In this document: positions 1-36,003 of the stretch, piece after piece
How positions within the stretch are numbered: position 1 is the stretch's first letter
Layout of the letters: the number at the start of each line of letters is the position of its first letter
DNA from: a virus
Virus record (IMG/VR): IMGVR_UViG_3300036903_000029
Location: 1 to 36,003 of that record
DNA length: 36,003 nt
Reading direction: 5' to 3' (one strand)
Notes under the pieces: generated by a model
What the model was told of the DNA's origin: nothing
The model's database searches: none
The model's input: only the letters and a program-made list of their open reading frames with translations
Program-made: the position numbers and the translations under genes

Positions 1-1
1 T

Positions 2-52
2 GACGGCGAGTTGGTAGGCCCGGCGTGGGAAATAACGTTTGTGTCGGTGTAA
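2..52 (+). CDS. C-terminal end of an unknown gene (partial)
   Basis: A reading frame entering from the left edge encodes 16 residues ending ITFVSV and stops at a TAA at 50-52. Nothing identifies it. It could be the tail of a gene outside the window or a chance open stretch. Confidence 0.2.
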   Translation, partial: DGELVGPAWEITFVSV

Positions 53-88
53 CTTTACCGACCTTGTTCGTTTGCCTTCTGACAGTCC

Positions 89-529
89 TTGCAGAGCGCC
101 TTGCCCCCATTGCCGGGCACGCGGTCAACGGTTGGCGGGGGTACCGAGCCTTCGAATAATGTCGTCTTCACCATTAACCTTCATGGCGGCGGCCTTATCT
201 TCCCCCAGGGTGGGCCGAATTACGACAAGCTCTGCGTTATGACGCTTCCGCTTTCCGATGCCGTGGCCGGAGACGTTTACGACGTGGAACTCCACTGTGG
301 GATGAAGCAATATTACGTCACAATTTACGGCGACAAGGCCTACACATGGGGTTCGATACGGGTCACGAACGAGCGCACCGGTGAGGTGACTTCTCATTCC
401 TCAACGCAACCTATTTCACAGGACGGCTTGTTTGAGGTTGCGGGAATTTGGATGTGCGATCTGCAGGTTTATCAGGATGTTCCTAACACGGTCAACATCT
501 ACTCTCTTGATGTCTTCAGGGCACAGTAA
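89..529 (+). CDS. Unrecognised 146-residue protein, start uncertain
   Basis: This frame encodes a beta-rich, soluble-looking protein with a segment INLHGGGLIF and no signal peptide or membrane helix. The only starts are non-ATG: TTG at 89, 104 or 110. The first ATG in frame (239) lies deep inside the conserved-looking part. An in-frame stop at 80-82 closes the frame upstream. Either it uses a rare TTG start without a clear ribosome binding site, or its true N-terminus has been lost through a frameshift or truncation. It precedes the packaging module and may be a late or moron gene. I do not recognise the family. Confidence 0.45.
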   Translation: MQSALPPLPGTRSTVGGGTEPSNNVVFTINLHGGGLIFPQGGPNYDKLCVMTLPLSDAVAGDVYDVELHCGMKQYYVTIYGDKAYTWGSIRVTNERTGEVTSHSSTQPISQDGLFEVAGIWMCDLQVYQDVPNTVNIYSLDVFRAQ

Positions 530-574
530 AGAATTCACCAGCCTGTAAAATTTCCAGCCGCTATTTCCCAGCCG

Positions 575-847
575 ATGAGACTACTGATGATCCTAATGGC
601 AGCGGCGGCGTTGCTGTTCCCGCAATCCGGCACGGAAATGAAAGTGGCGGATCTGCCGTCAATGACGCGGGTGCAGCCGGCTTACTATTCATCGCTGCCA
701 CCGGAGAACGGCGATTATGTCGCGTTCGATGGCGGATTCTGGTATTGCGACGCAGGTGAAACGCTGACAGCGGATCGCTCGAACGATCCGGATATCGCGA
801 TCTACTGCGAATTTCAGGACGGTGACCGGGAAAACGTCGGGGAGTGA
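575..847 (+). CDS. Small exported protein, unknown function
   Basis: It encodes 90 residues that begin MRLLMILMAAAALLFPQSG, a short hydrophobic stretch after one arginine, which fits a weak Sec signal peptide or membrane anchor. The mature part is acidic, with two cysteines about 20 residues apart (in FWYCDAG and IAIYCEF) that could form a disulfide outside the cytoplasm. No good Shine-Dalgarno is visible before the ATG, so expression is less certain. It lies between an unknown gene and the HNH nuclease. The family is not recognised; it is one of several export-signal proteins in this phage. Confidence 0.5.
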   Translation: MRLLMILMAAAALLFPQSGTEMKVADLPSMTRVQPAYYSSLPPENGDYVAFDGGFWYCDAGETLTADRSNDPDIAIYCEFQDGDRENVGE

Positions 848-873
848 ACTCCCTGATTCGGAAATATTGAGCG

Positions 874-1275
874 ATGCCTTATGCGGCGAAGAAGGTTTGC
901 CAGCAACCTGGCTGCGGCGCGTTGTGCGAAGAACGTTATTGCGTCGCGCATGCGAGGAATGGAGTAGCACGAGGGCAGAGCAGGAAAAGCTTCGATGATC
1001 AGCGCGGCTCGGCGCACGCGCGCGGATACGGCCGTCAGTGGCGGAAGCTGAGGCTCGTTGTGTTGGCGCGCGATCCACTGTGCCGCATTCAGATCATGTG
1101 CGGCCGCGGCGTAGGGCACGAGCTGCCGGCAGCGAGTACGGATGCAGATCACATTGTGCCTAAGCCCGCTGGCGACGACTCACTCGATAACCTGCAAGGT
1201 GCTTGCCATGAATGTCATAGCTGGAAGACAGCCACGAAGGATTCTAACTTTGCGCGACGAAAGCGCGCGCGCTGA
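874..1275 (+). CDS. HNH endonuclease next to the terminase genes
   Basis: This is a 133-residue HNH nuclease of the kind found beside phage terminases (HK97 gp74-like). The N-terminus has a possible zinc knuckle (C9, C14, C18, C23, H26). The middle carries RGYGRQWRKLR, typical of phage HNH proteins. The core has C70 and C76, the D92-H93 pair, N106 in DNLQ, and CHECH at 111-115 followed by K118. In cos-packaging phages such proteins work with terminase to cut concatemers, so its position 110 bp before terS suggests cohesive-end packaging. That role is inferred from family and position. Start ATG at 874. Confidence 0.88.
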   Translation: MPYAAKKVCQQPGCGALCEERYCVAHARNGVARGQSRKSFDDQRGSAHARGYGRQWRKLRLVVLARDPLCRIQIMCGRGVGHELPAASTDADHIVPKPAGDDSLDNLQGACHECHSWKTATKDSNFARRKRAR

Positions 1276-1321
1276 GGGTGTAGGGGTAGGGGGGTCTTTT
1301 TCTTCGAGGACCCGCCGCGCG

Positions 1322-1340
1322 GAGACCGTGTCACGGTCTC
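1322..1340. promoter_or_regulatory. 19-bp perfect inverted repeat before terS (candidate cos element or operator)
   Basis: GAGACCGTG, one base, CACGGTCTC: a perfect 9+1+9 dyad in the 110-bp gap between the HNH gene and terS. It is not followed by a T-tract, so it is a poor terminator. Its position fits either terminase or HNH recognition (cos region) or a regulatory hairpin in the late transcript. Confidence 0.45.
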
Positions 1341-1385
1341 AAGCACACACCCGCGAATTAAAAATTTCTGTTTTGAGGGCCAACT

Positions 1386-1952
1386 TTGGGCGGTAAGGGC
1401 TGTGGCCGTCGTCCGAAACCGACTGCGGTCCGCAAGCTGCAGGGCAATCCCGGCAAACGTCCCCTCAACCAGGACAAGCCCACGCCCCAGCCTGGCGAAC
1501 CACCCATGCCCGCGGGACTTTCGCTTGCCGCGCAAAAGGAATGGCGCACCATCGTTGCCGAGCTGCTCACTCTCAACGTTCTCAGCATCGTTGACGGCAA
1601 AGCGCTCGCCGCCTACTGCCACAATTTCTCGCGCTGGATGGAAGCGGAAGCGGAAATCGCGCTCCACGGCCTGATCGTCGAAGAACCCGTCACCAAGGGC
1701 CAGGGCGAAGCCGCCGTCATCGTCGGCTATAAATACAAACGCAATCCCGCCGTCACCATTTCCAACGACGCGCAGAAGCTGATGAAGTCCTTCCTCATCG
1801 AATTCGGTCTCACGCCAGCGTCCCGATCGCGCCTTCGCATTGAGAAAAAGGCCGATGAGGATCCGTTCGCCAAGTTCCTCGCTGGAAAGTCGCCTCAGCC
1901 GAACAATGAAACGCAAACCGCGCGCCCCGCGCCGAGTAAACAAGTCAACTAA
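1386..1952 (+). CDS. terS: Terminase small subunit, P27 family
   Basis: It encodes 188 residues beginning GGKGCGRRPKPTAVRKLQGN, very close to the hallmark opening of P27-family small terminases. The protein recognises the packaging start site and feeds DNA to the large subunit. The middle (roughly residues 50-140) is the helical region with the AQKEWRTIVAEL segment seen in this family. The start is TTG at 1386, chosen because the family motif begins immediately after it. The gene overlaps terL by 47 bases, so the two are probably translationally coupled. Confidence 0.92.
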   Translation: MGGKGCGRRPKPTAVRKLQGNPGKRPLNQDKPTPQPGEPPMPAGLSLAAQKEWRTIVAELLTLNVLSIVDGKALAAYCHNFSRWMEAEAEIALHGLIVEEPVTKGQGEAAVIVGYKYKRNPAVTISNDAQKLMKSFLIEFGLTPASRSRLRIEKKADEDPFAKFLAGKSPQPNNETQTARPAPSKQVN

Positions 1953-3711
1953 TGTCGCGCCTCGCAAAAAGCCTGCTCAGTCTCGCGAAGCGGCCGTTGC
2001 CTCTCTCCACCCGGCCGAGCAATATGTCGCCGACGTCCTCGCCGGCCGCGTACCGGCGTGCAAAGGGATACGTCTCTCCTGCGAGCGCCATCTTCGCGAT
2101 CTCGCTGATGGCGCTCGCCGCGGACTTCATTTCGACAGGGCCGCCGCGCAGCATGCCCTCGATTTCTTTCCGCTCCTCCGCCACAGCAAGGGCCGCAAGT
2201 GGGCCAACAAAGTTTTCATCCTGGAGCCCTGGCAACAATTCCTCACCTGGGTCCTTTTCGGATGGATGCGCGCCGACGGCACCCGCCGTTTCCGTGTTGC
2301 CTACATCGAAATTCCGCGCAAGAACGGCAAGTCCACTCTGCTGGCCGGCGACGGACTTTACCTTACCTTCGCCGATGGCGAGCCCGGCGCCGAGGTTTAC
2401 TGCGTGGCCACCAAGAAAGATCAGGCCCGCATCGTTTTCAGTGAAGCCGTCCGGATGCGCGACAAATCCCCCGCGCTCTCCAAGCACATCGTTAAGTTTC
2501 GCGACAATCTCAATCACCCGGGCAGCTCTTCCAAAATGGAGCCGCTCGGCGCCGATGAAGACACTCTCGACGGCCTCAACATTTCCGGCGCCCTGGTTGA
2601 CGAGCTCCACGCTCACAAGTCCCGCAAGCTCTGGGACGTCATCGATACCGCCACCGGCGCGCGCACTCAGCCTCTTATCATCGCCATCACCACTGCCGGT
2701 TACGATCGCGAATCCATCTGCTGGCGCGAGCATGAGTACGGCATCCGCATCCTCGAGGAGATTATCGAGGACGATACCTATTTCGTTTTCATCGCCGCGC
2801 TGGACGATCCCAACAAGTGGGAAGAGGAAAACGAGTGGGCCAAATGCAATCCGAATTTCGGCATTTCCGTCGATATTGACGATCTCCGCCGCAAAGCCCA
2901 CAAAGCCAAGCAACAGCCGGCCGCGCTCAACGCTTTCCTTCGCCTACACCTCAATGTGTGGACCCAGCAGGAAACCCGCATCATCCCCATGGAGCAGTGG
3001 GCCCAGTGCACCGGCTTCGACGTTTACCCGAATCCGAAAACCGCGCCTCATCCCCGCGCGCTTCGTTCTGAACTGGAAGAACGGCTCCTCGGCCGCACCT
3101 GCTTTGCCGGGCTCGATCTCGCCAGCAAGTGGGACATCGCTTCCTTCGTCAAGCTCTTTCCGCCAACCGACGATCTGCCACTCTGGATCGTCCTTCCTGA
3201 ATTCTGGATCCCCTACGATCGCGTGGAAGAGCGCGTCAAACGCGACCGCGTTCCCTACGACGTCTGGATCCGCGAAGGGTGGCTGCGCGCCACGGAAGGC
3301 AACGTCATCGACTATGGCGCCATCCGCGAAAAGATTCTCCGCGATCGCGTTCTATATGAAATTCGCGAACTGGCTTTCGATTCCTGGGGCGCCACCCAGA
3401 TTGTTTCCGAGCTGATCGCTGAAGGCGTCGAGTGCGTGGAGTTCGTGCAGGGCATGAAATCCTTCGCCGAACCCATGCGCGAGATTATCGCCCTGGTCTA
3501 TAGCAAGAAGCTGGCTCACCTTGGCAATCCGATTCTCCGCTGGATGGCTTCCAACCTGGTCGCCACTCAGGATCCCGCTGGCAATATGAAACCTGACAAA
3601 TCCAAGTCCTCCGAAAAGATTGACGGCATCGTCGCCACGCTGATGGCCCTGGGCCGCGCTATCGCCAATCCCGATCTCGATTCCGGCGCGCCCGTGGTGT
3701 TCACCATATGA
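1906..3711 (+). CDS. terL: Terminase large subunit (packaging ATPase and nuclease)
   Basis: It encodes 601 residues from ATG 1906; an upstream TTG at 1840 is possible but would add only low-complexity basic sequence. This is the DNA-packaging motor of the Terminase_1 (HK97 gp2-like) group. Walker A is IPRKNGKST at residues 136-144, with Walker B-like ALVDE at about 229-233. The C-terminal nuclease domain starts near GLDLASKWD, where D404 is the likely first metal ligand. LAFDSWGATQIV follows, a segment usual in this family. Length is normal. It overlaps the portal start by 4 bases (ATGA), indicating coupled translation. Confidence 0.96.
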   Translation: MKRKPRAPRRVNKSTNVAPRKKPAQSREAAVASLHPAEQYVADVLAGRVPACKGIRLSCERHLRDLADGARRGLHFDRAAAQHALDFFPLLRHSKGRKWANKVFILEPWQQFLTWVLFGWMRADGTRRFRVAYIEIPRKNGKSTLLAGDGLYLTFADGEPGAEVYCVATKKDQARIVFSEAVRMRDKSPALSKHIVKFRDNLNHPGSSSKMEPLGADEDTLDGLNISGALVDELHAHKSRKLWDVIDTATGARTQPLIIAITTAGYDRESICWREHEYGIRILEEIIEDDTYFVFIAALDDPNKWEEENEWAKCNPNFGISVDIDDLRRKAHKAKQQPAALNAFLRLHLNVWTQQETRIIPMEQWAQCTGFDVYPNPKTAPHPRALRSELEERLLGRTCFAGLDLASKWDIASFVKLFPPTDDLPLWIVLPEFWIPYDRVEERVKRDRVPYDVWIREGWLRATEGNVIDYGAIREKILRDRVLYEIRELAFDSWGATQIVSELIAEGVECVEFVQGMKSFAEPMREIIALVYSKKLAHLGNPILRWMASNLVATQDPAGNMKPDKSKSSEKIDGIVATLMALGRAIANPDLDSGAPVVFTI

Positions 3712-5453
3712 GCGCGCGCATGCCCCTATTTCAGCGGATTGCCTATGGCGCAGCGGTAATTCGCGCCTCGTTCATGGGCCAGTCGCTGCCGCCCATTGAC
3801 GATTACTGGTGGCAGCCCCGCGGTTCCGATTCCTCCGCCGGCATGGCGGTCAGTCCCGAGACGGCCATGCGCCTCAGCGTCGTTTACTCCTGCGTGCGCG
3901 TCCGATCGGAGACACTGGCCGCCTGCCCTCTCGAAATCTTCCAGCGCTTTTCCGACGGCCGCGAAGAGCGCGCCACGGACCATCCGCTCTACCAGGTGCT
4001 GCATAACTCCCCCAACCAGTGGCAGACGTCGTTCGAATTCATCGAACTGATGCAGACCCACCTGGACCTTCGCGGAAACGCCTTCGCCCGCATCCTTCCC
4101 GGGCCCCGCGGAGCGATTGACCAGCTCATCCCCATTCACCCCGATCTGGTGAATGTTTATCGCCTCCCCAACGGCCGCCTGAAGTACCAGGTGCGCTCTC
4201 GCTTCACCGCGGAAATTGATTGGTTCACCCAGGATGAAATGTTCCACCTGCGCGGGCAATCGCAGGACGGACTGGTCGGGCTCAGCCCTATCGCGCTCCA
4301 GCGCGAAACCATTGGCAACGCCCTGGGCATGCAGGATTACTTTGGCCGCTTCCTGCGCAACGACGCCCAACCTCGGGGCTACCTCACCGGTCCCGGCACT
4401 CTTTTCCGTGATGATGCTGCGCGTGCGGAGTACAAAAATAGCTGGCAGAAGTCTCAGACCGGCGAAAACCGTCACACAACCGCCGTGCTCGATAGGGGGA
4501 TGGAATACAAAACCATCGCCATGTCCAACAAGGACGCTCAGTTCCTCGAAGCCATTAAAGCCTCGCGCGAGGAAATCTGCGGAATGTATCTCGTTCCGCC
4601 GCACAAGGTCGCCATCCTCGAGCGCTCGACCAATAACAACATCGAGCATCAAGGAATCGAGTTCGTCACCGGCTGCATGCAGCTCATCGCCAACCGCTGG
4701 GAACGCCGCATCGCCGTAGACATGATTGACCCCCTCACGGAAGTGGTGGGGGACGGCCAGGGCGAATACTTCGCCAAATTCCTTCTGGACGGGCTGCTCC
4801 GCGGCGCCTTCAAGGACCGCATGGACGGCTATGCCATCGCCAAGATCAATGGCTTTCTCAATACCAACGGCGTCTGCCGCTTCGAAAACTGGAATCCTGT
4901 CTCGCACGAAGACGGCGGCGACGATTACTGGCGGCCGCTCAATATGCTGGTTAACGGCCAGGAACCTCCGGAACCCGCTCCAGGCCAGATTGGCACGGAA
5001 GATACGCCGGCAACGCCCGGCAAACCGGATACTGAAAACGATCTCGATAATCCTCCGGACGATAATCCCGATGACGAAGGCGCGGACGATCCCAAAGCTC
5101 GAGCCTTACATGCCCGCCTGAAGGTCTTCGCGCTCGATGCCGCGGGCCGCATGGTGCGCCGCGAAACCGCCGCACTCCGCAAGCTGAATACCCGCTTTGC
5201 CGAGGATCCCGCGGCGTTCCTTTCCTCCGCCGAGTATTTCTACCAGGAGCACGCACACACAGTGTCGCGTGCTCTCAACATTTCGCCCACCGCCGCCATG
5301 CAGTACGCCGCGGTCAATCTCCGATCGCTGGCCTTACAAAGTTCTGGTGAACGCGCCGCGGTTCTAGATTGGATTGAAGACACTGCGCCCGAGCAGCTCG
5401 CCACCATGGCCCTCGGCAAAAAACGCCGCCAGCGCAGGGAACTTTCCCAATGA
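3708..5453 (+). CDS. Portal protein, HK97 family
   Basis: A 581-residue portal protein that would form the 12-fold ring at one capsid vertex, through which DNA enters and to which the tail attaches. Family signs include MRLSVVYSCVRVRSETLA near residue 60, FEFIELMQTHLDLRGNAFA, IHPDLVNVY, FHLRGQSQDGLVGLSPI and the region with SREEICGMYLVPPHKVAIL. The last ~150 residues (after the NGQEPPEP stretch) form an acidic, proline-rich linker and then a helical tail, longer than minimal family members. Start ATG overlaps the terL stop; the stop overlaps the next gene start (ATGA). Confidence 0.95.
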   Translation: MSARMPLFQRIAYGAAVIRASFMGQSLPPIDDYWWQPRGSDSSAGMAVSPETAMRLSVVYSCVRVRSETLAACPLEIFQRFSDGREERATDHPLYQVLHNSPNQWQTSFEFIELMQTHLDLRGNAFARILPGPRGAIDQLIPIHPDLVNVYRLPNGRLKYQVRSRFTAEIDWFTQDEMFHLRGQSQDGLVGLSPIALQRETIGNALGMQDYFGRFLRNDAQPRGYLTGPGTLFRDDAARAEYKNSWQKSQTGENRHTTAVLDRGMEYKTIAMSNKDAQFLEAIKASREEICGMYLVPPHKVAILERSTNNNIEHQGIEFVTGCMQLIANRWERRIAVDMIDPLTEVVGDGQGEYFAKFLLDGLLRGAFKDRMDGYAIAKINGFLNTNGVCRFENWNPVSHEDGGDDYWRPLNMLVNGQEPPEPAPGQIGTEDTPATPGKPDTENDLDNPPDDNPDDEGADDPKARALHARLKVFALDAAGRMVRRETAALRKLNTRFAEDPAAFLSSAEYFYQEHAHTVSRALNISPTAAMQYAAVNLRSLALQSSGERAAVLDWIEDTAPEQLATMALGKKRRQRRELSQ

Positions 5454-5710
5454 GCGAGCGCATGTTCAAAAGTGTGGCCATGAAGGTTTTTCTCGCAGGA
5501 CGGGAGAAGCCCGTAACGAGGACGTATCGCGCGGGGCCCCGCAGCCGCTTCACATCCGCCGGCGTCGACACACTGCTCGAGGAAGTAGCCGATCACCTCG
5601 AAGCGACTTTCCCCGACCAGGAATTCCGCCTGGTGCAGATCGGCCCCGCCGCCTTCAATTTTGTGGCCGCCCCACAGGAGCTTACCGATGAAATACCAGC
5701 ACGTGTTTAA
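5450..5710 (+). CDS. Small head-module protein, unknown
   Basis: It encodes 86 residues with a basic N-terminal half (GREKPVTRTYRAGPRSRF) and no signal or membrane segment. It is coupled to the portal by an ATGA overlap and overlaps the protease start by about 23 bases. Translation, spacing and strand all fit a real gene in the head operon. I do not recognise a family; a role in head assembly is only suggested by position. Confidence 0.7.
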   Translation: MSERMFKSVAMKVFLAGREKPVTRTYRAGPRSRFTSAGVDTLLEEVADHLEATFPDQEFRLVQIGPAAFNFVAAPQELTDEIPARV

Positions 5711-6884
5711 CGAAGTCTTTCAAAAGCCCTGGGCCATCCTCCCCGACAAATTCAGGACCATCACCGCGCTCATCGCCCTGCGCGCCTCCGGGGAAAAACT
5801 CACCCAGCAAGAAATCCAATTGCGCCTGGCGCCGCAAACGTTCCACGCTTCGCGCGTATCCGGACCCGCCGGCAAGCAATTCGGCGCGGTGGCGGTGATT
5901 CCGATCTATGGAGTCATCTCCCAGAAAATTTCCCTGATGTCCCAGATATCCGGCGGCACAACTGTCGCTGGCCTTACGCGAGCGTTCCGAGCGGCCATCG
6001 CCGATCCGGCCGTGAAAGCGATTGTGTTTGACGTGGATTCGCCCGGGGGCGCCGTCGAAGGCATTCCCGAGCTGGCAGCCGAAATGCTCGCTGCGCGCGG
6101 CCAAGGCAAGAAAATTACCGCGGTGGTGAATCCCATGTGCGCGAGCGCCGCCTACTGGCTGGCCAGCGCGGCCGACGAAATCGTCATCACCCCCAGCGGC
6201 CAGTGCGGATCCATCGGCGTCTTCTGCCAGCATGAAGACGCTTCCCAGGCGCTCGAAAAAGAGGGCTTGAAAATCTCCCTGATTAGCGCGGGCAAGTTTA
6301 AGACCGAAGGCAATCCCTACGAGCCCCTTTCCGACGAAGCGCGCGCCGCAATGCAGGCCAAAGTGGACGGATTCTACGGCATGTTTGTGAAAGCCGTCGC
6401 TACCGGCCGCCGCGTCAGCCAGTCCAGCGTGAAATCCGGATTCGGCCAGGGGCGCATGCTGCTGGCCGATGATGCGGTGACCGAAGGAATGGCCGATCGC
6501 GTCGCCTCGCTCGATCAGGTGATTGGCAAACTCTCCGGAGGCGCTGCGCCCCGCCGCATGAGTGCGGCTCTTAGCGCCGCCCTGGTCGCCGGCGATTACA
6601 ACGGTGGCTGCCAGTGCCTTGGTGATGGACAAGCCTGCGATGCCTGCTCGGCCGGCAACTGTGGGGCTTGCACCACGCGAGACTGCTCCGATGAGGCCTG
6701 CGCGGAAAACGGCTGCCCATTCCAGCAAGACGACGATCAGGATCCCGATAATCCCGATGCCAATTCCGCCGTTGCCGCGGAAACGATTGTGCCTGCTCCG
6801 GCCGCTGAAGTTCCGGAGCTGATTCCCGCGGCGAAATCTCTCGCCATGCGGGAACACGAGCTCGATCTCATCGAGAACGCCTAA
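5688..6884 (+). CDS. Capsid maturation protease, S49 (SppA/lambda gpC-like), with Cys-rich tail
   Basis: It encodes 398 residues from ATG 5688, preceded by GGAG about 8 bases upstream; a GTG at 5661 is less likely. It resembles S49 peptidases that cleave the capsid protein N-terminus inside the prohead. VIPIYGVIS and FDVDSPGGAVEGI are S49 segments. Probable catalytic residues are S153 (in MCASAAYW) and K205 (in GKFKTEGNPYEP), 52 residues apart. The C-terminal part, after residue 300, has nine cysteines between C308 and C343, then a run of aspartates. In relatives this end often acts as scaffold; here no separate scaffold gene is visible, so it may do so. The cysteine cluster is unusual in a cytoplasmic assembly protein and could bind metal. 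Confidence 0.92.
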   Translation: MKYQHVFNEVFQKPWAILPDKFRTITALIALRASGEKLTQQEIQLRLAPQTFHASRVSGPAGKQFGAVAVIPIYGVISQKISLMSQISGGTTVAGLTRAFRAAIADPAVKAIVFDVDSPGGAVEGIPELAAEMLAARGQGKKITAVVNPMCASAAYWLASAADEIVITPSGQCGSIGVFCQHEDASQALEKEGLKISLISAGKFKTEGNPYEPLSDEARAAMQAKVDGFYGMFVKAVATGRRVSQSSVKSGFGQGRMLLADDAVTEGMADRVASLDQVIGKLSGGAAPRRMSAALSAALVAGDYNGGCQCLGDGQACDACSAGNCGACTTRDCSDEACAENGCPFQQDDDQDPDNPDANSAVAAETIVPAPAAEVPELIPAAKSLAMREHELDLIENA

Positions 6885-7042
6885 AATCCCAAACAAATTT
6901 CGCCGGGAACTCCTCACCCAATGGTGAGCATGCCGGCATAAGGACCGATCGCCTGCCCGACGGCTAGCGCGATCGCGCCCACGCACCCGCGAAGTAACAC
7001 CCCGTACCCCGAACGAAAAACCTACGACAGGAGAAACCCCCG
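6885..7042 (+). other. Protease-capsid intergenic region with hairpin and palindrome
   Basis: This 158-bp gap contains a 6-bp stem with a 4-base loop (CTCACC at 6913-6918, GGTGAG at 6923-6928), directly followed by the palindrome ATGCCGGCAT (6929-6938). AGGAG (7029-7033) then lies 9 bases before the capsid start. It may be a 5' leader giving the capsid gene separate high expression. No clear -35/-10 pair was found. Confidence 0.35.
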
Positions 7043-8338
7043 ATGTCTAACATCAAAGGATTGCGGCAGCGCAAGAGCGATCAGGAAAAAGCTCTCCGCG
7101 CATTGCTGAATAAGGCCAAGGCTGAGGACCGCGTCTTCACCGAAGCCGAGGAAACCGAATATCAGGCTGGCTTGGACGGCCTGAAGGCCACCGTGCTGCA
7201 GCTCGCGCACGAAGACGAACTGCAGGCCATCGAGCGCGGCACACCCGTCGCCGATGCCGAAAATGCCACTGGAATGTCCGCCAAGACGGGAGGCTTTGCT
7301 TCTCTCGGTCAGCAACTTCAGGCGGTCGCGAAGCACGCTCTCTCCCACGGCAGCATCATGGATCCGCGCCTTATGGCGGCCAATGGCCTCTCCGAAGCAA
7401 TTCCATCCGATGGCGGATTCCTCGTCCAGAAGGATTTCTCGGCCGAGCTGATCCAGCGCATCTATGACCTGGGCGAAGTGGCCAAGCGCGTCCGGAAGAT
7501 CCCCATCTCCGGCACCTCCAACGGCATCAAGATTAACGCCATCGACGAAGACAGCCGCGTTGACGGATCCCGGTGGGGCGGAGTTCTAGCCTACTGGGTG
7601 AACGAAGCTGCGAACTTCACGAAGTCCAAGCCGAAGTTCCGCCAGATCGAACTGCAGACCAACAAGCTCATCGCCCTGTGCTATGCCACCGATGAGCTCA
7701 TGGAAGACGCCGTGGCCCTCCAGGCCGTCATCCAGGAAGCCTTCTCGGAAGAAATGACCTTCAAGACCGAGAACGCCATCATCAACGGCACTGGCTCCGG
7801 CCAGCCGCTCGGCATTTTGAATGCCGGCGCGACGCTGCAGATCGCCAAGGATTCCGGCGATTCCGGCGCCACCGTGGATGCCCAGGATCTGATCAACATG
7901 TATTCGCGCATGTGGCCGCGCAGCCGCGCGAGCGCCGCATGGCTCATCAACATCGACGTCGAGCCGAAGCTCTACAACCTGACACTCGGTTCCGGCTCCG
8001 GCGTGATCCTGAGCGATCTTTCCCGGATCTATGTTCCTCCCGGGAACAACAACAATGCGTACGGGATGATTCTCGGCAAGCCGGTGATCCCCGTGGAGTA
8101 TTGCGCCACGCTGGGAACCCCCGGCGACATCATCCTCGCCGATCTGAGCCAGTACCTGCTCATCGACAAGGGCGCGCCGAAGCAGGACTACTCCATCCAC
8201 GTCCAGTTCCTCACCGATGAAGGCGTGTACCGCTTCGTCTATCGCGTGGACGGCCAGCCGAGCTGGAAGAAGCCCCTCACCCCGTTTCAGGGCAGCAACA
8301 CGCTGTCCCCGTTCATCACCCTGGCCACCCGCTCCTAA
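7043..8338 (+). CDS. Major capsid protein, HK97 fold
   Basis: A 431-residue major capsid protein of the phage capsid family. The first ~110 residues are charged and helical (delta domain), as expected of the part removed by the S49 protease next door. The mature part starts near LSEAIPSDGGFLVQ. Family segments include KRVRKIPISGTSNGIKI, YWVNEAANFTKSKPKFRQIEL, NAIINGTGSGQPLGIL and the P-loop-like stretch near VPPGNNNNAYGMILGKPV. A good Shine-Dalgarno (AGGAG) precedes the ATG. A strong stem-loop follows the stop. Confidence 0.96.
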   Translation: MSNIKGLRQRKSDQEKALRALLNKAKAEDRVFTEAEETEYQAGLDGLKATVLQLAHEDELQAIERGTPVADAENATGMSAKTGGFASLGQQLQAVAKHALSHGSIMDPRLMAANGLSEAIPSDGGFLVQKDFSAELIQRIYDLGEVAKRVRKIPISGTSNGIKINAIDEDSRVDGSRWGGVLAYWVNEAANFTKSKPKFRQIELQTNKLIALCYATDELMEDAVALQAVIQEAFSEEMTFKTENAIINGTGSGQPLGILNAGATLQIAKDSGDSGATVDAQDLINMYSRMWPRSRASAAWLINIDVEPKLYNLTLGSGSGVILSDLSRIYVPPGNNNNAYGMILGKPVIPVEYCATLGTPGDIILADLSQYLLIDKGAPKQDYSIHVQFLTDEGVYRFVYRVDGQPSWKKPLTPFQGSNTLSPFITLATRS

Positions 8339-8358
8339 TTAGGAGCGATCCACCCTCC

Positions 8359-8380
8359 GGGCCCCGATTCGTCGGGGCCC
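8359..8380 (+). terminator. Stem-loop after the capsid gene (partial terminator)
   Basis: Perfect 9-bp stem GGGCCCCGA / TCGGGGCCC with a TTCG loop, 20 bases after the capsid stop. Only a weak T-run follows (GCTGCTTTCC), so it may attenuate or protect the capsid mRNA rather than fully stop transcription. Confidence 0.6.
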
Positions 8381-8415
8381 GCTGCTTTCCAAATTTAGAT
8401 TCGAGGAGAAAATCC

Positions 8416-8892
8416 ATGAAGGGATTCGTAGTCGCACAACAGGGCCATGTGGTCAATGCCCTGCCGCCCGTCAGCGCCAGCGGCGGAAAGACCGCGCAGG
8501 CTTTTTCGATGGCCGATTATCAGCACGCCACCATCATCATCAGCCTCGGCGCGCAGGCCGCGCAGATGACTTCGATCGTAGTGAATGAGTGCACCAGCGC
8601 CGCCGGCGCCGGCGCGACCGCCATTCCGTTCAACGTCTTCAAGCAGGAGGTTTCCGGCGCATCGGATGATGTGCTCGGAGCGCTCACTGCCGAAACCAGC
8701 GCGGGCTTTCAGCCTTCGGCGAACGCCAATATTTTCTACGTCATCGAACTCGATGCGCAGGCGCTCGACGCGGGCTATGACTATGTCCAGGTGGTGCTCG
8801 CCAATGGCGCCAATGTGGATCTAGCTGCGGTAATCGTTGTCCTCAGCGGCGCGCGCTTCGCCGAAGACCAGTCCCCCACCGTCTGCGTGTAA
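8416..8892 (+). CDS. Head-associated protein, unknown (decoration candidate)
   Basis: It encodes 158 residues rich in Ala, Val and Gly with alternating hydrophobic stretches, suggesting a compact beta protein. It has no signal peptide. GAGGAG lies 10 bases before the ATG. Its place right after the major capsid gene, behind its own leader, is where decoration or auxiliary head proteins usually lie, so that role is inferred from position only. The frame stays open for a further 38 codons after its TAA (to a TAG at 9007), encoding a Pro/Ala-rich segment; this may be chance in high-GC DNA. Confidence 0.75.
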   Translation: MKGFVVAQQGHVVNALPPVSASGGKTAQAFSMADYQHATIIISLGAQAAQMTSIVVNECTSAAGAGATAIPFNVFKQEVSGASDDVLGALTAETSAGFQPSANANIFYVIELDAQALDAGYDYVQVVLANGANVDLAAVIVVLSGARFAEDQSPTVCV

Positions 8893-8951
8893 CGCCAGGC
8901 GGACACCAAGGTTGTTCCTCCCGAACTGGCAAGCACGCCAGCTCACAAAAC

Positions 8952-8996
8952 GGAAGCGGCTCCGGCTCCCCCCGGAGCTGCTTCCGGCCCCTCTTT
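8952..8996 (+). terminator. Rho-independent-like terminator
   Basis: A 14-bp stem (8952-8965 with 8972-8985, one G-U pair) closes a 6-base loop and is followed by GGCCCCTC and then TTTTT. It lies between the head-associated gene and the next small gene, so head genes and joining genes may be partly separate transcripts. Confidence 0.6.
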
Positions 8997-9009
8997 TTCG
9001 AGGTAGCCG

Positions 9010-9225
9010 ATGTACTTAAAAATCCTCACCGGCCGTTATGCCGGCGAGATTCAGGAATTTCCGTTCCCCGTCGCGCAGGATCTGATCGCCAACGGCCGCG
9101 CGGTGCGTGTTAATTATGAAACCAAGGCCGTCGATATCATCCAGCCGCCAGCCGCTGTCCCTGCAGCTCCTGCAGCTCACGGCAAAAAGCAGAAAACACG
9201 AAGTCGAAAATCTCTGACCAACTAA
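9010..9225 (+). CDS. Small unknown protein before the connector
   Basis: It encodes 71 residues beginning MYLKILTGRYAGEIQEFPF, with an Ala/Pro stretch and a basic end (KKQKTRSRKS). GAGGTAG precedes the ATG. The TAA stop directly abuts the ATG of the connector gene, as expected within one operon. No family recognised; small proteins at this place often belong to the head-tail joining set. Confidence 0.7.
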   Translation: MYLKILTGRYAGEIQEFPFPVAQDLIANGRAVRVNYETKAVDIIQPPAAVPAAPAAHGKKQKTRSRKSLTN

Positions 9226-10140
9226 ATGTCCACTCTCGCCATCATCACGCCGCCCATCGCCGAGCCTGTCTCACTGGCCACCGTCAAGCTGCACGCCCGT
9301 ATTTCTTCAGGCGATATCAGCCAGGACGCTCTGATCAGCGGAACCTATATACCGGCGGCGCGCGAGGGCGTGGAAAGCGATTCCGGCCGGAGCCTGGTCA
9401 ACAAGCTATATCGCCAGTCGCACGATAGCTTCCCTCACCTCCACGAAGGCAGCGGCTGGGCCGGATCCGGAATTTACTATTCCGCCGCGCCGCGCTACTC
9501 GCGCGACCACCATCTTGAGCATCACCAAATCAAGCTGCTGCGCTCGCCCGTCGTCAACGTCGCCTATATCAGCTACATCGGGACGGACGGAAACACTTAC
9601 ACCCTGAATCCCACGCCTTTCCCCTGGCAGGCCAACAAAGCCTATGTCATCGGCAACCAGGTGGTGGATTCCAACGGCAATCTCCAGCAGGTTACAGCCG
9701 TCTCCGAAGCCGGAAACATCGGAGTCTCTGTCAGCGGATCCACCGCACCGGCGTGGAATCTCAGCGGAACGACGGTCGATAATCAGCTCACCTGGACGTA
9801 TCAGAGTGCCGCGCCGGCGTCCAACGTGCTTCCCTCGCCTCAGCTCGGCGATTTCATTGTCAGCATGGATGCCGAGCCGCCGCGGCTTACTCCGCTCTAT
9901 GGCCAGGTCTGGCCGGCTACGTTGCGCGTTCCCGACGCAGTGCAGATCTATTTCACCGCGGGCTACGGCAGCGACGCGGCAACCGCTCCTGCGCAATTAA
10001 AGGTCGCGCTGATGGCCATCGTCGCCGACATGTACGAAAACCGAGAGACGCTCACCGATGTGAATCTTTACGTGATCCCCAATCACATCGAGCGCCTCAT
10101 TGCTCTTAATCGCGTTCGCGATTACAACCCCACCCGGTAA
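9226..10140 (+). CDS. Head-tail connector (gp6-like) carrying an inserted W/Y/G module
   Basis: The N-terminus (IITPPIAEPVSLATVKLHARI...ISGTYIPAAREGVESDSGRSLVN) is the classic gp6-like connector that sits under the portal ring. The C-terminus (LRVPDAVQIYFTAGYGSDAATAPAQLKVALMAIVADMYENRE) completes the same fold. Residues about 134-193 are an insertion with W134, Y142, GNQVVDSNGN, a PAW and TWTYQ. That is the pattern of small carbohydrate-binding-module-like domains common in phage tail proteins. With 304 residues it is well longer than usual connectors, and the insertion explains the excess. Its function is unknown; it may project from the neck. Confidence 0.85.
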   Translation: MSTLAIITPPIAEPVSLATVKLHARISSGDISQDALISGTYIPAAREGVESDSGRSLVNKLYRQSHDSFPHLHEGSGWAGSGIYYSAAPRYSRDHHLEHHQIKLLRSPVVNVAYISYIGTDGNTYTLNPTPFPWQANKAYVIGNQVVDSNGNLQQVTAVSEAGNIGVSVSGSTAPAWNLSGTTVDNQLTWTYQSAAPASNVLPSPQLGDFIVSMDAEPPRLTPLYGQVWPATLRVPDAVQIYFTAGYGSDAATAPAQLKVALMAIVADMYENRETLTDVNLYVIPNHIERLIALNRVRDYNPTR

Positions 10141-10155
10141 ATTTAAGGAGAAACA

Positions 10156-10617
10156 ATGACCAAGAAATTCCGTAAGCTGCTGCACGTCGCTGGATATTTC
10201 GCACTCGCTCTCGCGCTGTTGCTGGCGCCGGCCATGCCGGCATTCGCCACATCGCCCACCAACATCAACGCGCAAACTCCCGTCGGCCCGTATCCCACTG
10301 CAGTGGGCTCTGGCGCGCTGACCATCAGCTCAACCGCCGCGGACACCACCAATGGCAATTCCACCGTGCTATCGGGCCACGAAGTGCTCTGCGCGACGAA
10401 TTCCAGCGGATCCACCGCCTATACCATCACAATCAATTCGGTCGCCGACCAATACGGCCGCACGTCGGACATTACCGCCTATTCCATAGCCCTCAATACC
10501 ACCGCGTGCTTTAGCTTCCTCGGCGGAGTGACGGGTTGGAAGCAGTCGGACGGCACAGTCCATTTTCAGGGTTCCAACGCCCTGATCCTTTTCACCGTTT
10601 ACTACGTCCTCCGCTAA
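10156..10617 (+). CDS. Exported single beta-domain protein, paralogue of the C-terminus of the 26473-27888 product
   Basis: It encodes 153 residues with a textbook Sec signal (KKFRK, then a hydrophobic core, then MPAFA before TSPTN at about residue 32). AAGGAG precedes the ATG. The rest is one domain with TAADTTNGNSTVLSGHEVL, an ADQYGRTSDITAYS segment and FSFLGGVTGWKQSDGTVHF. These blocks recur in the same order at the end of the 26473-27888 protein. I recall similar domains in phage structural proteins, function unknown. An export signal in the head-tail joining cluster is odd, because virion proteins assemble in the cytoplasm. It could be a moron product displayed on the cell surface. Confidence 0.8.
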   Translation: MTKKFRKLLHVAGYFALALALLLAPAMPAFATSPTNINAQTPVGPYPTAVGSGALTISSTAADTTNGNSTVLSGHEVLCATNSSGSTAYTITINSVADQYGRTSDITAYSIALNTTACFSFLGGVTGWKQSDGTVHFQGSNALILFTVYYVLR

Positions 10618-10642
10618 AAACAATTAGCGGTCTTTTCCCCCC

Positions 10643-11011
10643 ATGCCATCGCCACGAATAGCTGCTGGAAAATTGCGCCACCCGGTGGAGCTTGCCCATC
10701 CGAATACCACTCAGGACAGCTCCGGCGGGTGGTCCAAGAACGACGCCAGCAAATATGCCAGCGTTTACGCCGAGATCGTCACGCTCACCGGCAAGGACCT
10801 CTATAACGCGCAGCAGCAGGTATCTGAGGCCACTCACCTAGTTACCATTCGCTGGATGCCAGGAGTGCTCGCCAAGGATCTGGTCTGGTTCAACGACGCC
10901 GAAGGCAACACGCGAACTTTTCAGATCGAAGTAAAATTAAACCCCGATGAAGTCGCCCACGTCCTCCGCCTGATCTGCGTCGAGCGAAACGATTCCGCAA
11001 ATACCTGGTAA
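10643..11011 (+). CDS. Head closure protein (SPP1 gp16 / HK97-type adaptor)
   Basis: It encodes 122 residues matching the phage head-tail joining family: GKLRHPVELAHPN, GGWSKNDASKYASVYAEIVTLTGKDLYNAQQQVSEATHLVTIRW and a C-terminus with EVAHVLRLICVER. This protein closes the connector channel and provides the tail attachment surface. It follows the connector as in related phages and overlaps the next gene by one base (TAATG). Confidence 0.88.
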   Translation: MPSPRIAAGKLRHPVELAHPNTTQDSSGGWSKNDASKYASVYAEIVTLTGKDLYNAQQQVSEATHLVTIRWMPGVLAKDLVWFNDAEGNTRTFQIEVKLNPDEVAHVLRLICVERNDSANTW

Positions 11012-11556
11012 TGCCTGGCGCCTTCGATATCAAGGTGAAGCTGACCGGCTTTGCCGAGTTCGAGCACAAGCTCGAAGAATTGCCTCTCAAAGCGGCGCGT
11101 CACATCGTTCGGGACGTCCTTCACCAAGTGGGGGAAGTCTGGCGCAATGCCATCGCCGCGCTCGTGCGCCGCGGCGCTCACCACGGCGGCAAGAACGGAA
11201 AATCCGTAGCCAACGACGATCCGGAACCCGCCGGCTTCATTGCCGAGAACATCGCGATTGTGATCCGCACGAAGAGCGATGTCTCCGCGACGATGAGCGT
11301 GGGGCCGTCCAAAAAAGCATTTTGGGCCAAATGGCTCGAATTCGGCACCGGCCCGCGCGTGCGGGGAAATGAAACCCACGGCCGAAACCTTCACGGCCTG
11401 GCCCGCAAGATTTATCAGCGTTACCAGAGTGGCGACCGGATGCCCGCTTTTCCTTTTGTCCGGCCGGCATTCGACGAAACGGAGGGCGAGGTTCTGGAGA
11501 AGCTCCGCCTTGGCATCCGCCAATCGCTCATAGATTCCGGCATTCCTCTCGAATAA
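11011..11556 (+). CDS. HK97 gp10-like tail-joining protein
   Basis: It encodes 181 residues starting MPGAFDIKVKLTGFAEFEHKLEELP, the usual opening of HK97 gp10-like proteins. KKAFWAKWLEFGTGPR and AFPFVRPAFDETEGEVLEKL are family segments. It acts in tail completion or head-tail joining. Length is at the upper end of the family. It begins within the stop of the head closure gene and is followed 4 bases later by the DUF3168 gene. Confidence 0.88.
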   Translation: MPGAFDIKVKLTGFAEFEHKLEELPLKAARHIVRDVLHQVGEVWRNAIAALVRRGAHHGGKNGKSVANDDPEPAGFIAENIAIVIRTKSDVSATMSVGPSKKAFWAKWLEFGTGPRVRGNETHGRNLHGLARKIYQRYQSGDRMPAFPFVRPAFDETEGEVLEKLRLGIRQSLIDSGIPLE

Positions 11557-11560
11557 ACCG

Positions 11561-12004
11561 ATGCTGACTGACGGCCTTTACAATCTGCTCTCGACCTCCG
11601 CGGCGATCACCACGCTTATCGGCACGCCGGCAACGCGCAAAACCACGAGCAACGGCACGGTCAACGACAGCGGCATCTTCTTTGTTTCAGCGCCGGAAGG
11701 AACGCTCGCGCCCTACATCGTCTATTCGCAGATCTCCGGCACCGGCAATCCGGTGTTTGAGGGCGAAGACCCGCTGCAGCGTGGCCGCTTCGAATTTTCC
11801 TGCTATGCGGTTTCCGCCAAATCCGCCAAGACGCTGGCTCGCGCGGTGAAGTCCCTGCTGCTGGGCCTTTCACAGACCCTTAGTGACGGCACAATCGTTA
11901 ACGAAATTACCCTGGCCAGCGAGCAGGACTTGTTCGAGGACGGCCCGTTTCAGTACCGCACGACGGTGGACGTGATGATTCTCTTCACCGATATCGGAAG
12001 TTAA
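11561..12004 (+). CDS. Tail terminator / completion protein, DUF3168-like
   Basis: It encodes 147 residues with LYNLLSTSAAITTLIG near the start, PYIVYSQISGTGNPVFEGEDPLQRGRFEFSCYA in the middle and a FQYRTTVDVMILF end. This is the pattern of DUF3168 / lambda gpU-type proteins that cap the tail tube at the head end. Order (gp10-like, DUF3168, then tail tube) agrees. Confidence 0.85.
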   Translation: MLTDGLYNLLSTSAAITTLIGTPATRKTTSNGTVNDSGIFFVSAPEGTLAPYIVYSQISGTGNPVFEGEDPLQRGRFEFSCYAVSAKSAKTLARAVKSLLLGLSQTLSDGTIVNEITLASEQDLFEDGPFQYRTTVDVMILFTDIGS

Positions 12005-12022
12005 TTTTTCCAGGAGAAAAAC

Positions 12023-12286
12023 ATGGCTAATGAAAAAGCACAAAAAATGCCCGCGGGCACGTTCAAGGCTGGCGACAAGGTCCGGCTGACCGATCCCGAC
12101 GTGCTTCCCAAGCTCGATTCGCGCGAGGGACAAGTGACCGGCATTTGCTCCGACGGCCGTTGCGTCCGCGTGGCTTTTCCGGGCGAAGTGGATCTGAAGG
12201 GCAAACAAAAATCTCTCGCTGTCTGGTACGGCGTGCTCGAAACCGTCAGCTCGCCCGCCGCGTCCGTCGCCCCCGCAAAACTGTAA
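12023..12286 (+). CDS. Small protein with SH3/KOW-like beta pattern, unknown role
   Basis: It encodes 87 residues; the stretch FKAGDKVRLTDPDVLPKLDSREGQVTGICSDGRCVRVAFPGE resembles a small SH3-like barrel (a pattern guess). An AGGAG sits before the ATG. It is placed between tail terminator and tail tube. Role unknown. Confidence 0.7.
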   Translation: MANEKAQKMPAGTFKAGDKVRLTDPDVLPKLDSREGQVTGICSDGRCVRVAFPGEVDLKGKQKSLAVWYGVLETVSSPAASVAPAKL

Positions 12287-12346
12287 TCCCCTGACGCGCC
12301 AGGCAGCCGCGCGAATCTTCCATTCCCCATCTTCCAGGAGGCACCA

Positions 12347-12790
12347 ATGACTTACACAGGCACACAAGCTTTCAGCGGCCGCGGAACACAGATTGAAATC
12401 GGCAACGTCTTTCCCAGTCCCACGGCTTACATTCCCATCGAGGAAGTGAACAAGTGCTCCCCCTCGGGAAATAAGCTGGATACCGACGACGCGAGCAATT
12501 TCGAATCCGGCATCAACAAGGAATTCATTTCGACGATGCTGGATAACGGCGAGATAAAACTCGACGGCAACTTCCTCCCCACGGCGACCGGGCAACTGGC
12601 TCTTCAGGCCGCGTTGCAAACCGGCCAGTTGAACAATTTCAAGCTCGTTTTCGCCAGCGGCCCGAACGGCGGATACGACTTCACGGGCTACGTCACTTCG
12701 TTCGAACCCGATATCCCGGTGGACAAGATCGTGAAGTTTACCGCCTCGATCAAGATCACCGGCCCGTTTGTCTGGACTTCCACGCCGTAA
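12347..12790 (+). CDS. Major tail tube protein
   Basis: It encodes 147 residues with GRGTQIEIGNVFPSPTAYIPIEEVNKCSPSGNKLDTDDASNFESGINKEFIST and KIVKFTASIKITGP. This is the pattern of tail tube proteins of the lambda gpV/TP901-like class, which stack as hexamers to form the tail tube. AGGAGG lies 7 bases before the ATG, a very strong ribosome binding site, as expected for an abundant protein. It lies upstream of the tail chaperone as usual. Confidence 0.87.
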   Translation: MTYTGTQAFSGRGTQIEIGNVFPSPTAYIPIEEVNKCSPSGNKLDTDDASNFESGINKEFISTMLDNGEIKLDGNFLPTATGQLALQAALQTGQLNNFKLVFASGPNGGYDFTGYVTSFEPDIPVDKIVKFTASIKITGPFVWTSTP

Positions 12791-12793
12791 ACC

Positions 12794-13225
12794 ATGAAAA
12801 AACAGCATTCACCATCCGCCGCCAATATTGACGCGAAGGCCACGGAGTATCTCGCCGCGCAGAAAGAGGTCGCCCGGCTCCGCACGGAGCTGAGCGACCT
12901 GGTCCGCGCGGTGGGCAAAACTCCGCACAACGCCGAAAAGACCATGCTCCTCGAAGGTGCCGGGTACGATCTGCGCCTTTCGACACGCACGGAAACCCAC
13001 GTGGATACAGCCGGAGCTCTGGCGCTCGCGAAAGCCTGTCCGCCAAAGATCTTCGAGCAACTGTTCAGCCGCGTGGATAAGTTCGTGGTGTGCCGAGGTG
13101 CGCATAAATTCGTCTCGCTATTGCCTGGCAAATCGGGCACTATCGCACGGGAACGGTTCTACGCCGCTCTCGATACGAAAGAGATGGGCTCTCAGCTCAA
13201 AGTCACGAAACGAAAGCAGAAATAA
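12794..13225 (+). CDS. Unknown tail-module protein with N-terminal coiled coil
   Basis: It encodes 143 residues. Residues about 10-45 (AKATEYLAAQKEVARLRTELSDLVRAVG) look like a coiled coil, and the rest is basic and ends KVTKRKQK. It starts 4 bases after the tail tube stop, so it is probably co-translated. No family recognised. Position between tube and chaperone suggests a late tail or regulatory role. Confidence 0.7.
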   Translation: MKKQHSPSAANIDAKATEYLAAQKEVARLRTELSDLVRAVGKTPHNAEKTMLLEGAGYDLRLSTRTETHVDTAGALALAKACPPKIFEQLFSRVDKFVVCRGAHKFVSLLPGKSGTIARERFYAALDTKEMGSQLKVTKRKQK

Positions 13226-13230
13226 CGTTT

Positions 13231-13258
13231 TTCAACCAGTGGGCGCGAATGGTACCAT
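13231..13258 (+). promoter_or_regulatory. Candidate promoter before the tail chaperone gene
   Basis: TTCAAC (13231-13236), 16 bases, then TACCAT (13253-13258) with a TG one base before it (extended -10). The 15-bp block GGTACCATTCG[G/C]GCC around it recurs at 29593-29607 at the same distance from a -35-like box. Sequence quality is modest; the recurrence raises its interest. Confidence 0.35.
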
Positions 13259-13278
13259 TCGGGCCTGACGTCGTTGTA

Positions 13279-13351
13279 GCCGCTCTCTTCCTCCCCCGTT
13301 AGGAGCGGCGCTGCCGAAGGGCTGGTGCGCATTCCGCGACGTGCCAGCCCT
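13279..13351 (+). other. Two consecutive stem-loops in the leader of the tail chaperone gene
   Basis: First stem GCCGCTC (13279-13285) with GAGCGGC (13303-13309). Second stem AGGGCTGG (13318-13325) with CCAGCCCT (13344-13351). They fill the 150-bp gap between the unknown gene and the chaperone start, whose AAGGAG follows at 13362. No T-tract, so a leader RNA structure is likelier than a terminator. Confidence 0.45.
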
Positions 13352-13375
13352 AGCTTCTCCCCAAGGAGATAACCA

Positions 13376-13903
13376 ATGCCGAAAGATAAGCGCCCCGCGC
13401 TGCGCCGCTCGATTACTCCGTCTATTCCCCTGAAGCTCGATCTTCACGATGCCGAGGGCGAATTCACCGCTGAGTTCAAGCTCTGCCTCGAGAACGGCTC
13501 CATGGTGCGTTTCGAGGAAAAATCCGGCGTCAATACGCTCGCCCAGGGACCGCTTGAAATCTGGGCGGGAATGGACGCCAGGCGTCTTTCCGCGCTGCTT
13601 TGGGCCGCCGCGCTCGCGCACAACCCCGAATATGACAGTGACGAAGGGCTCGAAGTCATCCGCTCCTACGTTACCGACGAAAACGCCAAACAGGTTTACG
13701 AAGCCCTGTGGGATGCGCACCTCGCTTCGCTCTCTCCGGAGCGCCGCAAGCTCATGAGCGAAATCCGCGCCAAGGGAAAGGAAACGCTGGCCGATGAGGA
13801 TCCCACGCGCGACCCTTTCGGCGGCCAGGCGGCGCCACCGGCGCCGGAGCTGGCCAGCAACCCACCTGGCGGGACCTCTGGGCCGTTGCCCGCTACGACC
13901 TAG
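13376..13903 (+). CDS. Tail assembly chaperone, short (zero-frame) form
   Basis: It encodes 175 residues. The core (LKLDLHDAEGEFTAEFKLCLENGSMVRFEEKSGVN ... ALLWAAALAHNPEYDSDEGLEVI) resembles the first of the two tail chaperone proteins (lambda gpG-like) that wind round the tape measure during tail assembly. It is followed by a Pro/Ala/Gly-rich end. AAGGAG precedes the ATG at 13376. Most ribosomes would end at TAG 13901-13903. The slippery heptamer CCCTTTC at 13813-13819 lets some enter the -1 frame and make the long form. Confidence 0.88.
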   Translation: MPKDKRPALRRSITPSIPLKLDLHDAEGEFTAEFKLCLENGSMVRFEEKSGVNTLAQGPLEIWAGMDARRLSALLWAAALAHNPEYDSDEGLEVIRSYVTDENAKQVYEALWDAHLASLSPERRKLMSEIRAKGKETLADEDPTRDPFGGQAAPPAPELASNPPGGTSGPLPATT

Positions 13904-14184
13904 GACTTAGCGACCGGGAGTTCTGGCGGCTAACCTCCGGCGAATTTGAGGCTCTGCTCGAGCGTGCCGAGGCTGGGCGCAAAACAGCGCGGTTCAATAC
14001 CGCGGTTATCGCCTCCACCATCTACAACGCCAATCCGTTTCGTGGCGAGAAGTCATCTCCCGTTTCACCCGGTGACATTTTTCCTGAATTCGCGCTGCCC
14101 GTAAAAGTCCAAACCGAAGAAGAGGCTGTCGCCGCCTTCCGCGCCGTCTTCGGCTCAGGTCCGCCCATCGTCAATGAAAATTAA
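13376..14184 (+). CDS. Tail assembly chaperone, long form by -1 frameshift at CCCTTTC
   Basis: The -1 frame is open only from 13798 (a TGA ends at 13797) to TAA 14182-14184. It encodes an acidic segment with WRDLWAVARYDLGLSDREFWRLTSGEFEALL, the pattern of the second chaperone domain (lambda GT-like). It has no start codon with a ribosome binding site. In the shared window lies CCCTTTC (13813-13819), set in the zero frame as C CCT TTC. After slipping back one base both tRNAs re-pair (Pro CCC, Phe TTT). The predicted product has 148 zero-frame residues plus 121, 269 in total. Function: links the tape measure with tail tube subunits. The frameshift is inferred from frame layout. Confidence 0.82.
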
Positions 14185-14389
14185 TAATCTCGCCGTCATC
14201 TGTCCGCCTAACTTCAAACTCTCCGAATGGCTGCGCCTTCGCGCGTCCTGGGCCAAGTTGCCGCCTCCGCCCAAACCCGAGCCGCCCACTCACGAAGAGC
14301 TGCTGCTCGCCTCGTTCCATACCGGGCTTACCACCTACCAGAAATTCGCCGCCGGCACGTCCAAACCGCCCCGCGAATTGGATCTCTAA
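14174..14389 (+). CDS. Small protein between tail chaperone and tape measure
   Basis: It encodes 71 residues with a proline-rich middle (KLPPPPKPEPPTHEELL). The ATG at 14174 overlaps the end of the long chaperone form, and the stop is 3 bases before the tape measure start, so it is in the operon. Family not recognised. Small genes at this place may assist tail assembly. Confidence 0.7.
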   Translation: MKINNLAVICPPNFKLSEWLRLRASWAKLPPPPKPEPPTHEELLLASFHTGLTTYQKFAAGTSKPPRELDL

Positions 14390-14392
14390 ACC

Positions 14393-17300
14393 ATGGCTGA
14401 CGCTGTAGGTTCCCTAAGAGTTGATCTCCTGCTGAATCAGGCCGAGTTTCTGGCCGGGATGAAGCAGGCCGGAAGCGCTGCAACACGCGCTGGCCGGGAG
14501 ATCAGCGATTCGTTTACCAAGCTCGGCGCTCTCGAGACAGTTGCGCTCGCGCCGCTAAACGCCCTTGGTGCGCAATTCGGCGTCTTCGCCACGCTGGCCG
14601 CGAAGAGCATGGGAACGGCGATCGGCGCGGTGGCTGCGCTGCCCAAGGCGCTCGAAAAAGCGCAGGGCAGCTTCGGAAAATTCGGAGCTGTGCTGGGCCT
14701 CGCGGGAAAGGGCGTTATTGGAATTGGAATCGCAGGAGTGGCCGCCGGCGCGGGAATTATCACCCTGGCGCTGCACACTGCTGAATCCGCGGCGAAAATG
14801 TATGCGCTTTCGCAATCGACCGGCGTTAGCGTGGAAACCCTCAGCGGGTTCGCATTTGTCGCCAAGCAATCCGGCGTGTCGGCCGAGGCGATGAATACTT
14901 CGCTCGAGCGGATGAACCGTTCCGCCTTTGCGGCCGCCACTGCGCCGCACGGCGCGACTAACGCCTACACGCGCCTGACCATTGCCGTGCGCGACGCCAA
15001 TGGCGCGCTCCTGCCTACCCAGGAGATTTTCAAAAGCATTGCCGATAAATTCGCGGCCATGGCCGATGGTCCCGCCAAGGGGGCTCTTGCCATCCAGCTA
15101 TTCGGGAAAAGCGGAGCTGACGTTATACCGATTCTTAACCAGGGGCGCGCGGGAATCGACCAGTACATGGCCACCGCGCAAAAGCTGGGCATCGTGCTCA
15201 GTACGCAGACCGCCGAAGCGGCCGACAAATTCGAGCAGTCACTCAATGAGATTACGGCTGCCGGCGAAGGCCTCTCGCTCAATCTTTTGCGAGCCTTGTT
15301 GCCGAGCCTCCAGGCCATCGCCAGCATGGTGACCCGGTTATCCCAAAGCACTGAATTCCAACAATGGGCAGAAACTGCCGTTACGTGGATGAGCAATATC
15401 GCAAAGGGCGCCCTGCTCATGGGCGATCTCACGGTGCTCACATTCCGCGAACTGATTGACGTATTTCAGGTCACAGTGCGCGAGCTGGCTGCTGTTGGCG
15501 ATGCCATGACTGGTGTCGCCGAAATAACAGCCGGAGATCTCGTCGATGGAGTAGCCCGGCTGAAAAAATCCTGGGATCAAGCCAGCGGCGGAGCAACAAA
15601 ATATTATGCCGATGCGAAGGGCGCGGCATCTGATAGCGCCAAATTCGCGGCGGATTTAATACGGCCTCCGTTTCAAGGAACTACCGGTCCCCAGCGGCCG
15701 CGCGGCGGTGGTGACGCGGATACGTCCGCGGCGAAATCGCGCATCAATGTGATTGCCGAAACCATCGCGCGATTGAAGGACGAAGCAGCCGCGGAAGCCG
15801 AGCTCGCTCGCGCCGTGGGTGGAACGACAGCCAGCATAATCCTGGCCACTGCCGCTGAAAAAGCCAACGAGGAAATCGCGCGCCTGCAGATCTCCGCGAA
15901 AAATGGCGGCCGCTCGGTCACCGAAGCGCAAAAGCAGCAGATCCGCGATCTCATTACTCTTACGGAAGCGTATAAGGCCGGCTTCGAAGACAACAAAGGC
16001 CTCGACGAATTCATCCGCAAAACCCAGCAGGAAACCGCCGCACTCGATGCGCTGGCCAAAGCCCATGGGCTGGGCCCCGCGGCGTATGCGACCGCGCAGG
16101 GTGGCGCGCCCCTCGAGAAATACCGGCAGGAAGCGGGCGATCTTACCGAGCTGATTGCCAAGCTGAAGCTTTACGGCGCTACTTCCTCCGCGCTCGCTCC
16201 GCTGGTCAATGAGCTGGACCAGCTCAATTTGAAAATGGGCGTGGCAGCCGCGGCCGAGAAGCAGCTCGAAGCAGGAAAGCTAACCAAGGACTTCAACGAG
16301 GAGATAGACAAAGTCTCCGCCGAGACCAAGGCGCTCAATGACAATACGTTAGCCCTTGTGCGTGGAGGAGACGCGCGCCGTCAGCTTGCCATCACTCAGA
16401 AAGTGAATGAGTGGGCTGCCGAGCCCGCGCACAAAGGTGCCACTCCGAATCAGCTCGCTGGAATCCGCGCAGGCGTCACGCAGGAAAGCGATGCTCAACA
16501 GCTCGCCGGCGCTGGGGAATCCGTCGCGTCCTTCAGCCGCGTCCCCGCCATCCAGGCGGAAATCGACGTGCTCTCGAAGCTCCGATCGGCCGAGCTGGCC
16601 GCCGGGCAATCCACGATATCCACCGATGCGCTGATCGCTTCGAAGGAAGCCGAGCTGGCCACCGCACGCGCGCAGCAATCGCAGCAATACATTCAAAACA
16701 TCATCGCCATTCAGCAGGCCAATTTTGATATGGCCAATTCCGAGCTGCTCAACGAAGCACGGCTGCACGACTCCCAGCGCACGCTGATCGAAGACTGGGA
16801 CCGCGCCGCGCTCGAGGTGGGCACCTTCGGCGACAAGGTTCGTGCGGTGCTGAATGAAATTCAGCTCGAAGGGCAGAACGCCGCCGCCAACATTGCTCAG
16901 GCCTTCAAGACTGCGCTCGATGGGGTGAATGACGAAATAGCCAAGATGCTCACTGGCCAGAAGTTTAACTTCGGTCAGATCGCCACCCAGCTCGGGCAAT
17001 CACTCGTCAAGAGCGGTCTGCAATCCGCCGAGGGCTCGCTTACCACCGCGCTTTTTGGCTCGGCTGTAAAGACCGGCCAGCTCGGCTCTAGCGCCGGCAA
17101 TCCTATGTTCGTGTCCATGGTGAACTCTACCGGGCTGTCCACTCCGGGCAGCACTTCGTCCACGGGAATTCTCGGCAGCCTTATTCCAGGGCTTGGGGGC
17201 AGTAGCGGTTCTTCGGGAATCAGCGGCTTGCTCGGCGGAGTGCTCGGCAAATTCGGAATTGGCGCGCCCGGCGGCGGCGGTACGTCGTCCAGTTCGGCTC

Positions 17301-17701
17301 TCGGCACCCAGGGCAATCCGATGTATGTGATCAGCGCTTCGGGGGCAGGTGGAGGCCTGGGCGGCATCCAGCTTCCAGGATTGTCTGGCGCTGGAGGCGA
17401 TTCCGGCGGCTCATTCTCCGACGCGATCTCCGCCGCATTTGGCGGAGGCCTTGCCGATGGCGGCGATATGACTCCCGGCAAAGCTTACCTGGTGGGCGAG
17501 GATCATCCTGAGATCTTGTTCGCTGGACGGTCCGGCGGCAGCGTCTCCCCTTCGCTCAAAATGGGCGGCGGCACAACCGTCAACCAGACCAACCACTATC
17601 ACGGCGTCAGCGATGCCGACAGCTTCCGCCGATCGGAAGCGCAAACGGCTGCCAGCCACGCCCGCGACACGTCCATCGCACTCAAAAGGAATGGCCGCTG
17701 A
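14393..17701 (+). CDS. Tail tape measure protein
   Basis: It encodes 1102 residues and sets tail length; by the usual ~0.15 nm per residue it suggests a tail near 165 nm (rule of thumb, not measured). Residues ~1-45 (SLRVDLLLNQAEFLAGMKQAGSAA) are the common start. A hydrophobic Gly/Ala region (~95-135) is followed by QSTGVSVETLSGFAFVAKQSGVSAEAM, then long helical stretches. The last ~200 residues are Gly/Ser-rich, contain two similar blocks (GNPMFVSM, GNPMYVIS) and end with LADGGDMTPGKAYLVGEDHPEILFAG and NHYHGVSDADSF, as is common in GTA-like tape measures. Its stop overlaps the next start by one base. Confidence 0.95.
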   Translation: MADAVGSLRVDLLLNQAEFLAGMKQAGSAATRAGREISDSFTKLGALETVALAPLNALGAQFGVFATLAAKSMGTAIGAVAALPKALEKAQGSFGKFGAVLGLAGKGVIGIGIAGVAAGAGIITLALHTAESAAKMYALSQSTGVSVETLSGFAFVAKQSGVSAEAMNTSLERMNRSAFAAATAPHGATNAYTRLTIAVRDANGALLPTQEIFKSIADKFAAMADGPAKGALAIQLFGKSGADVIPILNQGRAGIDQYMATAQKLGIVLSTQTAEAADKFEQSLNEITAAGEGLSLNLLRALLPSLQAIASMVTRLSQSTEFQQWAETAVTWMSNIAKGALLMGDLTVLTFRELIDVFQVTVRELAAVGDAMTGVAEITAGDLVDGVARLKKSWDQASGGATKYYADAKGAASDSAKFAADLIRPPFQGTTGPQRPRGGGDADTSAAKSRINVIAETIARLKDEAAAEAELARAVGGTTASIILATAAEKANEEIARLQISAKNGGRSVTEAQKQQIRDLITLTEAYKAGFEDNKGLDEFIRKTQQETAALDALAKAHGLGPAAYATAQGGAPLEKYRQEAGDLTELIAKLKLYGATSSALAPLVNELDQLNLKMGVAAAAEKQLEAGKLTKDFNEEIDKVSAETKALNDNTLALVRGGDARRQLAITQKVNEWAAEPAHKGATPNQLAGIRAGVTQESDAQQLAGAGESVASFSRVPAIQAEIDVLSKLRSAELAAGQSTISTDALIASKEAELATARAQQSQQYIQNIIAIQQANFDMANSELLNEARLHDSQRTLIEDWDRAALEVGTFGDKVRAVLNEIQLEGQNAAANIAQAFKTALDGVNDEIAKMLTGQKFNFGQIATQLGQSLVKSGLQSAEGSLTTALFGSAVKTGQLGSSAGNPMFVSMVNSTGLSTPGSTSSTGILGSLIPGLGGSSGSSGISGLLGGVLGKFGIGAPGGGGTSSSSALGTQGNPMYVISASGAGGGLGGIQLPGLSGAGGDSGGSFSDAISAAFGGGLADGGDMTPGKAYLVGEDHPEILFAGRSGGSVSPSLKMGGGTTVNQTNHYHGVSDADSFRRSEAQTAASHARDTSIALKRNGR

Positions 17702-18402
17702 TGGCGTTCTTCGAATGTGAATTTCCGCGCACCATTGCTTTCAAGCGGCTGGGCGGGGACGGATTTTTCACCACTGTCAACAAAGGCTTTGGCGGCCAGG
17801 AACAACGCAACAAAAACTGGTCGCAAACTCACGCGAAGTACACCGTGGACCTGACGACTCCGGGGCCCCTCACCGTCGGTCGGCTGCTCTTCATCGAGCA
17901 GTTGCGCGCGTTTTTCGATGTAGTCTCCGGCCAGGGAGACGCTTTCCGGTTCTATGATCACGTCAACGGCAAGGCGCGTGGCCAGATCATCGGCGTGGGC
18001 AATGGCGCGCTGACCGTCTTTCAACTTACCAAAACGTCCACTGTCGGGCCGCCGGGCGGTGGGCTGACTCGCAGCTACGTCCGCAACCTCACCAAGATTG
18101 TGGATCCGTCGGTGATGAACTATCTCGGCGTGCCGCTGCGGCGCACTCTGAATATCTATCTGAATGGCGTGGTGCAAGCCGTGAACGCCTATACCCTCGA
18201 CGCCACCACTGGTTTGGTCACGTTCGACAGCGCCCCGGGCGGCGCCGTGGTTATCACCGCCGACTGCGAATTCGATATCCCCGTGCGGTTCAACAAAGAC
18301 CAGTACGAGCCCCAAGTCGAAGAGTCCGATATCCCCGGCGGCCAGCCCATCATCAGCGTCCATTCCGTCGAGCTGGTCGAAGTCCTGCCGCCGAATTATT
18401 AA
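17701..18402 (+). CDS. Distal tail protein, DUF2460 family (GTA g12-like)
   Basis: It encodes 233 residues. FFECEFPRTIAFKRLGGDGFFTTVNKGFGGQEQRNKNWS is the family opening. RRTLNIYLNGV and an end with ITADCEFDIPVRFNKD and VHSVELVEV are also characteristic. These proteins form the distal tail ring in Rhodobacter GTA-like tails. Starts within the tape measure stop (TGATG). Confidence 0.93.
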   Translation: MAFFECEFPRTIAFKRLGGDGFFTTVNKGFGGQEQRNKNWSQTHAKYTVDLTTPGPLTVGRLLFIEQLRAFFDVVSGQGDAFRFYDHVNGKARGQIIGVGNGALTVFQLTKTSTVGPPGGGLTRSYVRNLTKIVDPSVMNYLGVPLRRTLNIYLNGVVQAVNAYTLDATTGLVTFDSAPGGAVVITADCEFDIPVRFNKDQYEPQVEESDIPGGQPIISVHSVELVEVLPPNY

Positions 18403-18416
18403 ATTTCAGTGATTCT

Positions 18417-19370
18417 ATGAAAACGTGCTCGTCAGGGCTACAGGCGCATCTCAGCGGCGGCCAGACCGCGCTCGCGTGGTGCTGGAAGATCAAGCGCGTT
18501 GACGGAACCATTCTCGGCTTCACCACGCTCGACCAGGAACTCCCTTTCGATCTGGGCGATGGCGACGGCTTGGTGGACTATGAAGCCTCCACCGGCTATG
18601 CCAACACCGCCAACCAGTTCAAGAGCGACCTGTCCGTAGACAATTCCGAATCCACCGGTTTTCTCGAATCCGGCAGCATTACTGAAGCCGACATCCGCGC
18701 CTGCAAATATGATGGGGCCACGCTCACCGTCTTCATCGTCAACTGGAGCAATCTCAGCCAGGGCGCGCTGATCATCCGTACCGGCTATTTCGGCATCGTC
18801 AAGATGAAGAATGGCCTGTTCACTGTGGAATGCCGCGGCCTGGCCTCGAAACTTTCCACCAACATCAGCCACCAGTTTGGAGCGATGTGCCGCGCGACCT
18901 TCGGCTCCGGCCTGAACGGCATCGATCTGACGTCGAAGTACCTGTGCATGATTGACGTCACCCTGTGGCGGCAAAACGGCACGGTAAGCGGTTCAGCCGA
19001 CAATCTTCATGTCACCCCTGAAGCCGGACTGCTGATGGTGGGATCGTCCACGCCGCTCGTTGCCGCGCCGGCCGGCTGGTTCAATGACGGATTCATCCAC
19101 TTCAACACCGGCGCACTTGCCGGCGACGCTTTCGAGATCAAGAGCTGGGACGGCACGGTGCTCACCATGTATCTGCCGCTGCCTGCCCAGCCGGTATTTG
19201 GCAACACGTTTTACATTGAGCCAGGCTGCGATCACACCATAGATTCGAACGGCTGCGCCCGCTACACCAACATCGTGAATTTTCAGGGCGAGCCGTTCAT
19301 TCCCGGCGCCGATTCGCTCTACACCATTCCCGACGCGACTTACAACGTCGGCAACCCCGGCGGCGGCTAA
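18417..19370 (+). CDS. Distal tail/hub protein, DUF2163 (BR0599) family, GTA g13-like
   Basis: It encodes 317 residues. The beginning (SGLQAHLSGGQTALAWCWKIKRVDGTILGFTTLDQEL) and SVDNSESTGFLESGSITEADIRACKYDGATL are family hallmarks. The C-terminal part has HFNTGALAGDAFEIKSWDGTVLTMYLPLP and a CDHTIDSNGCARYTN segment with paired cysteines, as in g13-like proteins. It forms part of the baseplate between DUF2460 and the cell-wall peptidase. Fourteen bases separate it from the gene before. Confidence 0.92.
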   Translation: MKTCSSGLQAHLSGGQTALAWCWKIKRVDGTILGFTTLDQELPFDLGDGDGLVDYEASTGYANTANQFKSDLSVDNSESTGFLESGSITEADIRACKYDGATLTVFIVNWSNLSQGALIIRTGYFGIVKMKNGLFTVECRGLASKLSTNISHQFGAMCRATFGSGLNGIDLTSKYLCMIDVTLWRQNGTVSGSADNLHVTPEAGLLMVGSSTPLVAAPAGWFNDGFIHFNTGALAGDAFEIKSWDGTVLTMYLPLPAQPVFGNTFYIEPGCDHTIDSNGCARYTNIVNFQGEPFIPGADSLYTIPDATYNVGNPGGG

Positions 19371-19374
19371 GACT

Positions 19375-19896
19375 ATGCCCTGCGATCTAAGCAAGCCCGG
19401 TTTTAAGAATCTGAGGCGAAGTGATTTCCCGCCATATCCGCTGGTCACCATAGAACAAATCGTATCGTCCGCGCGGACGTATATCGGCACGCCATTTCGC
19501 CATCAAGGACGCGAAAAGGGGAAAGCGTGCGACTGCGTGGGCTTGCCGCTGATGGTTGGCGAAGAGCTGGGCCTCGTGGACACGCTCGGCAATCCATTCA
19601 CTCGTTACGACCACGTCAACTATGGAGCCCAGCCGGGCGACGACATGGTCCTGCGAATCTGCCGGCAGCGCCTGGTTGAAATGCCTGAAGGCCACCAGAT
19701 CCAGCCAGGAGATCTGCTGGCCATCAAGAATCCGCGCATCGCCTGCCACGTGGGAATTGCCACTATGTTGCAAGGATCGCTGGGCGTGATTCACGCGCTG
19801 GATATTTCAGGAATTCGCCGCGTGGTGGAGCACGGGCTGCGTGGTTACCACGTGTCGCACATCAAGGCTATTTTCACTTTTCCGGGGATTGAGTAG
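19375..19896 (+). CDS. NlpC/P60 cysteine peptidase of the tail tip (GTA g14-like)
   Basis: It encodes 173 residues. The catalytic cysteine is C54 in the DCVG motif and the histidine is probably H125 in ACHVGIAT; a third polar residue would follow near VIHAL. The family cuts peptidoglycan stem peptides, here probably to let the tail pass the wall during injection. Order after DUF2460 and DUF2163 is the GTA order. An alternative start at GTG 19444 would remove a short N-terminal segment. The stop TAG overlaps the GTG start of the next gene. Confidence 0.93.
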   Translation: MPCDLSKPGFKNLRRSDFPPYPLVTIEQIVSSARTYIGTPFRHQGREKGKACDCVGLPLMVGEELGLVDTLGNPFTRYDHVNYGAQPGDDMVLRICRQRLVEMPEGHQIQPGDLLAIKNPRIACHVGIATMLQGSLGVIHALDISGIRRVVEHGLRGYHVSHIKAIFTFPGIE

Positions 19897-20789
19897 TGGC
19901 TCAGCTCATCATCGTTCCGGCGCTCGAAATTGGAGTGGGATTTCTGGGCGGGCTGCTCAACAAGCCCGCGCCGCCCGCGCCGGTCACCAACAATCAAATC
20001 ACCAGCTCCGCGCCAGGCGCGCCGATTCCCTTCGGCTACGGCTTCCAACGCATTCCCGGCCAGCTCATCTGGACCACCGGAATAACTTACACCACCGTCA
20101 CCCCTTCGAAAAAAGGAGGCGGCTCGGTTATCGGATATCTGTATCAGGCCAGCATCGCCATGGCCTTCTGCGAAGGGTCGGCAGCGATCCTGCAGGTCTA
20201 TGGCGACAGCAAACTAATCTACGACACCAACCCGGACCCGGCGCAGGATCTGCCCTCGCAGTTCTATCCGCCGTGGAATTCGGCCACGCTCTACAATCCC
20301 GGCAACCTGGTGAACTATGGCGGCGTTGGCTGGATCTGCATCCTCACCAACACCAACATCATTCCGGGAACCAACCAGACTTATTGGAACACTGCCAGCG
20401 GCTACGGCCCGTGGAACAACCAGACGGTCTATAACCCTGGCGACGAAGCCACCGACGCCGGACAAATCTGGGTTTGCATGGTTTCGAACGGTCCGGGTAC
20501 CTCGCTGGGCGTCGTCGAGCCCTACTATGTCAGCGATCCGGACCCCTCAGATCCTCCGCCATGGGAAACGCTGAGGCAGTACTACGGCACGCCCACGTTT
20601 TATTCCGGCGCGGGCCCCGGAACGCAGCTCCCCGATCCGCTCATCCAGGCGGCTGAAGGCGCAGCCATCACTCCGGCATTCACCGCGCTCAACTATTTCA
20701 CCTGGGCCAATTTGCCGCTGGCCAATTTCGGCAACCGTATTCCCAACACTCGCGCCCTGATCCAGTTCCCGATTCTGTGCCAGTGCTAA
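19896..20789 (+). CDS. Tail hub protein, N-terminal part, with two inserted W/Y/G modules
   Basis: It encodes 297 residues from GTG 19896. The opening (GAPIPFGYGFQRIPGQLIWTTGITY) and IAMAFCEGSAAILQVYGDSKLIYD are typical of the first domain of GTA g15-like hub proteins. From W127 and again from W173 there are two short modules (WNSATLYNPGNLVNYGGVGWIC; WNNQTVYNPGDEATDAGQIWVC), similar to the insertion in the connector protein. The end (FTWANLPLANFGNRIPNTRALIQF) is where relatives continue into the next domain. Here a TAA stops the frame, and the next gene restarts in the same frame two codons later. Confidence 0.85.
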   Translation: MAQLIIVPALEIGVGFLGGLLNKPAPPAPVTNNQITSSAPGAPIPFGYGFQRIPGQLIWTTGITYTTVTPSKKGGGSVIGYLYQASIAMAFCEGSAAILQVYGDSKLIYDTNPDPAQDLPSQFYPPWNSATLYNPGNLVNYGGVGWICILTNTNIIPGTNQTYWNTASGYGPWNNQTVYNPGDEATDAGQIWVCMVSNGPGTSLGVVEPYYVSDPDPSDPPPWETLRQYYGTPTFYSGAGPGTQLPDPLIQAAEGAAITPAFTALNYFTWANLPLANFGNRIPNTRALIQFPILCQC

Positions 20790-20795
20790 GACTCC

Positions 20796-22634
20796 ATGTC
20801 CGAACGTCTGACACAGGTAGCTCTCGAGGTCCTGAACCCCATCCCGCCGGGGATGCGCCTTACACAGGTTGCGCTGGAAGTCATCATCCCAGCGTCGTGC
20901 GGGATTGCCTGCATCATCCTGGACCTGTGCATTCGCGCGGGCCTCGAGTGCAGCCAGGTTAACGTCGCGCTGCTCACTTCGGCGAACCTGCAGCCGAATA
21001 ACACCTGCATCGGCTACGTGATTGACCGGGCCACTTCGGCCGCGGACGCCATCCGCGTGATCATGGAGGCGTATTTCATCGACGCCTGCGAGTCTGGCGG
21101 ACAGCTCAAATTCGTCCCTCGCGGACTCCCCGCGCAAACACTTACCATTCCTGAAAGCGATCTCGGCCTGGTGAGTGACGACGCCGAAGTAATTCCCGAA
21201 CAATTCGGCGACGAGCAGGATCTGCCGCTCGAATGCATAGTCACCTATACCGACATCGAGCTCGATTACCAGTCCAATTCGCAGCGCTGGAAACGCAACT
21301 CGCGCATCGTCACCACCAAGCAGCAAAAGCAGTTGAGCTATCCGCTGGTGATGACTCCCGACCAGGCCATCAACATTGCCGCCGCGGCGCTCTATTGGGA
21401 ATGGGTGGGCCGACAGGCATTCGATTTCAACGACTGGCGCGCGGTCGCGATGCTCTACGATCCCACCGACGTCATCCAGTTTATTTACGAGACCATCACC
21501 TGGGGAGTGCGCATTACCGATCACGAAATCGGCCAGGGCTTTGTCTCCAAGTTCAAAACGCTCAATGAAGAGGGCGCCATCTATAAGCCTCTGCCTTTCG
21601 GAGTCGGCGGCAGCCGCGTCGGCAACGGCGCAGGGATCATCAATTTCAAACGTTCCGCGCTGCGCTATGTTGGACCGCCGCAGACGTTCCTATTCGATAT
21701 TCCCCTGTTGCGCGACGGCGATTCCAATCCCTCGGGCACGGGCTACTACTTCGGATTAAGCTCCACGCTGCCGCAGTGGGCAGGCGCGGCGCTCATGCGC
21801 TCGGCCGACAATTCCACTTACACCCAGGACTCGGCCGCGCCGAACGCGATTTATTACGGCTATGCCACCAACGCTCTCGGCTCTCCCGCGTCACCGTGGG
21901 TCTGGGACAATGCCAACTCGCTCACCATCGCTTTGAAAACTCCCGGAGCGGCGCTGGCCGGCGTCACCCAGCTCCAGATACTGAATGGCGCGAACGCGCT
22001 GATTGTCGGCTCGGCCGCCAACGGCTGGGAAATCATGCAGTTCGAGAACGCCGTGCAAAACATGGACGGGACGTGGACCGTCAGCGGCTTGCTGCGCGGC
22101 CGCCGCGGCACGGAGTGGGCTTGCGGCACTCACGCGATCGGAGACCTGGTGGTTGTGCCGATCTCGGGAATCCAGCGCGTCCAGAATCCTTCTTCGCTGC
22201 TCAATCAGCCTTACGACTATCGCGGCGTTTCCGTCGGCCAGGACGTCACCAGCGGCTCCATCCAGCAATTCACCCTGGTTGGCAATGACCTGAAGCCTTA
22301 CGCGCCGTGCCAGGTCACCGGCAGCCGCGATATGTCCGGCGATCTCACCATCGCCTGGGTGCGCCGCACGCGCATCGGTGGAGACGCTGAAGCGACCTGG
22401 CTGGGCGGACTTTCCGAAGTTCCGCTCTATGAACAGGAAGAGCTCTACGAAGTGGATATTTATAACGGCTCGGTTATCGTCCGGCAAATCACCGGGCTTA
22501 TTTCGCCGACCACCGTCTATTCCGCCGCGGACCAAACCGCCGACTTCGGCTCGGTGCAGAGTTCGATCCACATGAAGATTTATCAGGTGTCCGCCGTCGT
22601 GAATCTCGGCTTTCCCGCGACCGTCACTCTCTAA
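20796..22634 (+). CDS. Tail hub protein, C-terminal part (GTA g15-like)
   Basis: It encodes 612 residues. It starts with a tandem duplication of RLTQVALEV (20805-20831 and 20856-20882). Then comes the normal hub core: IACIILDLCIRAGLECSQVN, TSAADAIRVIMEAYFIDACESGGQLKFVPRGL and SVGQDVTSGSIQQFTLVGNDLKPYAPCQV, ending with DLTIAWVRRTRIGGDAEATWLGG and an ELYEVDIYNGS beta domain. Together with the gene before it makes up one hub protein of 912 codons interrupted by a single stop. No clear Shine-Dalgarno precedes the ATG, so it may depend on coupling or readthrough. Confidence 0.88.
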   Translation: MSERLTQVALEVLNPIPPGMRLTQVALEVIIPASCGIACIILDLCIRAGLECSQVNVALLTSANLQPNNTCIGYVIDRATSAADAIRVIMEAYFIDACESGGQLKFVPRGLPAQTLTIPESDLGLVSDDAEVIPEQFGDEQDLPLECIVTYTDIELDYQSNSQRWKRNSRIVTTKQQKQLSYPLVMTPDQAINIAAAALYWEWVGRQAFDFNDWRAVAMLYDPTDVIQFIYETITWGVRITDHEIGQGFVSKFKTLNEEGAIYKPLPFGVGGSRVGNGAGIINFKRSALRYVGPPQTFLFDIPLLRDGDSNPSGTGYYFGLSSTLPQWAGAALMRSADNSTYTQDSAAPNAIYYGYATNALGSPASPWVWDNANSLTIALKTPGAALAGVTQLQILNGANALIVGSAANGWEIMQFENAVQNMDGTWTVSGLLRGRRGTEWACGTHAIGDLVVVPISGIQRVQNPSSLLNQPYDYRGVSVGQDVTSGSIQQFTLVGNDLKPYAPCQVTGSRDMSGDLTIAWVRRTRIGGDAEATWLGGLSEVPLYEQEELYEVDIYNGSVIVRQITGLISPTTVYSAADQTADFGSVQSSIHMKIYQVSAVVNLGFPATVTL

Positions 22635-22643
22635 GGAAAACGA

Positions 22644-23426
22644 ATGAGCACTCCCAGCCTGGCCCTCGCCTACATCGCCAACAATCAGAACCAGGGCGAA
22701 GTCCCCTGCAATGCCGCGTTCCTCGGTCTCGACCTGGCGACGAATGCCGAAGCCTCCTGGCCGACCGGCGGCTCGGATGTAACGCTGACCCAGGCGCAGC
22801 TCGCTTCAGCCATGGTCCACGTGCTGAGCGGCGCGCTCACTGGTGACAAGCATTTGATTTTGCCGGCCAGCGTGCCGCGCACCTTTATCGTGGTGAACGA
22901 AACCACCGGCGGCCACAACATCATCGTCGAAGTTACTGGCGCGCCTGGATCCACCGTCAGCCTGCTGGCGAGTGCGGGCTACGCGCTCGTCTATTCGGAC
23001 GGCACGAATGTGGTTGAGATCTCCGGAGGCGGCGGAGGGGGCGGCGGCTCAGTCACATCCGTCGGGCTCAGCATGCCGCCAGGATGGAGCGTCGGCGGAT
23101 CGCCGGTCACGAGCTCCGGAACTCTGGCGGCTACGCTCAACGCGCCGCTGGCCAAGTCCGTCAGCTATGCGCTGGCTGATGCCGATAACACCGTGCTTTT
23201 CACCACTGGTTCGAGCGCGCTCACAGCGACGCTGCCCACCGCGGTGGGGATTGCCGCTAAGCGCTCCACCATCAAGAAAGTGGATTCCGGATCCGGAGCG
23301 GTCACCATCGCGACGACGTCCTCGCAAACCATTGACGGGCAAAGCTCCTGGAGCCTGCCCAACCAGTTTCAGTACCTCACTGTCGAATCCGACGGCAGCA
23401 ATTGGTGGGTCGTCGCCAACAATTAG
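22644..23426 (+). CDS. Tail fibre / collar-type protein
   Basis: It encodes 260 residues in two beta-rich parts joined by a run of eight glycines (residues ~130-137). After the linker comes SVTSVGLSMPPGWSVGGSPVTSSGTL, a stretch common in phage fibres, and a C-terminal domain ending QFQYLTVESDGSNWWVVANN, which recurs widely at fibre ends. The N-terminal part probably attaches to the hub. AAGGA precedes the ATG. It likely belongs to the receptor-binding apparatus. Confidence 0.75.
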   Translation: MSTPSLALAYIANNQNQGEVPCNAAFLGLDLATNAEASWPTGGSDVTLTQAQLASAMVHVLSGALTGDKHLILPASVPRTFIVVNETTGGHNIIVEVTGAPGSTVSLLASAGYALVYSDGTNVVEISGGGGGGGGSVTSVGLSMPPGWSVGGSPVTSSGTLAATLNAPLAKSVSYALADADNTVLFTTGSSALTATLPTAVGIAAKRSTIKKVDSGSGAVTIATTSSQTIDGQSSWSLPNQFQYLTVESDGSNWWVVANN

Positions 23427-23434
23427 GACAAAAC

Positions 23435-25378
23435 ATGCGCAAACTATTGTCATTGTGCTGCCTTCTGGCGGCCGTTTTTCTTGTCAGCCTATCGGCATTC
23501 GCCCAGGGCGGCGCCGCGACGGATACCCGCTACGGCGGTTCGCTGCCTGGCGCGTGCAACACGCACCAAATCTTTTCCTTGGTCAGCGGCGGCAATGCTA
23601 CCTACGAAGGCTGCACGTCCACAAACACTTGGTCGGCTTTCGCCTTGGGAAGCGGCACCACCTTCCAGGTGGACGGCACGGGACTTTCGTCCTCGAGCAC
23701 GGTGAATTTTCAGGATGCCCTCGCGTTCAACGGCCTGACGCTAACTTTCACCAATCCCTCGGCGGGCAATGTGAAGCTGGTGTGGAGCGGCACGCTGGGC
23801 AATGCCGGGCTAACCAATTCCAGCATGACGGTGGGATCGACGAGCTGCACGCTGGGATCCACCTGCGCTCCATCCACCACCGTGAATGGAACGAGCTGCG
23901 TCCTGGGTTCGACTTGCACCGTCACCGCCAGCGGCTCGGGCGTGAATCTCTCCATCCCCAACGACACGACCACCGGCACGACGGTAAACAAGCTCGCAAA
24001 AATGACTTCGGTGCAGAAAGCCATCATCACCGCGACCACGGATACAATCGCGCTACAGATTGGAATCGTGACCGCCAATGCGGGAACTTCCGGGACAGCC
24101 ACGATTGCGATCTCCGGCGTAGGCGTCTCCTGCGTATTCGATGGCGGCACCACCGCGGGCGACTACGTGATTAACTCCGTGACGATCGCGGGCGATTGCC
24201 ACGACACCGGAAGCAGCACTTACCCGACGGCCTACGGAAACACGGTGGGCATGGCGGTTGCCACCAACAGCGGCGCGGGAACTTACACCGTGAACATGAA
24301 CAATGCGCCGACCGGCAACGGAATTGGCGGCGGCATCGTCGGCCGCTCGGCTGACAATGCTTTCAACATGCTGGCGCTTTGGACTGGCCCGACCTCACTA
24401 GGAATCACGCCCACCGACATGGGCGGAAACGGGTGGGGAGTCCAGCGGAGTACTGGACAACTTATTGAGGGAAGCTGCTGCGGCGGCTCAACGACAGGAA
24501 TGATCGACTTGCAACCAACCTCCGGAAATGGCTACAGCTTTGAAATTAACAGCGGTGCTGTCGTCTACGGATACGGGATGAACAACGCGGCGGGACACTG
24601 CCTGTGGTGCGCCTACAGCCAAAATAATTCGTCATCCTTCGGCGCGCGTGAAGTTCTTGATGGCTCGCTGACCATCGCCACGTTTCAGGCTGTGGGCCCA
24701 ACCCACACTGCACGCCTGCAGGTGCTCAATACGACTGCCGATTCCTTTCAGGATGCGCCGGCCACCACCACCCAGTTTGGCGCCATCGGCCTAGGCGAAA
24801 ATACCTCGCTCTACAATCTCGGCTTCGATGCGGACGGCGTCAGTGGATGCCTGGCAGACAACACCATCACAATCGGGCACTACTTGAGTTTTGGCACAGG
24901 GACTGCCGCATATTGCCGCGACATCGGCACGGGCTGGTTTTATCCGGGAGACATTATCGGCCAGGCCATGAACTCGGTTTCCGGCGGCGCCACGGCCGAC
25001 GTCGTGCTGAGTCATGAAGTCCGCGGCGGCGCGTATGCGGCGGCGTTGCCGGTGGATTCCGCCGCGCAAACCAGCAGCATTGGATCCACTTCCCTCCTCA
25101 CTCCGAGCGCCAACGGAATGTTCCGCGCGTGCTATTACTTCTCCACCACCACGGCCGGATCCGCTGGCACAGTCAGCCTCAGCTTCACTTATACCGACAA
25201 TGCTCAGGCTGAAACGTTTGCCACCAGCACCATCAATCTGGCCACGCTGGGAGCCAATCTGGGCGGCTGCCAGGAGTTCTACGCGCTCACCAGCGCGGCG
25301 CTGAAATACCTCACCACTGTCTCCGGAGCGAGCGGCAGCCCGCAATACGATCTTCACCTGCGTATCGAAGCCGAATAG
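23435..25378 (+). CDS. Large fibre-like protein with a Sec signal peptide
   Basis: It encodes 647 residues from ATG 23435, 9 bases after the previous stop. The start RKLLSLCCLLAAVFLVSLS, then AFAQGG, is a complete signal peptide with a likely cut at AFA-QG. The mature part is Thr/Ser/Gly-rich and contains repeats of the type GSTSCTLGSTCAP / GTSCVLGSTCTV, common in phage fibres. The C-terminal 130 residues (SAAQTSSIGSTSLLTPSANGMFRACYYFSTTTAGSAGTVSLSFTYTDN ... YDLHLRIEAE) form a jelly-roll-like end. Length and position say fibre; the signal peptide says secreted. Which is right is not settled by sequence. Confidence 0.75.
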   Translation: MRKLLSLCCLLAAVFLVSLSAFAQGGAATDTRYGGSLPGACNTHQIFSLVSGGNATYEGCTSTNTWSAFALGSGTTFQVDGTGLSSSSTVNFQDALAFNGLTLTFTNPSAGNVKLVWSGTLGNAGLTNSSMTVGSTSCTLGSTCAPSTTVNGTSCVLGSTCTVTASGSGVNLSIPNDTTTGTTVNKLAKMTSVQKAIITATTDTIALQIGIVTANAGTSGTATIAISGVGVSCVFDGGTTAGDYVINSVTIAGDCHDTGSSTYPTAYGNTVGMAVATNSGAGTYTVNMNNAPTGNGIGGGIVGRSADNAFNMLALWTGPTSLGITPTDMGGNGWGVQRSTGQLIEGSCCGGSTTGMIDLQPTSGNGYSFEINSGAVVYGYGMNNAAGHCLWCAYSQNNSSSFGAREVLDGSLTIATFQAVGPTHTARLQVLNTTADSFQDAPATTTQFGAIGLGENTSLYNLGFDADGVSGCLADNTITIGHYLSFGTGTAAYCRDIGTGWFYPGDIIGQAMNSVSGGATADVVLSHEVRGGAYAAALPVDSAAQTSSIGSTSLLTPSANGMFRACYYFSTTTAGSAGTVSLSFTYTDNAQAETFATSTINLATLGANLGGCQEFYALTSAALKYLTTVSGASGSPQYDLHLRIEAE

Positions 25379-25409
25379 TTTCCCCCCAGTTTTTCCCCAG
25401 GACAACCTC

Positions 25410-26456
25410 ATGGCTCTAGTCTTCTGCGACAGCTTTGATCACTACACCAATCCAAGCCAGAAGTGGGACCTGGTGGGCGTCTCCGGCATCTATCCGCAGA
25501 TTCAGTCCGCCAGTGTGCGCACCGGCGCGCAGGCACTCGAGATCGCGAACGCGCTGGGGCGTGCGCCAGTCTTCGTCCAGAAAAACATTCCCACCCAGGC
25601 AACCTACTTTCTGGGCTTCGCCCTGAACGTGATCAACAATTCGATCCAGATTCCCATTTGCGAATTCCTCGATAGCAGCCAGACGCAGGTCGGTCTATTC
25701 CTCGATTCCGGCGGACACTTCCAGTTCTATCGCGGCAGCATCAGCGCCGGGTACGTCCTGCTGGGTTCGCCTTCCTCGCAAGCATTGCCGTTTGGCTGCT
25801 TCCATTACATCGAAGTGAAGGTCGCCATCGACCACATCTCCGGCCAGTGTCAGCTTAATGTGGACGGCACGGTGTGGCTTACCCTCGCCGACCAGGATAC
25901 CCAGTACACCGCCAACCCGCTGATCGGCGCCATCACCATCAGCTCATGGGATCTCGGCTTCGACGCCAATAACTTTCAGGCGTTCGTTGACGACGTATAC
26001 ATCTGCGACGATAGCGGAACAAGCTGCAACACCTTTCTCGGCAATATACAGATTCTGTGCGGCATGCCCGACGCCAACGGCACAGCCAACACCTGGACGC
26101 GCGGCGGCACCAACCTGGGAACCAACTACAAGCAGGTGTACGAAATCCCTCCGGACGACGACACCACCTATCTCGAAGATGTCGCCGCGACCTACATCCA
26201 GGCGGCCTGCTATTCAGGAACGACTGCGGCAGCCGAGCCGGTGATTCCCTTCGTGCCGCCCAGCTCCTATGCCGACGGCCAGGGATTCTTTCCGGTGGAT
26301 CCAAATACCGGCTCGCCCTGGGGAACGTCAGCTCTCACCGCCGCGCAGTTTGGCGTGATAAGTTCCGACGGCTCGATCGATCGCTACCTCTTTCCCATCC
26401 TGCCGACCACGGTCATCATCGCCGCCGCCGTAAACATGCGCGCGAAGAACGCCTGA
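25410..26456 (+). CDS. Tail-end protein with lectin-like (LamG/ConA-type) N-terminal domain
   Basis: It encodes 348 residues and no signal peptide. The first ~210 residues (FCDSFDHYTNPSQKWDLVG ... FGCFHYIEVKVAIDHISGQCQLNVDGTVWLTLADQDT ... FQAFVDDVYICDDSG) follow the pattern of concanavalin-like jelly rolls used for glycan binding. The second part (GNIQILCGMPDANGTANTWTRGGTNLGTNYKQVYEIPPDDDTTYLED) is seen with this domain in other phage tail-end proteins. It probably binds surface sugars. Confidence 0.8.
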   Translation: MALVFCDSFDHYTNPSQKWDLVGVSGIYPQIQSASVRTGAQALEIANALGRAPVFVQKNIPTQATYFLGFALNVINNSIQIPICEFLDSSQTQVGLFLDSGGHFQFYRGSISAGYVLLGSPSSQALPFGCFHYIEVKVAIDHISGQCQLNVDGTVWLTLADQDTQYTANPLIGAITISSWDLGFDANNFQAFVDDVYICDDSGTSCNTFLGNIQILCGMPDANGTANTWTRGGTNLGTNYKQVYEIPPDDDTTYLEDVAATYIQAACYSGTTAAAEPVIPFVPPSSYADGQGFFPVDPNTGSPWGTSALTAAQFGVISSDGSIDRYLFPILPTTVIIAAAVNMRAKNA

Positions 26457-26472
26457 GCTCTTTTCGAATCCC

Positions 26473-27888
26473 ATGCGAAAAATATTCCTGTTTTCATTCC
26501 TGCTGCTGATTACCCTTTTCGGATCCTCCGCGCGAGCCCAGTATCCGACGGGAGTGTACGCGGTCACGCCCAACAGCACGGCGAATGGCTACCTGCTCTC
26601 CCAGGCCAACGTGAAGGGCCAGGTAATCTTCGTGCCATGGTCCACCATTGACAACGGCAGCGGAACTCTGGATTGGAGCACGGTGGAAACGGCAATCGCG
26701 CCCTGGGCCGGAGCAGGCAAAAAAACTGCTCTGGTAATTTGGGGAGTGACCGCCGATAACCTCAGCGTCACCGCCGCCCCTTCATACGTTCTCAACCAGC
26801 TCCCCGCCATGGTGAGCTGCGCGGTGAACGCCGGCACCGGCTACGCGCCCAACTTCACCAACCCGATTTTTATATCCGCGTACAGTGGATTTCTGAATGC
26901 GACGATCGCCAGGTATGGAAGCGATTCGCGCATCGGCTTCATTCGCGTCGGGCTGGGCGCCGGAGGCGAGATTTTTCCGCCGTGCAAATCTCAGGAGGAA
27001 AGCACCTACGGATTGACCCAGGCCGGATATCAGTCCTACCTCGAAACCATGATCGGCAACGTTCCCCCGGGCAGCAACCCGGTGCAGGTCGGGGTGGATT
27101 GCTATGGCGGGAATTGCAATTCCACCACCATCGCTCTTTCCAATAACATCGCGGCGTACGCGGTCGGCGCGCGCTGGGGGATCGGCAAGGAGTCCCTGCA
27201 GGATTCCGACATCACCGCGTGGAATTCCGGCCAACCCTGCGACGCCAACTGGTGCGCCCAGTTCGCCGAATATCCTACGGCGTTTCACGATCTGCAGTTC
27301 GCCGTGCCCACTTGCCCCGATGGCAACTGCGCAGTGGGATCGCCCGTTACCCTGCTGCCCTTTGCGGCCACGCGCGACGCTCAGGTAGTCGAAATGGCCC
27401 AGCCGGATTACTGCATCGCCTACGGACCGTCCTGCTCGGGAACCTATACCGCGGCTTATGACGCAGCCATCGCGGCCTTCGACGCCGCAGCGGGATCCAC
27501 GTGGACTCCGTCGGCTCCCACCAATTTCCAGGTTACTATCGTCCCCGGACCGGATGCCGGCAACGTGACGCCCGGATCGCTAAACCTCAGCTTCACCGCC
27601 GCCGATACGGTCAACGGCAATGCCGCGCCGCTGAGTGGCCACGAAATTCTGTTGGTGCGCAATACCGATACGTCCGCTCACAACTTCACAATCTATTCCA
27701 CGCCCGATTTCTTCCTTCGCACCGGCGACGTCGGCCCCTATTCGCTCGCCGGCGGCGCCACGGCCGGCTTCAGCTTTCTCGGCGGAGATCCCGTCGGGCC
27801 CCTCGGCTGGCGCCAACCTGACGGCGGAATGCACATCCTCGCCGATGACACCCACGTCCAGTTCGTCATGCTCGGCGCACATCTCTAA
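26473..27888 (+). CDS. Exported TIM-barrel (glycoside hydrolase-like) protein with C-terminal beta domain
   Basis: It encodes 471 residues. A clear signal peptide (RKIFLFSFLLLITLFG, then ARAQ) leads into a region resembling TIM-barrel glycoside hydrolases: VKGQVIFVPWSTIDNGSGTLDWSTVE, KKTALVIWG and IGFIRVGLGAGGEIFPP, where the glutamate could be the acid/base. A second acid, in VVEMAQPDYC, could be the nucleophile. Residues ~365-471 repeat the domain of the 10156-10617 protein (TAADTVNGNAAPLSGHEIL ... FSFLGG ... GWRQPDGGMH). It may act on host polysaccharide, either on the virion or outside the cell. The exact glycosidase family was not identified. Confidence 0.7.
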   Translation: MRKIFLFSFLLLITLFGSSARAQYPTGVYAVTPNSTANGYLLSQANVKGQVIFVPWSTIDNGSGTLDWSTVETAIAPWAGAGKKTALVIWGVTADNLSVTAAPSYVLNQLPAMVSCAVNAGTGYAPNFTNPIFISAYSGFLNATIARYGSDSRIGFIRVGLGAGGEIFPPCKSQEESTYGLTQAGYQSYLETMIGNVPPGSNPVQVGVDCYGGNCNSTTIALSNNIAAYAVGARWGIGKESLQDSDITAWNSGQPCDANWCAQFAEYPTAFHDLQFAVPTCPDGNCAVGSPVTLLPFAATRDAQVVEMAQPDYCIAYGPSCSGTYTAAYDAAIAAFDAAAGSTWTPSAPTNFQVTIVPGPDAGNVTPGSLNLSFTAADTVNGNAAPLSGHEILLVRNTDTSAHNFTIYSTPDFFLRTGDVGPYSLAGGATAGFSFLGGDPVGPLGWRQPDGGMHILADDTHVQFVMLGAHL

Positions 27889-27924
27889 ATATTCAAATTT
27901 ACTTATCTCCTGGAGGTTTCAACG

Positions 27925-28335
27925 ATGAGATTCAAATATGTAGCTCTAATAGCTCTTTTCTGCCTGGCGGGATGCCTGGCGGCGTGCAACGATTCGAGCG
28001 CGAGTCAGCTCAACGCGAGCTGGGATTACACATTCGCGCCGGCGGGGCAGCAGGGCGCGGCATGTACGGCCACGCAGACCACCAACTGCATTCCCAGCTT
28101 CACCGTCGAAGACATCAGCAACGCGCAAGACCCCGTCCCGGAAGCCACTGTCGCCGCGCCGGCATTGTCGGTTACCGCGACAATTGCCACGCCCACTTAT
28201 GGGCCCCACATTTACGGAGTGGTGGCCAATGTGGTGAACGCGAACGGCAGCACGAGCAGCTCGCCGGTTTCGAGTCCGATCACCGTGACGATTACCGCTC
28301 CCGCTCCCACCGGCTTCGCCATCACCGTCATATAA
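27925..28335 (+). CDS. Small lipoprotein with Ig/fibronectin-like beta domain
   Basis: It encodes 136 residues. A lipoprotein signal with hydrophobic core and candidate lipobox LAGC (or LAAC a few residues later), then CNDSS. The mature part is Thr/Ala/Val-rich, with ASWDYTFAPAGQQGAACTATQTTNCIPSFTVED and an end rich in TVTITAPAPTG, which looks like a fibronectin type III-like or Ig fold. GGAGG precedes the ATG. Possibly a surface lipoprotein made during infection or lysogeny; alternatively a late structural protein with a dispensable hydrophobic start. Confidence 0.7.
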   Translation: MRFKYVALIALFCLAGCLAACNDSSASQLNASWDYTFAPAGQQGAACTATQTTNCIPSFTVEDISNAQDPVPEATVAAPALSVTATIATPTYGPHIYGVVANVVNANGSTSSSPVSSPITVTITAPAPTGFAITVI

Positions 28336-28409
28336 CCATCCGCGAGGCGCTGCGCCAATTGCGCGCGGCGTCCTCGCCCTGCCACTTCGGGCACCAAAAG
28401 GCCTGACAC

Positions 28410-28658
28410 ATGATCCCCGCTCAAAACTACGAAACGCCGCTTGCCCTCGCTTTACTCGTCCAAGTTCTCTTCCTCTTGAAATACTTTTACCGCCGTATGC
28501 GCGATGGCGAGATCGAGCGGAAGTTTGTCCGCGACATGGCCACCAATCACCTGCCCCACATTTACGACGCGCTCACCAAGATCTGCCGGGCCAAGGGCAT
28601 CGAGCTTGGCGAGCCTCCTCCGATCCGCTGGATGGATTTCGAGGAGCACGGGAAATGA
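28410..28658 (+). CDS. Small one-pass membrane protein of the lysis cassette
   Basis: It encodes 82 residues. One membrane segment (residues ~9-27, TPLALALLVQVLFLLKYFY) is followed by a highly charged tail RRMRDGEIERKFVRD. The positive charges after the helix suggest a cytoplasmic C-terminus, which does not fit an i-spanin. The stop overlaps the transglycosylase start (ATGA). A holin-type or lysis-regulating role is inferred from place. Confidence 0.7.
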   Translation: MIPAQNYETPLALALLVQVLFLLKYFYRRMRDGEIERKFVRDMATNHLPHIYDALTKICRAKGIELGEPPPIRWMDFEEHGK

Positions 28659-29089
28659 CGCCTCCAACAAAAGAAGATCTCATCGCCCTGGCCAAGGCCG
28701 CGGCGATCCGGCACATGCTGGCGGCTCCGCTGGTGTGCGCTGTGGTTGAACAGGAATCCGGCTGGAACGCGTGGGCGGTGCGGTACGAGCCGGCGTTCCG
28801 CGTGCGCTATGTTGCGCCATTACATCTGCCGCCCACGCTTGAAGTCTGCTGCTCGATCAGTTGGGGATTGATGCAGCTCATGGGCCAGTGCGCGATCGAG
28901 GATGGATATCCCGGGAAGATCCCCGCGCTATGCGATCCCGCAACAGGGCTCGAATGGGGCTGCGTCCACCTGGTGAAGAAAATCTCCGAAGCGCGCGGCG
29001 ATCCTCATCGTGGCCTCGAGCTCTGGAACGGCGGCGGCAATAAAGATTATGCCGATCAGGTTTTCGCCCGCGTTCCGCGCTACCAATGA
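28655..29089 (+). CDS. Lytic transglycosylase (endolysin)
   Basis: It encodes 144 residues with the soluble lytic transglycosylase fold: VVEQESGWNAWAVRYEPAF (catalytic glutamate most likely E34), then SWGLMQLMG and GLELWNGGGNKDYADQVFARV. This phage endolysin type cleaves the glycan strands of peptidoglycan. No signal peptide, so release needs a holin. Coupled both upstream and downstream by ATGA overlaps. Confidence 0.92.
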   Translation: MTPPTKEDLIALAKAAAIRHMLAAPLVCAVVEQESGWNAWAVRYEPAFRVRYVAPLHLPPTLEVCCSISWGLMQLMGQCAIEDGYPGKIPALCDPATGLEWGCVHLVKKISEARGDPHRGLELWNGGGNKDYADQVFARVPRYQ

Positions 29090-29280
29090 AGGCGCTCGCG
29101 GCCGTACTACTTTCGCTCTGCTCGGTGAGCTGCGCTTTCATTCCCCAGGCGGCGCCCCCGGGAAGCACTTACCAGGGAGTGACAGCCAAAGCTCCCATTG
29201 CGATTCCCGTTTGGCCGGGACATCCCAGCCTGCCACGGCTGCGCAGGAAACCGGCCGGCGGCGATTACTACGATGAATAA
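29086..29280 (+). CDS. Small lipoprotein, o-spanin candidate
   Basis: It encodes 64 residues. A short signal ends at a lipobox-like SVSC with C16 as lipid site, followed by a proline-rich mature part (IPQAAPPGST, PVWPGHPSLPRL). Small outer-membrane lipoproteins rich in proline next to an endolysin are typical o-spanins, which fuse inner and outer membranes in lysis. No clear i-spanin partner with a periplasmic coiled coil is present, which weakens the call. Confidence 0.65.
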   Translation: MKALAAVLLSLCSVSCAFIPQAAPPGSTYQGVTAKAPIAIPVWPGHPSLPRLRRKPAGGDYYDE

Positions 29281-29560
29281 CAACACGAAAATATGGCTGC
29301 ATGGACTCGGCGCGGCGCTCATTGGTGGCGGGGCAACCAGCGTGGTTTCCGCCTTCGGCGCGTCCATGATCGACAGCGCGAAATTCAATCTGCAAACCGC
29401 GCACGGCGTGGCCAGCACGTTCGGGCTGATGGGGATTACTTTTCTCTGCGGCGGAATTTTGAACACGATGTTCTACCTGAAGCAGTCGCCGCTCCCGGTG
29501 GTACAGGTAAGCGTCACGAAGACAGAAACCACGCAAACCGATCTCACCCTGGTCCGGTAG
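29273..29560 (+). CDS. Two-helix membrane protein, holin candidate
   Basis: It encodes 95 residues from ATG 29273, overlapping the preceding gene by 8 bases. Two hydrophobic segments: WLHGLGAALIGGGATSVVSAFGA (about residues 8-30) and VASTFGLMGITFLCGGILNTMFYL (about 46-69). A Thr-rich hydrophilic tail follows (VSVTKTETTQTDLTLVR). Small two-helix proteins in a lysis cassette are usually holins. Family not recognised by sequence. Confidence 0.7.
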   Translation: MNNNTKIWLHGLGAALIGGGATSVVSAFGASMIDSAKFNLQTAHGVASTFGLMGITFLCGGILNTMFYLKQSPLPVVQVSVTKTETTQTDLTLVR

Positions 29561-29572
29561 TAGTTTTATGTA

Positions 29573-29600
29573 TTGCGCAATTGGGTGCTTGTGGTACCAT
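29573..29600 (+). promoter_or_regulatory. Candidate promoter before the 29611 gene
   Basis: TTGCGC (29573-29578), 16 bases, then TACCAT (29595-29600) with an extended TG. It shares GGTACCATTCG[C/G]GCC with the candidate at 13231-13258. The ATG at 29611 lies only about 4 bases after a start site at the usual distance, which would make a nearly leaderless message. Confidence 0.35.
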
Positions 29601-29610
29601 TCGCGCCATT

Positions 29611-29901
29611 ATGACTCCACCTGATAATTCCAAGAGCACCATTTCCAAAGTCTTCTTCGGCATCACGCCCGAAAAACATGCGGAGATCGTCGTCGCCGCG
29701 GCCAAGAGCGGTTTCGATGTGGGCGCCGATACCGGACAGGCCACGTCTCACGGAGTGGTTTTCGGCTGGGTCTATGATCCCGCCAAGCAAACCCTCACCG
29801 TCACCGGGCTGGACAAGAGCCACAAGGGATGGCTGGTTCCGGACGACTGGGGAAAAATTCTTAATATCCTCGCCGAGAAAATCGGCGCGGCGACAGCGTA
29901 A
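29611..29901 (+). CDS. Small unknown protein after the lysis genes
   Basis: It encodes 96 residues from ATG 29611. No signal. The segment SHGVVFGWVYDPAKQTLTVTGLDKSHKGWLVPDDWGKILNILAEKI gives a compact alpha/beta appearance. No Shine-Dalgarno is visible just before the ATG, in line with near-leaderless expression from the promoter candidate above. Family not recognised. Confidence 0.65.
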   Translation: MTPPDNSKSTISKVFFGITPEKHAEIVVAAAKSGFDVGADTGQATSHGVVFGWVYDPAKQTLTVTGLDKSHKGWLVPDDWGKILNILAEKIGAATA

Positions 29902-29919
29902 AAATAAAACGGAGGAAGA

Positions 29920-30318
29920 ATGGCAAATAAGTTTCTGAGTTTTCTGGAAAAAGTGGGCAAGGACCTGGTGAAGTACACGCCGGAGGGCGAAGCGGTGGCC
30001 AACGACGTGGCCGCATTCATTCCCGGCGCCCTGCCGATCCTTACCACCGTCGAGAACGTTCTCGCGCCGATTGTGAAAAACATCACTGCCGCGCAGGTGG
30101 CCCAGGCGGCGAACCCCAATATGACCAGCGCGCAGCAGGGATCCATGGCCGTCAGCCTTTCGGCTGATTCGGTGGTCGAGGAATTCTCCGCGCTCGGCTA
30201 TCCGCTTTCTGCCGCGGAGCAGGCGCAAATCGCCAAGCTCGTCGCCGATGCCAACACCGCTCTGGTGGGAATCCTCAACTTCCCCACGAGCACCACGCTC
30301 GCGGCGAAACCAAGCTAG
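29920..30318 (+). CDS. Unknown helical late protein
   Basis: It encodes 132 residues: MANKFLSFLEKVGKDLVKYTPEGEAVANDVAAFIPGALPILTTVENVL, then Ala-rich helices. No signal. GGAGGAAG just before the ATG is a very strong ribosome binding site. Similar small helical proteins occur near phage lysis genes, but I cannot name a function. Confidence 0.7.
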   Translation: MANKFLSFLEKVGKDLVKYTPEGEAVANDVAAFIPGALPILTTVENVLAPIVKNITAAQVAQAANPNMTSAQQGSMAVSLSADSVVEEFSALGYPLSAAEQAQIAKLVADANTALVGILNFPTSTTLAAKPS

Positions 30319-30391
30319 ACATCCCCTGTTGGGATCGCGCTGGCGGGCCGCGTAAAAGTCCGCCTTCAAATTTCAACCGCGGAGAGGCACC

Positions 30392-30703
30392 ATGAAAGCT
30401 GTAACGATTCACGCACTCGCAATTCTCGTTTTGGTTTTGGCCTCGATCGGCTTTGCGCACGCGCAGTCCACCAGTGGATGTCCGCAGAGCGCGTCCGTGA
30501 AATGCCCCACGGTGCTGAATCCCGGATCCGATGAATGCCCGGGCTCGGGCCCTGGCACGGCGAAAGGCCACGCTATGTCGGCCAGTTGCGCTATCGCGTG
30601 CGCCAAGGCGGACAAGGCGAAAAAGGTCGCCGCCAAAAAGTCCAACTCTCTTCCCTATTGGTGCAAGCCGTGCGATCTGCTCGGCTGTGGTCCCAATTTT
30701 TAA
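30392..30703 (+). CDS. Cysteine-rich exported peptide, unknown
   Basis: It encodes 103 residues. Signal peptide with cleavage likely after FAHA (residue 24). The mature ~79 residues contain eight cysteines (C30, C38, C49, C66, C70, C91, C94, C99), an even number suited to disulfides, and a lysine-rich middle (KADKAKKVAAKKS). GGAGAGG lies before the ATG. It could be a secreted effector, a binding peptide or a toxin-like product; no family recognised. Confidence 0.65.
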   Translation: MKAVTIHALAILVLVLASIGFAHAQSTSGCPQSASVKCPTVLNPGSDECPGSGPGTAKGHAMSASCAIACAKADKAKKVAAKKSNSLPYWCKPCDLLGCGPNF

Positions 30704-30765
30704 GATCTTGCGAGCGGAAGCAAAACCTTCCTTCGCATTAGACACAACCTAAAAAAGACGCAGTG

Positions 30766-30812
30766 CCGTAACTCCGAGAGCTGGTGCAGTCCGGAAACAG
30801 GGTTACGGAGTT
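30766..30812 (+). ncRNA. Candidate structured RNA with two mutually exclusive stems
   Basis: CCGTAACTC (30766-30774) pairs with GGGTTACGG (30800-30808), 9 bp with one G-U. The overlapping AACTCCG (30770-30776) pairs with CGGAGTT (30806-30812). The two stems cannot form together. A strong terminator follows at 30819-30844, before the 30866 gene. This could be a small RNA ending at the terminator or a leader that switches. Not matched to a known class. Confidence 0.4.
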
Positions 30813-30818
30813 GTACCG

Positions 30819-30844
30819 AGGGGAGCCGCCAGGCTCCCCTTTTT
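30819..30844 (+). terminator. Rho-independent terminator
   Basis: Perfect stem AGGGGAGCC / GGCTCCCCT with GCCA loop, overlapping and followed by a run of T. Located 22 bases before the next gene's start codon, so it ends the preceding transcript or attenuates the next. Confidence 0.85.
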
Positions 30845-30865
30845 AATTCCCAAGGAGAAATTCCC

Positions 30866-31333
30866 ATGTCCGCCAAAACCGCAAATCTCGGCCTAACCAA
30901 CGCCTACGGCGTAGCGGTGGCCACGCACTCGCCGGCAAACGGCGATTACGACAAGGTTCACGCGCAAACGCATGACGCCAACATGGCCATCCTGGACACG
31001 ATGCTCGGCACCGTCCAGCACCTTACCGCCAACGGCGCCATCGCCTTAAAGCCCGGCCTCGTTATTCTGGATAAGGCCACGGCTCTCCTTGCCACGCTCG
31101 CCCTTCCCGTCTCTGGACTTCCCTCCGCGACGCCTCCGGGCAACGACGGCCTGGTGATGACTATCGTCGGAAAGACCGCGCACGCCCACACCGTCACCAC
31201 GCCGGCCGACGGGATCAATGGCGCGGACGATACGGCCACGTATGCGAACGCCGGCGATTCCGTCACTCTGGCGGCCTACGGCGGCGTCTGGTATTCCGTC
31301 GGCACGCCCACCGCTGCGCTCAGCGAAGTTTAA
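30866..31333 (+). CDS. Fibre-like late protein, unknown
   Basis: It encodes 155 residues without signal. It reads NLGLTNAYGVAVATHSPANGDYDKVHAQTHDANMAILDTML, then a beta-rich region ending ANAGDSVTLAAYGGVWYSVGTPTA. The GDSVTL...GVWYSVG pattern resembles ends of phage fibre subunits, such as the 22644 product. AAGGAG precedes the ATG. A structural role is likely but not shown. Confidence 0.65.
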   Translation: MSAKTANLGLTNAYGVAVATHSPANGDYDKVHAQTHDANMAILDTMLGTVQHLTANGAIALKPGLVILDKATALLATLALPVSGLPSATPPGNDGLVMTIVGKTAHAHTVTTPADGINGADDTATYANAGDSVTLAAYGGVWYSVGTPTAALSEV

Positions 31334-31402
31334 TCCTCGCCGAAGGACCTAAACCGAAGTTGTAAATCCAACACCAGGGCTTTTTGCCCGGAGGGTATAG
31401 CT

Positions 31403-31699
31403 GTGAAATCACGCTTACGTTTGTTTCTGGCAGTTGCAGTGCTCGCGCTGGGCGCGAGCTTTGCCGTCCATCACGCCAATGCGGTTCCATTCACTCGCCA
31501 TTGGCTTGCCACCCATGCCGCTGTCCGTCCGTCACACTCGTTAACCGATGGTGGCGACAACAAGTGCGGTCCGCATCCGCGCTGCTGGCCCGGAACGACT
31601 TCACCGGTTCCACCCGAACCTCCTGTGACTCCGGCAGGGACGACCTCGCCAGTTCCACCGGAAACCTGTCCTCCGATGCCGCCCGATCAGTGCAGGTAA
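31403..31699 (+). CDS. Small exported proline-rich protein
   Basis: It encodes 98 residues from GTG 31403, with GGAGGG 10 bases upstream. Signal peptide: KSRLRLFLAVAVLALGAS, then cleavage near ANA. The mature end carries a short repeat, GTTSPVPPE twice, and three cysteines. Short proline-rich exported proteins may span or bind the cell wall. Function unknown. Confidence 0.6.
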   Translation: MKSRLRLFLAVAVLALGASFAVHHANAVPFTRHWLATHAAVRPSHSLTDGGDNKCGPHPRCWPGTTSPVPPEPPVTPAGTTSPVPPETCPPMPPDQCR

Positions 31700-31714
31700 A
31701 CCCATTCCGGCAGC

Positions 31715-31813
31715 GGCCCCGCTAAAAGCGCGGGGCCACGATCCAGCCGGCAATCACGCGGGGCGTCGTTCGTTGTAGCTCATAAGCTACAGCGGGCGCG
31801 CCCCGCTTTTTTT
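31715..31813 (+). terminator. Three hairpins in a row ending in a rho-independent terminator
   Basis: Stem 1: GGCCCCGC (31715-31722) with GCGGGGCC (31730-31737). Stem 2: TGTAGCT (31774-31780) with AGCTACA (31785-31791). Stem 3: AGCGGG (31791-31796) with CCCGCT (31802-31807), followed by seven T. This ends the rightward late transcripts where they meet the leftward gene at 31817-32485. Confidence 0.75.
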
Positions 31814-31816
31814 ATT

Positions 31817-32485
31817 TCAATCCTGGAAGTCAGCAGAGTTGAGATGCATATCTCCATCCACGAAGGCGGGAAATTCCGTACCTTTAGGAATGGTCAAGTC
31901 CTTGCCGTGGACTAGAAGAAAAAGAGGCGCCGCGGGCCAGAAGACCACGGCTGTCGCAACTATTCCAACTGTCATTCCCCCGATGTGACCACCACCGTTA
32001 CCACCTTTCGTAGCACGGATGGCCGCTTTCTCTCCGTCGGGAAGACGGACGAAATCCAGAGCGATCTCCAATTTCCCGCCACGAGCCATCCGTCTCTTGG
32101 GCTCCGCTTCCGTCACCGTTCCAATCGCCGTTGAACCTTTGGGAATCACAATTACGCCGCCAGCTTTCACCTCCTCGAGCACCTCGAACTCGACGTTGTC
32201 ATTCAGGTGGGCATCGGACGACGATACGGTCTCGGCAATGCGCAAGCGAACGGGCGTGCTCTCCTGGAGGATGATTGGTTTGCCGACGATGGGAGGTGTA
32301 ACGAAGGAGCCTGAGACCGTGGGCGGCGGTACGATTATTACTTTCGGCCTTGGGGCGCGCGGCCGAGTAGTTTCGGCGGCAGGCTTTACGCTATCCGGGT
32401 TAACCAGATTCCAGTCGTTCAATCCCTGCGCACCGGCGGCGGACGCCATGCCGAGCAAGATTGTAGCCAGCAAGAAATTTTTCAT
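31817..32485 (-). CDS. Exported acidobacterial-type envelope protein (likely cargo)
   Basis: It encodes 222 residues. Signal peptide (MKNFLLATILLGMASAAGAQG). After a proline-rich linker comes TPVRLRIAETVSSSDAHLNDNVEFEVLEEVKAGGVIVIPKGSTAIGTVTEAEPKRRMARGGKLEIALDFVRLPDGE, then a hydrophobic segment (VGIVATAVVFWPAAPLFLLV) and KDLTIPKGTEFPAFVDGDMHL. I recall this layout from many acidobacterial chromosomes; the precise role is not known to me. It faces the late genes and sits next to the att region, as typical for a moron acquired from the host. It is the best clue to host phylum. Confidence 0.8.
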   Translation of the reverse strand: MKNFLLATILLGMASAAGAQGLNDWNLVNPDSVKPAAETTRPRAPRPKVIIVPPPTVSGSFVTPPIVGKPIILQESTPVRLRIAETVSSSDAHLNDNVEFEVLEEVKAGGVIVIPKGSTAIGTVTEAEPKRRMARGGKLEIALDFVRLPDGEKAAIRATKGGNGGGHIGGMTVGIVATAVVFWPAAPLFLLVHGKDLTIPKGTEFPAFVDGDMHLNSADFQD

Positions 32486-33076
32486 GGTTCACCCCGAAGC
32501 GAAGGAAATGCACGGTGAATGCCAAAGCGACGGTGAGTGGAGCGAGTGGACTAAGTGGCGGGACCGGGGCGGCTATTCGTCCGCCCCGTTTGTTCGCGGC
32601 GGCCAGTCAAATAAAGGGGTAGTTGGGGGTGACTGGCCGCCAAACTCTATGGCGAGGGAATTCTAGCCCAGCCCCAAAACCATGTCTGTACGGTTTTGTA
32701 CGTATGTGGGGGAATCCGATCGGAGACGCAGGCCAGCTCATCGATGTCACCTGCCGGTGACGGTTATCGCTTGACCGCGCCCACGAGTAAAGCGTTAGAG
32801 CTCGGGGCCAGGATGGCCAGCGCCGCGATTCCTCTGGCGTACGGCAAACGATTTCGGGGTTACTCGAGTAAACGGGCGAGGGGTTTTGAAGGGCGTCTTA
32901 AATCGCCTCTATTCGCTACACGCAGGATTCATAGTCCTGCGCGTACCGTTGGAGTGGCTGATCGTTTGGCGCTCGCCCCGGACAGGCCGGGACTCGACGC
33001 GACTCATTCTTTATTTTATATGGGATTTACGCCTAACCGTGACTCGCCAAGACTGCCCGAAACTCGACAGAACATC
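32486..33076. other. Noncoding interval with hairpins, palindrome and integrase arm-like repeats
   Basis: No convincing gene here; a rightward frame at 32696-33082 looks random. Contents: hairpin CGGGGCGG/CCGCCCCG (32565-32572, 32581-32588); a perfect 12-bp inverted repeat (32598-32609 with 32630-32641) round a G-rich 20-base spacer; the palindrome TTACTCGAGTAA (32860-32871); an anticodon-arm-like hairpin (32921-32941); and three ACTCG[A/C]C repeats. The promoter of the minus-strand gene at 31817-32485 must lie in its left part. Confidence 0.6.
32992..33076. repeat. Three short direct repeats, candidate integrase arm sites
   Basis: ACTCGAC (32992-32998), ACTCGCC (33042-33048) and ACTCGAC (33062-33068), each followed three bases later by an AC-starting element (ACTC, ACTG, AC). 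They lie on the same strand directly beside the tRNA half. Lambda-type integrases bind such repeats flanking the att core. Confidence 0.45.
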
Positions 33077-33115
33077 TCCTAAGTCCTGCGAGTCTGCCTA
33101 TTCCGCCACTCCCGC
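33077..33115 (-). other. 5' half of tRNA-Leu(UAG): candidate attP core
   Basis: On the minus strand, from 33115: acceptor strand GCGGGAG, TG, D-arm GCGGAATAGGCAGACTCG, then 5' anticodon strand CAGGA and loop CTTAGGA with anticodon TAG. The expected 3' strand TCCTG does not follow, and no T-arm or matching acceptor 3' strand (CTCCCGC) is found beyond. One D-stem pair is mismatched (C11/T24). The end lies 8 bases from the integrase stop codon. Anticodon loops are standard crossover sites for tyrosine integrases, so this is read as phage-carried identity with the host tRNA gene. Confidence 0.65.
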
Positions 33116-33123
33116 ACGGGCAG

Positions 33124-34209
33124 TTATCCAGCGAATTCGAGCACGTTCTGGCGTTCGTCCAGGGCGTCAGTGGCTGTTCTAGTGGCTGTTGCCAGCTTTT
33201 CTACCGCGGCCCGCTGATGGTCCGGAGCCAGATGGGCGTACCGTTCCGTCATTGTAATCGATTTATGCCCTAGAAGGGTTTGGACGGTGCGGAGCGGAAC
33301 CCCCTCCATCACCAGGCGGCTGGCGAAGGTATGCCGCAAATCGTGCCACGTGAAATTATCCACCTTGGCCAGGACCAGCGCGTCCTCAAACCAACGACGC
33401 CAATCGCGCTGCCCGGCGCGCTTTGCCTCCGGAGTCACGTAGCCGGAGCCGTTGGTTCTCGAGTAAAGGATCTTTAGCGCTGTGCCGGCGGCCGAATTGA
33501 TGGGCAGAAACCGGCGGCCGGTCTTTCCCCGCACAGTCAGAATTCCCCGCCCCAGATCCACCGCTTCCCACTTCAACTGAAACTGCTCGCCACGGCGCAT
33601 TCCGGTATGCAGCGCCAGATCCAACTCCTGCTCGCGCTCGGGATATTCCCGGCGAACCACCCGACGGATCTCGCGCTCCTCACCCTCTTCCAGGAACCGG
33701 ATGCGCGCCTCGTTTTCCTTGTAGCGCTTCACCTTGGCGACGGGATTCCCTGGAAGAATGCCGGCGCGATCGGCGAACGAAAAAATGCTCGATAGCAGCG
33801 AGCGATAACGGTTCACCGTGGATCCAGAGAGTCCCGCCTGCTTCATAGCTCGCATCTTTCGCTCAATCAACGGCGCGGCCACTTCCTCGGCCAGCATGTG
33901 CTTCCAATCGGCCAGCAGTTTTTTCATGCGGATGCTATCGGCCCTCATCGTAAGCGGCGCCAGGCGCGCGTGCTTTTCATCCATAGCCTGATTGACCAGC
34001 TCGCCGAAAGTGATTTTGGGTTTCTGGCGTTGAGGAGGAAAGAAATTGCTCAATCGGATCTGGGTCTTGCGCATCCGGTAGGCTTCGACGGCGGAGGATT
34101 TCGGACCCACCTTTTCACGATGGCGCTTGCCGGCCGCGTCGTAATAATTGATGTGCCAGATATTCGATCCGCGGGGATGCTCGTAGACGCCGCGCTGGTT
34201 GGCACTCAC
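33124..34209 (-). CDS. int: Tyrosine-type phage integrase
   Basis: It encodes 361 residues from GTG 34209. This start gives an N-terminus beginning SANQRGVYEHPRGSNIW, usual for this family, and overlaps the upstream stop as GTGA; an ATG at 34269 is possible but less natural. The N-terminal arm-binding part is followed by a SAM-like core-binding domain (~residues 65-165) and the catalytic domain. Catalytic residues: R205 (HTGMRRGEQ), K229 (GKTGRR), H289 and R292 (WHDLRHTF), H315 (LLGHKSITMTERYAH) and nucleophile Y324. All are present, so it should be active. It catalyses integration and excision at the neighbouring att site. Confidence 0.95.
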   Translation of the reverse strand: MSANQRGVYEHPRGSNIWHINYYDAAGKRHREKVGPKSSAVEAYRMRKTQIRLSNFFPPQRQKPKITFGELVNQAMDEKHARLAPLTMRADSIRMKKLLADWKHMLAEEVAAPLIERKMRAMKQAGLSGSTVNRYRSLLSSIFSFADRAGILPGNPVAKVKRYKENEARIRFLEEGEEREIRRVVRREYPEREQELDLALHTGMRRGEQFQLKWEAVDLGRGILTVRGKTGRRFLPINSAAGTALKILYSRTNGSGYVTPEAKRAGQRDWRRWFEDALVLAKVDNFTWHDLRHTFASRLVMEGVPLRTVQTLLGHKSITMTERYAHLAPDHQRAAVEKLATATRTATDALDERQNVLEFAG

Positions 34210-35135
34210 TGTAAATCGTTCCCCTTGACGCAATACCCGATTGCCCCATTGGCCAATCTGAACATGCAAAAAGTACTGCGATATTTATTCCCGTAGCTGT
34301 CCTCATAAAGAATCACGCCACCTACCGCCAGCGAATCGTTAAATGTGTTCATACTGTCGATCATTTCCTGGGTTAGCGGAACTTCGCTGAAACCCGTCTT
34401 ATAGTTTTGCCCGACTACTCCCGGAGCGGCGATCGAGTCCCCCATAGCATCCATGGCGGAATGGGGGCATATTTGGTCCAGGTTGATACGTTCACTAGCC
34501 GAGAGTCCGTAGGTGAGCCCAGCGCACATGCGGAACCTCACCGCAGGGACCGGCCCACTGTTCGTAGCGAGGACAGACCACGCGGCTAGCTTCCCCGCCG
34601 TTAACTCGGGAGCATTGGCTTGAACCCACACCACCGGCCGCTGCGCCTTCTGGAAGTATCGACGGTATAAATCCAAGGTTCCCTGGCTAGTTGAAGCAAG
34701 GAGACGCTGCTGGCTAACGCCATTATGCAGCTCAGTCACTTGGTTGGCGGCATTTGTCGCCAGGACTTTCGTACTACTCGCAAGATCGTGCGTGTCGGTC
34801 CCGGAGACTTTCATTTGTTCTAGCTGGCCGCTCATCGCGGATAATTGCTTTTTCATCACACCGAGCTGTTTCCAGTAAACTCCTAGGGCCAACAGTGCTA
34901 CAAAGGCTAAGATGGCGTTGGTGGCCACGACCCACTTTTCGCCTTGAGTCCAATGAGCAAGACCTACTTTTTTTTCGCCTTTTGTTGCGTCGTCGCTCTC
35001 GCGTGCGCTTATTTCGCTCAGTACGCGTTGATTCTTCGCTCCGACGACAGAGGTCGATGGCGAAAGTGGCCTCTGGGCCGACGCCTCGTCATTGGGCTTC
35101 CCCTCTGCATTCTCTTTGTGCTCGTCACCTTCCAA
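34206..35135 (-). CDS. Single-pass membrane protein of the lysogeny operon
   Basis: It encodes 309 residues from TTG 35135, with GAGGAAA about 8 bases upstream. Residues 1-65 are hydrophilic and charged. One membrane helix follows (WVVATNAILAFVALLALGVYW, ~residues 68-88), then a coiled coil (KQLGVMKKQLSAMSGQLEQMK ...). A globular domain near residue 165 begins KAQRPVVWVQANAPELTAGKLAAWSVLATNSGPVPA, resembling a beta-sandwich. It sits 4 bases after the RHH gene and is coupled to int. Expression together with lysogeny genes suggests a function in the prophage state, such as superinfection exclusion or host membrane alteration; this is inference. Confidence 0.75.
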   Translation of the reverse strand: MEGDEHKENAEGKPNDEASAQRPLSPSTSVVGAKNQRVLSEISARESDDATKGEKKVGLAHWTQGEKWVVATNAILAFVALLALGVYWKQLGVMKKQLSAMSGQLEQMKVSGTDTHDLASSTKVLATNAANQVTELHNGVSQQRLLASTSQGTLDLYRRYFQKAQRPVVWVQANAPELTAGKLAAWSVLATNSGPVPAVRFRMCAGLTYGLSASERINLDQICPHSAMDAMGDSIAAPGVVGQNYKTGFSEVPLTQEMIDSMNTFNDSLAVGGVILYEDSYGNKYRSTFCMFRLANGAIGYCVKGNDLQ

Positions 35136-35139
35136 GCGG

Positions 35140-35379
35140 TCAATTTCCTCGTCGGCGATTAGCGGCCTTTACGGTAGACATCTGATCGCGAAGCATTTGA
35201 AGGCTACCGGCCCGCTCGTAGAGTGGGGCTGTGATTTTTAGCAGCTTTCGGGCGAGGTCCGCAAGGGGAATCTCTTCGCGCTCGGCCATTTTTTCAAAAC
35301 GCGCGTACCACTCGGCGTCGAGGCGGACGTGAATCTGGCTGCGGAGCAACCCGCGTACCAGCTTATTTACTTTCGGCAT
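35140..35379 (-). CDS. Small ribbon-helix-helix-like protein
   Basis: It encodes 79 residues from ATG 35379 (MPKVNKLVRGLLRSQ...). The piece SQIHVRLDAEWYARFEKMAEREEIPLADLARKLLKI shows a short strand, helix, turn, helix in the style of CopG/Arc proteins. It overlaps the gene before by 17 bases. Likely a DNA-binding regulator or excision factor; similarity is by pattern only. Confidence 0.65.
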   Translation of the reverse strand: MPKVNKLVRGLLRSQIHVRLDAEWYARFEKMAEREEIPLADLARKLLKITAPLYERAGSLQMLRDQMSTVKAANRRRGN

Positions 35380-35713
35380 ATCGTCCCGCTCGCTTGGTGA
35401 GATATTCCGCAATGTCATCAATGACCGCGTTGGGCGCCCGCTCGAAGATGGCATCCAGGGCGATATGCAACCGGTCCTGCAGCTCCTCGGAAACCCGCCG
35501 GGAATAACGACGCCGCTTTCCTTCCCGATAGGCTTCGAGCGATCCGCTGGATTTATATTCCTTCCAGGCCGCATCCCAAACCGCCGCCATTAAATCAGCC
35601 CGCCGCTTGAGCGCTTCACGCGTGAGCGCCGCGTCGATTTCCCGTACCTCCGCCAGTGGCCGCCGGAAACTGACCGGATAGCTGATGTCCTCAGTAGATA
35701 CCGTTTTGCTCAT
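35363..35713 (-). CDS. Small regulatory protein, possible ribbon-helix-helix
   Basis: It encodes 116 residues from ATG 35713. YPVSFRRPLAEVREIDAALTREALKRRADLMAAVWDAAWKEY could be a strand-helix-helix DNA-binding unit, then a basic stretch (YREGKRRRYSRRVSEEL) and a helical C-terminus. First gene of the leftward operon, divergent from the HTH gene, which is the usual place for cro/cI-type regulators. The promoter starts almost at its ATG, so the mRNA may be leaderless. Confidence 0.65.
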   Translation of the reverse strand: MSKTVSTEDISYPVSFRRPLAEVREIDAALTREALKRRADLMAAVWDAAWKEYKSSGSLEAYREGKRRRYSRRVSEELQDRLHIALDAIFERAPNAVIDDIAEYLTKRAGRYAESK

Positions 35714-35726
35714 TGTGACAATTGTG
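35712..35726. promoter_or_regulatory. Overlapping palindromes, candidate operator
   Basis: ATTGTGACAAT (35712-35722, perfect 5+1+5) overlaps ACAATTGT (35718-35725). Together they cover the -10 box of the leftward promoter and the start codon of its first gene, so a bound repressor would block the leftward operon. Confidence 0.5.
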
Positions 35727-35749
35727 CCTTTAGAGATTTCACTTGACAA
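35721..35749 (-). promoter_or_regulatory. Leftward lysogeny-operon promoter
   Basis: On the minus strand TTGTCA (35749-35744), 17 bases, then CACAAT (35726-35721). Predicted start near 35714, next to the ATG at 35713. Its -35 box shares bases with the rightward -35. Confidence 0.5.
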
Positions 35750-35772
35750 CGTATTTGTACTGGCCGTACTAT
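35743..35772 (+). promoter_or_regulatory. Rightward promoter of the HTH regulator
   Basis: Perfect TTGACA (35743-35748), 18 bases, TACTAT (35767-35772). The start site would be about 35779, three bases before the ATG at 35782, so a leaderless or nearly leaderless mRNA is expected, as known for lambda cI from PRM. Confidence 0.7.
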
Positions 35773-35781
35773 GCCGTCTGT

Positions 35782-36003
35782 ATGGGAACGCACACAGACA
35801 AGCGTAGCGAGCTCGCACGGCTGATGGAAAAGTGCCGTAGCGAACGGGGCATTTCGCTCCACTCCGCAGCCAAGCGGCTGGGAATCCATTACACCGGCCT
35901 GTCGAAAATTGAGCGCGGGCTCACCAAGCCACGCCGGACGACGGCATTGAAGATTGTCGATTTCCTGCGGGCGTACGGATATTTTCCCCGGGCGGCGGCC
36001 TAA
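35782..36003 (+). CDS. HTH (XRE/Cro-like) regulator
   Basis: It encodes 73 residues from ATG 35782 (MGTHTDKRSEL); an earlier ATG at 35743 lies in the promoter and is rejected. Residues ~10-60 form a five-helix XRE domain: LARLMEKCRSERGISLHSAAKRLGIHYTGLSKIERGLTKPRRTTALKIVDFL, with the recognition helix in HYTGLSKIERG. No C-terminal peptidase or dimerisation domain, so it is Cro-sized, not a RecA-cleavable repressor. It probably governs the switch together with the divergent regulators. The stop codon is the last three bases of the window. Confidence 0.88.
   Translation: MGTHTDKRSELARLMEKCRSERGISLHSAAKRLGIHYTGLSKIERGLTKPRRTTALKIVDFLRAYGYFPRAAA

What the first reader, a model, noticed from the sequence alone, without database searches (positions are those of the whole stretch)
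10156..27888. One beta domain used twice: alone among head genes and fused to a TIM-barrel protein
The mature 10156-10617 product and the last ~105 residues of 26473-27888 share, in order, TAADT.NGN...LSGHE, an RT.D...YS block, FSFLGG and GW.Q.DG..H. By eye 35-40 of about 100 positions are identical. Both copies follow signal peptides. Such a common tag on two exported products, 16 kb apart, suggests a shared binding partner (surface glycan, S-layer or virion).
Basis: seen in the sequence. Interest (0 to 1): 0.6.

Follow-up and report, generated by a model that had tools for sequence, protein, structure and literature searches.

The report
Phage virion module fused to host-like barrel
A soil phage of Acidobacteria uses one small beta-rich domain twice: once as a short protein of its head-tail region, and once at the end of a secreted, sugar-enzyme-like barrel protein whose only clear relatives are bacterial genes, including two in the presumed host, which suggests that the phage put its own docking module on a captured bacterial protein.

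Summary
The 10156-10617 product and the C-terminus of 26473-27888 share 50 of 121 residues (BLASTP E 6e-24). Both match, independently, a family profile built without window or L004 rows (E 3e-36 and 9e-27), and both models hit the same ~115-aa uncharacterised phage proteins. It is not a unique tag but a widespread phage accessory protein. In 13 distinct loci it lies beside the major tail protein gene (10) or between connector and head-closure genes (3), so 'head genes' should read 'head-tail joining and tail-tube genes'. The 17 other virus records checked each hold one copy. New here: the barrel is not a phage family. Its closest relatives are two chromosomal loci in the Acidobacteria MAG that also holds this virus (52% and 48% identical), neither with the beta domain; intermediates link it to GH42-type barrels. 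So a host-derived exported protein appears to have been joined to a phage module. Two other standalone copies carry signal peptides; the remaining ten start at the domain. Most likely the module docks the barrel where the standalone protein sits (virion surface); this is inferred, and the signal peptides complicate it. A shared glycan ligand remains possible.

The parts
10156..10248 (+). Signal-peptide-like N-terminus (residues 1-31) of the standalone protein
   Evidence: MTKKFRKLLHVAGYFALALALLLAPAMPAFA; AAGGAG ribosome-binding-like site upstream; kept in the 85%-identical relative L004 with dN/dS about 0.34 on few substitutions
10249..10614 (+). Standalone beta domain
   Evidence: family profile without window or L004 rows E 3.4e-36; AF2 pLDDT 90.8, pTM 0.83
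26473..26538 (+). Signal-peptide-like N-terminus (residues 1-22) of the fusion protein
   Evidence: MRKIFLFSFLLLITLFGSSARA; heuristic
26542..27507 (+). Host-like barrel domain (residues 24-345), GH42-like by remote homology; invariant E166 (26968-26970) and E307 (27391-27393) are candidate catalytic acids (inference)
   Evidence: 52% identity to a chromosomal gene and 48% to a second locus in MAG palsa_278; hhalign 94.4% to a GH42-like pair; invariant residues
27508..27885 (+). Fused C-terminal beta domain (residues 346-471)
   Evidence: 41% identity to the standalone copy; family profile without window or L004 rows E 8.7e-27; well predicted in the fusion model
9226..10140 (+). gp6-like head-tail connector, upstream neighbour
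   Evidence: Pfam PF05135 E 4.3e-7
10643..11011 (+). Head closure Hc1, downstream neighbour
   Evidence: phrog_25 E 4.2e-16
12347..12790 (+). Major tail protein, the usual neighbour of this family in other phages
   Evidence: phrog_158 E 1.5e-22

Best explanation
SHOWN: both products carry the same domain, which belongs to a phage family normally encoded as a complete small protein beside the tail-tube or head-tail connector genes. The fused copy follows a barrel whose clear relatives are bacterial, not phage. INFERRED: the standalone protein is a virion accessory (decoration-like) protein. In this lineage the domain was duplicated, and one copy was joined behind a host-derived, exported, glycoside-hydrolase-like barrel. 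Because the standalone protein is nothing but this domain, the domain must hold the surface that attaches to the virion, so the fused copy should place the barrel on the same sites. Both products look exported, so the likeliest route is that they gather in the periplasm or outside the cell and attach to particles at lysis; decoration proteins can bind finished capsids (own knowledge, e.g. T5 pb10). The barrel would then act on cell-surface or soil polysaccharide met by the particle.
For: Family membership of both copies independent of each other; same predicted fold and shared structural neighbours. Location beside the major tail protein in 10 of 13 distinct loci, and between connector and head closure in 3. 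Weak PHROG links to phrog_16194 'tail protein' (6 of 12 members, best E 2.9e-8) and phrog_122 'head decoration' (2 of 12, best E 6.7e-5). Barrel relatives only in bacterial genomes, closest in the MAG that holds this virus, with no other viral relative found. Tree joins the window pair and L004, support 82/80.
Against: No virion proteomics, and no member of the family with a tested function was found. The signal peptides would take the proteins out of the cytoplasm where virions assemble. The fusion gene lies between tail-fibre-like genes and the lysis region, a usual place for accessory cargo genes that need not be virion parts. Structural comparison with solved decoration proteins was inconclusive. 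The tree support for a duplication is moderate and the fused copy has a long branch.
Confidence: 0.42

Rival explanations
1. The domain is a glycan-binding (CBM-like) module. Standing alone it gives the virion weak adhesion to a surface or soil polysaccharide; fused to the barrel it makes an ordinary GH-plus-CBM secreted enzyme, a lysogenic-conversion or auxiliary metabolic gene.
For: The barrel is GH42-like through intermediates and the protein looks secreted. CBM22 and CBM_E1 modules appear among weak PDB fold matches. Known decoration proteins such as Hoc and pb10 are described as binding carbohydrates (PMC7602432).
Against: Fold matches to CBMs are at noise level (TM about 0.3-0.4, Z about 5), with unrelated folds alongside. 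The host relatives of the barrel do without the module. No conserved aromatic binding strip was identified.
Confidence: 0.25
2. The domain is a general stabilising or oligomerising beta module that phages reuse, like phage Ig-like domains; the two products need share no partner.
For: Ig-like domains are known to recur in tail fibres, tail tubes, head and decoration proteins (PMC7602432). Family-like matches occur in a tail-fibre PHROG (phrog_693, weak) and in longer viral proteins.
Against: In this family the domain is usually the whole protein in a fixed syntenic place, which suggests its own specific role; only one fusion was found.
Confidence: 0.2
3. In this lineage both products have left the virion and work at the cell envelope of infected or lysogenic cells, for example in superinfection exclusion or surface glycan remodelling.
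For: Signal peptides on both, and on standalone copies in L004 and L022. Further signal-peptide-bearing late genes in the window at 23435, 27925 (lipobox-like), 29086 and 30392.
Against: The standalone gene kept its place among the joining genes and its domain core residues; no membrane anchor after cleavage. Signal peptides were judged by heuristic only.
Confidence: 0.13

Closest known systems
PHROG families phrog_16194 (tail protein), phrog_38030, phrog_24894 and phrog_122 (head decoration)
   Same: Small phage proteins of about 110-120 aa; several members of this family match them
   Different: Matches are weak for most members; the standalone copy from the window matches none at E <= 1 and the fused copy only weakly; no barrel fusion is noted in the family descriptions seen
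Ig-like and other promiscuous surface domains of phages (T4 Hoc, T5 pb10, lambda gpV C-terminal domain)
   Same: One compact beta domain reused in head, tail and fibre proteins of tailed phages (PMC7602432; gpV from own knowledge)
   Different: No sequence match to solved structures and no convincing fold match; here the partner is a host-derived exported barrel
Glycoside hydrolase family 42-type barrels (PF02449) and DUF4832 proteins
   Same: More distant relatives of the barrel hit PF02449 (L032, E 4.8e-9) or DUF4832 (L048, E 8.1e-9); profile link to the L032/L041 pair 94.4%
   Different: The window protein and its closest chromosomal relatives match no Pfam family convincingly; activity unknown

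Membership tests
The small phage beta-protein family defined here (standalone members L006-L024) | Significant profile match over the full domain, window copies left out of the profile | tested here: met
   E 3.4e-36 and 8.7e-27; hhalign 99.9 and 99.6
The small phage beta-protein family defined here (standalone members L006-L024) | Gene beside major tail protein or head-tail connector genes | tested here: met
   Met by the standalone copy 10156-10617; the fused copy at 26473 lies elsewhere
PHROG phrog_122 head decoration | Profile match of the window copies | tested here: not met
   No match for either window copy at E <= 1; 2 of 12 relatives match, best E 6.7e-5
Virion decoration protein (function) | Present on purified virions | not testable with these tools
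   Needs proteomics or cryo-EM
Ig-like fold | Ig-type two-sheet beta sandwich | tested here: inconclusive
   All-beta model of good confidence but no clear fold match; topology was not assigned
Glycoside hydrolase family 42 (PF02449) | Match at the curated Pfam threshold | tested here: not met
   No Pfam match for P0002 at E <= 1; relative L032 yes, L041, L033 and L034 below threshold
Glycoside hydrolase family 42 (PF02449) | Two catalytic glutamates in a TIM barrel | tested here: inconclusive
   E166 and E307 invariant in three sequences; the barrel did not model, so their positions in the fold are unknown

The most novel reading that the evidence does not exclude
An Acidobacteria phage lineage makes exported, signal-peptide-bearing versions of a virion decoration module and uses one copy to load a captured host polysaccharide-active protein onto virions after lysis: decoration from outside the cell, with cargo taken from the host.
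Probability: 0.18. Interest if true: 0.68.

Novelty: new variant of a known kind. Interest (0 to 1): 0.42.

Why it matters
It gives a position-conserved, unnamed phage protein family (beside the tail-tube or joining genes in 13 of 13 loci) with a confident model, and one natural fusion that hints at what the module does. If the module docks on virions, it is a natural display system for host enzymes in soil phages. The signal peptides on a presumed virion protein pose a testable question about where and when such proteins join the particle.

Tried and rejected
tblastn of several family members and of a consensus against 50,697 phage records found nothing at E <= 0.1 and nothing significant at E <= 10. 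Sequence search of solved structures with the family profile: none. Foldseek and VIA-align against PDB: no match standing out; a fold family absent from those lists is not excluded. Profile searches of 396 genomes drawn from the phylum and 89 of the family of palsa_278 found the beta domain only in palsa_278 itself. Chance resemblance was rejected. The tail-fibre-like protein 23435-25378 had no relatives beyond the same virus in the collection. An alignment of the whole family was too varied for a degenerate DNA scan, so closer subsets were used.

Full report
WHAT WAS CLAIMED AND WHAT IS THERE. The standalone product 10156-10617 (153 aa) and the C-terminus of 26473-27888 (471 aa) align over 121 positions with 50 identities (BLASTP E 6e-24), far above shuffled controls. 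No other pair of predicted window proteins is similar at E <= 0.1. At DNA level only short traces remain (71% over 68 bases), so the duplication or separate entry is old.

THE DOMAIN IS A PHAGE FAMILY. Scans of viral contigs gave relatives at 35-85% identity, collapsing to 13 distinct loci with the window. Leaving out window and L004 rows, the family profile still finds both window copies (E 3.4e-36 and 8.7e-27), so each copy is a member in its own right. Relatives are usually complete proteins of about 115-125 aa starting M(P/A)R.TLT... AlphaFold models the standalone domain well (pLDDT 90.8, pTM 0.83) and the same domain in the fusion. Both models have A0A6J5PFJ9 and Mycobacterium phage Typha A0A482JC30 among their best hits in the viral structure library. 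PHROG links are weak: 'tail protein' phrog_16194 for 6 of 12 members and 'head decoration' phrog_122 for 2 of 12.

POSITION. In L006, L007, L009, L016, L022, L024 and L054 the gene lies between the tail terminator and the major tail protein; in L011 it lies between them with a gap of about 0.9 kb before the major tail protein; in L010 and L052 it follows the major tail protein; in the window, L004 and L013 it lies between connector and head-closure genes. Neighbour functions were checked by PHROG or Pfam for the window, L006, L007, L009, L010, L022 and L024; the presumed L022 terminator and L013 head closure gave no PHROG match, and the rest are read from sequence similarity and gene order. 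This makes a virion accessory role likely, though not shown. Copy number: the records behind 14 loci each gave one match (two of them are fragments of the window's own virus), and 5 further records one each, including one of 60.6 kb; most records are fragments. L017, a distant member, has two weak matches.

THE BARREL IS NOT A PHAGE PROTEIN. The same virus lies on a 38.6-kb contig of the Acidobacteria MAG palsa_278. Searching 396 genomes of the phylum with the fusion protein gave, besides itself, a 371-aa lipoprotein-like gene in the same MAG (52%), a second shorter locus there (48%, barrel spread over two frames), and more distant ones elsewhere. The two MAG loci lie on contigs with ordinary chromosomal genes (isocitrate- and malate-dehydrogenase-like proteins; an anion transporter and a protein kinase, as read from sequence) and lack the beta domain. 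No other viral barrel relative was found. More distant Acidobacterial relatives match GH42 (L032, E 4.8e-9), and the profile link to the L032/L041 pair is 94.4% probable. MAG binning can err, but the closest barrel relatives being in the same bin supports the host link.

SIGNAL PEPTIDES. By heuristic, the standalone copies of the window, L004 and L022 and the fusion protein have signal peptides; the other ten standalone copies start at the domain. In L004 the peptide is kept with dN/dS 0.34, but on only ten substitutions. Other late genes of the window at 23435, 27925, 29086 and 30392 also look exported.

HOW IT MOST LIKELY WORKS. The standalone protein is the bare domain, so if it is a virion protein the domain must carry the docking face, and the fused copy should bring the barrel to the same place. 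Export implies attachment outside the cytoplasm, for example at lysis. These steps are inference. Rivals are a glycan-binding module, a general structural module, and an envelope role in the lysogen; none is excluded. The tree groups the window pair and L004 with 82/80 support, consistent with duplication within the lineage followed by fusion.

COMPARISON AND VERDICT. Phages are known to reuse compact beta domains, above all Ig-like ones, across fibres, tail tubes, heads and decoration proteins (PMC7602432). This case works like that, but membership in the Ig-like class could not be shown. It is real, properly homologous and of moderate interest: a new variant of a known habit, made notable by the fusion to a host-derived exported barrel and by the signal peptides.

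Noticed in passing
window 30866-31333; L004:1114-1503: A small protein near the right end of the window has a 57%-identical relative in L004 that lies directly beside the beta-domain gene, so another small phage gene has changed place between these related phages.
   Followed up: partly
window 23435-25378, 27925-28335, 29086-29280, 30392-30703: Several late genes, including a tail-fibre-like protein of 647 aa and a lipobox-like protein, have signal-peptide-like N-termini (heuristic); L022:4795-6537 and L006:2463-3128 look similar.
   Followed up: partly
L047 (MAG palsa_278 contig C120) about 11693-12308: The second chromosomal barrel locus is split over two frames and looks degraded.
   Followed up: no
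L045:5578-6015: The MAG copy of this virus contig runs about 5.5 kb further upstream than the window and holds another signal-peptide-like protein of 145 aa.
   Followed up: no
L017:890-1273 and 3314-3712: A distant member contig carries two weakly matching copies of the domain, the only other hint of two copies.
   Followed up: no
window 25410-26456: Neighbour of the fusion gene matches phrog_2448 of unknown function (E 1.6e-24).
   Followed up: no

Follow-up and report, generated by a model that had tools for sequence, protein, structure and literature searches.

In all likelihood the window, a complete IMG/VR record of 36,003 nucleotides, includes the attP native to a temperate tailed phage, at which the tyrosine integrase Int1 would recombine the anticodon loop of a host tRNA-Leu(UAG) gene with a 5' half of that gene carried by the phage. 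Two central proposals of the initial annotation, that the attP is made from the 5' half of tRNA-Leu(UAG) and that the recombination point lies in the anticodon arm, are both borne out by a recombinant contig (L018), by four related phages of the same layout and by two integrated elements with displaced 5' fragments. In the proposed mechanism, Int1 would act on the host anticodon loop and the same sequence in attP, with a presumed 7-bp overlap CTTAGGA. On integration, the host 3' half would be fused to the integrase gene and the 5' half from the phage, yielding a complete tRNA gene 8 bp past the integrase stop codon, and the host promoter with the original 5' half would be displaced to the opposite end of the prophage. 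From the layout we infer that the window phage itself would integrate in this manner in its own host. The features on which this reading is built are collected in Table 1.

Table 1. Features of the proposed attP and the adjoining genes, in window coordinates
Feature	Position	Strand	Remark
ACTCG[AC]C copies	32992..33068	+	at 32992, 33042 and 33062
Predicted arm-type site CAGCCACT, far side	32953..32960	-	+155 from tRNA half
5' half of tRNA-Leu(UAG), attP identity block	33077..33115	-	39 nt, base 1 to last anticodon-loop base
Most likely strand-exchange interval	33077..33090	-	inside the half, 3' of 33091, the last base differing between window and L018
Spacer, integrase stop to tRNA half	33116..33123	-	8 bp
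Tyrosine integrase gene int1, 381 aa	33124..34269	-	PF00589, E 2.9e-29
Predicted arm-type site CAGCCACT, integrase side	33169..33176	-	-61 from tRNA half; inside int1 3' end
Predicted arm-type site CAGCCACT, integrase side	33181..33188	-	-73 from tRNA half; inside int1 3' end
Probable lysogeny module adjoining int1	34206..36003	mixed	gene-set matches
Gene without assigned function, probable lysogeny module	34206-35135	-	
Arc-like repressor, weak match	35140-35574	-	
Helix-turn-helix regulator	35743-36003	+	

The 39-base match to tRNA-Leu reaching the anticodon loop, which the initial annotation had described, is found on the minus strand at 33115-33077 as GCGGGAGTGGCGGAATAGGCAGACTCGCAGGACTTAGGA and is identical at 37 of its 39 bases to the complete tRNA-Leu(UAG) genes of two species (L013 and L016). 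Its reported position 8 bases past the integrase stop codon (33124-33126) is likewise correct. The next best place within the 36-kb window matches only 23 of the 39 bases, so that a chance resemblance is excluded. The tRNA likeness stops at the final base of the anticodon loop, after which host genes continue with TCCTG and the phage with GATG; neither a complete tRNA (ARAGORN) in the window nor a 3' half after the site was found. The window thus holds an end fragment of a tRNA gene that extends to a known crossover subsite. Together with the L018 recombinant, the related phages and the arm-type sequences described below, this makes a genuine attP very probable. The half deviates from the usual tRNA at two bases: at 33099 the D loop has an A where others have T or C, and at 33091 a T creates a C-U mismatch in the D stem. 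Searches of the genome contigs and viral contigs did not find the exact 39-mer, although records very near to the window may have escaped them.

Int1 is intact and encoded on the same strand as the tRNA half. Its residues R225, K249, H309, R312, H335 and Y344, which we take to be the catalytic residues of the family, are invariant across the alignment. To the left of the integrase gene lie genes for the small and large terminase, portal, protease, capsid, tape measure and tail, and to its right the probable lysogeny module. The record closes with the stop codon of the helix-turn-helix gene (36001-36003), and because its end falls exactly there it may have been trimmed at a gene border. The window DNA is likely unintegrated, although a tandem of identical prophages would give the same internal junction and the record is perhaps trimmed. 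A near-identical phage contig (L003, 99.98% over 12 kb) contains an extra 872 bp (L003 74-945) between window positions 127 and 128.

Relatives of the integrase were collected by an alignment scan of viral contigs with Int1 and the L018 integrase, Int2, which returned 16 contigs. One of these (L084) was L018 again, and L093 and L094 (28% identity) were set aside, leaving 13; with the addition of L002 (31%, found earlier), 14 records other than L018 were available. Four of the 14 (G757/L080, G761/L085, G763/L087 and G758/L081) have a tRNA-Leu(UAG) 5' half downstream of the integrase gene and in the same orientation, and the tRNA likeness, its end being judged against the expected stem partner, runs to the edge of the loop or at most four bases further. 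The family has five further halves (L018, L080, L085, L087 and G758), all of which lack both unusual bases of the window half. In G758, the ends of the 41,123-bp record share an 88-bp direct repeat that lies inside the integrase gene, the pattern of a circular or terminally redundant genome; the half there accordingly belongs to a phage attP and not to a host junction. A tRNA-Leu half within two mismatches was absent from the whole record in 9 of the 14 cases. Seven of these (L082, L083, L086, L088, L089, L091 and L092), in which the 3' end of the integrase gene is intact, gave no tRNA-like match in the fetched stretches either; the other two are L090, which is cut inside the integrase gene, and L002, which is only 31% identical. 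In the integrase trees, Int1 and Int2 cluster together among distant relatives (support 100/100), and there is weak support (83/74) for placing Int1 with three half-carrying phages; the history of 5' versus 3' use is not readable from these trees.

The half-carrying phages also share an arrangement of short repeats around the core. The 8-mer CAGCCACT has three copies in the 36-kb window with both strands counted, and all of them adjoin the core. In the relatives, with distances given from the tRNA half, the motif CGGGCACCA is found in L080 at -61 and +156 and in L085 at -59, +156 and +167, CAGCCACC in L087 at -71 and +171 with one more copy far off on the other strand, and CAGCCATC in G758 at -60, +158 and +169, these motif counts covering the fetched 4-9 kb of each relative. 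Arm motifs near -72/-60 and +155 to +170 are accordingly common to five phages (the window, L080, L085, L087 and G758). The arm matches of L080 and L085 exceed 500 of 500 shuffles; those of the window and L087 are each weak alone, being reached by 24 and 28 of 500 shuffles, respectively, and when other positions of the window are scored, 75 of 930 also reach an 8-bp match. As judged from the motifs, the window match is strong only through the rarity of the 8-mer and the spacing shared with the other phages. The CAGCCACT copies are probably the arm-type integrase sites.

A different set of repeats, three copies of ACTCG[AC]C, had been put forward as arm-like in the initial annotation. The copies are present, but a role as the main arm sites was rejected, since their density is not above chance (three-copy clusters of this kind occur in 54 of 266 window bins, and the 5-mer count of the interval is matched in 637 of 1782 other windows) and CAGCCACT fits better. 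Between the core and the far arm, repeated 5-mers are abundant in G758 and L085, where 0 of 188 and 0 of 263 other windows, respectively, reach the count; such enrichment was not seen in the window, L080 or L087. GAGT-type repeats may thus have some role. Next to the far arm site lies the hairpin GCAGGACTATGAATCCTGC (32922-32940, minus strand), an anticodon-arm-like inverted repeat with the stem of tRNA-Leu(UAG) and a different 7-nt loop; the minus-strand stretch that contains it (32865-32985) is more stably folded than its shuffled versions (z -3.1). The hairpin may be a second integrase site of the core type or a structured RNA.

The position of strand exchange could be narrowed by means of L018 (record G001, 16,145 bp), the single contig found with the degenerate half pattern in viral contigs. 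L018 is identical to window 18248-33076 but for one base; when the comparison is extended to 33116 there are three differences, one in phage DNA and two in the 39-bp half (33099 and 33091). Just past base 1 of the tRNA half, L018 switches to Int2, which shares 57% identity with Int1 over 213 aa. Because both differences sit inside the 39 bp and the integrase switches there, the half in L018 came with int2. As the second of these differences is at base 25, the exchange lies 3' of that base, within the anticodon arm. The interval so defined holds the 5' strand of the anticodon stem and the 7-nt loop CTTAGGA, its outer bound being inferred from the divergence of phage and tRNA gene sequence after GGA. 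The L018 record stops within about 120 bp of int2, and no further copies of the window right end, the P-arm or the L018 right end were found beyond L018.

That the same phage DNA meets two different integrases in two records could also mean that the window is itself a prophage junction: the DNA to the left of 33077 would be that of the phage, whereas int1 and its half would come from a second element already resident in this tRNA gene. In that case the half would be a displaced, decaying copy, and the true attP, or another junction of this sort, would be seen in L018 with int2. The D-stem mismatch of the window half, set against the canonical half of L018, agrees with this reading, and the end of the record on a stop codon looks like trimming at a gene border. 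The arm motifs speak otherwise, as the far-side CAGCCACT agrees with the two copies on the int1 side and not with the int2 side of L018, where GACACCA is found twice. Moreover, int2 (L018 4704-5925) has its catalytic part in another frame than its N-terminal part, so that on its sequence Int2 looks broken or wrongly assembled, and a lysogeny-type gene set stands to the right of int1 in the window. We therefore regard a prophage junction as improbable. Because the far side of L018 retains the window motif while its int2 side carries GACACCA, L018 looks like the hybrid and the window like the native pairing.

On the reading of the window as a native attP, L018 is most simply explained by integration of the phage next to an older element that already occupied this tRNA gene. 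An exchange of integrase modules between two phages, giving two attP variants, is a possible but less probable origin for this contig; phage genomes are mosaic and the switch falls exactly at the tRNA half, but a second exchange beyond int2 would be required, int2 appears frameshifted and its arm motif is unlike that of the far side.

One further relative represents a different solution at the same gene. The record G756/L079 (39,599 bp) is a prophage whose integrase is 64% identical to that of the window. Its two ends are the halves of a host tRNA-Leu(UAG) gene split at the loop, the 5' half marking one end and the 3' half the opposite one. When the two halves were joined by script ARAGORN reads a tRNA-Leu(tag), and neither junction rebuilds the gene. 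A complete phage tRNA-Leu(UAG) begins 6 bp after the integrase stop codon (L079 4664-4750). G756 is thereby a candidate for tRNA-dependent lysogeny, outside the phages described in PMC10865867. It is very improbable that the window phage likewise supplies a whole tRNA gene upon integration, with no rebuilding of the host tRNA: although the layout exists in G756, with a complete tRNA close behind the integrase gene, a short core and a split host gene, the window is without a complete tRNA gene (in a record that may be incomplete) and its identity block is 39 bp, not about 10 bp.

The initial annotation had proposed a search for host tRNA-Leu(UAG) genes. This gave matching genes, and the host of the window phage was not found in the genome contigs searched. 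The degenerate half pattern was located in genome contigs of 11 species from several phyla, all of them matching the half at 35-37 of 39 bases. None of these 11 genomes has a close relative of Int1, and one has a match of 30%. Queries with Int1 gave 3 matches in 2 genomes of Gemmatimonadota (298 genomes) and 30 matches in 17 genomes of Planctomycetota (199 genomes), and no match at E 1e-40 in Actinomycetota (246 genomes, without a positive control). The 33 matches are all distant (28-44%, in local alignments), the best-scoring in the two phyla showing 48% over part of the integrase and 33% over most of its length. Thus no close relative of Int1 was present in the phyla covered, a set that leaves Acidobacteriota and other soil phyla aside.

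The distant matches nonetheless include integrated elements of the expected layout. Near the stop codon of the 33 integrase genes, the tRNA is convergent in 13 cases (3'-half layout) and in the same orientation, 34-268 bp downstream, in 6 (5'-half layout); 3 have a tRNA upstream only and 11 have none. All six same-orientation cases were examined and displaced fragments were found in two, both in Planctomycetota. In G379, a complete tRNA-Leu(CAA) lies downstream of the integrase gene and a 39-nt 5' fragment, 100% identical, is found 6.9 kb off, and in G426 a complete tRNA-Thr(CGT) is accompanied by a 43-nt 5' fragment, 95% identical, at a distance of about 38 kb. Displaced fragments were also seen in 3 of the 6 convergent cases that were examined (of 13), and all were 3' fragments. 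The displaced 5' fragments of G379 and G426 show that the 5'-half mode is real in bacteria, and the G379 fragment has the same length as the half in the window. The G379 element (L043 921-7881, 6.9 kb) sits in the tRNA-Leu(CAA) gene, and its displaced 5' fragment keeps an upstream TATAAT.

A tRNA gene rebuilt in this way would have to be expressed by the element. Consensus scans gave no convincing promoter before the window half; the best hand-scored pair, with a 15-bp spacer and a poor -10, is reached by 4 of 300 shuffles. The element-borne promoter of G426 is clear (0 of 300 shuffles reach its score) and like the host's own, and that of G379 is weaker (27 of 300 shuffles). The tRNA starts 8 bp after the integrase stop codon in the window, 6 bp in G756 and 18 bp in L087, with no convincing promoter between. 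Analysis of these layouts leads us to infer that DNA brought by the phage would drive the rebuilt tRNA, either by read-through of the integrase gene or from a promoter within that gene, and the case of pTN3 is in line with transcription through the integrase gene, according to PMC8371274. As both strands of the D stem would derive from the phage half, the host part could not repair the mismatch, and judging by its sequence a tRNA rebuilt with the window half may be weak or poorly working. As a tentative extension, the essential leucine tRNA of the lysogen might form the last part of the integrase transcript, which would tie integrase expression to host viability and hold the prophage by addiction, and the family might have moved between supplying half and whole tRNAs.

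Carrying the 5' half is rare but already known. The initial annotation's statement that most tRNA-using elements carry the 3' half agrees with the Islander counts reported in PMC4383910, with 3760 of 3919 islands having a 3' fragment and 159 a 5' fragment, and 5'-end carriage is described as seldom met in bacteria by an archaeal review citing Williams 2002. The Islander islands and prophages with 5' fragments resemble the window attP in the 5' tDNA fragment, whereas here it is the phage attP itself that is seen, among related tailed phages from metagenomes whose arm-type sites keep a conserved spacing. The pTN3-like archaeal integrases described in PMC8371274 and PMC5495485 also use a tRNA-Leu 5' half (41 bp in pTN3), and the rebuilt tRNA is separated from its own promoter; however, the pTN3 integrase gene is disrupted on integration, while the window half lies outside the reading frame, past the stop codon, and would leave the integrase gene whole. 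Mycobacteriophages with tRNA-dependent lysogeny (Fionnbharth and others) similarly have an attB at the anticodon loop of a tRNA gene, and G756 resembles them in its complete phage tRNA of the same isotype. The cores described for these phages in PMC10865867 are 3' halves or about 10 bp, in contrast to the 39-bp 5' half of the window with no whole tRNA. For the cyanophages P-SSP7 and S-TIP37, PMC8776855 describes an attP that, as in the window, matches part of tRNA-Leu downstream of the integrase gene, with integration demonstrated experimentally, but these are T7-like phages, unlike the window phage. A literature search, covering few subscription papers, returned no prior report naming the present integrase family.

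The window phage thus adds a member to the known carriers of 5' halves, and the arrangement recurs in several related viruses. One integrase family holds half-carrying phages, a prophage with a complete tRNA and a recombinant caught in the record, and so provides natural versions of one site: five half-carrying attPs including that of the window, one complete-tRNA prophage and one recombinant junction. Carriers of 5' halves part a tRNA gene from its own promoter, so that the phage must drive a housekeeping gene of its host while resident, and the family offers a way to study expression of the tRNA in lysogens and the shift of phages between repairing and replacing it.
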